A stretch of DNA of 64,000 nucleotides from Serinicoccus hydrothermalis (lineage in GTDB: Bacteria > Actinomycetota > Actinomycetes > Actinomycetales > Dermatophilaceae): the NCBI RefSeq assembly GCF_001685415.1, contig NZ_CP014989.1, positions 1,488,001-1,552,000 on the forward strand, given 5' to 3'. Position numbers and translations under genes: made by a program. The notes under the pieces are model-generated. The model was not told the DNA's origin and did not search any database. It worked only from the letters and a program-made list of their open reading frames with translations. Position 1 is the first letter of the stretch. Each line of letters opens with the position of its first letter. This document shows, one piece after another, positions 1 to 64,000 of this stretch.

Positions 1-523
1 CGTTGACGACCAGAGCCTCCGGGTCGGTGACCAGGGTGACGCCGGAGGGCAGCTCGACCTCGCCGGCGAGGATCTGGGTGCCGGCCTCCAGGCCCTCGAC
101 GGACACGACGATCCACTCGGGGATGCTCGTGATCGGGGCCTCGACCTCGAGGGTGTTGTAATCGGTGGTGACGACGGTCTCCGCCGCGGCCTCGCCCTCG
201 ACGTGGACACCGACCTCGACGGTGACCTTCTCGCCGGCGCGGACGACGACGAGGTCGACGTGCTCGATGAAGCGCTTGATCGGGTCGCGCTGCACGTCCT
301 TGGCCAGGGCCATGTGCGACTCACCCTCGACGTCCAGGGTCAGGACGGCGTTGGTGTGGCGCAGCGCCAGCATCGCCTCGTGGCCCGGCAGGGAGAGGTG
401 CATCGGCGGGGTGCCGTGGCCGTAGAGGACGGCGGGCACCTTGTCGGCGCGGCGGATGCGGCGGGCGGCGCCCTTGCCGAACTCGGTGCGCTTCTCGGCG
501 GAGATCGTGAGCTGGTCAGCCAT
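1..523 (-). CDS. rplY: 50S ribosomal protein L25/Ctc (general stress form), 3' end beyond window
   Basis: Binds 5S rRNA in the large ribosomal subunit; the two-domain Ctc form is also a general stress protein. The visible 174 residues start MADQLTISAEKR, run through the L25 RNA-binding barrel (about residues 5-95, with the GKGAARRIRR segment) and enter the C-terminal Ctc domain; the stop codon lies outside the window. The ATG has an AAGAAGG ribosome site (rc of 532-538) at a normal distance. It follows prs on the same strand, as in other actinobacteria where prs, rplY and pth cluster. Family assignment is secure; only the missing end is unknown. Confidence 0.95.
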   Translation of the reverse strand, partial: MADQLTISAEKRTEFGKGAARRIRRADKVPAVLYGHGTPPMHLSLPGHEAMLALRHTNAVLTLDVEGESHMALAKDVQRDPIKRFIEHVDLVVVRAGEKVTVEVGVHVEGEAAAETVVTTDYNTLEVEAPITSIPEWIVVSVEGLEAGTQILAGEVELPSGVTLVTDPEALVVN

Positions 524-668
524 GAGGGTGAGACCTTCTTTGCGGGTATGCGGTGTGCAGGGTCAGGCCTCGACGCGGGGCACCGCGCGGGGCGGCGTCA
601 GCCGCGAGCTCTTCGTCGATGACGGACACCGTGCAGCGTCCCTCGCCGAGGCAACGCCGGCCAGTCTA
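516..668 (-). promoter_or_regulatory. rplY: rplY promoter and leader with possible 37-codon leader ORF
   Basis: A TAGACT -10 box (rc of 663-668) predicts a transcript starting near 656, giving a leader of about 130 nt ahead of rplY. Inside it a GTG-started ORF (629 down to 516, 37 codons) has a GAGGGA purine run upstream, and its stop overlaps the first codons of rplY, which would allow translational coupling. The -10 box is seen directly. The leader ORF is inference, supported only by position. Confidence 0.35.
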
Positions 669-718
669 TCGCCCGCGCCCGTGGGGCACGAAATCCCGGT
701 CCTCGCCGGACCTCGGGC

Positions 719-1699
719 TCAGGCGCGGCCCTCGAACATCGAGGTGACCGAGCCGTCCTCGAAGACCTCGCGGATCGCCCGGCTGATGAGCGGCGCGATC
801 GAGAGCTGGGTGAGCTTGTCCATCGCCAGCGCCTCCTCCGAGAGCGGCAGCGTGTTGGTGACGACGACCTCGGTGGCCACGGAGTTCGTGAGCCGCTCGA
901 CCGCGGGCTCGGAGAAGATCGCGTGGGTGGCGGCGATGACGACCTCGTTGGCGCCGTCCTTCATGAGCGCCTCCGCGGCCTGGCAGATCGTGCCGCCGGA
1001 GTCGATCATGTCGTCGACGAGGATGCAGGTGCGGCCCTCGACCTCGCCGACGACCCGGTTGGCCACCGACTCGTTGGGGCGGGTGACGTCGCGGGTCTTG
1101 TGGATGAAGGCCAGCGGCACCCCGCCGAGCTTGTTGCTCCACCACTCGGCGACCTTGATCCGCCCGGCGTCCGGGGAGACGACCGCGAGCTTGCGGTCGC
1201 CGTAATTCTCCTTGATGTGCTTGGACAGGATCGGCGTCGCCATGAGGTGGTCCACCGGCCCGTCGAAGAAGCCCTGGATCTGTGCGGTGTGCAGGTCGAC
1301 GGTGAGCAGACGGTCGGCGCCCGCGGTCTTGAACATGTCGGCGATGAGCCTCGCCGAGATCGGCTCCCGGCCCCGGTGCTTCTTGTCCTGACGGGCATAC
1401 CCGTAGAACGGGAGCACGACGGTGATCCGCTTGGCCGAGCCGCGCTTGAGCGCGTCGACCATGATGAGCTGCTCCATGATCCACTCGTTGACCGGCGCGG
1501 TGTGGCTCTGGATGACGAAGGCGTCGCAGCCGCGGACCGACTCGTCGAAGCGGACGTAGATCTCGCTGTTGGCGAAGGTGTGCGCCTGCATCGGGACCAG
1601 GTCGGTGCCCAGCTCTTCCGCCACCTCGTCGGCGAGCGCGGGGTGCGCCCGCCCGGAGAAGACCATGAGGTTCTTCTCGGTGGTCTTGTGGATGCCCAT
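719..1699 (-). CDS. prs: ribose-phosphate pyrophosphokinase
   Basis: Makes phosphoribosyl pyrophosphate from ribose 5-phosphate and ATP for nucleotide, His and Trp synthesis in the cytosol. At 326 residues it has normal family length. Visible motifs: flexible catalytic loop YARQDKKHRGREPIS (from residue 101), the signature DLHTAQIQGFF (135-145) and the ribose-phosphate loop CILVDDMIDSGGT (225-237). The ATG overlaps the glmU stop (TGATG), so the two are translationally coupled, the usual actinobacterial glmU-prs pair. The stop codon is followed by the rplY leader. Confidence 0.98.
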   Translation of the reverse strand: MGIHKTTEKNLMVFSGRAHPALADEVAEELGTDLVPMQAHTFANSEIYVRFDESVRGCDAFVIQSHTAPVNEWIMEQLIMVDALKRGSAKRITVVLPFYGYARQDKKHRGREPISARLIADMFKTAGADRLLTVDLHTAQIQGFFDGPVDHLMATPILSKHIKENYGDRKLAVVSPDAGRIKVAEWWSNKLGGVPLAFIHKTRDVTRPNESVANRVVGEVEGRTCILVDDMIDSGGTICQAAEALMKDGANEVVIAATHAIFSEPAVERLTNSVATEVVVTNTLPLSEEALAMDKLTQLSIAPLISRAIREVFEDGSVTSMFEGRA

Positions 1700-3234
1700 C
1701 AGCTCTCCTGCGTGGTCGTGTCGTCCGGGACGTTCGCGCTCTCGGGTATGCCCTCGCCGCCGTCGTCGCCCGTGCTCGCCTCCTGCGCGGCCTGCGCCGC
1801 CTCGGCGGTCCTCGTGCCCGCGCGGCGGCGCGCGACCCACCCGTCGACGTTGCGCTGCCGGGCCCGGGCGACCCCGATCTGGCCGGGCTCGACCCGGCCC
1901 TCGATCGTGGAGCCGGCGGCGACGTAGGCACCGTCGGCGATCTCGACGGGCGCGACGAGCACCGAGTCCGAGCCGACGAAGCTGTGCCGTCCGACGGTCG
2001 TGTGGTGCTTGGCCACCCCGTCGTAGTTGGCGAAGATCGTGCCGGCCCCGATGTTGGCGCCTTCCCCGATCGTCGCGTCGCCGCAGTAGGTGAGGTGCGG
2101 GACCTTGGCCCCCGGCCCGATGTCGGCGTTCTTGGTCTCGACGAAACCGCCGATCTTGCCGCCCTCGCCGAGCACCGTGCCCGGGCGCAGGTAGGAGAAC
2201 GGGCCGACCGTGGCACGCGGGCCGATGAGCGCGTGCTCGGCCTGGGTGCGCACCACGCTGGCGCCGTCCCCGATCTCGCAGTCGCTGACCGTGGTGTCCG
2301 GGCCGATCGTGGCCTCCGCGCCGATGGTCGTGGCACCGAGGATCTGGGTGCCGGGCCGGACGACGGTGTCCTGGCCGATGGACACGTCGGCGTCGACCCA
2401 CGTCGTCGCGGGGTCGACCACGATGACGCCGTCACGCATGTGCTGCTCGACGACCCGGCGGTTGAGCTCCTTGCCGAGCGCGGCGAGCTGCACCTTGTCG
2501 TTGACGCCCTCGGTCTGCATGAGGTCGGTGACCGGGTGGGCCACGACGGCGCGGCCCTCCTCGCGGGCGATCTTGATGACGTCGGTGAGGTACTTCTCGC
2601 CCTGCTCGTTGGCCTGCCCCACCTGCTCCAGCGCGCGGCGCAGCACCTCGACGTCGAAGGCGTAGATGCCGGCGTTGAACTCCCGGATGTCCACCACGTG
2701 GGAGTAGTCCGGGTCCCCCGCCTCCCGGCGCCGGACCGCGTCCTTGAACTCCATGATCTCGGCCAGCTCGCCGTCGGCGTCGCGCACCACGCGGCCGTAG
2801 CTGCCGGCGTCGTCCACCACGGCGGAGAGCAGGGTGACCGCCGAGCCCCGCTCCTCGTGCACCCGGGTGAGCTCGCGCAGGGTCTCCCCCGCGAGCAGCG
2901 GCACGTCGCCCATGGTGACCAGCACCGTCCCGGTGAGCCCGTCGGGCAGCGCGGCGAGCCCGCACTCGCAGGCGCGGCCGGTGCCGGGCACCTCGTCCTG
3001 GTCTGCGACGATCGCGCTCTGGTCGAGCTCGGCGACGTGCGCGGCGACCCGCTCCCGCTCGTGCCGCACGACGACGGCGAGGTGCTGCGGGGAGGCCTGG
3101 CGGGCGGCATACATCGCGTGCCCGAGGAGGGATCGGCCACCGATGCGGTGCAGCACCTTGGGGATGGAGCTCTTCATCCGGGTGCCCTGCCCGGCGGCGA
3201 GGATGATGACGGCTGCGGGGTGGTGGGACGTCAC
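1699..3234 (-). CDS. glmU: bifunctional GlmU: glucosamine-1-phosphate acetyltransferase / GlcNAc-1-P uridyltransferase
   Basis: Catalyses the last two steps to UDP-GlcNAc, the peptidoglycan precursor. The N-terminal uridyltransferase domain carries LAAGQGTRMK (residues 12-21) and the C-terminal half shows left-handed beta-helix hexapeptide repeats (about 265-455) with the acetyltransferase segment NYDGVAKHHT. A tail of about 50 Ala/Glu/Thr-rich residues extends beyond the core (511 residues in all). The frame is open further upstream, but GTG 3234 is preferred: a TACAGT -10 box (rc of 3242-3247) lies exactly seven bases before it, implying a leaderless mRNA. Coupled to prs downstream; divergent from a tetR gene. 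Confidence 0.97.
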   Translation of the reverse strand: MTSHHPAAVIILAAGQGTRMKSSIPKVLHRIGGRSLLGHAMYAARQASPQHLAVVVRHERERVAAHVAELDQSAIVADQDEVPGTGRACECGLAALPDGLTGTVLVTMGDVPLLAGETLRELTRVHEERGSAVTLLSAVVDDAGSYGRVVRDADGELAEIMEFKDAVRRREAGDPDYSHVVDIREFNAGIYAFDVEVLRRALEQVGQANEQGEKYLTDVIKIAREEGRAVVAHPVTDLMQTEGVNDKVQLAALGKELNRRVVEQHMRDGVIVVDPATTWVDADVSIGQDTVVRPGTQILGATTIGAEATIGPDTTVSDCEIGDGASVVRTQAEHALIGPRATVGPFSYLRPGTVLGEGGKIGGFVETKNADIGPGAKVPHLTYCGDATIGEGANIGAGTIFANYDGVAKHHTTVGRHSFVGSDSVLVAPVEIADGAYVAAGSTIEGRVEPGQIGVARARQRNVDGWVARRRAGTRTAEAAQAAQEASTGDDGGEGIPESANVPDDTTTQES

Positions 3235-3292
3235 GGGTCCGACTGTACCTGTGCGGGATCGGGCCGCGACCCGGCCTTGGCATGATGGGGGC

Positions 3293-3934
3293 GTGAGCTC
3301 CAGCGCGAAGACCTCCCGACACCGGATGACCGGCCCGCAGCGGCGGCAGCAGCTGATCGAGGTGGGGCGGTCGCTGTTCGCCGAGCGGGGCTTCGAGGGC
3401 AGCAGCGTGGAGCAGATCTCCGAGGCGGCCGGAGTGTCCAAGCCGGTGATCTACGAGCACTTCGGCGGCAAAGAGGGGTTGTATGCCGTCGTCGTCGACC
3501 GCGAGATCCAGGCCCTGCTCGGGCAGATCACCGACGCGCTCACCGAGCACGAGGGCAACGCGCGGGCGCTGCTCGAGGCGGCGGCGATGGCGCTGCTGGA
3601 CTACATCGACCACTCGACCGACGGTTTCCGCATCCTCGTGCGGGACAGCCCGCCCGGGCAGTCGACCGGTTCCTTCGCCTCGCTCATCAGCGACATCGCG
3701 ACCCAGGTCGAGCACATCCTCGCCGCGGAGTTCCGGCGCCGGCGGCTGGACCCCAAGACCGCCCCGCTGTATGCCCAGATGCTCGTCGGCATGGTCGCGA
3801 TCCCCGGTGGCTGGTGGCTCGACTCGCGCAAGATGAAGAAGGACGACGTCGCCGCGCACCTGGTCAACCTCGCGTGGAACGGCCTCGCCGGCATGGAGGC
3901 CCGTCCGACGCTGCGGACCAGGGCCAAGAGCTGA
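3293..3934 (+). CDS. TetR/AcrR-family transcriptional regulator
   Basis: 213 residues. The N-terminal helix-turn-helix is clear (about residues 20-65: RSLFAERGFEGSSVEQISEAAGVSK, then VIYEHFGGKEGLY); the C-terminal ligand and dimer domain ends in an Arg/Lys tail. The GTG start is preceded six bases earlier by CATGAT (3281-3286), consistent with leaderless transcription. It sits back to back with glmU with 58 bp between the starts, as in several actinobacteria. Ligand and targets cannot be told from sequence; no palindromic operator stands out in the short divergent gap. Confidence 0.9.
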   Translation: MSSSAKTSRHRMTGPQRRQQLIEVGRSLFAERGFEGSSVEQISEAAGVSKPVIYEHFGGKEGLYAVVVDREIQALLGQITDALTEHEGNARALLEAAAMALLDYIDHSTDGFRILVRDSPPGQSTGSFASLISDIATQVEHILAAEFRRRRLDPKTAPLYAQMLVGMVAIPGGWWLDSRKMKKDDVAAHLVNLAWNGLAGMEARPTLRTRAKS

Positions 3935-3970
3935 GCCCGGCCGTTAGGCTGGCGGGGTGCTGCGGCACGT

Positions 3971-4049
3971 TCCCCGGTTGCTCTGCTGGTAGGGGCCGCC
4001 TGACTTTGAATCAGGATTAGCGACGCAGGTTCGATTCCTGCCCGGGGAG
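3971..4049 (+). tRNA. tRNA-Gln (anticodon TTG)
   Basis: Acceptor arms TCCCCGG and CCGGGGA pair over seven bases; the anticodon arm CCTGA/TCAGG closes the seven-base loop CTTTGAA with anticodon TTG (reads CAA); the T arm GCAGG/CCTGC closes TTCGATT. The 3' CCA is not encoded (CCC follows the discriminator G). At 79 nt it is long for a class I tRNA: about nine bases lie between the anticodon and T arms and one extra base precedes the anticodon arm. Location beside glmU matches other actinobacteria. Confidence 0.8.
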
Positions 4050-4071
4050 CCCACCGCCTAGGGTCGTCGGA

Positions 4072-4944
4072 ATGCAGACCCGTCGCCTCGGCCCGTTCAC
4101 CGTCTCCGCCATCGGCCTGGGGGCGATGCCGTTCTCGCTCGGCAAGGACCCGCAGCCCAGCGAGGAGCAGGCGATCGCCACGGTGCACGCCGCTCTCGAC
4201 GCGGGGGTGACCTACGTCGACACGGCCGACATCTACGCTCCCAGCTGGGACCAGATGGGGCACAACGAGCGGGTCATCGCGAAGGCGCTCCAGGGCTACG
4301 GCGACACCAGCCACGTCGTCGTCGGCACCAAGGGCGGCATCACCCGCGCCGAGGGCGAGCAGTGGGGTCGCGACGGGTCACCGGCATACCTGAGGGGTGC
4401 CGTCGAGGCCTCGCTGCGCGCGCTGGAGGTCGAGACCATCGACCTCTACCAGTGGCACCGCCCCGACCGCTGGCGGGTCTACGGAGAGGTGATCCAGACC
4501 TTCAAGGAGCTGCAGGACGAGGGCAAGATCAGGGCTGTCGGCATCTCCAACGCCGACGTCGAGGAGATCGAGGTGGCGCTGGAGGTGCTCGGCGAGGGCG
4601 GGCTGGCCTCGGTGCAGAACGAGTTCTCCCCGCGCTTCCGCTCCAGCCGCGACGAGCTCGAGATGTGCGGTGAGCACGGGATCGCCTTCCTCCCCTGGAG
4701 CCCGCTCGGCGGCACCGGGTCGGCGAGCGACGTCGGGGTGACCTACCCCGCCTTCCACGAGATCGGCACTGAGCGCGGCGTGAGCCCGCAGCAGGTGGTG
4801 CTCGCCTGGGAGCTGAGCCTGGGCGAGCACGTCATCCCGATCCCCGGCGCCAGCCGGCCGGAGTCGATCACCGACTCGGTGCGCGCCGCCGACCTGCAGC
4901 TGACCCGGGACGAGCTCGACCGGATCGAGGGTCAGTTCCGCTGA
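4072..4944 (+). CDS. aldo/keto reductase
   Basis: NAD(P)H-dependent TIM-barrel oxidoreductase of 290 residues. The catalytic tetrad is visible: Asp50 and Tyr55 in VDTADIYAP, Lys87 in VVGTKGG and His129 in LYQWHRPD; the cofactor-binding IPIPGASRPE segment lies near the C-terminus. The sequence resembles the YajO/Tas-type soluble group, but the substrate cannot be inferred. ATG 4072 has TAGGGT (4059-4064) seven bases upstream, so it is probably leaderless. It is followed by a MarR-type regulator on the same strand. Confidence 0.93.
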   Translation: MQTRRLGPFTVSAIGLGAMPFSLGKDPQPSEEQAIATVHAALDAGVTYVDTADIYAPSWDQMGHNERVIAKALQGYGDTSHVVVGTKGGITRAEGEQWGRDGSPAYLRGAVEASLRALEVETIDLYQWHRPDRWRVYGEVIQTFKELQDEGKIRAVGISNADVEEIEVALEVLGEGGLASVQNEFSPRFRSSRDELEMCGEHGIAFLPWSPLGGTGSASDVGVTYPAFHEIGTERGVSPQQVVLAWELSLGEHVIPIPGASRPESITDSVRAADLQLTRDELDRIEGQFR

Positions 4945-4981
4945 TTCACCCCCTCTTGGGTCCTCGCCTACTGTGGGAGGC

Positions 4982-5479
4982 ATGAGCCAGGGACCGGACG
5001 ACGAGGTGGATCGCATCGTCGCGGCCTGGGGGCGCGAGCGCCCGGACCTGGACGTCACCCCGCTGGAGGTGCTCTCCCGGGTCTCCCGCCTGTCCAGGCA
5101 TCTCGACCTGTCCCGACGGCACGCATTCAGCACCCACGAGCTGGAGTCGTGGGAGTTCGACGTGCTCTCGGCCCTGCGCCGCGCCGGTGAGCCCTACGAG
5201 CTGACTCCCACCCAGCTGGTGCGGCAGACCCTGGTCACCAGCGGCACGATGACCAACCGCCTCGCGCGGCTGGAGGGACGCGGCTTCGTGGACCGCGCTG
5301 CGTCCGCGGCGGACCAGCGCTCCAAGCTGGTGCGGCTGACCGCCGAGGGTCGGGACGTCGTGGACGCGGCCCTGGCCGACCTGGTGACCGACGAGCGACG
5401 GCTGCTGCAGGGACTCTCACCGCAGCGTCAGACCGAGCTCGCCCAGCTCCTCAAGGGGCTGCTCGCGCCGTTCGACTGA
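4982..5479 (+). CDS. MarR-family transcriptional regulator
   Basis: 165 residues with a winged helix: helices around LRRAGEPYELTPTQLVRQ, the recognition helix TSGTMTNRLARLEGRGFV and a wing RAASAADQRSKLVRLTAEG, all typical of MarR. ATG 4982 is chosen over an in-frame GTG nine bases earlier because TACTGT (4969-4974) lies exactly seven bases upstream. The GGGAGG next to the ATG is then spacer rather than a ribosome site. It may control the neighbouring aldo/keto reductase (inference from adjacency only). Confidence 0.9.
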   Translation: MSQGPDDEVDRIVAAWGRERPDLDVTPLEVLSRVSRLSRHLDLSRRHAFSTHELESWEFDVLSALRRAGEPYELTPTQLVRQTLVTSGTMTNRLARLEGRGFVDRAASAADQRSKLVRLTAEGRDVVDAALADLVTDERRLLQGLSPQRQTELAQLLKGLLAPFD

Positions 5480-5523
5480 CGCCCGATGGGGGTCGAGCCA
5501 ACCACGCGCGACGCCCGATGGGG
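5478..5523 (+). repeat. direct repeat pair, 32-bp period (copies A and B)
   Basis: The core GACGCCCGATGGGG occurs at 5478-5491 (overlapping the marR stop) and again at 5510-5523, 32 bp apart. The second copy is preceded by CCAACCACGCGC. A related pair with the same 32-bp period lies at 7123-7179 beyond the tetR and ATPase genes. Confidence 0.7.
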
Positions 5524-5540
5524 ACGTGGTCAGAGAAGTG

Positions 5541-5569
5541 TTGACTGAACGTTCAGTCAGTGCCATGCT
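5541..5569 (+). promoter_or_regulatory. promoter overlapped by an 18-bp palindromic operator, upstream of tetR
   Basis: A perfect 18-bp palindrome, TGACTGAACGTTCAGTCA (5542-5559), overlaps the -35 hexamer TTGACT (5541-5546). A 17-bp spacer leads to CATGCT (5564-5569) as -10, six bases before the ATG at 5576. The layout is that of an autorepressed TetR operator controlling tetR and the exporter genes; the palindrome is seen directly, its reader is inferred. Confidence 0.75.
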
Positions 5570-5575
5570 GAACAC

Positions 5576-6235
5576 ATGGTCAGCCAGGCGACCGACGAGA
5601 CCCCCGCCGAGCCAGGGCTCGAGCGCATCCTCACCACGGCGATCGACCTCTTCGGCCGGCACGGGGTGAGGGCGACCAGCGTCCGGGCCATCGCCGAGCA
5701 GGCCGGCGTGTCCCCACCGCTGGTCATCCACCACTACGGCTCGAAGGAGAAGCTGCGCGAGGCCTGCGACGACCGGGTGCTCGCCTTCATCCGCGAGTCC
5801 AAGGCGGAGACCATGCGCGCCGGCCTCGGCGGCCCGCCGATCCAGGTCGACACCCGCGTGGCGCAGGCACGACCGGCGTTGCGCTACCTCGCCCGGACCC
5901 TCTCCGAGGGCAGCCCGCGGCTGGACGAGTTCGTCGACGACCTCGTCGAGGACGCCGTCGGCTACACCGCCCAGGGCGTCGAGAGCGGCCTGGTCCTGCC
6001 CAGCGCGAACCCGCGGGCCCGGGTGGTCATCCTGACCCTCTGGTCGCTCGGCGCGCTGGTCCTCCACGAGCACCTGCAGCGCCTCCTCGGCGAGGACCTC
6101 ATCGGCGAGGGCAGCACCGACCTCTACACCCAGACGATGCTCGAGCTCTTCTCCGAGGGGCTCCTCACCGAGCGGGCGAAGCAGGCCTTCATCTTCTCGG
6201 GCGACACCGACGACACCACGGAGGAGACCGCATGA
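5576..6235 (+). CDS. TetR-family repressor of the adjacent ABC exporter
   Basis: 219 residues. The helix-turn-helix is at about residues 15-60 ([24 protein letters not shown], then [11 protein letters not shown]), followed by an all-helical ligand domain. ATG 5576 lies right at the predicted transcription start, so the mRNA is probably leaderless. Its stop overlaps the next ATG by four bases (ATGA), coupling it to the ABC ATPase. Co-transcription with a COG3559-type exporter suggests it senses a hydrophobic drug or toxic metabolite exported by that pump (inference). Confidence 0.92.
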
Positions 6236-7197
6236 ACACCACCGTCAGTCCCGTGATCGAGACCAACGCCCTGGTCAAGACCTTCGGCAGCACCCGTGCC
6301 CTCGACGGCCTCGACCTGTCCGTCGCCCCGGGCGAGGTCCACGGCTTCCTCGGCCCCAACGGCGCCGGCAAGTCCACGACGATCCGCGTCCTGCTCGGAC
6401 TGCTCCGGGCCGACGGCGGCACGGCACGCCTCTTCGGCGCCGACCCGTGGGACGACGCCGTGGCGCTGCACCACCGGCTGGCCTACGTCCCCGGTGACGT
6501 CGAGTTGTGGCCCAACCTCACCGGAGGTGAGGCCATCGACCTCTTCGCCCGGCTCCGGGGCACGCTCGACAAGGCCCGCCGCAGCGAGCTGTGCGAGCGC
6601 TTCGACCTGGACCCCACCAAGAAGGCCCGCACCTACTCCAAGGGCAACCGGCAGAAGGTCGCGCTCATCGCCGCCCTGGCCTCCCCCGTCGACCTGCTGC
6701 TGCTCGACGAGCCCACGGCGGGTCTCGACCCGCTGATGGAGCTGGTCTTCCAGGACTGCATCCGCGAGGCCCGCGACGCCGGGACCACCGTGCTGCTCTC
6801 CAGCCACATCCTGGCCCAGGTCGAGGTCCTCGCCGACCGCATCTCCATCGTCCGCGCCGGCCGGGTCGTCGAGACCGGCAGCCTGGACGACCTGCGCCAC
6901 ATGACGCGCACCACGATCGTGGCGCGCACCGACCGCCCGGCCGACGGTATGGCCTCGCTCACCGGCGTCCACGACGGCACCACCGAGGACAACCAGGTGC
7001 GGCTCGAGGTGGACGGCGAGCACGTCGGCCCGGTGGTCAGCCGGCTCGGCGAGCTGGGGGTCCGGTCGATCACGGCCCACCCGCCGACGCTGGAGCAGCT
7101 GCTCGTGAGCCACTACGGCGAGCAACCACGGGCGACGTCCGGTGGGGCGGAGGGCAACCATGCGCGACGCCCGGTCGAGGAGGGGGCCGCACGATGA
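6232..7197 (+). CDS. ABC transporter ATP-binding protein, drug-export type
   Basis: 321 residues. Walker [10 protein letters not shown] (41-49), a variant signature YSKGNRQKV in place of LSGGQ, Walker [14 protein letters not shown] and the H-loop SSHIL are all present, followed by the C-terminal extension typical of CcmA/DrrA-like exporter ATPases. Powers the permease encoded next, whose ATG overlaps this stop by four bases. The last 25 or so codons are built from two copies of a repeat also found before tetR, giving a low-complexity tail (around [14 protein letters not shown]) that homologs probably lack. Confidence 0.94.
7123..7179 (+). repeat. direct repeat pair, 32-bp period (copies C and D) inside the ATPase 3' end
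   Basis: CAACCACGGGCGACGTCCGG (from 7123) and CAACCATGCGCGACGCCCGG (from 7155) are 32 bp apart and match the repeat at 5498-5523. Being translated, they add codons to the ATPase C-terminus. The same period at both sites argues for one element type. Confidence 0.65.
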
Positions 7198-8891
7198 GCA
7201 CCACCATCCGCGACCACGACGCCTCGGCCAGCCGCCCACCGACCGACCGGAGCGGACCCGCCCACGGGGCGCCACGGCATACCCGCGGCAGCGGCACGCT
7301 GGCCGGGACCGGCACGCTGGTGCGCTTCATGCTGCGCCGCGACCGGATCAAGCTGCCCGCCTGGGTCGCCGGGCTGAGCCTCTTCGTCATCTACATCGGT
7401 GCCGCGCTGCCCCAGATCGCGCCCACCGAGGCCGACCTCGCCGCCGCCAGCCCGTTGCTGAGCCAGCCGATCGGCCGCATGTTCGCGGGCCCGGCCTACG
7501 GCATGGACCCGCCGAGCTACGAGACCTTCTTCGCCGGCGGTTACACGCTCTACCTCTACCTGCTCGCCGCGCTCATGAACATCCTGCTGATCTCCCGGCA
7601 CACCCGGGTCGAGGAGCAGAGCGGCCGCGCCGAGCTGGTGCGGGCCAACGTGACCGGCCGCCATGCCCGGCTCACCGCGGCGCTGGTCGTGGCGGTGATC
7701 ACCAACCTCGCGGCGGCGGTCGCGGTCACCGCGATGGCGCTCGCCAACGACTTCGCCACGACGGGCTCGCTGCTGGTCGGCGTCGGGGTCGCCCTGACCG
7801 GTATGACGTTCGCCGGGGTCAGCGCGGTCACCGCGCAGCTCTCGGAGTACTCCCGCTCCGCCTCGGGCCTGGCCGGTCTCGTGCTGGGGGTCTCCTTCGC
7901 GCTCCGCGCCCTGGGCGACATGGCTGCCGAGGGCGGCAGCACGCTGTCGTGGTTCTCCCCGCTGGGCTGGGCCAGCCAGACCGCCCCCTACGTGCTCGAC
8001 CGCTGGTGGCCGCTGCTGCTGTCGATCGGCCTCGCGGCGGCGACCACGGCGCTCGCCTTCGGGCTGCAGGACCGGCGTGACCTGGGCGCGGGGCTGCTGG
8101 CCGCGCGTCCCGGCCGCGCCGAGGCGGGCCCGGCGCTGGGCACGGTCTGGGGTCTCGCAGCGCGGCTGCAGCGCGGCCCGGTCCTGGCCTGGGGCTTCGC
8201 CATCGCCGTCCTCGGGGTGGTCGACGGGCTCTTCACCCAGGTGATGCTGGACTCGGCCGAGAACATGCCCGACGCGCTGCAGCAGGTCTTCGGCGCGGGC
8301 GAGCTCGCCGCCGGATACCTGGCCTTCCTCTCGGTCTTCAGCGGCTATCTCACGGCCGCCTTCATCGTGTATGCCGTGCAGGGCCTCAAGGCGGAGGAGG
8401 ACTCCGGCCGGGCCGAGGCGGTGCTCGCCACGCCGACCGGCCGCACCGCCTGGGGCCTGTCGCACGTGCTGGCGATCGGCCTCGGGGCCGTGGCCGTCAT
8501 GCTCGTCACCGGCCTGCTCGTCGGTGTCGCGGCGGCCGGGGTCACCGGCACCGGTGCGCTCGTCGGCGACGGATTCCTCGCCCACGTCAACACGCTGCCC
8601 GCGGCGCTCGTCACCCTGGGGATCTGCACGCTGCTCGTCGGCTGGGCACCGCGGCTGCTGGCTCCGGTCGGGTGGACCCTGGTCGGCGTCATGATCTTCG
8701 TCGGCAACTTCGCGGCCCTCCTGGAGGTGCCGGACTGGGTGCTCACGCTCTCCCCGCTGCACCACGTGGCGCAGGTGCCCGTCGAGCCGGTGCAGTGGCT
8801 GCCGCTGCTCTGGCTCGGGCTGGTCGCCGTCGTGGCCGTCGCGCTCGGTCTGGTCGGTCTGCGCCGCCGGCAGATCAGCGCCCGGAGCTGA
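7194..8891 (+). CDS. ABC-2 type exporter permease (polyketide-antibiotic exporter family)
   Basis: 565 residues with about twelve hydrophobic segments in two similar halves, each beginning with a soluble stretch and an ABC-2 membrane unit; this duplicated layout matches the COG3559 exporters of polyketide antibiotics. Both halves carry the related [10 protein letters not shown] and [10 protein letters not shown] segments. The start overlaps the ATPase stop (ATGA). An unstructured N-terminal tail of about 35 residues precedes the first membrane helix. With the ATPase it should form a complete efflux pump, repressed by the upstream TetR. Substrate unknown. Confidence 0.92.
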
Positions 8892-8901
8892 GACCCCGAC
8901 G

Positions 8902-8936
8902 CGCGCGGAGACTCCTGGCCGGGGTCGCTCCGCGCG
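8902..8936 (+). terminator. hairpin terminator after the exporter operon
   Basis: The arms CGCGCGGAG (8902-8910) and CTCCGCGCG (8928-8936) pair perfectly around a GC-rich loop that itself contains GACCCC/GGGGTC complementarity. It lies ten bases after the permease stop. No T-run follows. Confidence 0.65.
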
Positions 8937-9196
8937 TGATCAGCCTGGGCCATGGCTCAGGTGCACCGCTGGGGATCCTCCGCACGCACCGCTGCCCTCG
9001 CGGTGGTCCTGGGCGCCGCCGAGGCAGCCGCCACCTGCACGGCTGTGCTGCGTCGACCGCTCGCCTCCGTCCTCATCCTGCTGGTCTTCTTCCCACCGGC
9101 CGTCCTGGTGCCGATGGTGACCGGCGCCGCCGCGGCGGCGGCGGCGACCGCGCACCCCAGCCACCGACACCGACGCACTGGCGTCTCGGGGCGCGG
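8937..9196. other. gap between convergent genes, no supported gene
   Basis: A plus-strand ORF opens at 8952 with a hydrophobic stretch (LASVLILLVFF), but it has no ribosome site or -10 box and runs antisense into the conserved ABC-F gene. A shorter minus-strand ORF here is Ala/Arg low complexity. I see no RNA gene or repeat. Confidence 0.5.
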
Positions 9197-11065
9197 CTAC
9201 GCCTCGGCCACCTCCGAGGCCTCGAGCCACTCGGTCTCGAGCGCCTCCTCCTGCGCGGTGAGCTCGGCGTCGCGGGCGGTCAGCCGGGCCAGCTCGTCGG
9301 GGTCGGTCGCCACGGCGGCCATCTGCTCGTGCAGCCGCTGCTGCTGGGTGTGCAGCCGGTCCAGCGACCTCTCCACCCGCGCCAGCGTCTTGCGGGCCTC
9401 GCGCACCTGGGCCGGGCTGCGCGACGAGGAGCCAGACCCCGACCCACCGGCGCCCGGTCCGCCCGCCCCCGCCGCGGTCGGCGTGCCCGAGGGGGACGCC
9501 GCAGACCCCCTGCTCCGGCCGGCCGAGCTCATACCCTCGCGAAGCCGGAGGTATTCCTCCACGCCGCCCGGCAGGTCCCGCAAGCTGCCGTCCCCGAGCA
9601 GCGCCACCTGCCGGTCGGTCATGCGCTCCAGCAGGTAGCGGTCGTGGGAGACGACGAGCAGGGTCCCGGCCCATCCGTCGAGCACGTCCTCCATCGCGGT
9701 GAGGGTGTCGATGTCGAGGTCGTTGGTCGGCTCGTCCAGCAGCAGCACGTTGGGCTCGTCCATGAGCAGCCGGACGAACTGCAGCCGCCGCCGCTCCCCG
9801 CCCGAAAGGTCGCCCACCCGCGACTGCTGCCGCCCGCCGGAGAAGCCCAGCCGCTTGGCCAGCGAGCTCGCGCTCACCTCCTTGCCCCCGATCACCGTGA
9901 ACGATCGCACCTCGGTGATCGCGTCGATGACCGACCAGCCGGCGACCCGGTCCAGCTCGCGCAGCTCCTGTGACAGACACGCCATCCGCACCGTCTTGCC
10001 GGTCTTGAGCTTGCCCGCGGCCAGCGGGTGCTGGCCCAGCAGCACCCGCAGCAACGTGGACTTGCCCGCGCCGTTGACGCCGACGACGCCATATCGGTCG
10101 CCCGGTCCGATCCGCCAGGTGACATCGGTGAGCAGGTCGCGCTCCCCCACCCGCACCGTGGCGTCCAGCAGGTCGAGGACGTCCTTGCCGAGCCGGGTCG
10201 TCGCGAAGCGCACCAGCTCGACGGAGTCCCGCGGCGGCGGCTCGCCCTCGATGAGGTCGGTCGCGGCCTCGATGCGGAACTTCGGCTTGCTCGTGCGGGC
10301 GGGCGCCCCGCGGCGCAGCCAGGCGAGCTCCTTGCGGGCGAGGTTGGCCCGCCGCTCCTGGGTCACCCGGGCGACGCGCTGCCGCTCGACCTTGGCCAGG
10401 ACGTAGGCGGCATACCCGCCCTCGTAGGTGTGCACCTCGCCGTCGGCGACCTCCCAGGTCAGCGTGGAGACGGCGTCGAGGAACCACCGGTCGTGGGTCA
10501 CGACGACGAGCGCGCTGCCCGGCCGCACCCGCCGCTCCGAGAGGTATGCCGCGAGCCAGGCGACCCCCTCGACGTCCAGGTGGTTGGTCGGCTCGTCGAG
10601 CACGAGCAGGTCGGGGTCGGCGACGAGCAGCGCGGCGAGGGCGAGCCGGCGCCGCTCCCCGCCGGACAACGGCCCGACGGCCGCGTCCCAGCCACCGACC
10701 GCGGTGGCGCTGTCCCCGAGCAGCCCCTCGATGACGTGCCGGACCCGCGCGTCGCCGGCCCACTCGTGCTCTTCCAGGTCACCGAGCACGACCTGCCGCA
10801 CCGTGGCCCGCGGGTCCAGGACGTCGGTCTGGCCGAGCATCCCGACCCTGACGTCGTTCGTGCGGATGACCCGTCCGCCGTCCAGCGGCCGCGCATCGGT
10901 CAGCACCGAGAGCAGCGAGGTCTTGCCGCCGCCGTTGCGGCCGACCACACCGATGCGGTCGCCGTCGAGCACCCCGACGGAGACGTCGTCGAGCAGCACC
11001 TGCGTGCCGGCGAGCAGGTGGGCGCGGTCGAGGGTGACGAGGCTGGCGCGTGCGGCCGGCGCCAT
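9197..11065 (-). CDS. ABC-F family ATPase (Uup/EttA-like ribosome-associated protein)
   Basis: 622 residues with two ABC cassettes and no membrane segment. Walker A motifs: GRNGGGKTS (42-50) and GVNGAGKST; signatures LSGGERRRL in both; Walker B LLVLDEPTNHLD and LLLDEPTNDLD. A Gly/Ser-rich linker leads to a C-terminal coiled coil (last about 90 residues), as in Uup. ABC-F proteins act on the ribosome, rescuing or gating translation, and some give antibiotic resistance. The ATG overlaps the ispE stop (TGATG). In actinobacteria this gene regularly follows rsmA-ispE. Confidence 0.93.
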   Translation of the reverse strand: MAPAARASLVTLDRAHLLAGTQVLLDDVSVGVLDGDRIGVVGRNGGGKTSLLSVLTDARPLDGGRVIRTNDVRVGMLGQTDVLDPRATVRQVVLGDLEEHEWAGDARVRHVIEGLLGDSATAVGGWDAAVGPLSGGERRRLALAALLVADPDLLVLDEPTNHLDVEGVAWLAAYLSERRVRPGSALVVVTHDRWFLDAVSTLTWEVADGEVHTYEGGYAAYVLAKVERQRVARVTQERRANLARKELAWLRRGAPARTSKPKFRIEAATDLIEGEPPPRDSVELVRFATTRLGKDVLDLLDATVRVGERDLLTDVTWRIGPGDRYGVVGVNGAGKSTLLRVLLGQHPLAAGKLKTGKTVRMACLSQELRELDRVAGWSVIDAITEVRSFTVIGGKEVSASSLAKRLGFSGGRQQSRVGDLSGGERRRLQFVRLLMDEPNVLLLDEPTNDLDIDTLTAMEDVLDGWAGTLLVVSHDRYLLERMTDRQVALLGDGSLRDLPGGVEEYLRLREGMSSAGRSRGSAASPSGTPTAAGAGGPGAGGSGSGSSSRSPAQVREARKTLARVERSLDRLHTQQQRLHEQMAAVATDPDELARLTARDAELTAQEEALETEWLEASEVAEA

Positions 11066-12078
11066 CAGCCGATCACCGGGCCCAGCGGACCGGGCCGATC
11101 GGTGTCGGGGCGGGAGCGGGGCGGCTCGGGGTTGCTGCGCTGGTGGACGATCTGCGCCCCCGGCGCCGGGCCGACGGCCCGCTCGATGTCGCCGGTGGGG
11201 CCGTTGGCGGCGAGGCCGACGGACAGGTCGATCGCCTCGGTCTGCGAGCCGACGAGGAAGGCGACGGTCGGTCCGGAGCCGGACACGATGCCGGCCCGCG
11301 CCCCGAGGTCGAGCCCCGCGGAGAGCGCCTCGGCGAGCACCGGCTCCAGCGAGATCGCGGCCTCCTGCAGGTCGTTGTGCAACGCCGCCGCCACCTCGTC
11401 GGTGTCCATCCGGCGCAACGCGGTCATGAGCGCCCCGCTCGGCTCGGGCGCGCCGGGGGTCACCCCGCCCTCGGCGCGCAACCGGTCGCACTCGGCATAC
11501 ACCTGCGGCGTGGACAGGCTGAGCCCCTCGCCCGCCCAGAGCACCCAGTGCAGCTCGCCGCGGGCGAGCACGGAGGTGACCTGCTCGCCGCGGCCGCTGC
11601 CCATCGCGGTGCCGCCGTGCAGCAGGAACGGGATGTCCGAGCCCAGGCTGGCCCCGAGCATCTCGAGCAGGTCGTTCTCCAGGTGGTCCAGCCCCCACAC
11701 CTCGCGGCACCCGACGAGGGTCGCCGCGGCGTCGGCGCTGCCGCCGGCCATCCCCCCGGCGACCGGGATGTGCTTGTCGATGTCGATGCGGACCGGGTCG
11801 ACCTTGGCCCGGCGCGCGCGGCGCTTGGCGAGGGTCCGTGCCGCGACGAGCGCGAGGTTGCTGTCGTCGGTCGGGACGTGCTCGCCCCAGGGCCCGGTGA
11901 CGTGCACCGACCAGTCGTCGGCGGGCTGCACGGTGACGGTGTCGTAGAGGCTCACCGCGTGGTAGATCGTCGACAGCTCGTGGTAGCCGTCCTCGCGCAG
12001 CGGCCCGACCGACAGGCCGAGGTTGATCTTGCCGGGCACCCGGACGGTCACCGTCTGCGCCTGCGTGCCCGTCGTCAT
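11065..12078 (-). CDS. ispE: 4-diphosphocytidyl-2-C-methyl-D-erythritol kinase
   Basis: GHMP kinase of the MEP pathway to isopentenyl diphosphate; phosphorylates CDP-ME in the cytosol. 337 residues: the N-terminal VPGKINLGLSV substrate motif, the ATP loop PVAGGMAGGSADAAATL (near residue 110) and the late GSGPTVAFLV motif are all present. The tail of about 35 residues is Pro/Arg-rich. ATG 12078 has TAGGGT (rc of 12085-12090) six bases upstream, so it can be transcribed leaderlessly on its own as well as from rsmA. Confidence 0.96.
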   Translation of the reverse strand: MTTGTQAQTVTVRVPGKINLGLSVGPLREDGYHELSTIYHAVSLYDTVTVQPADDWSVHVTGPWGEHVPTDDSNLALVAARTLAKRRARRAKVDPVRIDIDKHIPVAGGMAGGSADAAATLVGCREVWGLDHLENDLLEMLGASLGSDIPFLLHGGTAMGSGRGEQVTSVLARGELHWVLWAGEGLSLSTPQVYAECDRLRAEGGVTPGAPEPSGALMTALRRMDTDEVAAALHNDLQEAAISLEPVLAEALSAGLDLGARAGIVSGSGPTVAFLVGSQTEAIDLSVGLAANGPTGDIERAVGPAPGAQIVHQRSNPEPPRSRPDTDRPGPLGPVIG

Positions 12079-12100
12079 GACTTCACCCTATGGGGTCGGC

Positions 12101-13024
12101 TCACGACGGCGGCGAGGGGCGCTGACCTGCGGCTTCGGCGATGCGGGCGAAGTCGGTCACGGTGAGCACCTCGCCGCGGGCCCGCGGGTCGACGCCGGCG
12201 GCCCGCAGGTATGCCTCCGCCTGCGCCGCCGATCCCGCCCAGCCGGCGAGCGCCGCGCGCAGGGTCTTGCGGCGCTGCGCAAAGGCCGCGTCGACGCAGG
12301 CGAAGACCTGCTCCCGCGTCGCCGAGACCTCCGGCGGGTCGCGGCGGACCATGCGCACGAGGCCGGAGTCGACGTTGGGTGCGGGCCAGAAGACAGAGCG
12401 GCCGATCCGCCCGGCGCCGGTGACGTCGGCATACCAGGCGGCCTTGACGCTGGGCACGCCGTAGACCCGGCTGCCGGGCGCCGCGGCGAGCCGCTCGGCG
12501 ACCTCGAGCTGGACCATGACGAGCACGCTGCGCAGCGTGGGGACGGTCGCGAGCAGGTGCAGCACGACGGGCACCGCGACGTTGTAGGGCAGGTTGGCGA
12601 CCAGGGCGGTGGGCTGGGGGTCGGGCAGCGCGGTGACCCGCAGGGCGTCGGCCTGCACCACCTGCAGCCGGTCGGAGAGGTCCGGCGCGTGCTCGGCCAC
12701 GGTCGCGGGCAGCTGGGCCGCGAGGGCCGGGTCGATCTCCACCGCGGTGACCTGCCGCACCTGCGGGAGGAGGCCGAGGGTGAGCGAGCCCAGCCCCGGC
12801 CCGACCTCCAGCACGACGTCGCCGGTGCCCACGTCGGCGGCGCGCACGATGCGCCGCACGGTGCCCTTGTCGATGACGAAGTTCTGCCCCCACTGCTTGG
12901 TCGGCCGGATCCCCAGGCGGGCGGCCAGGTCTCGGACCTGCGCCGGCCCGAGCAACGCGGCCTCGGACCCCCCGGTGTCGCCCTGCGTCCCGGAGGACGG
13001 CGCGGGGGTCGGTCGCTCGCTCAC
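12101..13024 (-). CDS. rsmA: 16S rRNA (adenine1518-N6/adenine1519-N6)-dimethyltransferase
   Basis: KsgA family; dimethylates two adenines in helix 45 during late 30S assembly. SAM motif [11 protein letters not shown], catalytic NLPYNVAVP and the KRKTL-like C-terminal segment ([11 protein letters not shown]) are present. Start choice: GTG 13024 gives a GAGAGG ribosome site at nine bases, while the alternative ATG 13033 would directly abut that site. About 307 residues. It lies 22 bp upstream of ispE, the standard order; the gene expected just upstream, rpfB, is absent. Confidence 0.95.
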
Positions 13025-13075
13025 GCCCGGCATCCTCTCACCCGGCTGCGGCTCGTCGTCCACAGATCCACCTGG

Positions 13076-13197
13076 GTGGCCCAAGGTCTGGTCCGGCCTC
13101 CGAGACGGTCGCTGCGCGACCTGGGCCCGCCCCTGCCCCCGCGGGAGGGCGCCACCCTGACGGAACTGCTGGAGCAGGATCGCGAGGAAGGCTGTAG
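13076..13197 (+). pseudogene. remnant of a Phd/VapB-type antitoxin (C-terminal part)
   Basis: The frame from 13076 reads [22 protein letters not shown], then [16 protein letters not shown], which looks like the proline-rich neutralising C-terminus of Phd/YefM-type antitoxins that ends directly before a PIN toxin. No N-terminal DNA-binding part remains upstream, because rsmA starts there on the other strand. The frame also lacks a stop before the toxin start (GGC TGT AGA TGG), so a slip has occurred. Assignment rests on pattern and on the adjacent toxin fragment. Confidence 0.5.
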
Positions 13198-13320
13198 ATG
13201 GCCGTCTACCTCGATGCCTCCGCCCTCGCCAAGCTGGTCCACCACGAGTCCGAGTCCTCCACGTCGCCTCACCCGGCCACGACGACGAAGACCGACCAGG
13301 GCCTGGCACAGCCTCGAAGC
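13198..13320 (+). pseudogene. remnant of a VapC-type PIN-domain toxin (N-terminus only)
   Basis: ATG 13198 opens [20 protein letters not shown], the textbook first strand and helix of a PIN RNase, including the first catalytic Asp (residue 6). After about 20 residues similarity stops and the frame becomes Thr/Pro-rich before running into tatD on the opposite strand. The remaining acidic residues of the active site are gone, so it cannot be functional. With the preceding antitoxin fragment it marks a decayed toxin-antitoxin pair. Confidence 0.7.
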
Positions 13321-13323
13321 CCC

Positions 13324-14169
13324 TCACCAGGGGCCGTAGACCGCCTCGCTGTTCGCCGAGAGCGCCTCGCACAGCTGCGGCACGGAGGTGTTGAGCGTCG
13401 CGGCCATGGCCCGCACGGTGAGCGGCACGAGGTAGGGCGCGTTGACCTGGCCCCGGTGGGGCGTCGGCGTGAGGTAGGGCGCGTCGGTCTCGACGAGCAG
13501 GTGCTCCACCGGTGTCACGGACAGCGCGTCGCGCAGGTCCTTGGCGTTCTTGAAGGTCACCGTGCCCGCGAACGACAGGTAGTAGCCGCGGCGCGCGCAC
13601 TCCCGAGCCATCTCCATACCCCCGGAGAAGCAGTGCAGCACCGTCTTCTCCGGCGCACCCTCCTCGGCGAGGATGCGGAGCACGTCGTCGTGGGCGTCCC
13701 GGTCGTGGATCTGCAGCGCCAGGCCGAGCTCCTTGGCGAGCGCGATGTGCCGGCGGAAGGAGTGCTGCTGCGCGGCGACCCCCTCCTCGCCGGTGCGGAA
13801 GTAGTCCAGCCCGGTCTCGCCGACCACCCGGATCCGGGGGTGCGCGGCGAGCGCGCCGATCTCGTCGATGACGGCGTCGAGGTCGCCGGCCTCCTCGTGG
13901 CCCGGCGCCTCGTTGGGGTGGATCGCCACCCCGCCCAGGACCGCCGGGTGCTCGTCGACCACCTGCACGGTCCAGCGTGCCGCCTCGATGTCGCAGCCGA
14001 TCTGGACCAGCCGGTCGACCCCCACGGCCGCGGCCTCCGCCACGACCTGCTCGACCGGGAGGCGCTCGGCCCCCTCCCGGCGGGTGTCGAGGTGGCAGTG
14101 GTTGTCCACCACTGGGATCGGCAGGGGGTCGGGAGCGGGTGGCCGCTCGACCAGCCGCTCTGGCGTCAT
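13324..14169 (-). CDS. tatD: TatD-family metal-dependent deoxyribonuclease
   Basis: 281 residues, a TIM-barrel amidohydrolase-fold nuclease. Metal ligands lie in [31 protein letters not shown] and ETDAPYLTP, all conserved in TatD/YcfH proteins implicated in DNA repair and quality control. The start overlaps the metG stop (ATGA), so the two are co-translated; metG-tatD is the common actinobacterial pair. Confidence 0.95.
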
Positions 14170-15998
14170 ACCGCGGCGTCCGCGGGCTCGTCGACGAGGC
14201 CGAGCCGGGCGCGCTCCTCCTCGACCACCGAGGGGTCGAGCTTGGTGAAGATCAGCGAGGGCTTGGCCACGACGGCGCCCACGGTCACCGCGCGGTGCTC
14301 CCAGCGCGGGGCCGCGGAGTAGTCGCCGGTGATGACCGGGTAGTCCGGGCGGGAGCTGTCGTCGAGGTCGGCGACGGTCTCCAACCGCGGCATCGGCTGG
14401 AACTCACCCTCGCCGCCGAGCGCCTGGTGCACCGCGGTCGAGGAGTGCGGCAGGTAGGGCGACAGGATGGTGTTGAGGTCCACGACGACCTGCGCGAGGG
14501 TATGCAGCACCGTCGCCAGCCGCTCGCGCTGGTCCTCCCCCTTGAGCTTGAAGGGCTCGGTCGTCGAGACGTAGGCGTTGGCCTCGCCGACCAGCCGCAT
14601 CGCCTCGCTCAGCGCCGCCTTCTGCTTGTGGGTCGCGATGAGGGAGCCGACCGTCCCGAAGCCGTCACGGACCTGGTCCAGCAGCGCGCGGTCCACGTCC
14701 TCCAGCTCACCGGGCTGCGGGATCTCGCCGAAGTTCTTGGCGATCATCGAGGCGGTCCGGTTGACCAGGTTGCCCCAGCCGGCGACGAGCTCGTTGTTGG
14801 TGCGCTTGACGAACTCGGGCCAGGAGAAGTCGGAGTCGGCGGTCTCCGGCGCGGCGGCGGAGAGGAAGTAGCGCAGGGCGTCCGGCTGGTAGCGCTCCAG
14901 CACGTCGCGGACATAGATGACGACGTTGCGCGAGGTGGAGAACTGCTTGCCCTCCATCGTGAGGAACTCGCTGGAGACGACCTCGGTCGGGAGGTTGAGC
15001 TCGCCGAACGGCCCGACCTCGCCGCCCTTGCTCCCCTGGCCGTTGTGGGCCAGCATCTCGGCCGGCCAGATCTGGGAGTGGAAGGTGATGTTGTCCTTGC
15101 CCATGAAGTAGTAGGTCAGCGCGTCCGCCCCGTTCCACCACTCGCGCCAGCGCTCGCCCTGCTCCCCGGGCAGCCGACGGGCCCACTCCACGGACGCGGA
15201 GAGGTAGCCGATGACCGCGTCGAACCAGACGTAGAGCTTCTTCGTCGGGTTCTCCCGCCAGCCGTCGAGGGGGATGGTGATGCCCCAGTCGATGTCGCGG
15301 GTGATGGGGCGCGGCCGGATCTCCTCGAGGATGTTCGTGGAGAAGCGGATGACGTTGGGCCTCCACAGCCCGCTGCGCTCGCGGCCGTCGAGCCACTCGC
15401 GCAGCGCGTCGGCGAGCGCGGGCAGGTCGAGGAAGAAGTGCTGGGTGTCGCGGAACTCCGGCGTCTCCCCGTTGATCTTCGAGCGCGGGTCCTCGAGGTC
15501 GGCGGGGTCGAGCTGGTTGCCGCAGTTGTCGCACTGGTCGCCCCGCGCATCGGCATACCCGCAGATCGGGCAGGTGCCCTCGATATAGCGGTCCGGCAGC
15601 GTCCGGCCGGTCGACGGGCTGATGGCGACCTGCTGGGTCTGCTCGATGAGGTAGCCGTTGCGGTGGCAGGCGAGGAACATCTGCTGCACGACGTCGTCGT
15701 GGTTGGCCGTCGTGGTGCGCGTGTAGAGGTCGTAGGACACCCCGAGCGCGGTGAGGTCCGCCGCGATGAGCGCGTGGTTGGTGTCGATGAACTCCTGCGG
15801 GCTCTGCCCCGCCTTGTCCGCCTGGACCAGGATCGGCGTGCCGTGCTCGTCCGAGCCCGACACCATGAGCACCTCGTGCCCAGCCATCCGCATGTAGCGG
15901 CTGAAGACGTCGGAGGGGACGCCGAAGCCGGCGACGTGACCGATGTGGCGCGGACCGTTGGCGTAGGGCCAGGCGACCGCGGACAGGACGTGACTCAT
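14166..15998 (-). CDS. metG: methionyl-tRNA synthetase
   Basis: Charges tRNA-Met with methionine. 610 residues: the HIGH-type motif [10 protein letters not shown] at the N-terminus, a zinc knuckle with two CxxC pairs ([17 protein letters not shown]), the KMSKS-type loop as KQFSTSRN, and the anticodon-binding helical domain at the C-terminus; there is no appended tRNA-binding OB domain. ATG 15998 is preceded at eight bases by TAGACT (rc of 16007-16012), so the transcript is nearly leaderless and begins the metG-tatD operon. Confidence 0.97.
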
Positions 15999-16058
15999 GG
16001 GTCACCAGTCTAGGTCGGCGCGGGCCTGCTCCCCTCCCACTGGCCCCGCCGCGGGAGG

Positions 16059-17861
16059 TCAGCTCTGCGGGATGAACAGGTCGAGCGGGAGATCGGTCTC
16101 GCCGTCTCCGTCGGTGTCCAGCCCCTCGAACCCGTCCCGCAGGTCGTCCATGCCCGGCGCCTGCACGGTGAGCGACCACCAGCGGATGCCACCGACCTCG
16201 GAGACGGTGCCGATTGGCTGCTGCACCGTCATGCTGTCGTCGACCGGCACGAGCGCAGGATCTCCGCCGTCCCCGGGCAGGCGTGCGACCAGATCCCATT
16301 CCTCACTCCCGAGCTCGACGCCGACGAGCCGCGGCCCGTCCGCGACGAGGGCCCGCCCGACATCGCCGCGATGCACCACCCACAGCCCGGTGGCGCCGTC
16401 GAAGGCGACGAAGAGGTCGTCGTCCGCACCCGTCTCCAGCGTCCCCGGCTCGGCCCCGACCACCTGGACGGCCTCGATTCTGCTGGCCGAGCTATCGACC
16501 ACCATGGCGCCGATGACAGTCGCGTCCTCGTGGTCCGCAAGGGTGTCCTGGGCCAGTTGGAGGTGGGCGGCCATCAGCTCCCGGCCGTCCACCTCGACCA
16601 CGGACCTCTCCTGCACGAGCTGTGGCGCGAGTGCCGACGCCGGGCCGCCGTCCTCGGCGGCGTCGGGCCAGCGGACGACTGGCACGAGCCGCGACATCGG
16701 AGCCTTCTCCTCCACGTCTGCCACGAGGACGACCTCGTCGCCGTCCTCCCAGGCCCACACATCAGCTCCCAGACCCGGCACCGGCACCAGCGGGACGCCC
16801 GCTCGCGTGGCGCGCAGCTGCGAGTCGGTGCCGGTGACATCCACCCCTGCGAGCCCGTCGGCGCCGACGAGATCACCGTCGCGGTCGTTCCACTCCTGCC
16901 CGTCGGCGGACCACTGCAGGTCCGGACCGAAGACCTGTCCGGACCCTGGCTGCGCCGGACGGGAGGCGAGGGCGAACGCACTGTCCCCCAGCTGCACCGT
17001 GTCCACGACGGGGCCACCGCCCACATGCCGGCCGGGAGCGGTCGTGACCAGTCGTGCCCGATCCGCCTCCTGCGGTAGCCGCGCCAGGACCCAGTCGACG
17101 TCGTCGCCGCCGCGCCACCACGGCAGCTGGTCCACCCCGACGACCGCGTCGCCCGGCGGGACGAGCTCCGCGCCGTCCACGACGCCGCTGAGCTGCCGGT
17201 CGGGCAACGAGAAGACCCGACGCTCGACCCGTCCGTCCCCCACCACAGCCGTGTCCGCGACCTCACCACCCGCCGTCCACACCGAGCCGTCACCGTGGAA
17301 CAGCAGGTCCTCCGGCAGGCGCGCAGGTGCCTCGAGGACGGCATACCAGAGGTCGTCAGGCCCCTGGACCGGGCCGATCTCGCCAGGGTCCAGCGATGCC
17401 GGCAGGACCTGCGCGCCCTCGGCGGCGCCCGGCTGCTGCCAGACCAGGACGCTCGCCCGCCCACCCGCATACAGCTCGGCACCGAAGTCGGTCCTGGCTC
17501 CCGTGATCGTCTCCTCCTCGCCGTCCACCACCACGACCGCCTCCGAGCTGGTCGCGGTGCGGCTCACGACGACCGACGACACGCCGTCCTGGGTGTCCCG
17601 GTCCACCAGGGTGAGGGTGGTGGGCTCCTCGACCTCCCAGACGACCGAGGCAGGCGAGACCTCCGGCGGGCCGAAGGGGTCGCCCAGGCCCAGCCAGACC
17701 GAACCCACCAGAGCCAGGGCTCCGACGCCCGACCCGAGGCCCACGGCGCGGCGCCGACGCACCCGGCGCCGGCCCTCGGCCAGCAGCGCACCGGTGCTCA
17801 GGTGGGTGGGCGGCGCCTGGCCCACGGCCCGGCGCAGTTCCTGGGTGAGCTGCTCAGACAT
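16059..17861 (-). CDS. large single-pass membrane protein paired with a SigE-family sigma factor (module 1)
   Basis: 600 residues. A cytoplasmic N-terminus of about 40 residues (TQELRRAVGQAPP, then an Arg-rich RRRVRRRRA), one transmembrane helix (about 41-58) and a long extracytoplasmic part rich in Asp, Trp, Val and Gly with repeated beta-strand-like blocks. There is no zinc anti-sigma motif (HxxxCxxC). The start overlaps the sigma stop by eight bases. It parallels the partner at 18541-19992 in layout and N-terminus. A role as anti-sigma or sensor is inferred from pairing only; no known family recognised with certainty. Confidence 0.7.
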   Translation of the reverse strand: MSEQLTQELRRAVGQAPPTHLSTGALLAEGRRRVRRRRAVGLGSGVGALALVGSVWLGLGDPFGPPEVSPASVVWEVEEPTTLTLVDRDTQDGVSSVVVSRTATSSEAVVVVDGEEETITGARTDFGAELYAGGRASVLVWQQPGAAEGAQVLPASLDPGEIGPVQGPDDLWYAVLEAPARLPEDLLFHGDGSVWTAGGEVADTAVVGDGRVERRVFSLPDRQLSGVVDGAELVPPGDAVVGVDQLPWWRGGDDVDWVLARLPQEADRARLVTTAPGRHVGGGPVVDTVQLGDSAFALASRPAQPGSGQVFGPDLQWSADGQEWNDRDGDLVGADGLAGVDVTGTDSQLRATRAGVPLVPVPGLGADVWAWEDGDEVVLVADVEEKAPMSRLVPVVRWPDAAEDGGPASALAPQLVQERSVVEVDGRELMAAHLQLAQDTLADHEDATVIGAMVVDSSASRIEAVQVVGAEPGTLETGADDDLFVAFDGATGLWVVHRGDVGRALVADGPRLVGVELGSEEWDLVARLPGDGGDPALVPVDDSMTVQQPIGTVSEVGGIRWWSLTVQAPGMDDLRDGFEGLDTDGDGETDLPLDLFIPQS

Positions 17862-18336
17862 GGCGCTCCTCCTGCATCAACGGCCGCAGCGCGGCCAGGC
17901 CCTTCGACGTGTAGCTCTTGACCGCGCCCACGCTCACCCCGAGCGTCGCCGCCGTCTCCTTCTCCGACTGGTCCAGGTAGTGCCGCAGCACGACGCACTC
18001 CCGCTCCCGCGGGGAGAGCTGCTGCAGCGCCCGCACCAAGTCCACGACCTCGGGGTCATCCGCCCCGTATGCCCGGTCCGGCACCTCGTCGGTCAAGGTC
18101 TCCCGCCGCGTCTTGCGCCACCGGTCGGTGTGCAGGTTGGACATGACGCGGCGGGCATACGCCAGCGGCTGGCCCGAGGCGACCCGGCGCCACTTCACGT
18201 AGACCCGGACGAAGGTCTCCTGCAGCAGGTCCTCGGCGGCATGGGCGTCGGCGGTGAGCAGCCACGCGTAGGCGTGCAGCGTGGCCCGGCCGGCGTCGAC
18301 GAACTCGACGTAGGCCGCCTCCTCGCTGCTGTGCAT
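17854..18336 (-). CDS. SigE-family (TIGR02983-like) RNA polymerase sigma factor, module 1
   Basis: 160 residues with sigma region 2 (EDLLQETFVRVYVKWRR, then YARRVMSNLHTDRWRK) and region 4 (LSPRERECVVLRHYLDQSEKETAATLGVSVGAVKSYTSKGL). This short form is typical of the Streptomyces-type SigE family. The frame is open to 18492, but ATG 18336 has a GGGAG ribosome site and starts the conserved part. It is overlapped at its 3' end by the membrane partner gene. Similar to the sigma gene at 19985-20470 over its whole length. Confidence 0.9.
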   Translation of the reverse strand: MHSSEEAAYVEFVDAGRATLHAYAWLLTADAHAAEDLLQETFVRVYVKWRRVASGQPLAYARRVMSNLHTDRWRKTRRETLTDEVPDRAYGADDPEVVDLVRALQQLSPRERECVVLRHYLDQSEKETAATLGVSVGAVKSYTSKGLAALRPLMQEERHV

Positions 18337-18461
18337 CGCCCGCTCCCGCCTGCCTCCGGTGCCCGGGCCGGTGCTGCCGGCCCTGGGGCTCAGTGTGCCT
18401 CGGTAACGGGCGGGGCACCGGAAAGGTTGGGGTGGGATCGGCTGCCGTCGCCCATCCCTGG

Positions 18462-18531
18462 ACCTGTGCACCGAACGGTGGCCTGTGCGCACGTTATGCC
18501 GCGTGCACAGGCCACCGTTGGCTGCACAGGT
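18462..18531. repeat. long inverted repeat (about 30-bp arms) between the two sigma modules
   Basis: Left arm 18462-18493 and right arm 18502-18531 are complementary with only a two-base bulge and a short mismatch. Both arms contain ACCTGTGCA-like ends and a CACAGGCCACCGTT core. It begins nine bases after the stop of the module 2 partner gene and lies upstream of the module 1 sigma gene on the transcribed strand. It may terminate or attenuate read-through, although no T-run follows. Confidence 0.75.
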
Positions 18532-18540
18532 TCGGAGTAC

Positions 18541-19992
18541 TCAGTCCTCGAAGGAGGCCACCTGGATCTGGTCGAGGTCGAGGTCGAGCTCGGTGACGGC
18601 GCCGCCGGCAGGGCCCTCGCCGATCCCGACGACCTGCTCGCCGTCCGCGAGCGCGTCGAGCGCGAGCAGCGTCACCGGTCGACCGTCGAAGAGCTCGCGC
18701 ACCTGCACGGCGTCCTCTTCCACCTCGACCCACGTCGGCTCGTCACCACGACCGTCCACCGCCACCTGCACCGGCGTCTGCGCATCGGTCGGGATCCAGC
18801 CCGCCACGACCACTACCGCCAGGTCGTCGATCGGCGCCACCGTCGCCGTGGCGTCGGCGAGCTCGGCCGGCTCAAGCCGGAGGGCGGCCGCGCCGGCTCG
18901 CAGCTCCAGCCCGTCCGGCATGGCCTGGTAGCCCAGCGTCGTGCCAGCCAGCACCACTTCGCGGCGCCAGGTGTCGACGAAGCTGCTGAGCTCGTGCTGC
19001 TCGCCGTCGAGGGTGAACCGGATGGTCGGCAGGGGGGCGCCCTCGTCGGCTGTCGCCAGGATCACCTGCTGCCCGGCCACCGTGGCGACATCGCTGCGCG
19101 CCCCCTCGGGCGACACCGTGACGTCCGAGGCTCCCTCGGGCAGCAACCCGAGGACGTGGGAGGGCACGGCGCCCGCGCCTCCGCCGGACGCCGCCCCGTC
19201 GGTCAGGGGCATCGGGGTCCCCCACATCGCCTGCTCCGAGGCATCGGCCCCGACCCAGACCTGCCGCTCCCGGTCGATGCCGACCACCCAGGACATGTCG
19301 TCGGTCTCCAGGAGCACCGTCTCGACCGGTGCACCGCTGGCTGCTCGGGCGCCCTGCTCGTCGATCAGATAGAGCTCGACCACGTCAGCCTCGGCCCCCG
19401 GCACGTGCTCCGCCGTGGCGTAGCGGATCCTGCCGCCCGGCACCTTGACGACACCACCCGTGCCGTACTCGACCCCGTCGGCCCAGAGCACGTCCTGGGC
19501 CAACCCGTCCTCCGGCTCGACCCAGACGAGGACGGTGATCCCGTCGGCCCGGAAGACCTCGCTCTCGCCCGGTCCGTCCTCACCGACGATCGTCTCGGGC
19601 TCGCCACCGTCCTTGGCGAGGAGCAGCTCCGGGTGCTGCCCGCCCTCGACGGTGCGCAGCCGCCCGGTCCACTGCGCCCGGTCCGGCTCGTGCTCCGGGT
19701 TCGGGCCGTTGTCGAAGAGCTCGGTGTCGATCGAGCCGTCGGACCACCCCACCGACGCGGGGACCGGAGGCGCCTCGCCGCCGAACGGGAGGGTCTCCAT
19801 ACCGAGCCAGAGGGTGCCGGCGAGCGCCAGCGCGCCCACCCCGGCCGCCGTCCGACGGCGGCCGCTGCGGATCCGGCGACCGCGTGCCACGACCTCGTCG
19901 TGCCCCACGTGCAGGGGCGGGGTGTGGGCGGCGGCACGGTCCATCAGACCCACCACGTGCGTCGTCTCGTCGAGGTGCTCGCGCTCAGACAT
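18541..19992 (-). CDS. large single-pass membrane protein paired with a SigE-family sigma factor (module 2)
   Basis: 483 residues with the same plan as the product of 16059-17861: a cytoplasmic N-terminus of about 50 residues with an Arg-rich patch (RGRRIRSGRRRT), one membrane helix (GVGALALAGTLWLGM), then an extracytoplasmic acidic, beta-rich domain of about 400 residues. No cysteine-based anti-sigma motif. The start overlaps the upstream sigma stop by eight bases. Probably a regulatory or sensory partner of that sigma factor; this is inference from coupling. Confidence 0.7.
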   Translation of the reverse strand: MSEREHLDETTHVVGLMDRAAAHTPPLHVGHDEVVARGRRIRSGRRRTAAGVGALALAGTLWLGMETLPFGGEAPPVPASVGWSDGSIDTELFDNGPNPEHEPDRAQWTGRLRTVEGGQHPELLLAKDGGEPETIVGEDGPGESEVFRADGITVLVWVEPEDGLAQDVLWADGVEYGTGGVVKVPGGRIRYATAEHVPGAEADVVELYLIDEQGARAASGAPVETVLLETDDMSWVVGIDRERQVWVGADASEQAMWGTPMPLTDGAASGGGAGAVPSHVLGLLPEGASDVTVSPEGARSDVATVAGQQVILATADEGAPLPTIRFTLDGEQHELSSFVDTWRREVVLAGTTLGYQAMPDGLELRAGAAALRLEPAELADATATVAPIDDLAVVVVAGWIPTDAQTPVQVAVDGRGDEPTWVEVEEDAVQVRELFDGRPVTLLALDALADGEQVVGIGEGPAGGAVTELDLDLDQIQVASFED

Positions 19993-20470
19993 GAGAGGTG
20001 TTCCCTTCCCGCAGCAGGTCCCGCAGGGTGCGGCGACCGTTCATGGCGTACTTCTTGACGCTGCCCACCCCGACACCGAGCGTGCGCGCCGTCTCAGCCT
20101 CGGAGAGGTCGAGGTAGTGGCGCAGGATCACGCACTCGCGCTCGCGGCGGGGCAGCCGGGACAGGGCACGCACGAGGTCGACCGACATGGGATCGTCCGA
20201 GGTCGCGCGGTCGGGCACCTGGTCGGTGAGCACCTCGCGCCGCCGCTTGCGCCAGCGGTCGGTGTGCAGGTTGACGATGGTGCGCCGGGTGTAGGCGGCG
20301 GGGTTGCCACGACGGACCCGGCCCCAGCGGGCATACGTGCGCGCCATGGCCTCCTGGACCAGCTCCTCGGCGACGTGGCCGTCACCGGTGAGCATCCAGG
20401 CCGCGGTGAGCAGCCGCGAGGAGGTCGTCTCGAAGAACTCCTCGAACTCCTGCTCGTGGTCGCGCCGCAT
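19985..20470 (-). CDS. SigE-family RNA polymerase sigma factor, module 2
   Basis: 161 residues. Region 2 is at AEELVQEAMARTYARWGRVRR, then TIVNLHTDRWRKRRR, and region 4 at LPRRERECVILRHYLDLSEAETARTLGVGVGSVKKYAMNGRR. ATG 20470 has a GGAGG ribosome site five bases upstream; an upstream in-frame extension exists but is not conserved-looking. A tandem paralog of the 17854-18336 sigma gene, suggesting duplication of the whole sigma-partner unit. Confidence 0.9.
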   Translation of the reverse strand: MRRDHEQEFEEFFETTSSRLLTAAWMLTGDGHVAEELVQEAMARTYARWGRVRRGNPAAYTRRTIVNLHTDRWRKRRREVLTDQVPDRATSDDPMSVDLVRALSRLPRRERECVILRHYLDLSEAETARTLGVGVGSVKKYAMNGRRTLRDLLREGNTSHV

Positions 20471-20566
20471 ACCGCCTCCTCGTCGACACCCTGTCACTGC
20501 TCCCAACGGGCGGGACGGTCGGGACGTGGGGTCGAGGAGCTCGATCGAGGTATGCCGTCGCGCCGG

Positions 20567-21408
20567 CTACTCCCCCTTCGGCACCGTGAGCGCGTGCCAG
20601 GTGACCGGGCCGACGATGCCGTCGGCGGGCGGGGCGAACATCTGCTGGAAGTCCCGCACCGCGGCGTCGGTGAGCGGCCCGAAGGAGCCGTCCTCGGCGA
20701 GGCCGGGCAGCAGCGACTGCAGCGCGCGCACGTGGTGCCCGCTGTCGCCGAGCCGGGCGGTCTCGACCAGCGCCGGCCAGTCGAGCTGCCCGCAGGTGGT
20801 CGAGATGTACTGCGCCCGCTGGGTCAGCTGCCACTGCCGCATCGCCTCGCCGGTGAGCGGCCCGTAGCTGCCGTCGACGGTGAGAGCGGCGCCGTGGTGG
20901 ACCAGCAGGTGCTGGACCGCCCGGACCCGCCAGTTGACGTCCTGGGTGTGACCGACCTTGGCCATGCCCCAGACGTGGCTCCCGGCGCGTCGGGTCGAGA
21001 AGAACGACCAGGTCTCCTGTCCGGCCAGCCCGTCGATCGTCAGCCCCCACCGGCGCTGGAACTCGCGGACGGCGGCCACGGTGTCCGGGCCGTAGGACCC
21101 GTCGACGGCGAGCGGGTCGACGCCGATCTGGGCCGCCGGGTCGAAGCTCTGCACCCCGCGGACCGCCTCGCCGGTCGAGCCCGGACCGGTCGGGACGACG
21201 AGCGCGATCCAGGTCGCGGTGTCGATGTCCCCGGTCGTCGGCAACCCCTCGTCCGACTGCGCGGCCGACACCGCACCGGCCGTCACTGGCCCGAAGACGC
21301 CGTCGGCGACGATGGCCGCCCCCGCTCCCGGAGCAGGAACTGGGCACCACGCACCGGCAGCGGGGCGACGTCGCCCTGCACCAGGTCCATCCACGGCTCG
21401 ACGTTCAT
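20567..21408 (-). pseudogene. peptidoglycan-binding-domain protein, reading frame broken by a one-base slip
   Basis: From ATG 21408 (good GGGAGGAGC ribosome site) the frame reads MNVEPWMDLVQGD and on to VRGAQFLLRERG, then ends early. The continuation (AAIVADGVFGPVT) is in another frame, open to 20567. One extra G in the five-C tract (plus strand 21319-21323) would restore a single protein of about 280 residues with four peptidoglycan-binding type 1 units (DGSYGPxTxxAVRxFQ pattern, ending VGPVTWHALTVPKGE). Either a true loss, a phase-variable tract or a sequencing error. No catalytic domain is present. Confidence 0.8.
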
Positions 21409-21533
21409 GGCTCGCGCTCCTCCCGAGCGGCCGGGTGGGGTGCACCGGCGTCATCGGTGAGAGGCCGTCGGGGCCCCGCAGATACCTCAGAAGCTCGACA
21501 GAGGCGCCACCACCCCGCTCGCAGGGGAAGATC

Positions 21534-21547
21534 CGCGGTATACCGCG
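21534..21547. promoter_or_regulatory. 14-bp perfect palindrome upstream of the DUF4126 gene
   Basis: CGCGGTATACCGCG is perfectly self-complementary and followed by a TTGACT hexamer (21552-21557). It lies 56 bp before the GTG of the next gene and could be an operator; no clear -10 at the right distance was found. Confidence 0.35.
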
Positions 21548-21603
21548 TGGTTGACTATGGATGACGGCTCCCGCCGGGGGTCGCCGAGTCAGGAGGCACT
21601 CAC

Positions 21604-22215
21604 GTGCTCGCTGCCCTCACCGGAGCCGGGCTGTCGGCCGCGGCGGGGCTGAACGCCTACATCCCGTTCATCCTCATCGCGCTCATCGCGCGCTTCACCG
21701 ACGTCATCAACCTGCCGCACCAGTACGCCTGGATCGAGTCGAACTGGGCCATCGGTATCGCCGCCGTGCTCCTGCTCTCCGAGGTCGTCCTCGACAAGGT
21801 CGCCCTCGTCGACCACCTCAACGACGCGGTCGGGACCTTCGTGCGGCCCGCCACCGGTGGCCTCATCTTCGCCGCGACGACCGCCGCGGCGGACTTCGAG
21901 CAGGGCTCGAGCTTCATGCAGGACAACCCGTGGGTGGGCGTGCTGCTCGGCATCATCACCGCCGGCATCGTGCACACCGGCAAGGCGGTGACCCGCCCCG
22001 TGGTCAACACCACGACCGGCGGGCTGGGCACCCCGGTCGTCTCCGCAGCCGAGGACGGCGCCGCGATCACGCTGTCGCTGGTGGCGATCTTCCTGCCGGT
22101 GCTCGTGATCTTCCTGCTGCTGCTCCTGCTCTGGGGCGCCTTCGTGCTCTGGCGGCGGGGGCGCAACCGCCGGCGCTACCGCGACCAGCTCATGGCGGAC
22201 GCCGGCTACAGCTGA
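21604..22215 (+). CDS. DUF4126-family membrane protein
   Basis: 203 residues with about five membrane helices, starting LAALTGAGLSAAAGLNAYIP, which matches the DUF4126 opening (an Asn-Ala-Tyr-Ile-Pro motif in the first helix). The C-terminus is a run of Leu followed by an Arg-rich cytosolic tail. The GTG start has AGGAGG seven bases upstream. Function unknown. Its stop overlaps the convergent gene at 22206 by ten bases. Confidence 0.85.
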   Translation: MLAALTGAGLSAAAGLNAYIPFILIALIARFTDVINLPHQYAWIESNWAIGIAAVLLLSEVVLDKVALVDHLNDAVGTFVRPATGGLIFAATTAAADFEQGSSFMQDNPWVGVLLGIITAGIVHTGKAVTRPVVNTTTGGLGTPVVSAAEDGAAITLSLVAIFLPVLVIFLLLLLLWGAFVLWRRGRNRRRYRDQLMADAGYS

Positions 22216-22646
22216 GCGCCCGGGGCCGACGGCATCTCGTCGTCGAGGGACTGCGGCCGCAGCAGTGCGGCGGTGAGCCCGCAGACCGCGGCGAGCAGCA
22301 GCAGCCCGGCCCCGAGCATGAGCACCACGCCGACGACGTAGGGCCAGGCGCGCTCCGGGACGGAGTCGCTGCGCGACCAGGCATACGTGCCGGCCAGGGT
22401 GGCGAGCAGCGTCGTGATGGCGGCGATGCCGCCCAGGCCGCGGGAGCGTCGCGCGTTGACGAACCATCCTCCGACGACCCCCAGCACACCCCCGACGGCG
22501 GCCACGACCCCGGACCAGACCATCAGGGACGTCGTCAGCTCCCCCGCGTCACCGGGGAGCACCTGCGTCGTGGCGTAGACCGCCACCAGGCCGGCGAGCA
22601 CGCCGCCGACCAGGCCCCCCAGGATCGCCATCCAGTTGAACCTCAT
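22206..22646 (-). CDS. conserved small membrane protein
   Basis: 146 residues and four predicted membrane helices (ILGGLVGGVLAGLVAVY; LMVWSGVVAAVGGVLGVVGG; a segment around IAAITTLLATLAGTY; a segment around VVGVVLMLGAGLLLLAAV), short loops and an acidic C-terminus. ATG 22646 has a GAGAGG ribosome site; the frame extends further but without support. Family not recognised. Confidence 0.75.
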   Translation of the reverse strand: MRFNWMAILGGLVGGVLAGLVAVYATTQVLPGDAGELTTSLMVWSGVVAAVGGVLGVVGGWFVNARRSRGLGGIAAITTLLATLAGTYAWSRSDSVPERAWPYVVGVVLMLGAGLLLLAAVCGLTAALLRPQSLDDEMPSAPGAQL

Positions 22647-22734
22647 GGTCGCCTCTCGTCCGGAGCCCGTCACGGTACGGGCCGGGGCACAGTCAACCAC
22701 GGGCCCGCCCGCCCCACCAGGGGCCGCACCGCTC

Positions 22735-23580
22735 TCAGCGGGACCGGACCGCCTCGTCGTAGATCGCCCTGGCCGCGAGCCCGGTCCGCGCGGCGAGGTC
22801 CCGGGTGACGTCCTTGAGGCGCTCCCCCGCCTCGACCCGCTCCAGGACCTCGGGTATGACCTCGGCCGGGTCGGTGACCGCCGCCCGGCTCGCGGGGCGG
22901 CCCGCCACGACGACCGTGATCTCGCCCTTGACGCCGTCGGCGGCCCACGTCGCCAGCTCGGCCAGCGGACCGCGCCGGACCTCCTCGTAGGTCTTGGTGA
23001 GCTCCCGGCAGACGGCGGCGTCCCGGTCCTCGCCGAGGACGGCAGCCATCGAGGTCAGGGTCGCGGCGAGGCGGTGCGGAGCCTCGAAGAAGACCATGGT
23101 GCGCGGCTCGTCGGCCAGCGCGCCGAGTGCGCGCTCCCGCTCCCCCTGCTTGCGGGGCAGGAAGCCCTCGAAGCAGAAGCGGTCGACCGGCAGACCGCTC
23201 ACCGCGAGCGCCATGAGCACGGCCGACGGGCCGGGCACGCAGGTCACCGGCAGGTCGGCCGCGACGCACGCCTGGACCAGGCGGTAGCCGGGGTCGGAGA
23301 CCGAGGGCATACCCGCGTCGGTCACGAGCAGCACCCGCGCCCCCTCGCCGATCCGCTCGACCAGCTCCGGGGTGCGGGCCGCCTCGTTGTGCTCGTGGTA
23401 GCTCACGACCTCACCGCCGACGTCGACCCCGAGGCGGTCGGTCAGCCGGCGCAGCCGCCGGGTGTCCTCGGCCGCGACGACGTCGGCCCCGGCCAGCTCC
23501 TGCAGCAGGCGCGGGCTGGCGTCTCGGGAGTCGCCGATAGGGGTGGCGGCCAGGACGAGGGCAGAGCGGTCCTGAGGCAT
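22735..23580 (-). CDS. rsmI: 16S rRNA (cytidine1402-2'-O)-methyltransferase
   Basis: 281 residues of the tetrapyrrole-methylase fold. Visible are LAATPIGDSRDASPR, AEDTRR, SYHEHNE, TDAGMPSVSDPGYRLV, the SAM loop VPGPSAVLMALAVSGLP and FFEAPHR, which define RsmI. It modifies the ribosomal decoding centre together with RsmH. In Mycobacterium the gene is divergent from pmt; here sdhCAB lies between. Only 24 bp separate it from sdhB, so it may be the last gene of that transcript. Confidence 0.96.
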   Translation of the reverse strand: MPQDRSALVLAATPIGDSRDASPRLLQELAGADVVAAEDTRRLRRLTDRLGVDVGGEVVSYHEHNEAARTPELVERIGEGARVLLVTDAGMPSVSDPGYRLVQACVAADLPVTCVPGPSAVLMALAVSGLPVDRFCFEGFLPRKQGERERALGALADEPRTMVFFEAPHRLAATLTSMAAVLGEDRDAAVCRELTKTYEEVRRGPLAELATWAADGVKGEITVVVAGRPASRAAVTDPAEVIPEVLERVEAGERLKDVTRDLAARTGLAARAIYDEAVRSR

Positions 23581-23604
23581 GGTGGGACGGACGCGCTCGC
23601 GGCG

Positions 23605-24353
23605 TCAGTCGTCGAAGGAGCCGCCGTAGCCGGCGCGCCGGTAGTCGGCGTTGAGCTGGCTGATGACGTTGAGCGGGATGCCCTTGGGACAGGCGCGGGT
23701 GCACTCGCCCAGGTTGGTGCAGCCGCCGAAGCCCTCGGCGTCGTGCTGGTCGAGCATGTTGAGCACGCGGGCCGAGCGCTCGGGCTGGCCCTGAGGCAGC
23801 TCGCCCAGGTGGGTCACCTTGGCGCCGGTGAAGAGCATGGCCGCGGCGTTGGGGCAGGCCGCGACGCAGGCGCCGCAGCCGATGCACTCGGCGGCCATGA
23901 AGGCGCGGTCGGCGTGCTCCTTGGGGACCGGGACGGCGTTGGCGTCCGGTGCGGAGCCGGTGTTGACCGAGACGTAGCCGCCGGCCTGGATGATCCGGTC
24001 GAAGGAGCTGCGGTCTACGCACAGGTCCTTGATGACCGGGAAGGCGTCGGCCCGCCACGGCTCGATGACGATCTCGTCGCCGTCGTTGAAGCTGCGCATG
24101 TGCAGCTGGCAGGTCGTGGTCCGCTCCGGGCCGTGGGCCTCGCCGTTGATGACGACGCCGCAGGCACCGCAGATTCCCTCGCGGCAGTCGGAGTCGAAGG
24201 CGACCGGTTCCTCGCCGGAGTGGATGAGCTGCTCGTTGAGCAGGTCGAGCATCTCGAGGAACGAGCTGTCCTCGGACACCCCGTCGATGTCGTATCGGAC
24301 CATCCCGCCGTCGTCGGTCGGTCCGTCCTGGCGCCAGATCTTGAGCGCGAGCT

Positions 24354-24357
<4 letters not shown>
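23605..24357 (-). CDS. sdhB: succinate dehydrogenase iron-sulfur subunit
   Basis: 250 residues with the three Fe-S clusters: [2Fe-2S] ligands in [10 protein letters not shown] plus the later TTTC, and ferredoxin-type clusters in [11 protein letters not shown] and [14 protein letters not shown]. Passes electrons from SdhA to the membrane subunit. The length and these spacings match the B-type (succinate:menaquinone) enzymes. The start overlaps the sdhA stop (ATGA-type overlap at 24354-24357). Confidence 0.97.
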
Positions 24358-26348
<1,991 letters not shown>

Positions 26349-26356
26349 GGGTGCAC

Positions 26357-27058
26357 TCACTCGATGAAGCCGAAGAGGATGGCGAAGGGCGGGACGAGGA
26401 AGCCGACGACGATGATGGTCGCCAGCAGGATCGAGACGAAACGGATCTGCTCGGCCCGCTTGAGCGAGGTGTTGAGGCCGAGCGTCATGGCAGCCCCCCA
26501 GACCCCGTGCAGCAGGTGCATCCCGAGGAAGACCATGGCGAGGGCGTAGATGCCGACGACCCACCAGACCTGGAAGCTGGTGATGACCCGCTCGGCCGGG
26601 CTCGCGTAGGCCCCGTCGATGGTGATCGTCTGGGTCGTGAAGTGCATGATGTGGAAGACGACGAAGGCCAGCAGCGCCAGGCCTCCCCACCGCATCGCCT
26701 TGGCGTAGAACCCGCCGTACGACGTCTTCTTCTTCCCGGCATACCGCGTGGTGCGCGCCGCGCCGGCCCGCCGCCACAGCGACATCGTGGCCCACACGTG
26801 ACCCACGAGCGAGGCCAGCAGCAGGATGCGGAAGACCCACAGGAAGGACTTCTCCGGCAGCATCGGCTCGCCGAAGGTGCGCAGGTGGTGGGCGTACTCG
26901 TCGAACGCCTCGGTGCCGACGAGGATCTGCAGGTTGCCGTACATGTGGAACAGCACGAAGAAGACGAAGAACAGCCCGGTGACCGCGACGACGGTCTTCA
27001 GCAGGATGCTCGGCGGCCCTTTGCGGGCCGTTCGCTCGGGAGCAGTTGAGGTGGCCAC
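26357..27058 (-). CDS. sdhC: succinate dehydrogenase cytochrome b subunit (B-type, diheme)
   Basis: 233 residues with five membrane helices and the four membrane His expected for two hemes ([33 protein letters not shown]). Anchors SdhAB and reduces menaquinone. GTG 27058 is chosen because TAGCAT (rc of 27066-27071) is seven bases upstream, making the whole sdhCAB transcript leaderless; the adjoining GGGAGG is too close to serve as a ribosome site. Confidence 0.93.
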
Positions 27059-27157
27059 CCTCCCGATGCTACCGCCCGACCTGCGGCGTCTCTCCCCGAC
27101 CCCGCACACGTCGGCGGAGCCCCGGGACGCCACGATCGAGCACCTACCATGACCGGT

Positions 27158-28765
27158 ATGGAGTCACTGCGGGCGCGCCTGCTCGGCCCGGCGCCCGCGA
27201 CGCTCACCCGGCAGCGGCGCGCCGCGACGGTCGGGATCCTGCTGCTGACGATCATCGGCGGGGCGCTGCGCTTCTGGCGGCTCGGCTATCCCGACCGCCT
27301 CGTCTTCGACGAGACCTACTACGTCAAGCAGGCCTGGTCGCTGGTCCGGTTCGGGCACGAGCGGGAGATCAAGGCCGGGCTCGAGGAGCCGGACACGCTG
27401 TGGAACGCGGGGAACCCGGACGTCTTCGGCAACCAGCCCGACCTCGTCGTGCACCCCCCGGTCGGCAAGTGGATGATCGCCCTCGGCGAGCTCGTCACCG
27501 GCCCGGAGTCCTCCTTCGGCTGGCGGCTGTCGGCCGCCACCGTCGGCACCCTGTCGATCGCGCTCCTCGGCGTCGCCGCCTGGCTGCTGTGGCGCAACGC
27601 GCTGCTCGCGATCAGCGCCTCCACCCTGCTCGCGGTGGACGGGCACCACTTCGCCTCCTCGCGGATCGGCCTGCTCGACATCTTCCTCATGTGGTGGGTG
27701 CTGCTCGCCTTCGTCCTGCTGCTGGTCGACCGGGAGCAGGGACGGCGAAGACTCGCCGCGCGCTGGGGGCCGTGGTCGGAGCGCACCCACGGCCCGGGCG
27801 TCACGGCGCCCCGCTCGGCCTGGGCCCGCGCCCGCCGGTGGTGGGGCCCGAGCCTCGGGGTCCGCTGGTGGCGGCTCGCTGCCGGGGTATGCCTGGGGCT
27901 GGCGGTCGGGACCAAGTGGTCCGGCCTCTACTTCCTCGCCGTCTTCGGCCTCATGACGGTGGCGTGGGACCTCGGCGCGCGCCGGGCCGCGGGGGCGAAG
28001 GACTGGCTGGCCGGCACGGTGGTGCGCGACGGCATACCCGCCTTCCTGCTCATGGTGCCGACCGCGCTGGTGACCTATCTCGTGAGCTGGACCGGGTGGT
28101 TCGCGACGCAGGGCGGGTGGAAGCGGCAGTGGGCGGCCGACCACCCGGCGTCCGGCGCCATCGCCGGGCTGGTGCCGGACCCGCTGCGCTCGCTGTGGGC
28201 CTACCACCAGGAGCAGTGGAACTTCCACATCGGGCTGGCCAACGAGCACGCCTGGAAGTCCAACCCGTGGAGCTGGACGGTGCAGTGGCGGCCCACCCTC
28301 TTCTACGCCGAGTGGCCCGAGCGCGGTGAGAAGGGGTGCGAGGTCGCCGAGTGCGTGGAGTACATCGCCTCGCTCGGCAACGTCGTCCTGTGGTGGGGCG
28401 GGACGATCGGGCTGCTCGTCGTGCTCTTCCTGTGGCTGCTGGGCCGGGACTGGCGCGCGGGGGCGGCGCTGTCCGGGATCGCGGCGGGCTGGCTGCCGTG
28501 GTTCCTCTACCAGACGCGGACGGTCTACAGCTTCTACGCCGTCGCCTTCGAGCCGTGGCTCGTGCTGGTCGTGGTCGCCTGCCTGGGGCTGGTGCTCGGC
28601 CGGTCCGACGCCTCACCGGGACGCCGACGATGGGGGGCAGTCGCAGTGGTCGGCTACCTCACCCTCGCCGCGGCCTTCTTCGCGTGGTACTGGCCGGTGC
28701 ACACCGCCATCACGATCCCGCGGGAGGCGTGGAACCTGCGGATGTGGTTCGACTTCTGGACCTGA
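27158..28765 (+). CDS. pmt: dolichyl-phosphate-mannose--protein mannosyltransferase (polyprenyl-type)
   Basis: 535 residues with about eleven membrane helices. The GT39 catalytic acid motif VFDETYYVKQAWS sits in the first outer loop, and VHPPVGKW is conserved. Transfers mannose from polyprenyl-phosphate-mannose to Ser/Thr of secreted proteins. ATG 27158 is chosen over 27149: TACCAT (27145-27150) overlaps the first ATG and sits seven bases before the second. Ortholog of M. tuberculosis Rv1002c. Secreted Ser/Thr-rich proteins in this window are possible substrates (inference). Confidence 0.94.
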   Translation: MESLRARLLGPAPATLTRQRRAATVGILLLTIIGGALRFWRLGYPDRLVFDETYYVKQAWSLVRFGHEREIKAGLEEPDTLWNAGNPDVFGNQPDLVVHPPVGKWMIALGELVTGPESSFGWRLSAATVGTLSIALLGVAAWLLWRNALLAISASTLLAVDGHHFASSRIGLLDIFLMWWVLLAFVLLLVDREQGRRRLAARWGPWSERTHGPGVTAPRSAWARARRWWGPSLGVRWWRLAAGVCLGLAVGTKWSGLYFLAVFGLMTVAWDLGARRAAGAKDWLAGTVVRDGIPAFLLMVPTALVTYLVSWTGWFATQGGWKRQWAADHPASGAIAGLVPDPLRSLWAYHQEQWNFHIGLANEHAWKSNPWSWTVQWRPTLFYAEWPERGEKGCEVAECVEYIASLGNVVLWWGGTIGLLVVLFLWLLGRDWRAGAALSGIAAGWLPWFLYQTRTVYSFYAVAFEPWLVLVVVACLGLVLGRSDASPGRRRWGAVAVVGYLTLAAAFFAWYWPVHTAITIPREAWNLRMWFDFWT

Positions 28766-28767
28766 GG

Positions 28768-29241
28768 TCAGGAAGCCGAGCGGAGCCCCCGCCAGGCACG
28801 GGACGCGACGACCACGCAGCCGAGTGCCACGAGGCCCCAGACGGCCGCGAGGACGGTCACCACGGTCGTCACGGTCGCGGGGACGAGGGTCACCGGGCCG
28901 GTGACGACGGCGAGGCACTGGAGGGCGGCCGCGAGGGCGGCCAGGCCGAGGACGACCGCCCCGTGCCGACGCGCGCGGGCGAGCGCGAGGCCGCCCCACA
29001 CGGCCAGCCCGAGCAGGACGGGCAGCGCCAGGAAGGTCAGGAGCGTCCCGAAGATGACGCCGTAACCGTGCGGGTCGCCCGCGGGCGCCTCGGAGGGCGA
29101 CCCCTGACCGGGGTCGGCGACGAGCACGGCCAGGTGCAGGCCCAGCACGACCACCGGGCTCGCGAGCAGGAACCGCGCCGCGAGCTGCGCGCGCCGCGTC
29201 GTCCCCACCGGGGGCGGGCCGACCGCGGCGCGGGTGCTCAC
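28768..29241 (-). CDS. conserved membrane protein, unknown function
   Basis: 157 residues with four predicted membrane helices (ARFLLASPVVVLGLHLAVLV; GTLLTFLALPVLLGLAVWGG; HGAVVLGLAALAAALQ; a last segment ending WGLVALGCVVVASRA). A Pro/Ser/Gly-rich external loop follows the first. The start overlaps the stop of the TPR gene upstream (ATGA), and its stop is two bases from the convergent pmt stop. No family recognised. Confidence 0.75.
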   Translation of the reverse strand: MSTRAAVGPPPVGTTRRAQLAARFLLASPVVVLGLHLAVLVADPGQGSPSEAPAGDPHGYGVIFGTLLTFLALPVLLGLAVWGGLALARARRHGAVVLGLAALAAALQCLAVVTGPVTLVPATVTTVVTVLAAVWGLVALGCVVVASRAWRGLRSAS

Positions 29242-29657
29242 CCCTCCAGCCCCATGGCCTCGGCGAGCTTGAGGTGCGGGGCTCCCTCCTCGGCGCGGCC
29301 GGCGCGCTGCAGGGTCCGGGCCAGCACGAGGTGCGCGTAGGCGTCGCTCGGCCAGCGCTCGACCATGGCGCGCAGCTCGGTCTCGGCGCGCCCCAGCCGG
29401 GCGGAGTGGTAGTAGCTGCGGGCCAGCAGCAGGCGCACCTCGGCGTTGCCGGGGTCGGCCTGCACGAGCGGCTCCAGCAGGGTCGCGGCGCGGACGTAGT
29501 CCTTGGTCTCGAAGGCGAAGGTGGCGCGGTCGTAGCGCGCGTGGTCGTCGAGGTCGTCGTCGGCCGGCAGCGCGACCGCCTCGCCCACAGGGATCCGCCG
29601 GTCCTGGTCGTCCCCGCTACCGTCCAGCCCCCTCAGCATGTCCTCGAAGTCACCCAT
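29238..29657 (-). CDS. tetratricopeptide-repeat protein
   Basis: 139 residues. After an acidic N-terminus there are about three TPR-like helix pairs (YDRATFAFETKDYVRAATLLEPLVQ; VRLLLARSYYHSARLGRAETELR; AYAHLVLARTLQRAGRAEEG). Probably a soluble protein-interaction module. It lies seven bases after the PH-domain gene and overlaps the membrane-protein gene downstream, so the three are likely co-expressed. Partner unknown. Confidence 0.85.
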   Translation of the reverse strand: MGDFEDMLRGLDGSGDDQDRRIPVGEAVALPADDDLDDHARYDRATFAFETKDYVRAATLLEPLVQADPGNAEVRLLLARSYYHSARLGRAETELRAMVERWPSDAYAHLVLARTLQRAGRAEEGAPHLKLAEAMGLEG

Positions 29658-29664
29658 GCTCGTC

Positions 29665-31314
29665 CTACGCGCGGAAGCCGTCCAGCATTCCCGGGCTGGC
29701 CCGGTCGGCGAGGTCGACCGCCAGCGGCACCGGGATGTTGGGCGCGAGCAGGCGCTCGTTGCCGGCGGCGGTGGTAGCGGTGAGGTCGCCGAGCCCCAGG
29801 CGGCGCTGAAAGAAGCTCTGGTCGAGGGTCCAGCCGATGATGCCGGCCCGCTCCAGCACCTCGCGGCTGCGGATGACGGCGCCGGTCTGCACGACGACGT
29901 GCTCGTCGGTCAGCCCGTGCCCGAGGTTGCGCCAGGCGCTCTCGGCGATGAGCACGTTAAGCACGCCCACCACGAGGAGCACGGCGAGGGGCCCCCACCA
30001 CGGGAGGAGGCCGAAGATCCAGACGTCGAGGACGAAGGTCGGTATGCACGCGAGGCCGACGAGGAAGAGGGTCCCCCACTGGCGACGGACGTGGATCCGG
30101 CGCCGGGCGCGCGGTCCGTGCCCGACGAGCGGCATGGTGAGCGGGCCCTCCTCCTCCAGGATTGCGTGCCCGACCTCCTGCACCACGCGGCGCGGCGCCG
30201 GGGGCAGCAGCTTGGCGGTGCCGCCCGTGCCGACCCCGGTGGCGAGCGCGGTGAGCTCGGCACCCTTGACGAAGCGGAGCAGGAACTGCTCGGTCATGAG
30301 CACCCCGCGGATCTTGCCGCCCTCGATGGTCTGGCTCTTGGTCGTGAAGAGCCCGCGGGTCAGCCGGATCTTGCCCCCGGCCTCCCGCACCAGGCGCAGG
30401 TTCCACCAGGTGATGACGTAGGAGAGGGTCGAGACGAGCAGCCAGCTGACGACGAGGACCAGGAGGGCACCGGCCACCAGGAGCAGCACGGCCTGCGCCA
30501 CGACCCACTCCCAGGCGTCCGAGGCGACCGAGACCTCGTCGATCGGCACGTCGTCGCCGAACTGGCCGAGGACACCCAGCGCACCCGCGACGACGACGAG
30601 GCTGGAGAGGCTGAAGGGCGCATACCGCAGCCAGCCCCAGTCGATGCGGGCCAGCTCCTCCTCGGGGGCGGGAAGGCTCCGCTCCGGCTCCCCCGTCGGC
30701 GCGTCCTGCGCGGGCGGCGCCTCGGCCACCGCGTCGTCGGCGAGGTGCGAGCGGGCCAGGAGGTCGACGCGCAGCCGCGCCGCGTGCTCGCGCGGGAGCC
30801 CGTCGAGGGTGATCTGCGAGGTGTCGACGCCGGTGCCGATCTGGGCCTTGGTCAGCCCGAGCACCCGGTGCAGCAGCGAGGACTCGAGGTCGACGCTGCG
30901 GATGCGGTCCAGCGGGGCGGTGACCAGCTTGCGGTTCAGCCACCCGGACCGCAGCTGCAGCTGCTGGGGGGTGAAGCGGTAGCGGGTGAAGTGCCAGGAG
31001 AGCACCCCGAAGACGACCGCGATCACGGGGAAGGCCAGCGCGATCCAGAACCAGACACCGCCGCCGTCGCCCAGGCCGTCGCCGCGCATCAGGCTGAAGA
31101 GGACGAGGACGATCGGGATGATCATCGAGCGCAGCGTGAGCAGCGGGTGGACCAGGAGCATGCGCGGGCTGAGTCGCTGCCACCCCTCCTCGTCCCCCGC
31201 CCGGGGTGCGGCCCCGTCAGACGCGGCGGTCGGCATACCCGCGGGGGCCTGCACGTCGACCTCCCCCTGGTGCTCGACCCCCGGCTGCGCGCCAGGTGGG
31301 CGCGGCTCGCTCAC
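29665..31314 (-). CDS. PH-domain (bPH2/YdbT-like) membrane protein
   Basis: 549 residues: a disordered N-terminus of about 45 residues, paired membrane helices, a bacterial PH domain (YRFTPQQLQLRSGWLNRKLVTAPLDRIRSVD), a second membrane pair and PH copy (LRLVREAGGKIRLTRGLFTTKSQTIE), then a third (DEHVVVQTGAVIRSREVLERAGI). This repeated TM-TM-PH plan is that of YdbT. GTG 31314 overlaps the preceding stop (GTGA). In Bacillus the YdbS/YdbT pair protects against certain bacteriocins; that role is not shown here. Confidence 0.88.
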   Translation of the reverse strand: MSEPRPPGAQPGVEHQGEVDVQAPAGMPTAASDGAAPRAGDEEGWQRLSPRMLLVHPLLTLRSMIIPIVLVLFSLMRGDGLGDGGGVWFWIALAFPVIAVVFGVLSWHFTRYRFTPQQLQLRSGWLNRKLVTAPLDRIRSVDLESSLLHRVLGLTKAQIGTGVDTSQITLDGLPREHAARLRVDLLARSHLADDAVAEAPPAQDAPTGEPERSLPAPEEELARIDWGWLRYAPFSLSSLVVVAGALGVLGQFGDDVPIDEVSVASDAWEWVVAQAVLLLVAGALLVLVVSWLLVSTLSYVITWWNLRLVREAGGKIRLTRGLFTTKSQTIEGGKIRGVLMTEQFLLRFVKGAELTALATGVGTGGTAKLLPPAPRRVVQEVGHAILEEEGPLTMPLVGHGPRARRRIHVRRQWGTLFLVGLACIPTFVLDVWIFGLLPWWGPLAVLLVVGVLNVLIAESAWRNLGHGLTDEHVVVQTGAVIRSREVLERAGIIGWTLDQSFFQRRLGLGDLTATTAAGNERLLAPNIPVPLAVDLADRASPGMLDGFRA

Positions 31315-31832
31315 GTCGCGTCCCCCCTGGTCTGCCCGGTGACCCGGGCGAGGTCGGCGGTGACGCGGTCGGCAAGGTCGGTGTCGAGGCACGGGAGGGT
31401 GATCGGGCCGGCCGCCGAGGCGGTCGTCACGGTGACGTTGGCGAGCCGGAAGAGGCGCATGACCGGGCCGCGCTCGGTGTCGACCGTCTGCACCCGTGAC
31501 AGGGGCGCGATCCGCTGCTCGCGCGAGAGCCACCCGGTCTGGGAGAAGACCCGTTCGCCTGTGACCTCCCAGCGGGTGCGCCGGTAGCGGATCGCCGGCT
31601 CGAGGACGAGCTCGAGCAGGTTGTAGACCATGATGACGACGAAGAGCGGACCGAACCAGCGCGCCCACGCGTCGGGCAGGAACCAGTGGACGGTGAAGAG
31701 GATCGCCCACACGATGATGCTGCCGATGAAGTTCTGCACCACCCAGTAGCGCAGCGCGCGGGGGCTCACCTGGTATGCCGGTTCGCGCAGGGCCGGCCCT
31801 GTGTGGGCCTGCTCGGGCTGGACGACGGTCAT
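31311..31832 (-). CDS. PH-domain (bPH2/YdbS-like) membrane protein
   Basis: 173 residues: two membrane helices ([37 protein letters not shown]) followed by one PH-like domain ([38 protein letters not shown]). It is the single-copy partner of the YdbT-like gene with which it overlaps by four bases. Its start overlaps the argF stop, so the pair is transcribed with argF. Confidence 0.88.
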
Positions 31833-32845
31833 GCGAGCGTCGCCACGAGGAGGGCCTTGATCGTGTGCAGCCGGTTCTCGGCCTGGTCGAAGACGATGCT
31901 GGCGGACGACTCGAAGACCTCGTCGGTGACCTCGAGGCCGTTCTTGAGGTCCGGGTTGGTGGCCATCAGCTGCTGCCCCACTTCGGTGTCGGTGTCGTGG
32001 AAGGCCGGCAGGCAGTGCATGAAGCGCGCCGCCGGGTTGTCCGTGGCCGCCATGATCTCGGCGTTGACCTGGTAGGGCATCAGGTGCTCGATGCGCTCCG
32101 CCCAGGCGCTGGCCGGCTCCCCCATGGAGACCCAGACGTCGGTGTGCACGAAGTCGACCCCCGCCACCGCCTCCAGCGGGTCCTCGGTGATCGTGAGCCG
32201 CGCGCCCGTCTCCGCAGCGATGTCCTGGCAGAGGGTCACGACGGACGGCGCGGGCTGGAGGGCCGACGGGGCGCCGATGCGCACGTCCATGCCGAGCTTC
32301 GCGCCGAGCAGCAGCAGCGAGTGGCCGGTGTTGTTGCGGGCGTCACCGAGGTAGGCGTACGAGATCGAGCCCCAGTCGGTCTCGCCGCCGCCGTCGGTGT
32401 GCTCGGCCATCGTGAGGGCGTCGGCCAGCATCTGGGTCGGGTGCCACTCGTCGGTGAGGCCGTTGTAGACCGGCACCCCGGCATACCGGACGAGCTGCTC
32501 GACCGTCGACTGCGCGGCGCCGCGGTACTGGATCGCGTCATACATGCGGCCGAGCACGCGGGCGGTGTCCTTGATCGACTCCTTGTGCCCGATCTGGGTG
32601 CTCTTCGGGTCGAGGAAGGTGCTGTATGCGCCCTGGTCAGCGGCGGCGACCTCGAAGGCGCTGCGCGTGCGGGTCGAGGTCTTCTCGAAGATCAGCGCGA
32701 TCGACCTGCCCACGAGGCGGCGCTCCTCGGTGCCGGCCCGCTTGGCGGCCTTGAGCTCGGCGGCGAGGTCGAGCAGCGCCCGAATCTCCTCGGGCGTCTC
32801 CTCCACCAGGGACAGCAGGCTGCGGCCCCGCAGGTCCACGGTCAT
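31829..32845 (-). CDS. argF: ornithine carbamoyltransferase
   Basis: 338 residues; forms citrulline from ornithine and carbamoyl phosphate. The carbamoyl-phosphate motif EKTSTRTR is at 54-61, with [21 protein letters not shown] and the ornithine motif HCLPAFHD. The HCLPAFHD form and length resemble ArgI/ArcB types more than the usual actinobacterial anabolic enzyme (HCLPAHRG), so a catabolic role is possible, but no arcA or arcC is adjacent. The start has an AAGGAGCG ribosome site and a TACGCT -10 box (rc of 32903-32908) about 60 bases upstream. Confidence 0.93.
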
Positions 32846-32972
32846 CGTCGCGCTCCTTGCTCGGGTCTGGGCGACCGGCTCTCACCCACCGGCCGTCGGG
32901 GCCAGCGTAGTCGTCGGGGTCGGTGGCCTGTCGCCACGGGCGTTCGAGACGATGACTCGCTGGGTGGCCGCC

Positions 32973-35240
32973 TCAGAACGGTGGTGGCTCGTCCTGGATG
33001 TCCGCCGGGCGACGCCGTGTGCGCCCACCCTCGTGCTTGTCGGTGATGGGGTCGGTCCAGTGGTCGGCGCGCAGGACCTGCTCGCGCGGGTGGTCCAGGA
33101 GCTGGTCCGGGGTGGGGGTGGCGGGGTGGGGTCCGGTGATCTTGCGGCCGTCGCGGGTGCGGGTGTGGCGGACCCACATGATCCGATGCCCGTCGTCCAG
33201 GAGGTGGGCGTCGGAGTCGGGGTCGTCGTCAGGGGACTCCAGCCGGGCACGGCGGGGCCGGCGCGCGAGGGCGGCGTAGACGAGCAGAGAGGCCAGGTGC
33301 CGCCGCGCTTCGGGCGTGAGGTCGGTATCACCCTGGGTATCGATGTGCTCGGGTGCCGCAGAGTCCGCAGAGGGCTGCGGTTTTCGATCAGGACCACCCG
33401 GCGGGGCGAGATATTGCCGGTAGTCGTGGGGGCGGGTGGTGTAGTGGCGCCCGAACAGGGAGGTCCAGGTCACGTTCCTGGTCGCGTCGATCTGGGCGGT
33501 CCAGAACTTGTGGGTCTTCAGGGCGTGGAAGACGGTGTCGAGGCCTTGCAGGTTGGTCTCGGAGGTCGGCCCACCGAGGAGGTATTCGTGGACGTGGTCC
33601 AGCTGGCCGTCGCGCACCGGCAGGGTGCCGTCGGGGGCCCGGGAGAGCAGGTCGGCCGCGGTCACCTGGGCGCGCATCGCGGCGTCGGGCTGGTAGCGGG
33701 ACACGGTCCGTTCGACGCACCTGCCGTCGGCGGGATCGGTGAGCAGGCGGTGCAGCGTGGTGCCCGGCCAGGCCAGCAGGTCACCGATGGCCCCGGGGGT
33801 CAGGAAGTGCGGGCACCTGCCCGCCACCCGCCCCACCCCTGGATGTGCCGGTGCCCTCGGCCTCAGCGTCGCCCGGTCCTCGATGGGCGCATCGGGATCG
33901 GCCGAGGTCGGCAGGTGCGGCACCGACGTCCCGGATCCCGGTGGCGCCCCGTGGACCGAGGGGCCTGACCTCCGCGCCGTGTCCACCCCTGCCGGCGCGA
34001 GAGCGTCGAGCGGCACGACGACCTGCAGGTCGCAGGTCGGGGCACCGGCCAGGACCTGCGCCAGCGACGCGATCTCCTCCGGGGTGACCAGCCCGGCCAG
34101 GGCTTCCTCCAGACCACTCGTACCGGGTCCGCTCGTCCTCGGGTCGCCCGTTCCCTGACCGCCCTGGGCAGTGCCGACATCGGCACCCTGACCGCGGCAG
34201 CCCGGGCAGTCCTGCCCTGTCCGACCGTGTCGGTCCTGCTCTTCTTGGCCTCCCTGGCCGGGGGTGGGCAGGGGCAGGGTGCCGTGCAGGAGCAGCGCGC
34301 GGGCGATGTCGGAGCGCAGCTGGGACTCGGTGCGTTCGTCCCCGGCGGCGCGGGCCCTCTTGGCCAGGACGTGCAACCGGTCCGTGCAGGCTGCGGTCCC
34401 GACCGCGTCACCGGTGATGACCAGCCGCCCGGTGCCGTCGTCGTCGACGACCCCGTAGGCGGTGCGCTCCCGGTGCCGCCGCGCCCTCGCGGCAGTCTCC
34501 GCCTCCGGGTCGACCGCGCGAGCCCGGGCCACCTCCCGCGCCAACGCCTGCACGAACTGCTTGGCACCCCACGGGGCCTGGGTCGGCTCACCCTCGGGGT
34601 CCAACCGTTCCATCGCGACCGGTGCGCCGGCCGTGGTCTCATCGCCCGCGGCCCGAGCCCGGTCCACGGTCTGCCGGGTCGCGAACAACGCGTGCGCCAC
34701 GTTGCCGGCGTCCTCGTGCGGCAGCAGGCCGGCCTGCCGCCAGAAGTGCTCGACCTGATCCCACGTCGCCACCCCCGCGGCCAGGGCGTCCCGCACCGGC
34801 ACCGCGGTCGAGGCCGGCGCCAGGGCCACCGCGACCAGCTGCCGGGCCGCTCCCCGGCCCAGGCCCGTCAACGTGCTGATCTCCACCGCGGTCACCGACT
34901 TCGCCCGGGCCCGCCACCGCTCCCTCGCGGTGCGCGACAGCTCACCCGGGTCGCTCACGCCCTGCCGCTCCAGCAGCTGCTCACCGGCTCTCGCCGCCAG
35001 CTGCCCGGCCCCGTGCACCCGCGCCCCCTCCAGCCGGCGCACCAGCAGGTGCGCCGCCTCCAACCCCTCCAGGCAGTCCTGCGGCGACAAGCCCCTCTGC
35101 CCGCACAACAACGGCTCCACCAGCTCGAGCAGCTCACCCGCGCCCAGCTCTGACAGCGCACCAGACCCCGACGCATCCTTGCCATCACCGGCGTCCTCCG
35201 GCACCGGTGTACCGCCGTCCTGTCCCGCCGTCGCGGTCAT
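32973..35240 (-). CDS. DUF222 (13E12-type) protein with a degenerate HNH-like C-terminus
   Basis: 755 residues. The N-terminal two-thirds matches the DUF222/13E12 repeat family of actinobacteria (helical; GLGRGAARQLVAVALAP, then VATWDQVEHFWRQAGLL). Near the C-terminus LDHVHEYLLGGPTSETNLQGLD aligns with the HNH core (LDHV...GGPTxxxNL), but the zinc cysteines and the final His of a normal HNH nuclease are missing; VFHALKTHKFW follows instead. A charged, Pro/Asp-rich tail ends the protein. ATG 35240 follows a GAGGGG run. Nuclease activity is doubtful; DUF222 genes are often DNA-damage-induced. Confidence 0.85.
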   Translation of the reverse strand: MTATAGQDGGTPVPEDAGDGKDASGSGALSELGAGELLELVEPLLCGQRGLSPQDCLEGLEAAHLLVRRLEGARVHGAGQLAARAGEQLLERQGVSDPGELSRTARERWRARAKSVTAVEISTLTGLGRGAARQLVAVALAPASTAVPVRDALAAGVATWDQVEHFWRQAGLLPHEDAGNVAHALFATRQTVDRARAAGDETTAGAPVAMERLDPEGEPTQAPWGAKQFVQALAREVARARAVDPEAETAARARRHRERTAYGVVDDDGTGRLVITGDAVGTAACTDRLHVLAKRARAAGDERTESQLRSDIARALLLHGTLPLPTPGQGGQEEQDRHGRTGQDCPGCRGQGADVGTAQGGQGTGDPRTSGPGTSGLEEALAGLVTPEEIASLAQVLAGAPTCDLQVVVPLDALAPAGVDTARRSGPSVHGAPPGSGTSVPHLPTSADPDAPIEDRATLRPRAPAHPGVGRVAGRCPHFLTPGAIGDLLAWPGTTLHRLLTDPADGRCVERTVSRYQPDAAMRAQVTAADLLSRAPDGTLPVRDGQLDHVHEYLLGGPTSETNLQGLDTVFHALKTHKFWTAQIDATRNVTWTSLFGRHYTTRPHDYRQYLAPPGGPDRKPQPSADSAAPEHIDTQGDTDLTPEARRHLASLLVYAALARRPRRARLESPDDDPDSDAHLLDDGHRIMWVRHTRTRDGRKITGPHPATPTPDQLLDHPREQVLRADHWTDPITDKHEGGRTRRRPADIQDEPPPF

Positions 35241-35280
35241 GCCCCTCACCCCCCGGTGATGTCGAACCGATACCCCATGT

Positions 35281-35296
35281 TAGCACACATGTTCGA
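35281..35296 (-). promoter_or_regulatory. possible LexA (SOS) box upstream of the DUF222 gene
   Basis: Read on the minus strand the site is TCGAAC-ATGT-GTGCTA: one perfect half of the actinobacterial SOS box TCGAAC-N4-GTTCGA and 4 of 6 in the other. It also forms part of a 12-bp palindrome ATGTTCGAACAT (35288-35299). It lies about 41 bp before the ATG, a usual operator position. Several mycobacterial 13E12 genes are in the LexA regulon, which fits. Confidence 0.45.
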
Positions 35297-35381
35297 ACAT
35301 CGCCAGGCCTGTGGACGGACGATCTGAGCACGGCACCCGGCCCGCTGCGGCGCTGCTGAAGCGGGCATACCCGGACAGAGA

Positions 35382-35412
35382 AAGAGCCCGCCGAGTGACT
35401 CGGCGGGCTCTT
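35382..35412 (-). terminator. terminator of the tRNA-Ala gene
   Basis: A perfect 14-bp stem (AAGAGCCCGCCGAG and its complement) closes a three-base loop. On the minus strand it lies 19 bases after the tRNA 3' end and is followed by TTCTCT, a modest T-rich tail. Confidence 0.85.
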
Positions 35413-35431
35413 CGTGGACCAGGTCCGGTGG

Positions 35432-35504
35432 TGGAGCTGAGGGGAATCGAACCCCTGACCTTCTCATTGCGAACGAGACGCGCTACCAACTGCGCCACAG
35501 CCCC
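35432..35504 (-). tRNA. tRNA-Ala (anticodon CGC)
   Basis: 73-nt cloverleaf: acceptor GGGGCTG/CAGCTCC (one mispair position), D arm GCGC, anticodon stem TCTCG/TGAGA around the loop TTCGCAA with anticodon CGC (reads GCG), and T arm AGGGG/CCCCT around TTCGATT. No CCA is encoded. Followed by a strong terminator. Confidence 0.92.
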
Positions 35505-35566
35505 GTGTGCGTCTCCAGACTATACAGACCGGGGGGTCGCCGACCCAAACCGCGCAGCGTCTCCGG

Positions 35567-36784
35567 TCAGCCGACCCGGTGGATCTGCGGGAGGTCCTCG
35601 AACTCCTCGTCCAGCGCCATCTCGTGGCCATCCGCGGGCAGCTGGCCTGAGTCGGTCGACGGCTGCGCCGGGCCTCGGTATGCCTTCGCCTTGAGCGTGT
35701 AGGTGGGCGGCGGGACGGGCGCGGGGGTCCAGGAGCCGGGTGCGGCGCTCGCCTCCGTCTCGTCGGCGACGGTGGCGGACGCGGCCCCCACGGTCGACCG
35801 GGCGACCAGGTCGGCCTCCACCTCGTCGATGTCGAACAGCGAGGGGCGGGTCGGCTGGAGGTCGGCCGCGCGGCGCGCAGCAGTGGATCGCGCCGGTCCG
35901 GCCGATCGCGTGGAGCCGGAGGAGGTGGTGGCGGCCGCGGCACGGGCCTGAGCCGCCAACGGGGAGGCGTCGGCCTCGGCGGTGACCGCGACCTCGGCCT
36001 CGGCCACGCCCGCGGGGTCCGCCACGTCCGGTCGGGTGCGCGCCGGCTGGGTGGACGCGGCGCGGTCGGACCGCACCGCGGCCCCCGCGCCCCGGGAAGC
36101 CTGCCGCGCCGACGAGGGACGCGACGACGACCGGCGCGACGAGGTCGAGGCGCGTGCTGACGTCGAGGCTCGTGCTGACGTCGTGGCCTGAGCACGGCGC
36201 GCGCGCTGCGCGGCCGCGGAGCGGCGCACGAGCAGCAGCGTCGCCGCGAGCACACCGACCCCGACGAAGCTCCACCACCAGTCGAGCACCGGGCTGACCC
36301 CGAGCGCGACCAGCGCGACCATGACCACCGAGGCGAGGATCAGGGCACCCGCGCGCAGCTGCGCGGTGCGGCGGGCGTGCCGCACGGCCGGGGTCGGGCC
36401 GACGGCGGTGGCACCACCGGTGCGGCGGGGCGCCGGCGCGCCCGACGCGGCGGCCGCAGGACGGGCAGCAGCAGGGCGCGCAGGTGCAGCGGCTGCAGGA
36501 CGCGCCGTCGAGGGAGCAGAGGCAGGAGCACTGCCGCCGCGCTTGACGACCACGTCCGGGCGGGCGGGCCGCAGCGGCGAGACGGAGTATGCCGCCGGGG
36601 ACTGCTCGGCGATGTCGGGTCGGGGGAGCGCGCGGCGCCGCTCGAGGACGCGCATGGCCTCGGAGAAGCGGTCGACCGAGCGGGCGGTGGCGACGTGCTC
36701 ACGGCGGCGGACCCAGTGCTGCACGAGATAGACAGCCCAGACCGCCACGATGACGACGAAGATGAGGCTGCTGACCGGGGGCAC
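35567..36784 (-). CDS. sepX: GlpR/SepX-family divisome membrane protein
   Basis: 405 residues: an N-terminal membrane helix (SSLIFVVIVAVWAVYLVQHWV), a cytosolic linker with VDRFSEAMRVLERR, a pair of membrane helices mid-protein (ALILASVVMVALVALGV; FVGVGVLAATLLLV) and a long Ala/Ser/Arg-rich disordered tail ending LPQIHRVG. This layout and the location next to rimJ-moaC-moeA match SepX of Streptomyces and GlpR of Corynebacterium, which interact with the division/DivIVA machinery. GTG 36784 is preferred because TACCGT (rc of 36792-36797) lies seven bases upstream. Confidence 0.75.
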   Translation of the reverse strand: MPPVSSLIFVVIVAVWAVYLVQHWVRRREHVATARSVDRFSEAMRVLERRRALPRPDIAEQSPAAYSVSPLRPARPDVVVKRGGSAPASAPSTARPAAAAPARPAAARPAAAASGAPAPRRTGGATAVGPTPAVRHARRTAQLRAGALILASVVMVALVALGVSPVLDWWWSFVGVGVLAATLLLVRRSAAAQRARRAQATTSARASTSARASTSSRRSSSRPSSARQASRGAGAAVRSDRAASTQPARTRPDVADPAGVAEAEVAVTAEADASPLAAQARAAAATTSSGSTRSAGPARSTAARRAADLQPTRPSLFDIDEVEADLVARSTVGAASATVADETEASAAPGSWTPAPVPPPTYTLKAKAYRGPAQPSTDSGQLPADGHEMALDEEFEDLPQIHRVG

Positions 36785-36875
36785 GGACCTCACGGTAGGT
36801 GCCCCCGCGCCAGGAGCCGGTGAGGCCTGCGGAGTGTCGCGGGAGTTTCTCCTGTGACTACGGTGAGAGGGCCGT

Positions 36876-37502
36876 TCAGCCGGCCCGTCCGTGCAGCAGC
36901 GGCACCAGCCCGCCCTGGGCATACCCGCCCCGCCGCAGGTCCTCGACGACTATCGCGAAGAGCCGGTGGTCGGCCCACTGCCCGTCCACGTGCATGAGCC
37001 CGCGCTGCGTCCCCTCCTCGGGGAGCCGCAGGCGGGCGGCCACGGCGAGGGAGGCGGTGTTCTCCGGCCGGATCGCGACCTCGACCCGGTGCAGGCCCGC
37101 CTCGAGCAGGACGTGGTCGACCAGCGCCGCCAGCGCCCACGTCGCCACCCCGCGGCCGGTCGCTTCCTGGTCCAGCCAGTAGCCCGCCCAGCCGGAGCGC
37201 CGCGCGCCCCAGAGCACGTCGAAGAGCTGGATCTGGCCGACGATCTCGCCGTCCACGTCGATGACGAAGGGCAGGATCAGCCCGTCCTTGGCACCCCGGT
37301 CCAGCACCCGACGCAGCTGCGGGAAGGGCAGGGTCCTCGACGCCTCCCCCGGCGCGGTCGACTCCCACGGCCGCAGCCAGTCCTCGTTGCGCCGGCGCAG
37401 CGCCTCCCAGGCGGCGCGGTCGGCCCGCTCCAACGGGCGCAGCGACAGACGCCTGCCGTCGGGCAGCTCGTGCCGCACCGCGACCGGCCAGCGCCAGCTC
37501 AC
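36876..37502 (-). CDS. rimJ: GNAT acetyltransferase, RimJ/RimL type
   Basis: 208 residues. The acetyl-CoA motif is read in YWLDQEATGRGVATWALAALVDHVL, and IRPENTASLAVAARLRLPEEGTQRG is the characteristic RimJ/L C-terminal segment. Probably acetylates an N-terminus of a ribosomal or other protein; the substrate cannot be told. Starts with GTG. It belongs to the conserved sepX-rimJ-moaC-moeA block and lies 50 bp after moaC. Confidence 0.88.
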   Translation of the reverse strand: MSWRWPVAVRHELPDGRRLSLRPLERADRAAWEALRRRNEDWLRPWESTAPGEASRTLPFPQLRRVLDRGAKDGLILPFVIDVDGEIVGQIQLFDVLWGARRSGWAGYWLDQEATGRGVATWALAALVDHVLLEAGLHRVEVAIRPENTASLAVAARLRLPEEGTQRGLMHVDGQWADHRLFAIVVEDLRRGGYAQGGLVPLLHGRAG

Positions 37503-37553
37503 GCGTCGCTCACCCGTTGATCACCGAACGCTCACCGGTGACCCACCGGACGC

Positions 37554-38036
37554 TCATTCCGGCCGGACCCAGTCCCCGGACCGGCCGCCGGACTTCGCGA
37601 CGACCCGGATCCCGCCGATCACCGCGAACCGGTCGACCGCCTTGATCATGTCCACCAGGGCCAGCCCGGCGACGCTGACGCAGGTGAGCGCCTCCATCTC
37701 GATCCCGGTGCGGTCGGCGGTGCGCACGGTCGCGGTGATCTCGACACCCCCGTCGTCGACCTCGAGGTCCACCTCCACCCCGTGGATGGCGACGGGATGG
37801 CACAGCGGCACCAGGTCCGGCGTGCGCTTGGCCGCCTGGATGCCGGCGATCCGCGCCACCCCGAGCGCGTCCCCCTTGGGCACCGTGCCGTCGCGCAGCG
37901 CGGCGACAGCCTCCCCGGACAGGTCGACCCGGCCCCGCGCGGTGGCGCTGCGGGCGGTGACGTCCTTGGCGCTGACGTCGACCATGTATGCCGACCCGTC
38001 CGCCCGCAGGTGGGTGAGCCGGGGCGCCTCGCCCAT
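37554..38036 (-). CDS. moaC: cyclic pyranopterin monophosphate synthase
   Basis: 160 residues; converts the MoaA product into cyclic pyranopterin monophosphate in molybdenum cofactor synthesis. Motifs: MVDVSAKDVTARSATARG, GDALGVARIAGIQAAKRTPDLVPLCHP (active-site Lys and His) and GIEMEALTCVSVAGLALVDMIKAVD. The ATG overlaps the moeA stop (TGATG). No moaA is in the window, so the pathway is completed elsewhere. Confidence 0.97.
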   Translation of the reverse strand: MGEAPRLTHLRADGSAYMVDVSAKDVTARSATARGRVDLSGEAVAALRDGTVPKGDALGVARIAGIQAAKRTPDLVPLCHPVAIHGVEVDLEVDDGGVEITATVRTADRTGIEMEALTCVSVAGLALVDMIKAVDRFAVIGGIRVVAKSGGRSGDWVRPE

Positions 38037-39307
38037 CAGCCCTCCTCGTCGTGGTCGTCGTCCTCGGCATGCAGCCGGGCGTCGATCTCCGAGCGCGGAC
38101 GCAGCAGCAGCAGGTCGACCTCGGACCCGGCCGTCACCTCGGCCGCCTTCGGGTCCGAGACCGCCAGCGCGTCGGCCACCGCCAGCGGCCCCACGAGGTG
38201 CGAGCCGGCCCCGCCCGCGGGCGAGACGGCATACTTCCCGGTCGGGTCGCGGTCGATCCGCACCCGGGTGTAGGTCTGCCGCTCCGGCGAGCTGCGCCAG
38301 CCCTCCGTGGCGAACCCGGTCGCCAGCCGGCCGCCCTCGCTGCGTCCCGCGCGCCGCTGCAGCGCCGGACGCACGAAGACCTCGAAGCTCACCAGGGTGC
38401 TCACCGGGTTGCCCGGCAGGGTGAAGACCGGCACGTCGCGCCGGCCCAGCACCCCAAAGCCCTGCGGCTTGCCCGGCTGCATCGCGACCTCGACGAACTC
38501 CATCGATCCCTGGCCGCTCAGCACCTTCTTCACGAGGTCGAACTCGCCCTTGCTCACGCCCCCGGTGGTGATGACGAGGTCGGCGTGGTCCAGCAGGCGG
38601 TGCAGCTGCTTCTTGATGGCGCCCTCGTCGTCCGGCAGGTGGCCCACGTGCACGACGTAGGCACCCGCCTCACGCACCAGCGCCTCCAGCATGGGTCCGT
38701 TGGAGTCGATGATCTGCCCCGGGCCCACGGGCTCACCCGCGGGCACCAGCTCGTCGCCGGTCGACAGGATCGCGACCCGCACCGGCCCGACGACCTCGAT
38801 CTCGCTCACCCCGGAGGACAGCAGCGCGGCGATCTCCCCCGGCCCGATCCGGCTGCCGGCCGGCAGGACCAGGTCGCCGGCCTTCACGTCCTCTCCCGCC
38901 CGCCGGATGTGGGCACCCTCGTCGGGGTGCACGCGCAGCTGCGGCTCGTGCGGGTGCCCGTCGGTGTCCTCCACCTTGACGACGGCGTCGGCCCCCTCGG
39001 GCATGGGCGCACCGGTCATGATCCGCCACACCTGCCCGGGGGCGAGCGCGTGCCGCTCCTGGTCGCCCGCGGCGACGTCGCCGGCGACGGGCAGCACGAC
39101 CGGGTTCTCGCTGCTGGCACCCTCGAGGTCGGCCCGGCGCACGGCATACCCGTCCATCGAGGAGTTGTCGAAGCGCGGCAGGTCGACGCTGCTGTGCACG
39201 TCGGTCGTGGTCACGAGGCTCTGCGCACGCCGGACCGGGAGGGTGACGGTGGCCACCGGCTCGACCTGAGCCAGCACCCAGTCCAGGTGCTCGTCGACGG
39301 AGATCAT
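38036..39307 (-). CDS. moeA: molybdopterin molybdenumtransferase
   Basis: 423 residues; inserts molybdate into adenylated molybdopterin. Visible: FDNSSMDGYAVR, IMTGAPMPEGADAVVKVED, the MoCF domain ILSTGDELVPAGEPVGPGQIIDSNG, TTGGVSKGEFDLVKKVL, MQPGKPQGFG and LPGNPVSTLVSFEVFV. The C-terminus is acidic (DDDHDEEG). ATG 39307 is leaderless: TAGGGT (rc of 39314-39319) lies six bases upstream. In related genomes galU sits next to this gene; here it is missing. Confidence 0.97.
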   Translation of the reverse strand: MISVDEHLDWVLAQVEPVATVTLPVRRAQSLVTTTDVHSSVDLPRFDNSSMDGYAVRRADLEGASSENPVVLPVAGDVAAGDQERHALAPGQVWRIMTGAPMPEGADAVVKVEDTDGHPHEPQLRVHPDEGAHIRRAGEDVKAGDLVLPAGSRIGPGEIAALLSSGVSEIEVVGPVRVAILSTGDELVPAGEPVGPGQIIDSNGPMLEALVREAGAYVVHVGHLPDDEGAIKKQLHRLLDHADLVITTGGVSKGEFDLVKKVLSGQGSMEFVEVAMQPGKPQGFGVLGRRDVPVFTLPGNPVSTLVSFEVFVRPALQRRAGRSEGGRLATGFATEGWRSSPERQTYTRVRIDRDPTGKYAVSPAGGAGSHLVGPLAVADALAVSDPKAAEVTAGSEVDLLLLRPRSEIDARLHAEDDDHDEEG

Positions 39308-39344
39308 GGCCCCACCCTAGGAGCATCGGCCACAATCGGGCCGC

Positions 39345-39974
39345 ATGAGTGTCCCGCTGCCGCCCTACCGTCCGACCGGCGACGTCGTCGCCGACAAGGC
39401 GCACTGGCGCACCCTGGTCCGGGCCGCCCGCCGCGACCTGGTCGCCGGGTGGACCCCGGAGCACCGCGCGGGGCTCGCGCGGGCGCTCGGCGAGGCGGGG
39501 CTGACGCACCTGGACCGGTATGCCGTCTCCACCGGACGCGCGGGCGTCGCCGGGACGACGGTCACCGCCTACGAGCCGATGCGGACCGAGCCGCCCGTGG
39601 ACGGGCTGACGACGGCGCTGCAGGACGCCGGGGTGCGGGTGCTCGTGCCGATCACCCTGGAGCGACCGCGGCTGGACTGGGCCGACCTGGCCGACCCCGA
39701 CCGCACGCCGCTCGGCGAGGGGGCTCTCGCGCAGGTGGACCTGGCCTTCGTGCCGGGCCTGGCCTGCTCGCGGGCCGGGGTGCGGCTGGGCCAGGGCGGC
39801 GGCTACTACGACACGGTGCTGCCGCGGCTGCGCGAGGCCTCCGGCGGCGCCCCCGTCGTCCTCGTGCTGCACGACCACGAGGTCGTGCCGGAGGTGCCCG
39901 CGGCGGAGCACGACGCCGTGGTGGACGCGGTGCTGCGGCCGGGCAGCGGGGTGCTGCCGGTCCCGCTGGTCTGA
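39345..39974 (+). CDS. 5-formyltetrahydrofolate cyclo-ligase family protein
   Basis: 209 residues. Restores 5-formyl-THF to 5,10-methenyl-THF using ATP. The conserved glycine-rich region GVRLGQGGGYYDTVLP and the basic N-terminal segment (WRTLVRAARRDLV) are present, and the C-terminal half ends with the EVPAAEHDAVVDAVL segment. Divergent from moeA, the same arrangement as Rv0992c near moeA1 in Mycobacterium. Confidence 0.92.
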   Translation: MSVPLPPYRPTGDVVADKAHWRTLVRAARRDLVAGWTPEHRAGLARALGEAGLTHLDRYAVSTGRAGVAGTTVTAYEPMRTEPPVDGLTTALQDAGVRVLVPITLERPRLDWADLADPDRTPLGEGALAQVDLAFVPGLACSRAGVRLGQGGGYYDTVLPRLREASGGAPVVLVLHDHEVVPEVPAAEHDAVVDAVLRPGSGVLPVPLV

Positions 39975-39975
39975 G

Positions 39976-42660
39976 TCAGCCCTCCTCGGGCACGAGGGTG
40001 AGGGTGTCGGTGCCCGCCTCGTCGACCGCAGCACGGGTGAAGGCCCACGGGTAGGTCCGGCCCTCGATCCACGCCTGCGTCTGGTCGTCGTAGTTGTGGT
40101 GGAACGGGTGCCCGGAGGTGCCGGTCTGGTTGACCCAGGTGGAGGCGTCGAGGTCGGCGAGGTCGACCACCATCCGCATCGACGGCGCCGAGGTGACGTC
40201 GAAGCTGTCGGTGCCGGCGTCCCAGTTCATCGCGTTGACCATCGCGCTGCTGCCGGAGACCGGGAGCGGGCCGCGGTTGACCATGCTCTGCACCACCCCG
40301 GGCACGCCCTCCTCCCCGAGCACCTGGTGGCGCAGGTCGGCGCGGTGCAGCTGGCCCCAGCTCCAGTCGTCGGGGTCCTTGGAGATGCGGCGGGTCAGGT
40401 CCAGCCGGGCGTCGACGAGCGCGGTGCGCAGCACCTCGTCACGGGACTCCACGAGACCCGGCGTGCGCTGGTCGTCCCACCAGACGCTCTCCGGCGTCGC
40501 CATGAGCTCGGCCATGACCTGCATCGTCCGGGAGTTGCCCGAGACCCCCAGGTCCGGGGGCAGCTCGTCGTCGAAGGTCGCCTCGATGAGGTTGTCGTAG
40601 ACGACGTAGAAGTAGGCGGCGGCCGCCGACTGCTCCCCCTCCGCCGGCGCCGTGCCGTCCCAGTCCCGCAGCAGGTCCTGCGCCTCGCTGTAGAACCTTC
40701 CGTCGAGGTCGACCGAGGTGAGGTAGGGCACCACCTCGAGCGCGAAGCTGCTGGTGTCGTCGAGCTGGATCTCGCCCATGTCCTCCACGGTCAGCGGCTC
40801 CTGCTCGAGCCGTTCCTGCAGCAGCTCCAGGATGCGGGTGGAGCGGTAGCCCTTGTCCCACTCGGTGGTGAGGAAGGGCGTCGACCCGCGCGTGACGGCC
40901 TGGTTCGCGGCCACGACGATCCCGTCCTCGGGGTTGTATGCCGTCGGCAGGTCCTCGAAGTCGACCCACCCGCTCCAGGCGTACTGCTCGTCCCAGCCGG
41001 GCGAGGGGAAGTAGCCCGGGGGCGTCGCGTGCGTGGCGGTCCGGCGGACCGGCACCAGCCCCGGCGCCTGGTAGCCGATGTTGCCCTCGGTGTCGGCGTA
41101 GAGCAGGTTCTGCGACGGCACCGCGAAGAGCTCCGCGGCACCCCGAAAGTCCTCCCAGTCCGTGGCCGAGTTGAGCGCGAAGACGGCCTCGGCGGTCCGC
41201 GAGGGTTGCAGCCCGGTCCAGCGCAGCGCGACCTCGAAGTCCCGGGAGGTCGCGACGCCGTCGAGCGGGCCGTTGTCGCCCATGAGGCCGGTGTCGGTGA
41301 GCACGTCGGAGACGATGGGGCCGTTGGAGGTCTCCCGCACCTCCAGCTCCACGTCGTCGCCGCCGGCCACCTTGATGGTCTCGGTGCGGACGTCCATCGG
41401 CACGTGCTCGTCCTCGCGCAGCACGGTGTCCCCGGCGACGTCCTCGAGGTAGAAGTCGGTGACGTCCGGGTCGAGGTTGGTGAACCCCCAGGCGATGGAC
41501 TGGTTGTGGCCGATGATCACGCCGGGGAAGCCGGCGAAGGTGAAGCCGGTGACGTCGAAGGGGCAGGCCTCGCTCACCTCGCGGCAGTGCAGGCCGCTCT
41601 GCATCCAGATCCCGGGCTGGGAGATCGCGAGGTGCGGGTCGTTGGCGAGCAGCGGCATACCGGTCGCGGTGTGCTCGCCGGAGACGACCCACGAGTTGGA
41701 GCCGATCCCCTCGCCCTCGCCGAGCAGGTCGGGGACCGCCGCCAGGACGGTGCCGGTGTCGGTCAGGGCGTCCTGCGCACCCCCGGCGAGCCAGTTGCGG
41801 GTGAGGCCGGAGGTCGGGCCGTCCGGGGCCACCGGGTCGGTGAGGCGGGCGGCGTCGGCCGGGTCGGTCTGGCCGGGGACCGGCGCCAGCACCGTGCCGC
41901 GGGACCCACCACGGGTGTCCGTCATGCCCGGCGCCGGGGGGTCCGGCGGGGACCACTCGCCCGGGTCGAGGATCGGCGGGTGCTCGTCGACCGGGTAGTC
42001 GGGGTAGAGGTTCTCCAGCTTGTCCAGCGGGATCTCGCCGACGAGCCGGCCCCGGGCCAGCTCGTCCTCGTAGTTGCCGCGCAGGTCCCACGCCATCGCC
42101 TTGAGCCACGCGAGGGAGTCGACCTCGTCCCACTGCTGCACGGTGTATCCCGGGGCGCTCTGGGACAGGGCGACGTACTCCACCCCCATCGAGGAGGGGC
42201 CGCTGCGGCTGTCGATGTAGGCGTTGACGCCCGAGGCGTAGGCGCTGAGGTAGGTCCGCGCGTCCGGGGAGAGCATCGACAGCTCCTCCTCGGCGACCCG
42301 GCGCCAGCCGAGGGTGCGGATCACCCGGTCGGTCTCCAGGCCGCCCTCGCCCACGAGCTCGGACAGCCGGCCGCTGACGATGTGCCGGCGCAGGTCCATC
42401 TGGAAGAAGCGGTCCTGGGCGGCGACGAACCCCTGCGCGCGGAAGAGGTCCTCCGCGGTGTCGGCGTAGATGTGGGGCACTCCCAGGTCGTCCCGGACCA
42501 CCTCGACCTGACCGGCCAGCCCCGGCACCTCCAGCTCGCCGGAGACCTGCGGGAAGGCACGCCGCGCCAGACCCACGCCGATGACCGCCGTGGCCACCAT
42601 CACGACCACGAGGATCGCGACCGTGGGCACGGCGATGCGCTGCCACAGGGGTCGGGACAC
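39976..42660 (-). CDS. penicillin acylase-like Ntn-hydrolase (membrane-anchored)
   Basis: 894-residue precursor: an N-terminal membrane anchor (about 9-30), alpha region, a disordered spacer (about 230-310), and the beta chain expected to begin at the autocatalytic nucleophile Ser321 in EGIGSNSWVV (SNxW motif). Oxyanion and substrate motifs NDPHLAISQPG and IIGHNQSIAWGFTN follow. Such enzymes hydrolyse amide bonds of acyl-homoserine lactones, beta-lactams or N-acyl amino acids; the substrate is undetermined. GTG 42660 has TAGGCT (rc of 42668-42673) seven bases before it. Convergent with fthC, whose stop is two bases away. Confidence 0.93.
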   Translation of the reverse strand: MSRPLWQRIAVPTVAILVVVMVATAVIGVGLARRAFPQVSGELEVPGLAGQVEVVRDDLGVPHIYADTAEDLFRAQGFVAAQDRFFQMDLRRHIVSGRLSELVGEGGLETDRVIRTLGWRRVAEEELSMLSPDARTYLSAYASGVNAYIDSRSGPSSMGVEYVALSQSAPGYTVQQWDEVDSLAWLKAMAWDLRGNYEDELARGRLVGEIPLDKLENLYPDYPVDEHPPILDPGEWSPPDPPAPGMTDTRGGSRGTVLAPVPGQTDPADAARLTDPVAPDGPTSGLTRNWLAGGAQDALTDTGTVLAAVPDLLGEGEGIGSNSWVVSGEHTATGMPLLANDPHLAISQPGIWMQSGLHCREVSEACPFDVTGFTFAGFPGVIIGHNQSIAWGFTNLDPDVTDFYLEDVAGDTVLREDEHVPMDVRTETIKVAGGDDVELEVRETSNGPIVSDVLTDTGLMGDNGPLDGVATSRDFEVALRWTGLQPSRTAEAVFALNSATDWEDFRGAAELFAVPSQNLLYADTEGNIGYQAPGLVPVRRTATHATPPGYFPSPGWDEQYAWSGWVDFEDLPTAYNPEDGIVVAANQAVTRGSTPFLTTEWDKGYRSTRILELLQERLEQEPLTVEDMGEIQLDDTSSFALEVVPYLTSVDLDGRFYSEAQDLLRDWDGTAPAEGEQSAAAAYFYVVYDNLIEATFDDELPPDLGVSGNSRTMQVMAELMATPESVWWDDQRTPGLVESRDEVLRTALVDARLDLTRRISKDPDDWSWGQLHRADLRHQVLGEEGVPGVVQSMVNRGPLPVSGSSAMVNAMNWDAGTDSFDVTSAPSMRMVVDLADLDASTWVNQTGTSGHPFHHNYDDQTQAWIEGRTYPWAFTRAAVDEAGTDTLTLVPEEG

Positions 42661-42720
42661 GGGGACCAGCCTAGGCGACGGTTCCGAAGGACGTCGGGAG
42701 GCGACGTAGAATCCGACCTC

Positions 42721-43128
42721 GTGCCCACGTACTCATACGCCTGCAAGGACTGCGGCCACGCCTTCGACATCCAGCAGGCCTTCACCGACGACGCGCTGAC
42801 GGTATGCCCGGAGTGCGGCGGCTCGCTGCGCAAGGTCTTCAGCGCGGTCGGGGTCGTCTTCAAGGGCTCGGGCTTCTACCGCACCGACTCCCGCGGCTCG
42901 GGCTCCTCCTCCGGCAAGGGCGGCTCGAGCGGCTCCGGCGGCGAGTCGGGCAAGAGCGAGGGCGGCAGCAAGGGCGGCTCGACGGCCTCGGAGGGCAAGG
43001 GGTCATCCTCCGGCGGGTCGTCCGGCTCCTCGTCCTCGACGGGCTCAGGAGGGTCCGGCTCGGGCTCCGGCGGCTCGTCGTCCACATCCTCCGGCTCCTC
43101 CGGCAGCTCGTCCACAGCTTCGCGCTGA
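42721..43128 (+). CDS. FmdB-type zinc-ribbon protein, Ruc (Rv0991c)-like redox chaperone
   Basis: 135 residues. The first 60 form an FmdB zinc ribbon with four Cys in two CxxC pairs (YACKDCGH and TVCPECGG); the remainder is almost entirely Ser/Gly with scattered Lys/Glu, certainly disordered. Rv0991c of M. tuberculosis (Ruc) has this plan and location and is a redox-regulated chaperone that unfolds its zinc site on oxidation. GTG 42721 follows TAGAAT (42707-42712) by eight bases. Function by synteny and layout: good but not proven. Confidence 0.85.
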   Translation: MPTYSYACKDCGHAFDIQQAFTDDALTVCPECGGSLRKVFSAVGVVFKGSGFYRTDSRGSGSSSGKGGSSGSGGESGKSEGGSKGGSTASEGKGSSSGGSSGSSSSTGSGGSGSGSGGSSSTSSGSSGSSSTASR

Positions 43129-43168
43129 GCCCTGGCGGGGGCGGAGCGGCGGGCCTAGCGTCGCGGGC

Positions 43169-43807
43169 GTGACCCGACGAGCCGCCCGACCCGCCACCCC
43201 GTCGCGCCGCGGTCTGACCCGGTTCCTGCGTCGCCCGGTCCTGCGCCGCTGGCTGGCGGCCGTGCTCGCCGCGACCACCGTGGGCGGCAGCCTGCACCTC
43301 GTGCTGGGTCGCCCGCAGCCCGGCGAGGTCCCGGCAGTCGTGGCGGTCCGGACACTGCCGGTCGGCGCGACCCTGACGGCCCGCGACACCCAGCTGCGGC
43401 ACGTCCCGCCGGACGTCCTGCCCGAGGGGCACCTGGCCGAGCCACCGGCCGAGGGCAGCTCCCTGGCCGTGCCGCTGCAGGCCGGGGAGGTGCTGACGGC
43501 GGCTGACCTGCGCACCAGCTCCCTGCTCGCGGGCCTCGACGACGTGGTCGCCGTCTACCTCCCCGTGGCCGACGCGGCCGTGGCCGGGGCGACGCTCGCC
43601 GGCGACCGCATCGACGTGCACTCCCCCGTCGACGGGAGCACGGTGGCCAGCGAGGCGCTCGTGCTCCGCGCCGGGGCGGGCGAGGAGCCGGGTCTGTGGG
43701 TCGCGGTGGACGAGCGCACCGCGTCCGAGCTCGCCGCCGCGAGGGGGGCCGACCCGCTCGGGGCCGCCCTCCTGGTGGCGGTGCGCGCCGGCGACACCGG
43801 AGGGTGA
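43169..43807 (+). CDS. SAF-domain membrane protein
   Basis: 212 residues: a basic N-terminus, one membrane helix (WLAAVLAATTVGGSLHLVL), then a SAF domain (VVAVRTLPVGATLTARDTQLRHVPPDVLPEG) like that of CpaB/RcpC pilus proteins and flagellar FlgA, and a C-terminal beta domain. No pilus genes are nearby, so it is probably an orphan of the type found beside ruc and mscL in actinobacteria. GTG 43169 is seven bases from TAGCGT (43156-43161), so leaderless. Confidence 0.85.
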   Translation: MTRRAARPATPSRRGLTRFLRRPVLRRWLAAVLAATTVGGSLHLVLGRPQPGEVPAVVAVRTLPVGATLTARDTQLRHVPPDVLPEGHLAEPPAEGSSLAVPLQAGEVLTAADLRTSSLLAGLDDVVAVYLPVADAAVAGATLAGDRIDVHSPVDGSTVASEALVLRAGAGEEPGLWVAVDERTASELAAARGADPLGAALLVAVRAGDTGG

Positions 43808-43843
43808 CGGGTGAGCAACCTCACACGACCCCTTCTCGGAGCC

Positions 43844-43878
43844 CTGACCCGGGTGACGTGAAGCGGTATACACTTCAC
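43844..43878 (+). promoter_or_regulatory. mscL: mscL promoter with an inverted repeat over the -10
   Basis: CTGACC (43844-43849) and TATACA (43867-43872) are 17 bp apart; an overlapping TACACT is an alternative -10. The inverted repeat GTGAAG...CTTCAC (43858-43863 and 43873-43878) straddles the -10, a place where a repressor would block the polymerase. A leader of roughly 100 nt precedes the mscL ATG. Confidence 0.5.
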
Positions 43879-43979
43879 GACCGGCCCCAGGGGCGAGTCA
43901 CGATGTCGGGCCACCCACCACGACCAACACCACCACGAGCGATCTGCCCCTGGCCTGCGCTCGCACGAAAGGAGAGGCC

Positions 43980-44390
43980 ATGCTCAGCGGCTTCAAGGAC
44001 TTCATCATGCGCGGCAACGTGATCGAGCTTGCCGTCGCGGTCGTCATCGGCTCTGCCTTCGCCGCCGTCGTCGAGACCATCGTCTCCGGCATCATCACCC
44101 CGCTGCTCAACGCCGCGGGCGGCGCGGAGGTCGGCGGTCTCGGCTTCAACATCATCGAGGGCAACGACGCGACCTACCTCAACTTCGCGGCCATCATCAA
44201 CGCCCTCATCGTCTTCCTCATCACCGCGGCCGTCGTGTACTTCGTGCTCGTCGCGCCGATGAACAAGGTGAACGAGCGCCTCAACCGCAACAAGCCGGTC
44301 GAGGAGATCATCAGCGACGAGGTCGCCACCCTGCGCGAGATCCGCGACCTGCTGGCCGAGCGCCGCACCGACGGCCCGCAGCAGAGCTGA
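43980..44390 (+). CDS. mscL: large-conductance mechanosensitive channel
   Basis: 136 residues, standard length. Opens in response to membrane tension to release solutes on osmotic downshock. The amphipathic MLSGFKDFIMRGNV start, TM1 VIELAVAVVIGSAFAAVVET, a periplasmic loop with NIIEGNDATYLNF, TM2 INALIVFLITAAVVYFVLV and a charged C-terminal bundle (REIRDLLAER) are all clear. A GGAGAGG ribosome site precedes the ATG. Ends in a strong terminator. Confidence 0.97.
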   Translation: MLSGFKDFIMRGNVIELAVAVVIGSAFAAVVETIVSGIITPLLNAAGGAEVGGLGFNIIEGNDATYLNFAAIINALIVFLITAAVVYFVLVAPMNKVNERLNRNKPVEEIISDEVATLREIRDLLAERRTDGPQQS

Positions 44391-44422
44391 CCCCGCGCGG
44401 GCACCCACCCGCCGCACCACCG

Positions 44423-44453
44423 ACGCCCCGGCACGGACACCGTGCCGGGGCGT
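44423..44453. terminator. terminator after mscL
   Basis: A perfect 14-bp stem (ACGCCCCGGCACGG and complement) with a three-base loop lies 33 bases after the mscL stop and just beyond the end of the convergent 69-residue gene, so it can serve both strands. Confidence 0.85.
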
Positions 44454-44495
44454 CGTGCGTCCTGCGTCTGCGCCCCGGTGACGGTCGGGCCCGGT

Positions 44496-44705
44496 TCAGT
44501 CCCAGTGGGGCGGCCGCTGCTCCAGGATCCAGGTGTCCCGGGGGTCGAGGCGACGGGGCGCCCGCCCTGCCTCGCGCCCGCGCTTCCGCTCGTGGTCGCG
44601 CGCCGGAGGCACCTCGTCCGCCTGGTCCGCCGCGGGGTTGGTGGGTGCTGCCACGGCACGCCGTGGCGCGCGCCGGCGGCGCTGCTCCGCCGGCCCGTCG
44701 CTCAC
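44496..44705 (-). CDS. small conserved-looking protein at the end of the helicase-like operon
   Basis: 69 residues, basic and probably disordered, with a sharp C-terminal motif RLDPRDTWILEQRPPHWD that looks conserved. GTG 44705 overlaps the stop of the 1,191-residue gene (GTGA), so it is translationally coupled to it. There is no membrane segment or cysteine. Nothing in it identifies a function; a role as a partner of the large protein is inferred from coupling. Confidence 0.6.
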   Translation of the reverse strand: MSDGPAEQRRRRAPRRAVAAPTNPAADQADEVPPARDHERKRGREAGRAPRRLDPRDTWILEQRPPHWD

Positions 44706-47700
44706 CGCGTCCGCTCGCGCAGCGCCTGCAGCACCCGGGCGACCTCCCGCGCCGGGTCGGTGAAGACGTCCGTGGTGCGCACCCGCACCGGCGCCCACCC
44801 CATGCGGGTGAGCTGGTCGTGCCGCAGGCGCACGTCGTCGCGGCCGGGTCGCGGGGCGGAGCCGTTCTGGACGTCCCCGTCCACGGCGACGGCATACCGC
44901 GCGTCGTCCTCCTCGGACACCACGGCCAGGTCCACGACGTGCGGACCGTGGCCGACACCCTCCTTGACCTGCAGCCCCTCGGAGCGCAGCCGCCGGACGA
45001 GCTCGGTGAGCACCGCCGAGCCGTGGCCGTGCTCCTCGGCGTCCGGGACGAGGGCGTGCCGGACGATCTCGGCCCCGTGACCGGCCGCGGTGGGCCAGTC
45101 GGCGACGGGGGTGGGGGTGACCAGGTCGACGCTGCGGCGCGCGCCGGCGAGCACCGCGCCGGCGGCCTCGGCGCTGCCCACGGCGGCGGGTGAGCCCACC
45201 CACACGACCCGGTCGCGGGTCTGACCTGCGACCCGGTGGACCGGGAGCACGAGGAAGGCCTCGCTGTCCTGCTCGTCGTCGGAGAGCGAGGCGGGCAGCC
45301 CGGCCGAACCCATCGCCGCACGCAGGGCGATGCCGGCGTCCTCCGCCCCCGCCTCGTCGTCGGTCACCAGCAGCAGGCTGTCCGGCCCGGAGCGCGCGTG
45401 CTTGAGCACCAGGCGCACGGCGGCCTCGATCCTCGCGCTCACGTGCCCGTCCACGACGTGCTCGCGCACGCTCGCGCCGCGCCACACCCCCGGGAAGGAG
45501 TGCACGGGACGCGGCATGAGGGGGGCCAACGGGGCGACGAGGCCCTGGTCCAGCGCCCGGTAGTGGGTGCCGAGATGCCGCACGGGCAGGATCTTCGCGA
45601 CCTCGGCGAGCAGCGAGGGCTCGTCCATCGGTCCGGGGTCGCCGTCCGCCTGCGGGTCGGCGACGACGGAGAAGTGGCGCGGCCCGGGGCCGCCGCTGTC
45701 GCCCACGACGAGGACCTGCCGGCCACGGGCCAGGGCCGGCGCCGTGCGCGCGGTCGTGGTGCGGCCGGCGCGGTCGACGACGACCAGGTCGACCGTCAGG
45801 TCGGGGGGCAGCACCGCCGGCACCACCAGCGGGCTGGCGAGCAGCACGGGCGCGGCGGCCAGCACGACGTCCGGGGCCCGGCTGATGACGTCCCGGGAGT
45901 CGACCGCGCCGAGCCGGGTCTCCTCGAGCGCTCGCTGCCAGGCGCCGAGCTGGGAGCCGTGGCCGGCCAGCGTGCGCCGTAACCTACGGAGCACCGCGCG
46001 CCGGGCGCGCAGCGCGTTGCGGCGCAGGTGGGCCCGGTCCGCGGCGCGGAAGGATCGCTCGGCCTCCCGGACCGCCTCCCCACCGACCTGCTGGGGCACC
46101 TCGTCCGAGGTGAGGTGGTCGAGCACCGAGCTGCGGTGCACGAAGCGCACCTCCTGGGCCACGCGGTCGGCGGGCACGCCCCGGCGGGCGAGGTCGTCGA
46201 CGAGCTCACCCAGACCCTGCTCGCGCAGCGGCGCGAGCAGGGGGTGCGCCTGCGCCGCGACCGCGGCCCGGTCGGCACGCGCGTCGAGCCGGACCAGCCG
46301 CTCCAGCACCGTGTCGAGGTGGGTGGTCGACAGCTCGTGGCCGACCGAGGTGCCCGTGAGGGCCTGCTCCAGCCACTCCAGGTCCTCGCCGATGGGCGTC
46401 TGGGCGGCCAGCGCCTCCTCCCAGCCCTCGGGCGCGGTGGGACGGGCGGCCTTCCCGGCCACCTCCTCCCACTCACGTCCTTCGTCACGGGCCATGCGCA
46501 CCCGCTGCGCCAGGTCGGCCGGAGGGGTGCCGGGCCGCAGCTGCTGGCGCACCTGACGCCGCAGCCGGGCGCGGGCGACCGCACCGGGCCGCTGCACACC
46601 GGCGTCGCGGTCCGGTCCCAGCGCGGCGACCATCTGCTCCAACGGGGCGTCGTAGATCCCCGGCGCGAAGTGGTCCAGCGTGTCGCTGGCGCGGGCCACG
46701 AGACCCAGACGGTGGCCCCACTGGCGCAGGGTGGCGGGCGCGGGCATACCGGCCGCGCGGCACACGGCGTCCGCCTGCTCGCGGGCGGTGCTGAACTCCC
46801 CGGACACCAGGCGACCCACGATCTCGGTGGCGCGGGTGGCCTCGTCCTCGCTGGTGAGGCGTGCGGCGTACCAGGGGTCCTCGGCGCGGGCCGTGGACCA
46901 GGCGCCGCAGTCGGCCGCCTCGATGAGGGCGTCGGTGACGGCCGAGAGCTCCTCGTCGGTGAGCGTGCGCAGGACGTCCGGGTGCAGGCGCACCCGCGAG
47001 GTCGGCGGGTGCTCGGAGGTGGCGAGGGCGGAGAGGTCGTCCTCGGTGCGGGCCAGGCTCAGACCCCAGGGCTCGTGCTCCCGGTGCAGGACCTCCTGCT
47101 CGCGCTGCAGCACCGACAGGGCGTCGGCCCGCGCGGGCAGGGGGTCGGGCCCGAGGTCGGGCTCGTCCTCGGAGGGCAACCGGTCCAGACGACGCCGCAC
47201 CTCCGCGAGCGTCTGGCGCATGGAGGCAGGGTCCTCGGCCAGCTGCAGGCACAGGTCGCCCAGGCCGACGGCGTCCAGGCGCCGACGGACCGCCTGCAGG
47301 GTGCTGCGGTCCTCCGAGCAGACCATGACCGTCCGGCCCTCGGAGAGCGCCCCGACCACGACGTTGGCGATCGTCTGGGTCGCGCCGGTCCCGGAGGGGG
47401 TGTCGAGGACGAGGTCGCCGCCGTGCGACACCTCGTCGACGACCAGCCGCTGCGAGGCGTCGGCGTCGAGGGCGCTCAGCTCTCGGGCGGCGTCCTCGGC
47501 GCGCTCCGGGTCCGGTGCCGACGGGGTGAGCCGCACGTCGGCACCGGCGAGCGCGGCCACGACGTCGTGCGCCGCGAGCGGTTCGGGGTCGCCGGTGTAG
47601 GAGGTGACCAAGGGCAGCTTGGCCCAGGGGAAGGTGCTGATGACCATCTGCGGCCCGATGGCGAAGCCGGCCATCTCGATGCAGATGTCCTCCAGCGCCC

Positions 47701-48277
47701 GGTAGGTCAACCGCGGGTCGAAGCCGTGGCTCTGCGCGGACAGCCCGGCCAGGAGCGCCGGGTCCGGCTGCAGGTGGGCCTCGCTGCGCAGGTAGTGCTC
47801 CAGGACGGGGTTGAAGACGACGTCCTCGTGCAGCTCGAGCACGAAGTCGGAGTGCGCGGCGTCGGTCGGCGTGATCGTGCAGGCGCGCAGCAGCACGGGG
47901 GCCCGGGGCGGGACCGGCACGCGGTGCAGCGTCCAGGTCGCGAGCCCGATGGCCAGGAAGCTGGTCTCTAGGCCGTGCTCCCGGCGCATCTCGGTGACCT
48001 TGTCGCGGATGCCGCCGAGGCGGCGCGCGGCGTCGGCGAAGGCCACCTGCTCCCGGACGAGGTCGGAGAGCGGCGTGGGCCGCCCGGACAGCAGCTTGGC
48101 CACCCCGCCCGGGTGGGCGAGGTTGAGGTCGAAGGTGCCGGTCAACGAGGTGCGGTGCCACAGCAGGGAGTTCGCCCCGCCGAGCTCGGCCACCTCGTGC
48201 CGCCACCGTGTCCGGGCGCGCTGGACCGCCTCGACGCGCGCTTCGTCGAGGGTGTTCAAGGGGCGCAGGGAGCTCAC
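44702..48277 (-). CDS. DUF4011 / SF1-helicase-like / Vsr-like nuclease-fold protein with degenerate active sites
   Basis: 1,191 residues. N-terminus resembles DUF4011 (NSLLWHR, then FDLNLAHPGGVAKLLSG). A helicase core aligns at LVLDTPSGTGATQTIANVV (291-309) with the usual GPPGTGKSQTIANLI, but the Walker A Lys is Ala299, and the Walker B region reads VDLVVVDRAGR (about residue 830) instead of D-E-A. The last 90 residues (VVDLAVVSE, then DDVRLRHDQLTRMGWAPVRV) match the Vsr-like nuclease fold without its YH motif. The plan is that of predicted DNA restriction or repair proteins, here apparently without ATPase. GTG start overlaps the MFS stop. Confidence 0.75.
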   Translation of the reverse strand: MSSLRPLNTLDEARVEAVQRARTRWRHEVAELGGANSLLWHRTSLTGTFDLNLAHPGGVAKLLSGRPTPLSDLVREQVAFADAARRLGGIRDKVTEMRREHGLETSFLAIGLATWTLHRVPVPPRAPVLLRACTITPTDAAHSDFVLELHEDVVFNPVLEHYLRSEAHLQPDPALLAGLSAQSHGFDPRLTYRALEDICIEMAGFAIGPQMVISTFPWAKLPLVTSYTGDPEPLAAHDVVAALAGADVRLTPSAPDPERAEDAARELSALDADASQRLVVDEVSHGGDLVLDTPSGTGATQTIANVVVGALSEGRTVMVCSEDRSTLQAVRRRLDAVGLGDLCLQLAEDPASMRQTLAEVRRRLDRLPSEDEPDLGPDPLPARADALSVLQREQEVLHREHEPWGLSLARTEDDLSALATSEHPPTSRVRLHPDVLRTLTDEELSAVTDALIEAADCGAWSTARAEDPWYAARLTSEDEATRATEIVGRLVSGEFSTAREQADAVCRAAGMPAPATLRQWGHRLGLVARASDTLDHFAPGIYDAPLEQMVAALGPDRDAGVQRPGAVARARLRRQVRQQLRPGTPPADLAQRVRMARDEGREWEEVAGKAARPTAPEGWEEALAAQTPIGEDLEWLEQALTGTSVGHELSTTHLDTVLERLVRLDARADRAAVAAQAHPLLAPLREQGLGELVDDLARRGVPADRVAQEVRFVHRSSVLDHLTSDEVPQQVGGEAVREAERSFRAADRAHLRRNALRARRAVLRRLRRTLAGHGSQLGAWQRALEETRLGAVDSRDVISRAPDVVLAAAPVLLASPLVVPAVLPPDLTVDLVVVDRAGRTTTARTAPALARGRQVLVVGDSGGPGPRHFSVVADPQADGDPGPMDEPSLLAEVAKILPVRHLGTHYRALDQGLVAPLAPLMPRPVHSFPGVWRGASVREHVVDGHVSARIEAAVRLVLKHARSGPDSLLLVTDDEAGAEDAGIALRAAMGSAGLPASLSDDEQDSEAFLVLPVHRVAGQTRDRVVWVGSPAAVGSAEAAGAVLAGARRSVDLVTPTPVADWPTAAGHGAEIVRHALVPDAEEHGHGSAVLTELVRRLRSEGLQVKEGVGHGPHVVDLAVVSEEDDARYAVAVDGDVQNGSAPRPGRDDVRLRHDQLTRMGWAPVRVRTTDVFTDPAREVARVLQALRERTR

Positions 48278-49533
48278 CGTCTCAGGCTAACGACTGAGGT
48301 CGTGTATGCCGCGAGCACCACCGCGGCGAGCGCGGCGAGGACGCAGAGCCAGGCGTACCCGACGAGGTCCATGACCACCCCGGCCAGGGCTCCGCCGGCG
48401 GCGGCGGACAGGCCCATGACGAGGTCGGCGCCGCCCTGCACCGAGGCGCGCTGCCCGACCGGCACGGCCCCGGCGACGGTCCCGGAGCCGGCGACCATGG
48501 TGCAGGACCACCCCAGGCCGAGCAGGAAGAGACCGGCGGTCAGGCCCGGGGAGAAGCCGTCGTGGCTGATCCCGGCGAGCAGGCACGCCAGCACGAGGAG
48601 GACGGTGCCCAGCAGCACCACGGGCCGGGGCCCGAAGCGGTCGGTGAGCTGGCCGGTGACCGGGGCCAGGCCGTACATCCCGAGGATGTGCAGGCTGATG
48701 ACGAGGCCGATGAGCTCGATCTCGGCCTCCCCGTGCCGCATGTGCAGCGGCGTCATGACCATGACCGCGACCATGACCACGTGCCCCACCGTGAGCGCGG
48801 CGGTGCCCCACAGGGCGGCCGGGGTCGCCCGGATGAGGCGCAGACCGTCGCCGACGTTGCCCTGCCGGCCCACCGGCTGCTCGGTGTCCACCCCGGCCAG
48901 GCGGCGGGCGGTGAGGAGCGGGTCGGGCCGCAGCGCGAGCTGGAGGAGCACCGCGGCGAGCCCGAAGCCGATCGCGGAGAAGACCCAGGCCCCGGCGAGC
49001 GGCGGCAGCCCGAGCACGCCGGCGACGGCCTTGCCGGGGCCGACCATGTTGGGCCCCAGGACGGACCCGATCGTCGTGGCCCAGACCACCCAGCTGAGCT
49101 GACGTCCCCGGCGCTCGGGGGCGGCGAGATCGGTCGCGGCATACCGTGCCTGGCTGTTCGCCGTCGTCGAGGCACCGAAGAGCGTGGTGCCGACGAGCAG
49201 CATCCAGAAGGTGCCGGTGGCGGTGGCAGCGATCGCGAGCGCCGCCCCGAGCGCCCCGACGACATACGCCGCGGAGAGGCCGACCCGGCGGCCGCGGCGC
49301 CCCATGAGCGCGGCGATCGGGATGGTGAACAGCGCCCCGCCCAGGACCTGGGTGGTCGTGGCCAGGCCGGAGAGTGCGTCCCGGCCGCTGACGTCCGCCG
49401 CGACGATCGCCCCCACGGCGATGCCGCTGGCCACCCCGATGCCGCCCAGGGTCTGGCTGCCCATGAGGGTGAGGACGGTGCGGGACTGCAGCTGCGCCGT
49501 GTCCGTGGCGTCGAGGGCGTGGTCGGCGGTCAC
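48274..49533 (-). CDS. major facilitator superfamily transporter
   Basis: 419 residues, twelve membrane helices. The motif between helices 2 and 3 is LMGRRGRRVGLS, and the corresponding second-half loop is TGQLTDRFGPRPVV, both typical MFS A-motifs. Resembles multidrug-type DHA1 exporters; substrate unknown. GTG 49533 is used; no -10 box or strong ribosome site decides it. The stop overlaps the start of the helicase-like gene by four bases, an unusual pairing of a transporter with a DNA-protein gene. Confidence 0.88.
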   Translation of the reverse strand: MTADHALDATDTAQLQSRTVLTLMGSQTLGGIGVASGIAVGAIVAADVSGRDALSGLATTTQVLGGALFTIPIAALMGRRGRRVGLSAAYVVGALGAALAIAATATGTFWMLLVGTTLFGASTTANSQARYAATDLAAPERRGRQLSWVVWATTIGSVLGPNMVGPGKAVAGVLGLPPLAGAWVFSAIGFGLAAVLLQLALRPDPLLTARRLAGVDTEQPVGRQGNVGDGLRLIRATPAALWGTAALTVGHVVMVAVMVMTPLHMRHGEAEIELIGLVISLHILGMYGLAPVTGQLTDRFGPRPVVLLGTVLLVLACLLAGISHDGFSPGLTAGLFLLGLGWSCTMVAGSGTVAGAVPVGQRASVQGGADLVMGLSAAAGGALAGVVMDLVGYAWLCVLAALAAVVLAAYTTSVVSLRR

Positions 49534-49567
49534 GGGGGAAGTCTCGCAGCCCCGGGACGCGGGGGCA

Positions 49568-49912
49568 TCAGTGGATCTGGGTGCGCCAGCCCGCCGGGAC
49601 CCTGCCCGCCGGCCCGGGGGCGGGCTGGTCCTCGGGCCGGCTGGTGGGCGCCGCGAGCTGCGGGCCGAGCACACCGGTGCTCTTGGCATAGGACCAGAAC
49701 CAGTCCTCGCCGGGCTCGAAGCTCTGCACGACCGGGTGCCCGGTCTCCTCGAAGTGGGCGGTCGCGTGCTGGCCGGGCGAGCTGTCGCAGCAGCCCACGT
49801 GCCCGCACTCGGCGCACCGGCGCAGGTGCACCCACCAACCCTGGGCGTCGTCGCACTCCACGCACCCGGTGCCGCTCGGCGGCACGTCGGTCCTGATCCC
49901 CTCGACGGTCAT
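49568..49912 (-). CDS. UBP-type zinc finger domain protein
   Basis: 114 residues. Cys and His spaced as in the zf-UBP fold (CVECDDAQGWWVHLRRCAECGHV, then GCCDSSPGQHATAHFEETGHPVV), ending with the conserved EDWFWSYAK. In bacteria these short proteins are widespread in actinobacteria and of unknown role; there is no ubiquitin-like partner here. ATG 49912 has a GGGAG ribosome site. Confidence 0.9.
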   Translation of the reverse strand: MTVEGIRTDVPPSGTGCVECDDAQGWWVHLRRCAECGHVGCCDSSPGQHATAHFEETGHPVVQSFEPGEDWFWSYAKSTGVLGPQLAAPTSRPEDQPAPGPAGRVPAGWRTQIH

Positions 49913-50051
49913 GGCTGCTCCCTCTCCTAGGCTCGTCCCATTCACGCACGAGCGGGGGTATGCCGTCCACGGGTCGGCCTCGGGCGATGAGTTCCCGGCG
50001 GGTCAGCGGTCAGGATGGGACACACGAGCGAACCCGAGGAGAGGACGAGCG

Positions 50052-50525
50052 ATGAGCGAGCAGCAGCCCACGACCGAGGACGTCGAGCCGTTCCGCGCCG
50101 TGGTGGTCACCGGGACGGGCGTGCCGGTGGAGGACCTGCGCGACTTCTTCGACAGCGGCTTCCAGCGGCTGGGCGCCGCGCTGCAGGCGCAGGGCGGACC
50201 GCCCGCCGGTCCCGCCTTCGCGGCCTACGACCGCCAGCCGTCGGAGACCGTGGACCTGCGGATCGGCTTCCCGGTCGGCCCCGCCGTCGTCGCCGCCGAA
50301 GGGGTCGAGGTCATCGACGTCCCCGGCGGACGGGTGGCCCGCCTGGTGCACGAGGGAGGCTACGACGACCTGTCCGGCTCCTGGGACCGGCTGGTGACCT
50401 GGGCCCTGGAGCAGGGCGAGCGGCCGGCCGGCTGGTTCTACGAGGAGTACCTCACCGAGCCCACCCCTGACGCGGACCCGGCCGACATGCGCACCCGGCT
50501 GACGCTGCCGCTCCAGCCGGCCTGA
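50052..50525 (+). CDS. GyrI-like small-molecule-binding domain protein
   Basis: 157 residues, a stand-alone effector-binding domain as in GyrI/AraC C-termini: FRAVVVTGTGVPVEDLRDFFDSGF, DLRIGFPVG, VEVIDVPGGRVARLVHEGGYDDL and WFYEEYLTEP are the expected strands and helices. No DNA-binding part is attached. Possibly binds or hydrolyses toxic small molecules. Start ATG 50052 follows a GAGGAGAGG purine run. Confidence 0.87.
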   Translation: MSEQQPTTEDVEPFRAVVVTGTGVPVEDLRDFFDSGFQRLGAALQAQGGPPAGPAFAAYDRQPSETVDLRIGFPVGPAVVAAEGVEVIDVPGGRVARLVHEGGYDDLSGSWDRLVTWALEQGERPAGWFYEEYLTEPTPDADPADMRTRLTLPLQPA

Positions 50526-50540
50526 CCCGGCCTCCCAGCC

Positions 50541-51158
50541 TCACCGGTCTGCGTCCGCCCCGTCGTCCGACAGCTGACCTCGGCGGCGCAGCACCACGAA
50601 GGTCGCCACGGCCAGCACGAGGCCGGCGAGGATCGTCAGGAGCGTGCTGGCCGTGCTGCCGAGCGCCTGGGAGAGCAGGATCCGGCTCTGCGACGTCGGG
50701 TCGGACAGGATCACCGCGACGAAGACCGCGACCAGGACGGTCGCGAGCATCATCGGGACCCTGGCCCACCACCCGGAGAGGCCCGAGCGCTGCTGCAGCA
50801 GCCGGCCGGCCTTGAGGATGCGCCCGGCACGCACCAGCCGCAGCGCCCCGACGACGCGAAGCAGCCGCAGCAGCTGGACCGGGCCGACCGCCAGCACCAC
50901 GGCGGCCACGACGGCGAGCGTCAGCAGCACGAGCCACCAGTGCCGCAGCAGCCAGGCGCGCCGGTCCTCGGCCACGGCGAAGAGGATCACCGTCTCGGCC
51001 ACGAGGACCGCCCCGGTCAGCCAGTTCGCGACGGTGCCGACGGTCGAGTAGGGCTCGGCGAGCAGGGTCAGGAAGACCGCGGGGACCGAGGCGAGCGCCG
51101 CGACCAGCACGGGCAGCGCCAGCCGCTCCTCCCACTCCTCCTCGCGGCTGCGGGCCAC
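50541..51158 (-). CDS. voltage-sensor-like membrane protein without a recognisable ion-selectivity filter
   Basis: 205 residues, six hydrophobic segments. Segment 4 has basic residues at every third place (Arg98, 101, 107, 110, 113, Lys116, Arg119), the hallmark of a voltage-sensor S4. Between the last two helices (about 136-151 and 172-190), where a potassium channel would carry TVGYG, the sequence is PTSQSRILLSQALGSTAS, with no filter. GTG 51158 has AGGAGG upstream; the longer frame runs into tRNA-Arg. Related to ion transporter families, but conduction is doubtful. Confidence 0.75.
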   Translation of the reverse strand: MARSREEEWEERLALPVLVAALASVPAVFLTLLAEPYSTVGTVANWLTGAVLVAETVILFAVAEDRRAWLLRHWWLVLLTLAVVAAVVLAVGPVQLLRLLRVVGALRLVRAGRILKAGRLLQQRSGLSGWWARVPMMLATVLVAVFVAVILSDPTSQSRILLSQALGSTASTLLTILAGLVLAVATFVVLRRRGQLSDDGADADR

Positions 51159-51172
51159 GGTCACCTCCTGCG

Positions 51173-51245
51173 TGCCCCCGGCAGGATTCGAACCTGCGAC
51201 ACCCGCTTTAGGAGAGCGGTGCTCTATCCCCTGAGCTACGAGGGC
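51173..51245 (-). tRNA. tRNA-Arg (anticodon CCT)
   Basis: 73-nt cloverleaf: acceptor GCCCTCG/CGGGGGC (one G-T), D arm GCTC/GAGC, anticodon stem CCGCT/AGCGG around CTCCTAA with anticodon CCT (reads AGG), and T arm GCAGG/CCTGC around TTCGAAT. CCA is not encoded. Only 14 bp separate it from the start of the membrane protein gene on the same strand. Confidence 0.93.
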
Positions 51246-51328
51246 GCACCGGGTCGCGCCCGGAACCGGCACATCCTCTCATGCGGGAGCCCGCCGACCG
51301 GGTGCTCCCCACGACCTCCGGCACGCCT

Positions 51329-51352
51329 GAGCCCCCGCCGTGGCGGGGGCTC
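51329..51352 (-). terminator. terminator after the SRPBCC gene
   Basis: Perfect 11-bp arms GAGCCCCCGCC and GGCGGGGGCTC with a minimal loop, 13 bases after the stop of the SRPBCC gene on the minus strand. Confidence 0.8.
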
Positions 51353-51365
51353 GGGCGGGTCGGGC

Positions 51366-51830
51366 TCAGCCGGTGGCGGCCGCGGCGAGGTTGCCGAGGC
51401 TGGTCTCCAGCTCCTCCTCCTGGACGAGGGGGAAGCTCACTTTGGTGAGCAGCTCGGGGTCGGTCACCTTGCCCCAGTCGTAGGTGAGCTGCACCTCGGT
51501 GCTGTCCGGGCCCTGGGGGGTCAGCTCCCAGACCCACTCCCAGCCCTTGGGCTCGGTGCCGGCCGGTGCGGTCTGCCAGGCCACCAGCTTGTCCTTGGCG
51601 TAGCCGGTGACGTGGTTGTCGGTCTGGTAGTCGCCGCCCATGTGCTCGCCGGACATGTTCATGGTGAAGACCTGCCCGGTCTCGGTGATCCGGTCGCCGT
51701 GGTCGACGGACTGCACGAAGCCGGAGCCGTCGATCGCGACGTGGTTCTCCGGGAGGGTGAGCACCTCGAAGACGTCCTTGGCGGACACGTCGATGGTGCG
51801 GCTGACGGTGATGCTCGTCTGATCGCTCAT
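51366..51830 (-). CDS. SRPBCC (START-like) domain protein
   Basis: 154 residues. Opens with the typical SRPBCC start (ITVSRTIDVSAKDVFEVLTLPENHVAIDGSG) and has a hydrophobic-pocket-forming beta sheet and a C-terminal helix (LVQEEELETSLGNLAAAA). Binds an unknown hydrophobic ligand. ATG 51830 is leaderless: TAGCGT (rc of 51838-51843) lies seven bases upstream. Divergent from an OsmC-type gene, and ended by its own terminator. Confidence 0.9.
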   Translation of the reverse strand: MSDQTSITVSRTIDVSAKDVFEVLTLPENHVAIDGSGFVQSVDHGDRITETGQVFTMNMSGEHMGGDYQTDNHVTGYAKDKLVAWQTAPAGTEPKGWEWVWELTPQGPDSTEVQLTYDWGKVTDPELLTKVSFPLVQEEELETSLGNLAAAATG

Positions 51831-51907
51831 GGGGCCGACGCTAACGAGGCGGGCGCCGCGACGCGAGCCGAGACGGGCGAGCGCCCGCGACCTGCGACGC
51901 TGGGCGC

Positions 51908-52387
51908 ATGGCGACGCACACCTACGAGCTGGGGCTCACCTGGACCGGCAACCGCGGCTCGGGCACGTCCGGCTACCGCGACTACGACCGCTCGGTCCTG
52001 GCCCGCAGCGTGGGTATGCCGGATCTCCCGCTCTCCGCGGACCGCGCCTTCCGCGGCGACGCCGGGCGGTGGAACCCCGAGGTGCTGCTGCTCGCGGCGC
52101 TGAGCGAGTGCCACCTGCTGTCGCTGCTGCACGTGGCGGTGACGCACGGCGTCACGGTCGTGGACTACACGGACGCACCCGTGGGCACCATGGAGCAGTC
52201 CGGGATCGGCGGTCGGTTCACCCGGGTCCTGCTGCGCCCCGTGGTGACGGTCACGGACACCGAGCACGTCGAGCTCCTGCCGCAGCTGCACGCGGAGGCG
52301 GCGCGGGCCTGCTTCATCGCCTCCTCGGTGAACTTCCCCGTGGACCACGACCCACGGACGGTCGTGGCGCCGCCGCCCGCGACCTGA
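51908..52387 (+). CDS. OsmC-family peroxiredoxin-like protein
   Basis: 159 residues. The two reactive cysteines are present in LSECHLLSLLHVA and ARACFIASSVNFPV, with the N-terminal SGYRDYDR segment. OsmC proteins reduce organic hydroperoxides using the two-cysteine pair. Start ATG 51908; the weak GACGCT eight bases upstream is a poor -10. Convergent with the YhaN-like gene, five bases apart. Confidence 0.9.
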   Translation: MATHTYELGLTWTGNRGSGTSGYRDYDRSVLARSVGMPDLPLSADRAFRGDAGRWNPEVLLLAALSECHLLSLLHVAVTHGVTVVDYTDAPVGTMEQSGIGGRFTRVLLRPVVTVTDTEHVELLPQLHAEAARACFIASSVNFPVDHDPRTVVAPPPAT

Positions 52388-52392
52388 GGCGG

Positions 52393-55092
52393 CTACGAGG
52401 CCTGCAGCCGGACCGTCCGGGCCCCCGGGATCGAGGCATACCGGTCCGGGGTGCAGGTGAGGAGCACCACCTGCACGTCCTCCCCACCGGCGGCCCCACC
52501 CCCGAGCACCTGGCTCATCTGCTCCAGCCGGTCCGGGTCGGTCCACCCCAGGGCGTCGTCGATGACCACCGGCACACCCCGCGCCGGGTCCACCAGCTGT
52601 GCCACGGCCAGCCGGGCCAGGATGCCGAGCTGCTCCCTGGCCCCGCCGGAGAGCTGGTCGTGCGGCACGGTGGTGCCGTGCAGGGTCCGGGCGACGACGC
52701 TCAGCTGCTCGTCGACGGTGACGCCGAAGGTCTGGCCGTAGACCCGCCGACCGAGCCGCTCCAGCGCCTCGGTGAAGGGTCGGACGTAAGCCCGGTGGGC
52801 CGCGTCGCGGTGCTCGTGCAGCGTGGTCCGCAGGTGCCGTGCCGCCCGGGCCCGTCGGTCGAGCGCGACGAGCCGTCGCTCGGCCTCGTCCAGGCCCGCG
52901 ACGGCGAGGTCGTACAGCTCCTGGCGCCCCTCGCCGGCCGCCTGCTCGACGTGCCCGGTGAGGGTGTGCATCCGGTCCCGCGCCTCCCCGAGCTCGTGCT
53001 GCGCCCGGGTCAGGGCGCCCTCGGCGCGCGCGAGCGCGGCCGTGACGGCGTCCGCCCCGGCGTCGCTGAGGGCCGTCCGCGCCGCCTCGGCCCGCACCCG
53101 GGCCTCCTCCAGCGTGGCCGTCCGGCTGCTGGCCCCGGCCGCCAGCTCGTCGTCGCTCGCGACCTCGCGGGACCCGGACAGCTCGGTGACGGCACGGTCG
53201 TGCCGGGCCCGCTCACCCTCGACGCGCCCGACGAGACGGTCCAGCTCGGCCTGGACCCTGCGGGCCTCCTCCCGCCGTGCGCTCATGGTCGCGCCCGCGC
53301 CGCGCCGCGCCTCACGGGCCTCCCGCAGCTTCCGCCCGGCCGCGTGCTCCGCCTGACGCGCGGCGTCCACGTCGCCGCCGGGCTGCCACTCCTCGACGTC
53401 CGCCGTCGCCACCGTGAACCGGTGGCGCGCCTGCTCGAGGCGCCGCAGCAGGCTCGGCGCGGCGGCGCCGGCCTCCACCTGCGGCAGGTCCGCCGCGGCG
53501 CCGTGGGCGCGCAGCACGGACTCCAGGTCGCGTCGCGCCTCGCGCCACGTCGCCTCCGCGGTCTCCGTCGCCCGCGCCGCGGTCCGGAGCCCGTCCAGGT
53601 CCGTGTGGCCGGCGCGGTCCAGCGACGAGACGAGGGCTTCCCGCGCACGGTCCAGGGCGGCCACGCGTCCCGCGGAGTCCGCCGCCGCGCGCACGACCAC
53701 GTGGGCCGCTCCCGGCACGTCCACCTCCAGGTCGTCGGTGGCGACGAACGTCCGTTCCTCGCCGGCGCTCACGGGGCCGTCCTCCTGATCGGCGCCCCGC
53801 ACCGTCACCCCCGAGCCGTCCGACAGCGCACGGACGACGACGCGCGGGCTGGCGGCCTCGTGGCGGGCCCGCTGGACCTCGAGCTCGTGCGCCAGCGCCT
53901 CGACCTCGCGGACCGTCTCACGGGTGACCGGTCGTGCGGGGACGGCCTCGCGTGCCCGGTCCACGGCGGCGGCCCGCTGGTCGATCTCGGCGAGCACGCC
54001 CTCGAGCCGCCGGACCTCCTCGTGCTGCTCCAGGCGGTCCAGCTCGGCCCGGGCCTCTTCGAGCCGCGTCTCGGCCGTCTCGACCAGGGCCTCGGTGCGG
54101 CGCGTCTCCCCCTGCGCCCCCTCGACCTGGGAGAGGAGCTCCTGCGCCGCACGGGCGAGCCGGTCCATCTGCTCCTCGTGCCCGGCGAGCACCTCCTCGA
54201 GGTCGGCGACCTCGCGCACCTGGATGCGCCGTCGCCCGACCTCCGCCTCGGCGGCCCGCGCGAGCTCAGCGGCCTCACCCAGGCGCGCGGAGGCGGACTC
54301 CTCCGCGGCGACGAGCGCGGCGATCCCGGCGGCCCGGTCCTGCGCCCCGGTGAGCGCGCCCCGCGCCTCGTCCGCCTCGCCGGTCAGGGCAGCGACCCGC
54401 TCCCGCGCGGTGGCCAGCAGCTCCAGCAGCTCCTCGGCCTCCACGACCCGGCGATGGGCCTCGGCGACCTCGGACTGGGACTGCGCGTGGTCGGCGATCG
54501 CGGCCTTGTAGTCGCCCGTGGGCCGGCCGGTGCGCGCGGTGAAGTAGCTGAGGTACTCCTCCTCCACGAGGTCCAGCACCCGCTCCCCGCCACCGTCGTG
54601 CAGGTGCGCGTCCGCGGCGGTGTCCAGGGCCTCGCGCAGCACGCCGCTGGAGACCAGCGGCAGCACCGTCCCGTCCCCCGACTGGGTCAGCCGCAGCGCC
54701 TCCCAGAGCGTCGTGTCCAGGCACCCGCGCAGGAGCTGCTCCAGCCGCTCCTGGGCCGCCGACCCCGTGAGCTGCTCCGGCCGGGGCGCCAGCACCTCCA
54801 GCTCGGTCATCGGGCTGCGCAACCACCGCTTGGCCAGCCGCAGCCGCTGGCCGTCGAGGGTGAACTCGGCCTCGACGTAGGGCCCGACGTCGCGGCCGAT
54901 CGGCTGCAGCGCCTGGGCCCGCGCGCTGCGGGACGTCGACTTCAGCTCGAGCAGCCGGTCGAAGGCCTCGAGCAGCGTCGACTTGCCGATCTCGTTGGGG
55001 CCCTCGACCACCACGACACCGCTCTCCGGCAGGTGCACGGTGCGCTCGGCGACGCCCCGGACGTCGCGCAGGGTGATCCGGTGCAGCCTCAC
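52393..55092 (-). CDS. SMC/Rad50-like ATPase of the SbcC/YhaN type, no zinc hook
   Basis: 899 residues. N-terminal Walker A GPNEIGKST (about 34-42) and C-terminal LSGGAREQLG with VPVVIDDALGWTD (Walker B with Asp in place of the usual Glu, as in YhaN) frame two long coiled coils. Mid-protein, where SbcC has its CxxC zinc hook, there is instead a beta-rich segment of about 70 residues (VVVRALSDGSGVTVRG, then TDDLEVDVPGAAHVVV) without cysteine. GTG 55092 overlaps the nuclease gene stop (GTGA). Should form a nuclease-ATPase complex acting on DNA ends. Confidence 0.88.
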   Translation of the reverse strand: MRLHRITLRDVRGVAERTVHLPESGVVVVEGPNEIGKSTLLEAFDRLLELKSTSRSARAQALQPIGRDVGPYVEAEFTLDGQRLRLAKRWLRSPMTELEVLAPRPEQLTGSAAQERLEQLLRGCLDTTLWEALRLTQSGDGTVLPLVSSGVLREALDTAADAHLHDGGGERVLDLVEEEYLSYFTARTGRPTGDYKAAIADHAQSQSEVAEAHRRVVEAEELLELLATARERVAALTGEADEARGALTGAQDRAAGIAALVAAEESASARLGEAAELARAAEAEVGRRRIQVREVADLEEVLAGHEEQMDRLARAAQELLSQVEGAQGETRRTEALVETAETRLEEARAELDRLEQHEEVRRLEGVLAEIDQRAAAVDRAREAVPARPVTRETVREVEALAHELEVQRARHEAASPRVVVRALSDGSGVTVRGADQEDGPVSAGEERTFVATDDLEVDVPGAAHVVVRAAADSAGRVAALDRAREALVSSLDRAGHTDLDGLRTAARATETAEATWREARRDLESVLRAHGAAADLPQVEAGAAAPSLLRRLEQARHRFTVATADVEEWQPGGDVDAARQAEHAAGRKLREAREARRGAGATMSARREEARRVQAELDRLVGRVEGERARHDRAVTELSGSREVASDDELAAGASSRTATLEEARVRAEAARTALSDAGADAVTAALARAEGALTRAQHELGEARDRMHTLTGHVEQAAGEGRQELYDLAVAGLDEAERRLVALDRRARAARHLRTTLHEHRDAAHRAYVRPFTEALERLGRRVYGQTFGVTVDEQLSVVARTLHGTTVPHDQLSGGAREQLGILARLAVAQLVDPARGVPVVIDDALGWTDPDRLEQMSQVLGGGAAGGEDVQVVLLTCTPDRYASIPGARTVRLQAS

Positions 55093-56318
55093 GACCCGCT
55101 CCTGCTCAGCCGGTAGAGCAGCGCGAGGGCGTCGCGCGCGCTCGCCTCGTCGTCCGGCCGCCCGGCCAGGAAGGGCGCCGACGACGTCTCGACCGGGGCC
55201 TCCTGCGCGGACGGGGAACCAGCGGGCGCGGGGCGCTGCGCCTCGGCGCGGATCTCCTCGACCGCCGGTCCCAGGAAGCCGCCGAGCTCCAGCTCCGCCC
55301 AGGCGGCGTCGTCGTCGGCCACCACCAGGTCCCGGTGCTGCTCGCGCTCGACCAGTGCCCCCAGCCGGTCGGCGTGCCGACCGCGCACCTCCTCCAGGCG
55401 CGCGTGCTCCACGACGCCGAGCATGCCCCGCAGGTTGAGGAAGACGACAGTGCGGTCCGGGTCGGGCAGCGCCGCGAGCTCGGCGTCGAGCGACGCCACG
55501 TCGGCGTCGGAGTCGACCTGCCGGTCGAGCACGGTGAAGCCCCAGGTCCCGACGCGGTGCCCCCGCACCCGGACCCTCTCCCCGGACGGCGCGCCCGGGT
55601 CGACCTCCACGACGAGCGCCTCCCCCGGGGCCACCTCCGTCTCCCGGGTGGGCTCCGGCGTGCCGGCATACTGCAGGTCGGCACGCCCGGCGACCTCGGT
55701 GCGCGAGTGGCGGTCGCCGAGGGCGACGTAGTGGACCTGCCCGGCGTCGAGGGCCTGGACCAGCGGCCCGGTCGCGATCGTCGCGTGGTCGCGCCACTCC
55801 GGGTCGAAGGTGTCGACGCCGCCGTGCCCGACGACCACCCGGGTCACCCCCTCGGGCGCCGGCCCGGGCGGGAGCAGGCCCATCGCCTCGGCCACGAGGT
55901 CGCGCCCCGGGTGCTTGCTCTCCCACGGCGCGGCGACCAGCTCCACGCCCGGGGACACCTCGTGCACCCCGGCACGCTCCAGCACGTGCACGTGGCCGGG
56001 CCGTTCTGCGAGGAAGAGCGCGGAGCGGTAGACCGAGGCGGCGTCGAGCGGGTCGTGGTTGCCGGGCAGGAGGTAGACCGGCACCGGCACGGTGCGCAGC
56101 GCGTCGAGCGCCCGACGCACCGTGCGCCCGGTCAGGTGGTTGCTCTCGAAGACGTCGCCGCAGACGACGACGAAGGCGCAGTCCTGCGCCGCCGCGACCT
56201 CCCCCAGACGCCGGATCGCGTCGGTCCGGGCGGCCGTGAAGCGCGACTGTGCCTCGGGCTCGAGGAAGCGGCGGGTCATGCCGATCTGCCAGTCCGCCGT
56301 GTGCAGGAACCGGACCAT
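55089..56318 (-). CDS. SbcD/YhaO-type metallophosphoesterase (DNA exonuclease)
   Basis: 409 residues. Calcineurin-like metal motifs: FLHTADWQIG, VVVCGDVFESNHL, YLLPGNHDPLD, VVGHGGVD and YVALGDRHSR. The remainder is a capping and ATPase-binding region with a disordered Pro/Ala stretch. ATG 56318 is preferred to 56324 because AGGAGG lies eight bases before it and only two before the other. Transcribed ahead of, and overlapping, the ATPase gene. Confidence 0.92.
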   Translation of the reverse strand: MVRFLHTADWQIGMTRRFLEPEAQSRFTAARTDAIRRLGEVAAAQDCAFVVVCGDVFESNHLTGRTVRRALDALRTVPVPVYLLPGNHDPLDAASVYRSALFLAERPGHVHVLERAGVHEVSPGVELVAAPWESKHPGRDLVAEAMGLLPPGPAPEGVTRVVVGHGGVDTFDPEWRDHATIATGPLVQALDAGQVHYVALGDRHSRTEVAGRADLQYAGTPEPTRETEVAPGEALVVEVDPGAPSGERVRVRGHRVGTWGFTVLDRQVDSDADVASLDAELAALPDPDRTVVFLNLRGMLGVVEHARLEEVRGRHADRLGALVEREQHRDLVVADDDAAWAELELGGFLGPAVEEIRAEAQRPAPAGSPSAQEAPVETSSAPFLAGRPDDEASARDALALLYRLSRSGS

Positions 56319-56421
56319 CGTCATCGCCTCCTCTCACCGGTGCACCAGGTCGTCCCTCCACCGTAGGAGAGGCCGCCGACAGACCCGCGGACCACGCGGC
56401 CCGTGTCGCCTCCCGACCGCG

Positions 56422-56790
56422 TCACACCAGGAGCCGGGCGAGCGCATACCCCCCGGCCGCGGCCCCGAGACCCAGCAGCAGCGTCGCACCCAGGTATGCC
56501 CCGGCCCGGTCCCGGTCGCGCCCGCCGAGCTCACAGGTCTGGACGGCGAGGGTGCTCCACGTCGTGAGCGCACCGCACAGACCCGTGCCGAGCAGCAGGA
56601 AGAGCCAGGGGGCGAGGGCGTCGGCCAGCCCGACGAGCACGCCCAGCGCGGCCGCCCCGACGAGGTTGACGAGCAGCACGCCCCGCACCGGGCCCAGCGG
56701 GGGGCGGGAGAGCAGGTGCCGGAGCATCGCCCCGACCGCGCCGCCCGCCGCCACGAGGGCGGCCGCGAGGAGCCACGGCATACCGCTCAC
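56422..56790 (-). CDS. crcB: fluoride exporter CrcB/Fluc, second subunit
   Basis: 122 residues, four membrane helices; GGAVGAMLRHLLS, VNLVGAAALGVLVG and GTGLCGALTTWSTLAVQT are the Fluc motifs (Asn in helix 2, Thr-Ser in the break of helix 3). Fluc channels are dual-topology dimers; tandem genes usually make heterodimers. GTG 56790 overlaps the stop of the first copy (GTGA). Confidence 0.95.
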   Translation of the reverse strand: MSGMPWLLAAALVAAGGAVGAMLRHLLSRPPLGPVRGVLLVNLVGAAALGVLVGLADALAPWLFLLLGTGLCGALTTWSTLAVQTCELGGRDRDRAGAYLGATLLLGLGAAAGGYALARLLV

Positions 56791-57194
56791 GAGGCACCAC
56801 CCCGCGCCAGCCGCGCCCCCAGACCCGCCGCGGCGACGCAGAGCGCGGCGGTGACCACGAGGTAGACGAGCCCCACGAGGGGGTCGACCCGGCCGAGCAG
56901 GGCGGTCTGCACGGCATACGTGGAGAAGGTCGTGAACCCCCCGAGCAGCCCGGTCCCCACGCCGGGCCGTAGCCAGTGGGGGTGGCGGTGCCGGTCGTCG
57001 TGCACGACCAGCCAGCCCAGGGCGGCGCTGCCCAGCACGTTGGTGACCAGGGTCGCCCAGGGCCAGCCGGAGCCGGCCGGGAGCAGCAGCTCGAGGCACC
57101 AGCGCAGCACCGCACCGAGCCCGCCGCCGACCGCGACGGCCAGGAGGGTGGGGACGTGCCGGGTCGCGGGCGCAGGGGCCTGGGACGAGGACAC
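56787..57194 (-). CDS. crcB: fluoride exporter CrcB/Fluc, first subunit
   Basis: 135 residues; GGGLGAVLRWCLELLLP, VTNVLGSAALGWLVV and GTGLLGGFTTFSTYAVQT are the matching motifs. A basic HDDRHRHPHWLRP loop sets its topology opposite to the other copy. GTG 57194 is leaderless, with TAGGGT (rc of 57201-57206) six bases upstream. I see no fluoride riboswitch in the 35-bp gap to the divergent gene. Confidence 0.95.
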   Translation of the reverse strand: MSSSQAPAPATRHVPTLLAVAVGGGLGAVLRWCLELLLPAGSGWPWATLVTNVLGSAALGWLVVHDDRHRHPHWLRPGVGTGLLGGFTTFSTYAVQTALLGRVDPLVGLVYLVVTAALCVAAAGLGARLARGGAS

Positions 57195-57229
57195 GGTGCG
57201 ACCCTATCCGCGGTCGTACACTGGAGTTC

Positions 57230-57324
57230 ATGGATCGACAGTGCGCCGACGCGCAACCTCCGAGTCCCCGGCCGGGCGATGACCTCGTCCGGCTGCCCGA
57301 CGGCGCGGGGGGCGCCGCATGCTG
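57230..57324 (+). CDS. candidate 31-residue leaderless leader ORF ahead of the CNNM/CBS operon
   Basis: ATG 57230 lies exactly seven bases after TACACT (57217-57222), the spacing seen for many start codons in this window. It encodes MDRQCADAQPPSPRPGDD, then LVRLPDGAGGAAC, and its TGA overlaps the ATG of the next gene (ATGCTGA, 57319-57324). It may therefore be a coupling leader peptide. Short length and lack of known homologs limit certainty; it could be an artefact of the promoter position. Confidence 0.45.
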
Positions 57325-58764
57325 ATCGTCGGCGGCATCGCCGTCATCGTCGTCCTCACCCTCATGACCGGCTACTTCGTCGCCCAGGAGTTCGCCTACG
57401 TCAGCGTGGACCGCGGACGGCTGCGGCACCTCGCCGACGAGGGTGACGCCGCCGCGCAGCGGGCGCTCAAGGTCACCTCGCGCCTGTCCTTCACGCTCTC
57501 CGGCGCCCAGTTCGGCATCACGGTCACCGCCCTCATGGTCGGCTACCTCGGCGAGGCGTTGCTCGTGCGCGGGCTGACCGACTCGTATGCCGACGCCGGG
57601 CTGCTCGCGCGGGCGGCGATGATCTCGCTGTTCTCCATCGGCACCCTCGTCTTCTCCACCGTGCTGCAAATGGTCATCGGCGAGCTGGGCCCCAAGAACT
57701 GGGCGATCGCGCGCCCCGTGCCGCTGGCCCGGGCGCTGTCCCGCAGCACCCTCATCTACCTCACGATCCTCGGCCCGGTCATCGCGCTCTTCGACAAGGC
57801 CTCCAACGCGCTGCTGCGCTCGGTGGGCATCGAGCCGGTGGAGGAGCTGCCGCAGGGCGCCACCCCCGAGGACCTCACCCGGATCATCGCCGAGTCGCAC
57901 AGCGGGGGGACGCTGGACGAGGACCTGTCGACCCTGCTCGGGCGCGGCCTGGCCTTCCGGGACCGCGTGGCCGAGGAGGTCATGACGCCGCGGACCTCGG
58001 TCCAGACGATCCAGGCCGACGAGCAGGCCGCGGTCGTGCTCGACGCCCTGCAGAGCGGGCACTCCCGCTTCCCGGTCATCGGCCGCGACATCGACGACAT
58101 CGTCGGCGTGATCGGGCTGCACGACCTGCTCGACGTCGAGCCCGAGGTGCGCCGCACGGCCCTGGTGCGCGACCTGGCCGACGACGCCCTCATCCTGCCG
58201 GAGTCGCTGCCGCTGCCGAAGGTCCTCGAGGCGCTCCGGGAGGGCCACCAGCAGATGGCCGTCGTCGTCGACGAGTACGGCGGCTTCGCCGGGATCGTGA
58301 CCTTCGAGGACGTCGCCGAGGAGGTCGTCGGGGAGATCTGGGACGAGGACGACGACGAGGAGGCCACGAGCGCCGCACGCCCGGACGGGATCTGGGACCT
58401 CTCGGCCCGGTTGCGGATCGACGAGGTCGCCCAGCTGACCGGCGTGGAGCTGCCCGAGCACGAGCACTACGACACGCTGTCCGGCCTGGTCCTGGACCAG
58501 CTGGGCCGCACGGCCGACGAGGGGGACAGCGTGGTCGTCACCTGGAACAGCCGGGACGGGGAGGGCGAGGAGTATGTCCACCTCACCCGGATCGACGTCG
58601 TCACCACCCAGCGCTACGTCCCGGAGACGGTGACCCTGCACCCGATGGTCACCCGCACGCTCGAGGAGTGGCGCGACCTCGGCGACGAGGAGCGCGAGCA
58701 CCTCGGCGACGGGCTGGTCATCGCCACCGCCCAGGCCGAGGACCAGCTGGAGGTGGCCCGATGA
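57319..58764 (+). CDS. CNNM/HlyC-CorC-type membrane protein with CBS pair, first copy
   Basis: 481 residues: DUF21 membrane domain (about 1-190, three to four helices with SGAQFGITVTALMVGYLGE and IGELGPKNWAIA), a CBS-pair domain (about 205-335: EEVMTPRTSVQTI, MAVVVDEYGGFAGIVTFED) and a C-terminal CorC/HlyC transporter-associated domain (IWDLSARLRIDEVAQLTG). Likely involved in divalent cation (Mg/Co) transport. Overlaps the leader ORF and the following paralog. Confidence 0.92.
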   Translation: MLIVGGIAVIVVLTLMTGYFVAQEFAYVSVDRGRLRHLADEGDAAAQRALKVTSRLSFTLSGAQFGITVTALMVGYLGEALLVRGLTDSYADAGLLARAAMISLFSIGTLVFSTVLQMVIGELGPKNWAIARPVPLARALSRSTLIYLTILGPVIALFDKASNALLRSVGIEPVEELPQGATPEDLTRIIAESHSGGTLDEDLSTLLGRGLAFRDRVAEEVMTPRTSVQTIQADEQAAVVLDALQSGHSRFPVIGRDIDDIVGVIGLHDLLDVEPEVRRTALVRDLADDALILPESLPLPKVLEALREGHQQMAVVVDEYGGFAGIVTFEDVAEEVVGEIWDEDDDEEATSAARPDGIWDLSARLRIDEVAQLTGVELPEHEHYDTLSGLVLDQLGRTADEGDSVVVTWNSRDGEGEEYVHLTRIDVVTTQRYVPETVTLHPMVTRTLEEWRDLGDEEREHLGDGLVIATAQAEDQLEVAR

Positions 58765-59879
58765 GCACCACCCAGGCCCTCCTGGTCAGCCTCGTGCTGC
58801 TCGTCGCCAACGGCTTCTTCGTCGGGGCCGAGTTCGCGATCGTCGCAGCCAAGCGACACCGGCTCGAGGAGCGCGCGGAGGCCGGCAGCCGGTCGGCGCG
58901 CGCGGCCGTCGACGCCTCGAGGGAGCTGTCCCTCATGCTCGCCGGGGCCCAGCTCGGCATCACGCTGTGCACGCTGGCCCTCGGCGCCCTGGCCAAGCCG
59001 GCCGTCGCCTACCTGCTCGAGCCGGTCATCCACGCCCTCGGCGTCCCCGACGTGGCGGTGCACGCCATCGCGGTCGTCTTCGCCGTGTCCATCGTGGTCT
59101 TCCTGCACATGGTCGTGGGCGAGATGGCGCCGAAGTCGTGGGCCATCTCCCACCCGGAGAGCTCGGCGATGCTGCTGGCGCTGCCCTTCCGCGCCTTCAC
59201 CTGGCTCGCGCGCCCCGTCCTGTGGCTCATGAACGCCCTGGCCAACCTGCTGCTGCGCCTGGGCGGCATCGACCCGGTGGACGCCCTGGGCAACGCGCAG
59301 AGCCCGGCCGACCTGCAGCTGCTGCTGGCGCAGTCGCACGAGCACGGGGTGCTCGAGGACGCCGACCACCAGATCCTCACCGGGGCCCTGCGGCTCGAGG
59401 AGGAGACGGTCGAGGCCGTGATGTTCGGGACGACCGAGGCGGTCACCATCCCCCGCACCGCCACCGCGGCGGACGTCGAGCGCATCAGCCACGCCAGCGG
59501 CCGGTCCCGGCTGTTCGTCGTGGAGCCCACCGGCCGGCAGGGCCAGCAGCGCATCCGCGGGCTGGTCCACGTGCGCGACGCCATCCTCGCCTCGGCCCAG
59601 GGCCGCGGCGGAGGGTCGCTCGGCGACTTCCTGCAGCCGGTGGCCTCGCTGCCGGCGTCCATGCCGCTCATCGACGCGGTCTCCAGCCTGCGGCAGCAGC
59701 GCGGCCAGCTCGCGCTCGTGCGCGACGATGCGGGCCGGGTCGTCGGGATGGCCTCGATGGAGGACATCCTGGAGCAGATCCTCGGCGAGTTCGACGACGA
59801 GTCCGACCCCGAGAGCGACAGCGCCGACGCCGGTGCCGACGAGCAGCCGGCGCCCCAGGTGCAGGCCTCCCCCGCCTGA
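58761..59879 (+). CDS. CNNM/HlyC-CorC-type membrane protein, second copy without transporter-associated domain
   Basis: 372 residues. The same DUF21 domain (NGFFVGAEFAIVAAKRHRLEE; LAGAQLGITLCTLALGALAKP; VGEMAPKSWAISHP) and a CBS pair (VEAVMFGTTEAVTI; LALVRDDAGRVVGMASMEDILEQILG), then an acidic tail. It lacks the C-terminal domain of the first copy. The ATG overlaps the first gene's stop (ATGA). Tandem pairs of a long and a short paralog are common in actinobacteria and probably assemble together. Confidence 0.92.
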   Translation: MSTTQALLVSLVLLVANGFFVGAEFAIVAAKRHRLEERAEAGSRSARAAVDASRELSLMLAGAQLGITLCTLALGALAKPAVAYLLEPVIHALGVPDVAVHAIAVVFAVSIVVFLHMVVGEMAPKSWAISHPESSAMLLALPFRAFTWLARPVLWLMNALANLLLRLGGIDPVDALGNAQSPADLQLLLAQSHEHGVLEDADHQILTGALRLEEETVEAVMFGTTEAVTIPRTATAADVERISHASGRSRLFVVEPTGRQGQQRIRGLVHVRDAILASAQGRGGGSLGDFLQPVASLPASMPLIDAVSSLRQQRGQLALVRDDAGRVVGMASMEDILEQILGEFDDESDPESDSADAGADEQPAPQVQASPA

Positions 59880-59943
59880 CCGGCATACCCCGGCACCCAC
59901 GCCTGACCGGCATACCCCCGCACGCGCGCCTGACCGGCATACC
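59874..59943 (+). repeat. 27-bp tandem repeat, three copies, at the 3' end of the operon
   Basis: GCCTGACCGGCATACCCC recurs at 59874, 59901 and 59928, exactly 27 bp apart. The first copy includes the stop codon of the upstream gene, and each copy repeats a stop in the same frame. Each also carries the overrepresented octamer GGCATACC. Confidence 0.85.
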
Positions 59944-60057
59944 CCAGGCGCCCGAGCCGGAGGTGCCTCTGCCGGAATTCGACTACTGCTCCGCTCGCCA
60001 TGGCGACGATTCGAGAGGTCGAATTCGGGATCTGCCCGTTCGCGACGACGTGGGCGC

Positions 60058-60142
60058 CCGGGGAGGATCGGTGCGCCTGCACGCATCCTCACCGCCGCAG
60101 GCCCGTCACCCGGGGAGGGTCGGTGCACCTGCACCCATCCTC
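60058..60142. repeat. two 33-bp direct repeats, each self-complementary
   Basis: 60058-60090 and 60110-60142 match at 30 of 33 positions. Each can form a hairpin (GAGGAT with ATCCTC, then GTGC with GCAC). Just upstream an inverted pair GAATTCGAC (59975-59983) and GTCGAATTC (60018-60026) flanks 34 bases. No reading frame is supported in 59944-60181; the region looks like a structured intergenic island. Confidence 0.75.
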
Positions 60143-60181
60143 CCCACGCCACTCCTCACGCCCGCGTCCCCCGGGTATGCC

Positions 60182-60216
60182 GAAGGGCCCCGGCCGCAGT
60201 GCGGTCGGGGCCCTTC
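60182..60216. terminator. bidirectional terminator between convergent operons
   Basis: A 16-bp stem with a single G-T wobble (GAAGGGCCCCGGCCGC against its partner) and a three-base loop. It lies 24 bases past the nlpC-type gene stop on one strand and serves the CNNM operon on the other. Confidence 0.88.
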
Positions 60217-60240
60217 GTGCGGGCTCGTGCGAGGGCTGGG

Positions 60241-61116
60241 TCAGCCCACCCGGCCGTAGCCGGAGACGCCACCGAAGACGGCGCGGTACTGGCTCGGGAT
60301 GCCCGGGCGGCCAGAGTCGTACATCATGCCGTTACCGGCGTAGATGCCGACGTGGTAGGCCGGGTAGCCGAAGAAGATCAGGTCGCCCGGCTGGGGGTTG
60401 CTGACCGGGGTGGCGTAGGACTGCTGGGCCGCGGCGGTGCGCGGCAGCGAGATGCCGGCCTGGCCGAAGACCCAGGAGGTGTAGCCGGAGCAGTCGAAGC
60501 CGGTGGCGGGGCTGGAGCCGCCGTAGGAGTACATGTAGCCGGTGTAGGCGGCGGCGATGCCAAGGATGCCACCGCTGGGGGCCGGAGCGGCGGGCTCGGG
60601 CTCCGGCTCGGCCTGGACGACCGGCTCGGGCTCCGGCTCCGCCTGCACGGCGGGCTCGGCCTGGACGGCGGGCTCCGGCTGGGCCTGACGCTCGTTGGTG
60701 CGGCTGGCGGTGGTCTCCTCACGGGTGGAGACCTGCTCGGCGGCCTGCTCGGTCACCTGGTCGGTGGCCGGGGCGGCCTGCTCGACGACCGGCTCCGGCT
60801 CGGGCTCCTCGACGACCGGGGTGAAGGCGGTGAAGCCCCCGATGCCGAACGAGGCCAGGTCGACGTCCTCGGGCGCAGCCACGGCCTCGGCCGGGCGGTC
60901 CACGGTCACGGTGCGGTCGGCGGTCACCTGACCACCGATGCGCTGCAGACCCTCGCCACGGTCCTGGGGCAGGTCCGGGGTGGCGTTGGCGGTCAGGGCC
61001 ACGCCGGCCAGCAGGCCGGTCGAGGTGGCCGCGACAGCCGCCGTGCGGGTCAGGGCGGAGCTGGTCGTGCTGAGGCGACCGGGCCGACGGTGCCGGCCGG
61101 TGATGCGCTGCGTCAT
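60241..61116 (-). CDS. secreted NlpC/P60 cell-wall hydrolase
   Basis: 291 residues: a signal peptide of about 46 residues (TRTAAVAATSTGLLAGVALTANA), a long Glu/Pro/Gln-rich linker (about 90-185, repeats of EPEPEP and QAEP), then the NlpC/P60 domain with catalytic Cys in GFDCSGYTSWVFGQAG and His in PAYHVGIYAG. Cleaves D-gamma-glutamyl-diaminopimelate bonds in peptidoglycan. A GGAGGAA ribosome site precedes ATG 61116, and the mRNA carries a c-di-AMP riboswitch, as for many actinobacterial wall hydrolases. Confidence 0.95.
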   Translation of the reverse strand: MTQRITGRHRRPGRLSTTSSALTRTAAVAATSTGLLAGVALTANATPDLPQDRGEGLQRIGGQVTADRTVTVDRPAEAVAAPEDVDLASFGIGGFTAFTPVVEEPEPEPVVEQAAPATDQVTEQAAEQVSTREETTASRTNERQAQPEPAVQAEPAVQAEPEPEPVVQAEPEPEPAAPAPSGGILGIAAAYTGYMYSYGGSSPATGFDCSGYTSWVFGQAGISLPRTAAAQQSYATPVSNPQPGDLIFFGYPAYHVGIYAGNGMMYDSGRPGIPSQYRAVFGGVSGYGRVG

Positions 61117-61124
61117 GTAGTTCC

Positions 61125-61290
61125 TCCAGTGCCTGCGGGGTGAGCTGTCGGGCTAGGGCTGGAGTGCCCCTGGTCCGACAGGGCCGGACCGTTCGCCCCA
61201 AGGAACCGGAATCGGTTCCAGAGGTGGTTCCCCCGCTCCTGTCAAGCGGTGTTCGTACGTGCCACGGCCCCGGCTGCGCGCGGACAGGAC
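61125..61290 (-). promoter_or_regulatory. c-di-AMP riboswitch (ydaO/yuaA type)
   Basis: Minus-strand leader of the NlpC/P60 gene. Conserved pieces are GACAGGAGCGGGGGAACCA (rc of 61225-61243), then TTGGGGCGAA (about 61196), and near the gene CCCGACAGCTCACCCCGCAGG (rc of 61132-61152), which match the actinobacterial ydaO consensus in order and spacing. High c-di-AMP would be expected to switch hydrolase expression off. Recognised by eye; a covariance search would settle the boundaries. The rest of the 61117-61486 gap holds the promoter. Confidence 0.78.
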
Positions 61291-61336
61291 TAGGCAGTTG
61301 CGCTTCGGGGGTCCCCCCAGGGAGGAGGACTCATCG

Positions 61337-61377
61337 AGAGTACACAGAGCCGGTAACAAATGTCACGCTGAGGTAAC
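61337..61377 (-). promoter_or_regulatory. promoter of the NlpC/P60 gene with paired GGTAAC sites
   Basis: TACTCT (rc of 61337-61342) is a -10 box starting the riboswitch leader. Upstream, GGTAAC occurs at 61352-61357 and 61372-61377, exactly 20 bp apart, with a GTCAC between. GTAAC-type direct repeats resemble MtrA response-regulator sites, and MtrA controls wall hydrolases in relatives. The repeats are seen; the regulator is inferred. 61378-61486 shows nothing else. Confidence 0.45.
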
Positions 61378-61486
61378 GACGCTGTGGACAACTCGTGACG
61401 GCCCCACCAGCAACATGCCCTCTGACCTGCGGATTCGTCGTCCGACTTGACCGATCTCCCAGGTTACGGGTGAGCCATCTCACACG

Positions 61487-62182
61487 TCAGGAGGCGTCCT
61501 GGGGGACGCAGAAGATGTGCGCGGCGACGTCCGTCGGCAGCGACACGGCCTCGCCCTCGAGCGCCTCCACGATGGTCCGGCCGTCCTCGCCCCAGACCTC
61601 GACGGCGGCCCCCGGGCGCACGCCCGACTCCAGCAGCAGCCCGAGCACCTCGGGGTCCACCTGGACGGGCTCCCCGAGCCGCACCACGGTGGTCGCGGTG
61701 CGACCCTCCTGCTCGGCGAGCTCGCTGCTCGCGACCCCCTGCGCGGACGGCGCCTGCGCCTGCCCGAGCTCGTCGAGCCCCGGCACGGGGTTGCCGTAGG
61801 GCGAGCTGGTGCCGTCCTCGACGAGCTCGAGGATGCGCTTCTCCACCTGCTCGCTCATGACGTGCTCCCAGCGGCACGCCTCGTCGTGGACGTAGGCCGG
61901 GTCCAGCCCGATGACGTCCATGAGCAGCCGCTCGGCCAGCCGGTGCTTGCGCATGACCCGGACCGCGGACCTGCGCCCGTGGTCGGTCAGCACGAGGTGA
62001 CGGTCCTCGGCCAGCTCCAGCAGCCCGTCGCGCTCCATCCGGGCGACGGTCTGGGACACGGTGGGCCCGGACTGGCTCAGCCGCTCGGCGATCCGTGCCC
62101 GCATGGGCAGGACGCCGTCCTCCTCCAGCTCGAAGATCGTCTTGAGGTACATCTCCGTCGTGTCGATCAGGTCGCCGCTCAC
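61487..62182 (-). CDS. DtxR/IdeR-family metal-dependent repressor
   Basis: 231 residues: winged helix (LIDTTEMYLKTIFELEEDG, then RIAERLSQSGPTVSQTVARMERDG), metal-binding dimer domain with H-x-x-x-C-x-x-E-H (HDEACRWEHVMSEQVE, keeping the Cys typical of iron-sensing DtxR/IdeR rather than MntR), and a C-terminal SH3-like domain. Represses iron uptake and storage-linked genes when Fe is bound. GTG 62182 is leaderless: TAGGAT (rc of 62189-62194) six bases upstream. Confidence 0.92.
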   Translation of the reverse strand: MSGDLIDTTEMYLKTIFELEEDGVLPMRARIAERLSQSGPTVSQTVARMERDGLLELAEDRHLVLTDHGRRSAVRVMRKHRLAERLLMDVIGLDPAYVHDEACRWEHVMSEQVEKRILELVEDGTSSPYGNPVPGLDELGQAQAPSAQGVASSELAEQEGRTATTVVRLGEPVQVDPEVLGLLLESGVRPGAAVEVWGEDGRTIVEALEGEAVSLPTDVAAHIFCVPQDAS

Positions 62183-62231
62183 GGTGCCATCCTAGGGTCG
62201 GGGTCCGACAGGCGCGGGTGCTGCGCCCGTC

Positions 62232-62918
62232 TCACGGCTGGATCCTGCTGCGTCGCCAGGCGGCCGGGTCGTCCAGGCCACCCTGCGCGGCACGCTCCCA
62301 GACCAGACGGTCGTGCAGCCGGTCGCGTCGGCCGGCCCACACCTCGACCCGCTCGGGGACGATGCGGTAGCCGCCCCACGTCTCCGGTCTGGGCACGTCG
62401 TCGGGGCTCCCCCGGTCCGGCCAGCGCTGCGCGCACTCCTGGTATGCCCGCTCCAGCGTCTCCCGGTCGGCGACCGGGGCGCTCTGGGTCGAGGCGTGGG
62501 CGCTGATGCGCGAGCCGTAGGGCCGGCTGCGGAAGTAGTCCTCGACGAGCTCCTCGGGCAGCTCCTGCGCCCGGCCGCGGAAGCGCACCGCCCGGAACAT
62601 GCCGGCCCAGGTGAGGGTCGCCGCGACCTTGTCGTTGGCGGCCAGCTGCAGGCCCTTGGCCGAGTCGGTACTGGTGAGGAAGCCCGGCCCCCCGGGGTCG
62701 AGGAAGCGCATGAGGACCGCGCGGACGTCGGGCATACCGTCGGTGTCGACCGTCGCGACCCACAGCGCCGCCGGCTCGGGGACGTCCCCGTGCTCCTCGT
62801 GCCGCGCCAGCGCCTGGTCGAACCACTCCCGGACCAGGGGCAGCGGCGCCTCCGGCGCGTCCTGCTCGAGGATCCCCTCGCCGGTGTAGTCGGTGCGGCC
62901 GCCCAGCGCCCCGCTCAT
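62232..62918 (-). CDS. pdxH: pyridoxamine/pyridoxine 5'-phosphate oxidase
   Basis: 228 residues; FMN enzyme making pyridoxal 5'-phosphate. FMN and substrate motifs include VRAVLMRFLDPGGPGFLTSTDSAKG, the RPYGSRISAHASTQS segment and the C-terminal WGGYRIVPERVEVWAGRRDRLHDR. The start overlaps the stop of the 132-residue gene upstream (ATGA), so they are co-translated. Confidence 0.96.
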   Translation of the reverse strand: MSGALGGRTDYTGEGILEQDAPEAPLPLVREWFDQALARHEEHGDVPEPAALWVATVDTDGMPDVRAVLMRFLDPGGPGFLTSTDSAKGLQLAANDKVAATLTWAGMFRAVRFRGRAQELPEELVEDYFRSRPYGSRISAHASTQSAPVADRETLERAYQECAQRWPDRGSPDDVPRPETWGGYRIVPERVEVWAGRRDRLHDRLVWERAAQGGLDDPAAWRRSRIQP

Positions 62919-63313
62919 CGCCGGCCCCGGCGCGGGAGGTGGACGGTGCGGCGCAGCTCGTCGGGGGTGTGCCGCTTGCCCGGGTCCGCGTTGAGCAGCA
63001 GCGTGTCGAAGGGCGCGTCGGTGTGCGGGTGCACGCCGACCGGCTCGTTGCGGGAGAAGACCACCCAGTAGGGCTGGCCGCGGTGGAAGACCTGCTGCAG
63101 CGAGCCCTCCACGACGGTGTCCGCGTGCGCGAGAGCGTGCTTGCGCGGGTTGGTGCGCGTCCGCGCGGCCTGGTCCTGGACGAACCGGGTCGCGGGCTCA
63201 CGCTGCTTGAGGATCTGGTCGACGACCTGCGGACCGTACTTCTGGGCCATGGCGTACACCACGGGCCCGTACTTGATCGCCTGCTTGGCCAGCCGGGTCT
63301 TTCCACCGGGCAC
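62915..63313 (-). CDS. conserved actinobacterial protein preceding pdxH
   Basis: 132 residues, basic, no membrane segment: an N-terminal helix rich in Lys/Tyr/Gln (AIKYGPVVYAMAQKYGPQVVDQILKQ), a loop and a C-terminal beta portion (HRGQPYWVVFSRNEPVGVHPHTDAPFDTLL). GTG 63313 follows AGGAGG; TAGTCT about 40 bases upstream is a probable -10. The pattern looks conserved, but I do not recognise a function. Confidence 0.72.
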   Translation of the reverse strand: MPGGKTRLAKQAIKYGPVVYAMAQKYGPQVVDQILKQREPATRFVQDQAARTRTNPRKHALAHADTVVEGSLQQVFHRGQPYWVVFSRNEPVGVHPHTDAPFDTLLLNADPGKRHTPDELRRTVHLPRRGRR

Positions 63314-63365
63314 GGGTCCTCCTGCGGATCTGGGGTGCCCCGCCAGACTAGGCGGTGACTCTGGG

Positions 63366-64000
63366 TCAACGCCCGACGGCATACCCCTGCATTCCCCGGG
63401 GGTTCGCGCCGGCGCTGAGCACACCGGTCTCCGGGTCGCGGGCCACGGCGCACATCCGCCCCAGGCTCCACGGCCCCTGGTCCAGCACCTCGTGGCCGCG
63501 GGCGCGCAGCCCGTCCAGCACCTCGTCGCCGAGCCGGGACTCCGCGACGAGCACGCGGGGCTCGCTGGCGCGCGGGTGGAAGGAGCCGGGGAAGCTGGTG
63601 GTGTGGAAGACCGGGGCGTCGATCGCCTCCTGGAGCTCGGCGCCCCCGACGAGGTGGCGCAGCAGGAAGACGCTCTGCCACTGGTCCTGCTGGTCGCCGC
63701 CGGGGGTGCCGCACGCCAGGACGGGTATGCCCTCGCGCAGCACCATCGTCGGCGTGAGCGTGGTCCGGGGCCGCCGGCCGGGCACGAGCGAGCTGGGCAG
63801 CCCCTGCTCGAGCCACATCATCTGCAGCCGGCTGCCGAGGGCGAAGCCGAGCTCGGGGATGAACGGGCTGGACTGCAGCCAGCCGCCGCTGGGGGTTGCG
63901 GAGACGAGCATGCCCCAGCGGTCGACCACGTCGACGTGGCAGGTGTCGCCCCGGGTCGCGCCGTCCCGCTGCACGGTGGGCTCCCCGGCGCTGCCGTCGG
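63366..64000 (-). CDS. gamma-glutamyltransferase family protein, 5' part beyond window
   Basis: The 211 C-terminal residues are visible. The autoprocessing Thr that starts the small subunit is in RGDTCHVDVVDRWGMLVSATPS; TPTMVLREGIPVLACGTPGGDQQDQWQSVFLLRHLV and a late GMCAV-like segment (LGRMCAVARDPETG) match the GGT small subunit. The family splits gamma-glutamyl bonds of glutathione or acylates peptides. The N-terminal signal and large subunit are outside, so its location in the cell cannot be judged. Confidence 0.93.
   Translation of the reverse strand, partial: DGSAGEPTVQRDGATRGDTCHVDVVDRWGMLVSATPSGGWLQSSPFIPELGFALGSRLQMMWLEQGLPSSLVPGRRPRTTLTPTMVLREGIPVLACGTPGGDQQDQWQSVFLLRHLVGGAELQEAIDAPVFHTTSFPGSFHPRASEPRVLVAESRLGDEVLDGLRARGHEVLDQGPWSLGRMCAVARDPETGVLSAGANPRGMQGYAVGR

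Follow-up and report, generated by a model that had tools for sequence, protein, structure and literature searches.

Apart from the case described here, self-DNA tags spread over whole genomes have, to our knowledge, been described in just two bacterial families. An octamer with extreme genome-wide over-representation within one lineage is HIP1 of cyanobacteria (GCGATCGC). It is listed in passages of PMC1939737, according to which known uptake sequences work irrespective of orientation, and Chi occurs 1,008 times in E. coli against 151 expected. Passages of PMC8022716 describe Chi as well conserved across Enterobacteriaceae, list leading-strand bias among the properties of E. coli Chi, and allow that in other lineages the motifs may be without such polarization; AIMS are defined by replication-strand bias in the relevant part of PMC5993296. 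For the uptake sequences (USS) of Pasteurellaceae, the uptake data in part of PMC7811141 indicate that a second USS within 100 bp added nothing. In Micrococcus luteus, which has comEA and comEC homologues, Flp pili are required for transformation, as stated in passages of PMC6370729.

A word selected at the DNA level

In the 64,000-nucleotide stretch of DNA that was analysed (the window), the plus strand contains 16 copies of GGTATGCC and 26 of GGCATACC. The resulting 42 sites compare with a mean of 0.62 and a maximum of 3 in 100 dinucleotide-preserving shuffles, and with 2.4 under an order-3 Markov model, which ranks GGTATGCC as the top over-represented 8-mer of the window. An earlier note on this DNA had given exactly these counts by eye, with ten example positions that all match, and was right both about the strong over-representation and about the missing palindromic form GGCATGCC (0 in the window, about 2 expected). 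By exact count, the plus-strand sites lie at 1745..1752, 10543..10550, 12208..12215, 25769..25776, 27886..27893, 31772..31779, 35677..35684, 39517..39524, 52013..52020, 56493..56500, 62441..62448 and 63724..63731, and those on the minus strand at 1394..1401, 4383..4390, 7276..7283, 10409..10416, 12428..12435, 15552..15559, 17340..17347, 23306..23313, 26738..26745, 28031..28038, 31232..31239, 32480..32487, 36918..36925, 39143..39150, 41654..41661, 44891..44898, 46743..46750, 49138..49145, 52435..52442, 56777..56784, 62731..62738 and 63378..63385. Outside genes, according to our own gene calls, are 20549..20556, 42801..42808, 49957..49964 and 60174..60181 (plus) and 35364..35371 (minus); three further minus-strand sites outside genes fall within a 27-bp tandem repeat (59882..59889, 59909..59916 and 59936..59943).

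The whole 3.6-Mb genome holds 2,180 copies, 1,065 and 1,115 on the two strands, whereas the same word read backwards occurs 11 times (4 + 7); because of these counts, the excess is neither close to expectation nor restricted to the window, the two outcomes that the earlier note had named as refuting. In a 464 kb sample, 314 copies were found against 17.5 expected from the order-3 Markov model, hence an over-representation beyond composition as in the DUS of Neisseriaceae and the USS. The core of the word is GTATGCC, GGTATGCC being the full form: among 439 core sites, G precedes in 71% and G or C follows in 87%. The window has 17 extra core sites without the leading G, on the plus strand at 3481..3487, 3769..3775, 8369..8375, 18067..18073, 36587..36593, 37986..37992, 40936..40942, 48304..48310 and 57585..57591, and on the minus strand at 3106..3112, 11494..11500, 18154..18160, 20330..20336, 22380..22386, 38228..38234, 55665..55671 and 56913..56919. 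The density per kb outside genes was 1.14 for the octamer (0.62 in the comparison) and 1.0-1.3 for the core (0.9 in the comparison).

Selection acts at the DNA level, on the word itself. At word-completing places, defined as positions at which a single synonymous substitution creates the word, tyrosine was encoded by TAT in 89 of 101 cases, against 183 of 2,442 elsewhere. The same was observed for ATA (40/53 against 22/3,897), CAT (34/45 against 114/3,024), GCA (63/106 against 481/17,489) and GGT (28/33 against 1,337/13,148). This agrees with the earlier statement that the rule follows the DNA word; its examples are also correct, namely ATA for Ile in Gly-Ile-Pro at 28031..28038 and TAC kept in ATC TAC GCC, which we place at 2659 and 42463. 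Of 955 possible positions for the GTATGCC core, 377 are occupied, compared with 0 to 5% for eight control word pairs, and the tripeptides GIP, GMP and GYA are themselves enriched two- to threefold (59/22, 33/13 and 63/31). The word is written into genes almost wherever the protein permits.

Strand-specific spacing, spellings and distribution

A site is devalued by another site of the same orientation within about 0.7 kb, and neighbours of opposite orientation are without effect, an observation that is new here. Only 182 same-strand pairs were less than 800 bp apart, compared with 281 ± 12 after orientation shuffling (none of the 1,000 shuffles was as low). Depending on the distance to the nearest same-strand site, one-change opportunities were used in 2/16 (<100 bp), 21/43 (100-200 bp), 61/96 (200-400 bp), 97/140 (400-700 bp) and 112/134 (700-1000 bp) cases; for the nearest opposite-strand site, the values in the same bins were 53/74, 81/104, 120/154, 143/183 and 97/131. 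Thirty-three stretches from other genomes showed the pattern again, with 48 direct and 117 inverted neighbours within 800 bp. No difference was detected between the effects of 5'- and 3'-neighbours, which is the expected outcome if what counts is whether two sites lie together on a fragment. Spacing on each strand was more even than random (CV of 0.91 and 0.81, against 1.01 ± 0.03), which was not clearly so when the strands were pooled.

The word shows no replication-strand bias. A crude GC-skew split gave 423 leading and 422 lagging copies, none of the two-arc partitions tried went beyond chance (maximum of 61 of 845, null mean 68), and over 149 genomes the orientations are balanced (36,239/36,143). 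Occurrence in both orientations without such bias is shared with DUS and USS. The overall interpretation of the earlier note stands for DNA-level selection and for a density like that of DUS, and falls for a segregation motif of the KOPS/AIMS type.

The suggested comparison across relatives covered 398 genomes of the phylum, and a large excess of GTATGCCG was found only in the window's own family, Dermatophilaceae/Intrasporangiaceae, in 3 of its 5 genomes. Abundance varies hugely within the family and the spelling changes between genera, in the manner of the clade-specific dialects of DUS and USS, the evidence for the rarer spellings being 6 to 22 copies within 20 kb. These spellings and the strand-specific spacing, neither of which the earlier note had seen, now constrain the mechanism most. 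In phage TJE1, which has a Tetrasphaera host, the word is near chance (GGTATGCC 3 against 0.8, GTATGCC 3 against 2.3). Eighteen prophage stretches hold 18 copies against 33.6 expected at host density; they are half depleted, yet above the chance level of about 3 that arithmetic from the reversed-word control gives. The sparsest stretch has 2 copies in 20 kb, with 5 of 12 opportunities used, and contains uvrA, uvrB, uvrC and glutamate synthase; genome-maintenance genes are therefore not preferred carriers.

The proposed uptake signal and the alternatives

We consider it most likely, with a probability of roughly 0.5, that GTATGCC, in full GGTATGCC, is a lineage-specific self-DNA mark acting as a DUS-like signal when DNA is taken up in natural transformation by way of the Flp/Tad pilus, ComEA and ComEC. 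The window's genome carries Flp, TadA, ComEA (SLBB and HHH), ComEC, DprA and a TadF-like protein, together with a TadB-like protein just below the Pfam cut-off and a TadE-like one assigned from position and alignment. Such competence machinery, expected for DUS and USS, is equally present in motif-poor genera: among 149 genomes, motif-rich and motif-poor alike, ComEC was found in 145, flp in 137, a TadF-like protein in 146 and DprA in 148, and therefore no tested gene explains the presence or absence of the word. Of the 12 genomes in which flp had no match, five are motif-rich, all of them at most 84% complete, two are intermediate, one of these being 100% complete, and five are poor; flp is split within a single contig in two genomes, both of which remain motif-rich. 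PilM of type IVa pili occurs in 5 of the 149 genomes, the window's own not being among them. No receptor for the word was identified among the genes examined across these genomes, and our literature search found no report of transformation in Dermatophilaceae. What the data show is selection on the DNA word, its confinement to one family among the genomes sampled, its several spellings, the strand-specific redundancy and the presence of pilus and com genes; that the process is uptake, and what molecule would read the word, we infer.

During genetic exchange, either selection or transmission drive would maintain the mark. A DNA stretch of up to about 0.7 kb would profit from one copy on the strand in question, for which a copy in the opposite orientation would be no substitute, so that the word would act strand by strand, unlike known uptake sequences. 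Since the latter work independently of orientation, a copy of those systems does not predict the strand-specific redundancy. The word might be read on the incoming single strand, given that ComEC imports just one of the two strands while its partner is degraded; alternatively, a receptor might read it in the duplex, with the DNA then loaded or pulled in one direction only. Somewhat more tentatively, we suggest that this may be the third family to use a genome-wide code for self DNA, the first among Gram-positives and with Flp/Tad pili, and also the first in which the code operates strand by strand. The cell would check the incoming single strand (or a polar duplex) for the word of its lineage, and each chromosome strand would bear a set of tags spaced independently of the other. 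If true, such an unrelated third case, with its several spellings, would allow the origin and change of these codes to be tested independently. The spacing itself is a readable trace of the mechanism, whose reader sees one strand or direction over about 0.1-0.7 kb, and it makes single-strand sensing, polar uptake and an AdnAB Chi directly testable.

The last of these is the main rival, although we regard it as distinctly less probable. A helicase-nuclease acting at double-strand ends, probably of the AdnAB type, would recognise the word on one strand as it translocates, stop degrading and start recombination, each orientation serving ends that arrive from one side. Chi would readily account for recognition on one strand and for redundancy between same-strand sites, the word has octamer length and is near chance in phage TJE1, and the nuclease domain PDDEXK_1 is present in 149/149 genomes, many of the best matches listed lying in frames of about 1,050-1,100 aa, AdnA/AdnB-like by size. 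That nuclease domain, however, is found in every genome, whereas the spelling shifts or the word goes undetected in genera of one family. The absence of the leading-strand bias noted for E. coli Chi also speaks against it, and the non-polarized motifs allowed in other lineages speak for it; the over-representation far exceeds that of E. coli Chi. RecBCD is not needed for the word: motif-rich genomes make up 52 of the 89 RecC-negative and 26 of the 60 RecC-positive ones.

Mismatch repair needs GATC marks within range. A word methylated or nicked on one strand, of which each strand needs a copy within about 1 kb, could likewise be a strand mark for repair or self-recognition, and would account for the strand specificity, the equal 5' and 3' effects, the range of about 0.7 kb and the absent replication bias. 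We nevertheless hold it to be unlikely, as a housekeeping repair mark would hardly be expected to change its spelling or to be apparently missing from sister genera, and we know of no such case. Slightly less likely still is a chromosome-organisation motif or a nucleoid-protein binding site; the word is indeed genome-wide, on both strands and more evenly spaced per strand than random, yet it lacks the leading-strand excess of AIMS and KOPS in every two-arc partition tried, and a packing site offers no obvious reason for orientation-specific redundancy. Context-dependent mutation, codon-pair preference or restriction avoidance of alternative sequences, or the mark of a repair process that the earlier note had considered, would fit the use of otherwise rare codons, but is very improbable and already contradicted, because the same word results from different base changes in each of five codon contexts, the tripeptides are enriched, the word is present outside genes too, and an influence of same-strand neighbours at distances of up to 0.7 kb could not stem from local mutation.

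Comparison with known systems

Our preferred reading, an uptake signal, draws on genes of the same kinds as those serving transformation in Micrococcus luteus (Flp, comEA and comEC), for which the passages of PMC6370729 describe no uptake sequence. Like HIP1, GGTATGCC is an octamer extremely over-represented genome-wide within one lineage; HIP1, however, is palindromic whereas GGTATGCC is not, and the window has no copy of the palindromic form. Chi sites (RecBCD, AddAB) are likewise short, over-represented and read on one strand, which our indirect test, strand-specific redundancy, indicates for the word as well; the word differs from them in having no leading-strand bias, no tie to RecBCD, several spellings in one family and far stronger enrichment. 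The DUS of Neisseriaceae (AT-GCCGTCTGAA and dialects, receptor ComP) are, according to passages of PMC3630211, also short, very dense and divided into dialects by clade, and share the letters ATGCCG(T) with GGTATGCC, perhaps by chance. Here, in contrast, the phylum is another one, no candidate receptor was identified, the CTG core is lacking, the pili are of the Flp/Tad type and redundancy is strand-specific. With the USS of Pasteurellaceae (AAGTGCGGT) the word shares a spacing of about 1 kb and strong enrichment; USS uptake is orientation-independent in the account given in passages of PMC1939737, whereas the indirect test points to orientation-dependent action here, redundancy being limited to neighbours of the same orientation.

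The octamer and its use in coding sequence

An earlier note had counted GGTATGCC by eye, and its count was confirmed exactly: the window holds 42 copies (plus strand 16, minus strand 26), whereas 100 shuffled windows contained 0.62 on average and 3 at most. The word ranked first among the 8-mers of the window under an order-3 Markov model. The excess extends beyond the window: the single-contig genome of 3,597,394 bp contains 1,065 + 1,115 copies versus 4 + 7 of a control of identical composition, the word read backwards. Under the same model GGTATGCC was again the strongest 8-mer in 464 kb of the genome (the window and 20 further stretches), at 314 copies versus 17.5 expected. The core GTATGCC was preceded by G in 71% and followed by G or C in 87% of 439 core sites, and at the position thereafter T was common (30%).

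Codon choice, with genes called by our own codon-usage script, bears out the proposal of the earlier note that selection acts on the DNA word. In the 464 kb, TAT was used for Tyr in 89/101 cases where it completes GGTATGCC and in 183/2,442 elsewhere; the corresponding values were 40/53 and 22/3,897 for ATA (Ile), 34/45 and 114/3,024 for CAT (His), 63/106 and 481/17,489 for GCA (Ala), and 28/33 and 1,337/13,148 for GGT (Gly). The odds ratios computed from these counts are ~90 for TAT and ~540 for ATA. One wrong flanking base mostly lowered the preference (ATA 7/49, GCA 14/98 and 3/38, CAT 8/66), and TAT before bases other than GC stood at 15/45; the first G of the word was dispensable (TAT still 93/116 without it), and the near-variant GGTATGCG gave 3/4. 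The core is used at 377 of the 955 positions able to hold it by any synonymous rewriting, compared with 0 to 5% for eight control word pairs in the same test. A shift is visible even in the peptides, as Gly-Ile-Pro occurs 59 times versus 22 expected and Gly-Met-Pro 33 versus 13. The density of the octamer is 1.14 per kb outside genes (gene edges included) versus 0.62 within; the gap is smaller for the core, 1.0-1.3 per kb between genes versus 0.9 inside. The word arises through base changes of several kinds, which makes a context-dependent mutation bias an improbable cause. Within genes, 427 core sites are on the coding strand and 287 on the template strand; one-change opportunities (codon positions where one synonymous change makes the word) lean likewise, 485 versus 382, so the lean is read as codon opportunity and a transcription-linked strand preference was rejected.

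Strand-specific spacing and possible readers

Spacing was analysed in 898 kb of the window's genome (a quarter of it, 845 core sites) and in small samples of other genomes. Neighbouring sites less than ~0.8 kb apart are mostly inverted. The observed to expected ratio of same-strand pairs was 0.2 below 100 bp, 0.29 at 100-200, 0.41-0.48 at 200-500 and 0.60-0.74 at 500-700 bp, and 0.81-1.10 beyond; opposite-strand pairs remained at 0.8-1.3 of expectation at every distance. Below 800 bp there were 182 same-strand pairs versus 281 ± 12 with orientations shuffled, and all 1,000 shuffles gave more. The 867 one-change opportunities scored, 651 of them used, behave in the same manner: near a same-strand site use was 2/16 below 100 bp, then 21/43, 61/96 and 97/140, reaching 112/134 at 700-1000 bp and 67/92 beyond 2.5 kb. 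Opposite-strand sites showed no such dependence within 2.5 kb: use was 53/74 with the nearest one closer than 100 bp and 143/183 with it 400-700 bp away, and 30/53 past 2.5 kb. With a threshold of 700 bp, 181/295 opportunities were used within and 470/572 beyond reach of a same-strand neighbour (p = 6e-11), compared with 397/515 and 254/352 for an opposite-strand neighbour (p = 0.11). No difference was detected between 5′ and 3′ neighbours, that is, in the direction of first encounter (17/39 versus 26/49, p = 0.40). In other GTATGCC genomes, neighbours closer than 800 bp were 48 direct and 117 inverted (33 stretches, p = 8e-8); other spellings gave 6/12, 40/64 and 39/50, the same lean, with only 40/64 below 0.05. 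Thus, a copy loses value when the same strand already carries one a few hundred bases away, and an opposite-strand copy cannot take its place. Such same-strand redundancy implies a reader that acts over short stretches of DNA and sees a single strand or a single direction.

At the shortest range, 15 of 15 adjacent core-site pairs at most 80 bp apart in the 464 kb were inverted, copies of a 27-bp repeat set aside. The 27-bp unit stands in three direct copies at 59882-59943 of the window, outside genes, each with one GGCATACC. A terminator role for the close inverted pairs was rejected, 12 of the 15 sitting inside genes.

A Chi-like function of the word appears unlikely to us. RecC is present in 60 of 149 genomes of the family, and RecBCD was rejected as the reader, given that 52 of the 89 genomes lacking RecC are motif-rich by word count (26 of the 60 with it). 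An AdnAB-based Chi is compatible with gene presence, as the PDDEXK_1 domain occurs in every family genome examined and many of the best matches listed lie in frames of AdnA/AdnB size. However, leading-strand polarization, described among the properties of Chi with exceptions allowed in other lineages (PMC8022716), was not seen: a crude division by GC skew placed 423 core sites on leading and 422 on lagging strands. The same balance separates the word from AIMS, which are defined by leading-strand polarization (PMC5993296), and, since no two-arc genome partition tried exceeded chance in orientation bias either, the segregation motif suggested in the earlier note was rejected.

Distribution, spellings and competence genes

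Among the matches listed, the LeuRS of the window's genome was closest to those of Ornithinimicrobium sp. CNJ-824 (79%), O. pekingense and Ornithinicoccus, and the best 80 loci included Janibacter, Phycicoccus, Intrasporangium, Flexivirga and Austwickia; from these relatives we infer that the family is probably Dermatophilaceae/Intrasporangiaceae. Five of its genomes were drawn among 398 of the phylum, and three had a large excess of GTATGCCG (observed/expected 1,828/40 in the window's own genome, 2,476/135 in G032, 1,251/191 in G035), with no large excess in G009 (46/28) and G037 (7/11). Outside the family the ratios were small, apart from a few three- to sevenfold ones on low counts, such as G287 (107/31), G400 (29/8) and G312 (15/2).

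Within the family, GGTATGCC ranges from 6 to 2,228 copies per genome, and a simple threshold divides the 149 genomes into 78 rich, 15 intermediate and 56 poor, some of the latter two classes using an alternative spelling. Spellings were surveyed in 57 stretches from 56 genomes, including one added stretch of the window's own genome; four of 60 fetched stretches (L040, L047, L058, L070) were left out as too short. GTATGCCG was enriched in 29 of the 57. GTATGACG, mostly together with GTATGGCG, was found in G003, G004, G027 and Flexivirga; GGATGCCG in G026 of genus g27 (20 versus 1.6 expected) and G016 (16 versus 2.0); GAATGCCG in G012 (12 versus 0.7) and G018 (7 versus 0.9); TTATGCCG in G127 (6 versus 0.2); and GGTATGCG in G104 (7 versus 0.4). 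The weakest case is GTACGCCG with GTACGACG/GTACGGCG in G040, G048 and Austwickia (22 versus 2.6), because TAC is the codon normally used, and this type reaches 14 versus 5 in Micromonospora, which is not a member of the family. Several genera of the family showed none of the spellings in the 20 kb read. In the motif-poor G041, a 20-kb stretch (L036) shows a strong excess of other words (CGTAGCGA 14, TCATCGCT 12, TAGGAGGG 10 times), possibly local repeats or a different signal word, and 20 kb of G023 (L056) hold CAGTTCGA 28 and CCGTCGAA 29 times, perhaps from a repeated gene.

The sparsest stretch, L213, carries glutamate synthase as well as uvrA, uvrB and uvrC, hence repair genes are not preferred carriers. 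Another stretch, L013 (G000:C1:2160001-2180000), has a lower GC content (0.696) and 4 octamers, together with an IS21-type transposase pair, cytochrome bd oxidase and copper genes, and was possibly acquired.

Around prophage capsid genes (up to 6 kb away), GGTATGCC occurs 18 times versus 33.6 at host density, still above ~3 by the reversed-word control. This total covers 18 of 20 stretches; L207 and L208 were left out because their hosts use GTACGNCG, which numbers 19 versus 43 and 20 versus 44 in the host stretches. No close phage relatives were found by prophage capsid, all 187 phage records being below 60% identity. The Tetrasphaera jenkinsii phage TJE1 (57.7% GC), whose host may or may not be motif-rich, has GGTATGCC 3 times versus 0.8 and GTATGCC 3 times versus 2.3 expected.

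The window's genome encodes Flp, a TadA-type ATPase, a TadB-like protein, TadE- and TadF-like minor pilins, ComEA (SLBB and HHH domains), ComEC with a beta-lactamase domain, and DprA. In the family, ComEC, flp, TadF-like and DprA genes are nearly universal and PilM nearly absent, so none of them explains which genera carry the word, and they were rejected as the switch between motif-rich and motif-poor genera. Inspection by eye of gene order at 18 of 19 fetched Flp loci (that of G014 gave no gene calls) revealed nothing specific to motif-rich genomes, and alignments of TadE-like and TadF-like proteins no obvious dialect-linked region. Micrococcus luteus is described as having comEA and comEC homologues and requiring Flp pili for transformation (PMC6370729). 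ComEC reportedly takes up a single strand, with degradation of its partner (PMC12455585), and this entry step would thus be a possible place for strand-specific reading.

In some genomes two of these genes are split. In G129 a distance of 161 kb on the same contig separates the two parts of flp (L097 G129:C1:842354; L234 G129:C1:680895), with a serine recombinase (PF00239) adjoining the 3′ part; its pieces lie 73 kb apart on one contig in G147 and on two contigs in G034, perhaps owing to an assembly break. These splits point to an integrative element with an attachment site inside flp. In G080, comEC is split by ~40 kb (L232 G080:C46:68443; L233 G080:C46:108976), and a large serine recombinase (PF00239, PF07508) adjoins its 3′ part; in G095, G117 and G049 the best match to the comEC profile likewise starts late, at positions 27-30. 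Both competence genes, flp and comEC, may be targets of such elements.

Comparison with known uptake sequences

Among the papers listed for the word, for uptake sequences in Actinobacteria, for transformation in the family and for over-represented octamers, no title or abstract contained such a report; a 2025 paper gives Neisseriaceae and Pasteurellaceae as the only such families known (PMC12616744). We consider that the word most likely works like DUS in a strand-polar form, with a probability of roughly one half. The likeness in density to DNA uptake sequences, pointed out in the earlier note, holds, and strength, orientation balance and changing spelling fit this class of phenomenon as well, as may the low phage count. 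The letters ATGCCG(T) are common, perhaps by chance, to the Neisseria uptake word and the word studied here. A second USS within 100 bp has been described as giving no added uptake (PMC7811141). However, uptake by known sequences is stated to be independent of orientation (PMC1939737), whereas here opposite orientations are independent of each other, and therefore the word is not filed as DUS.
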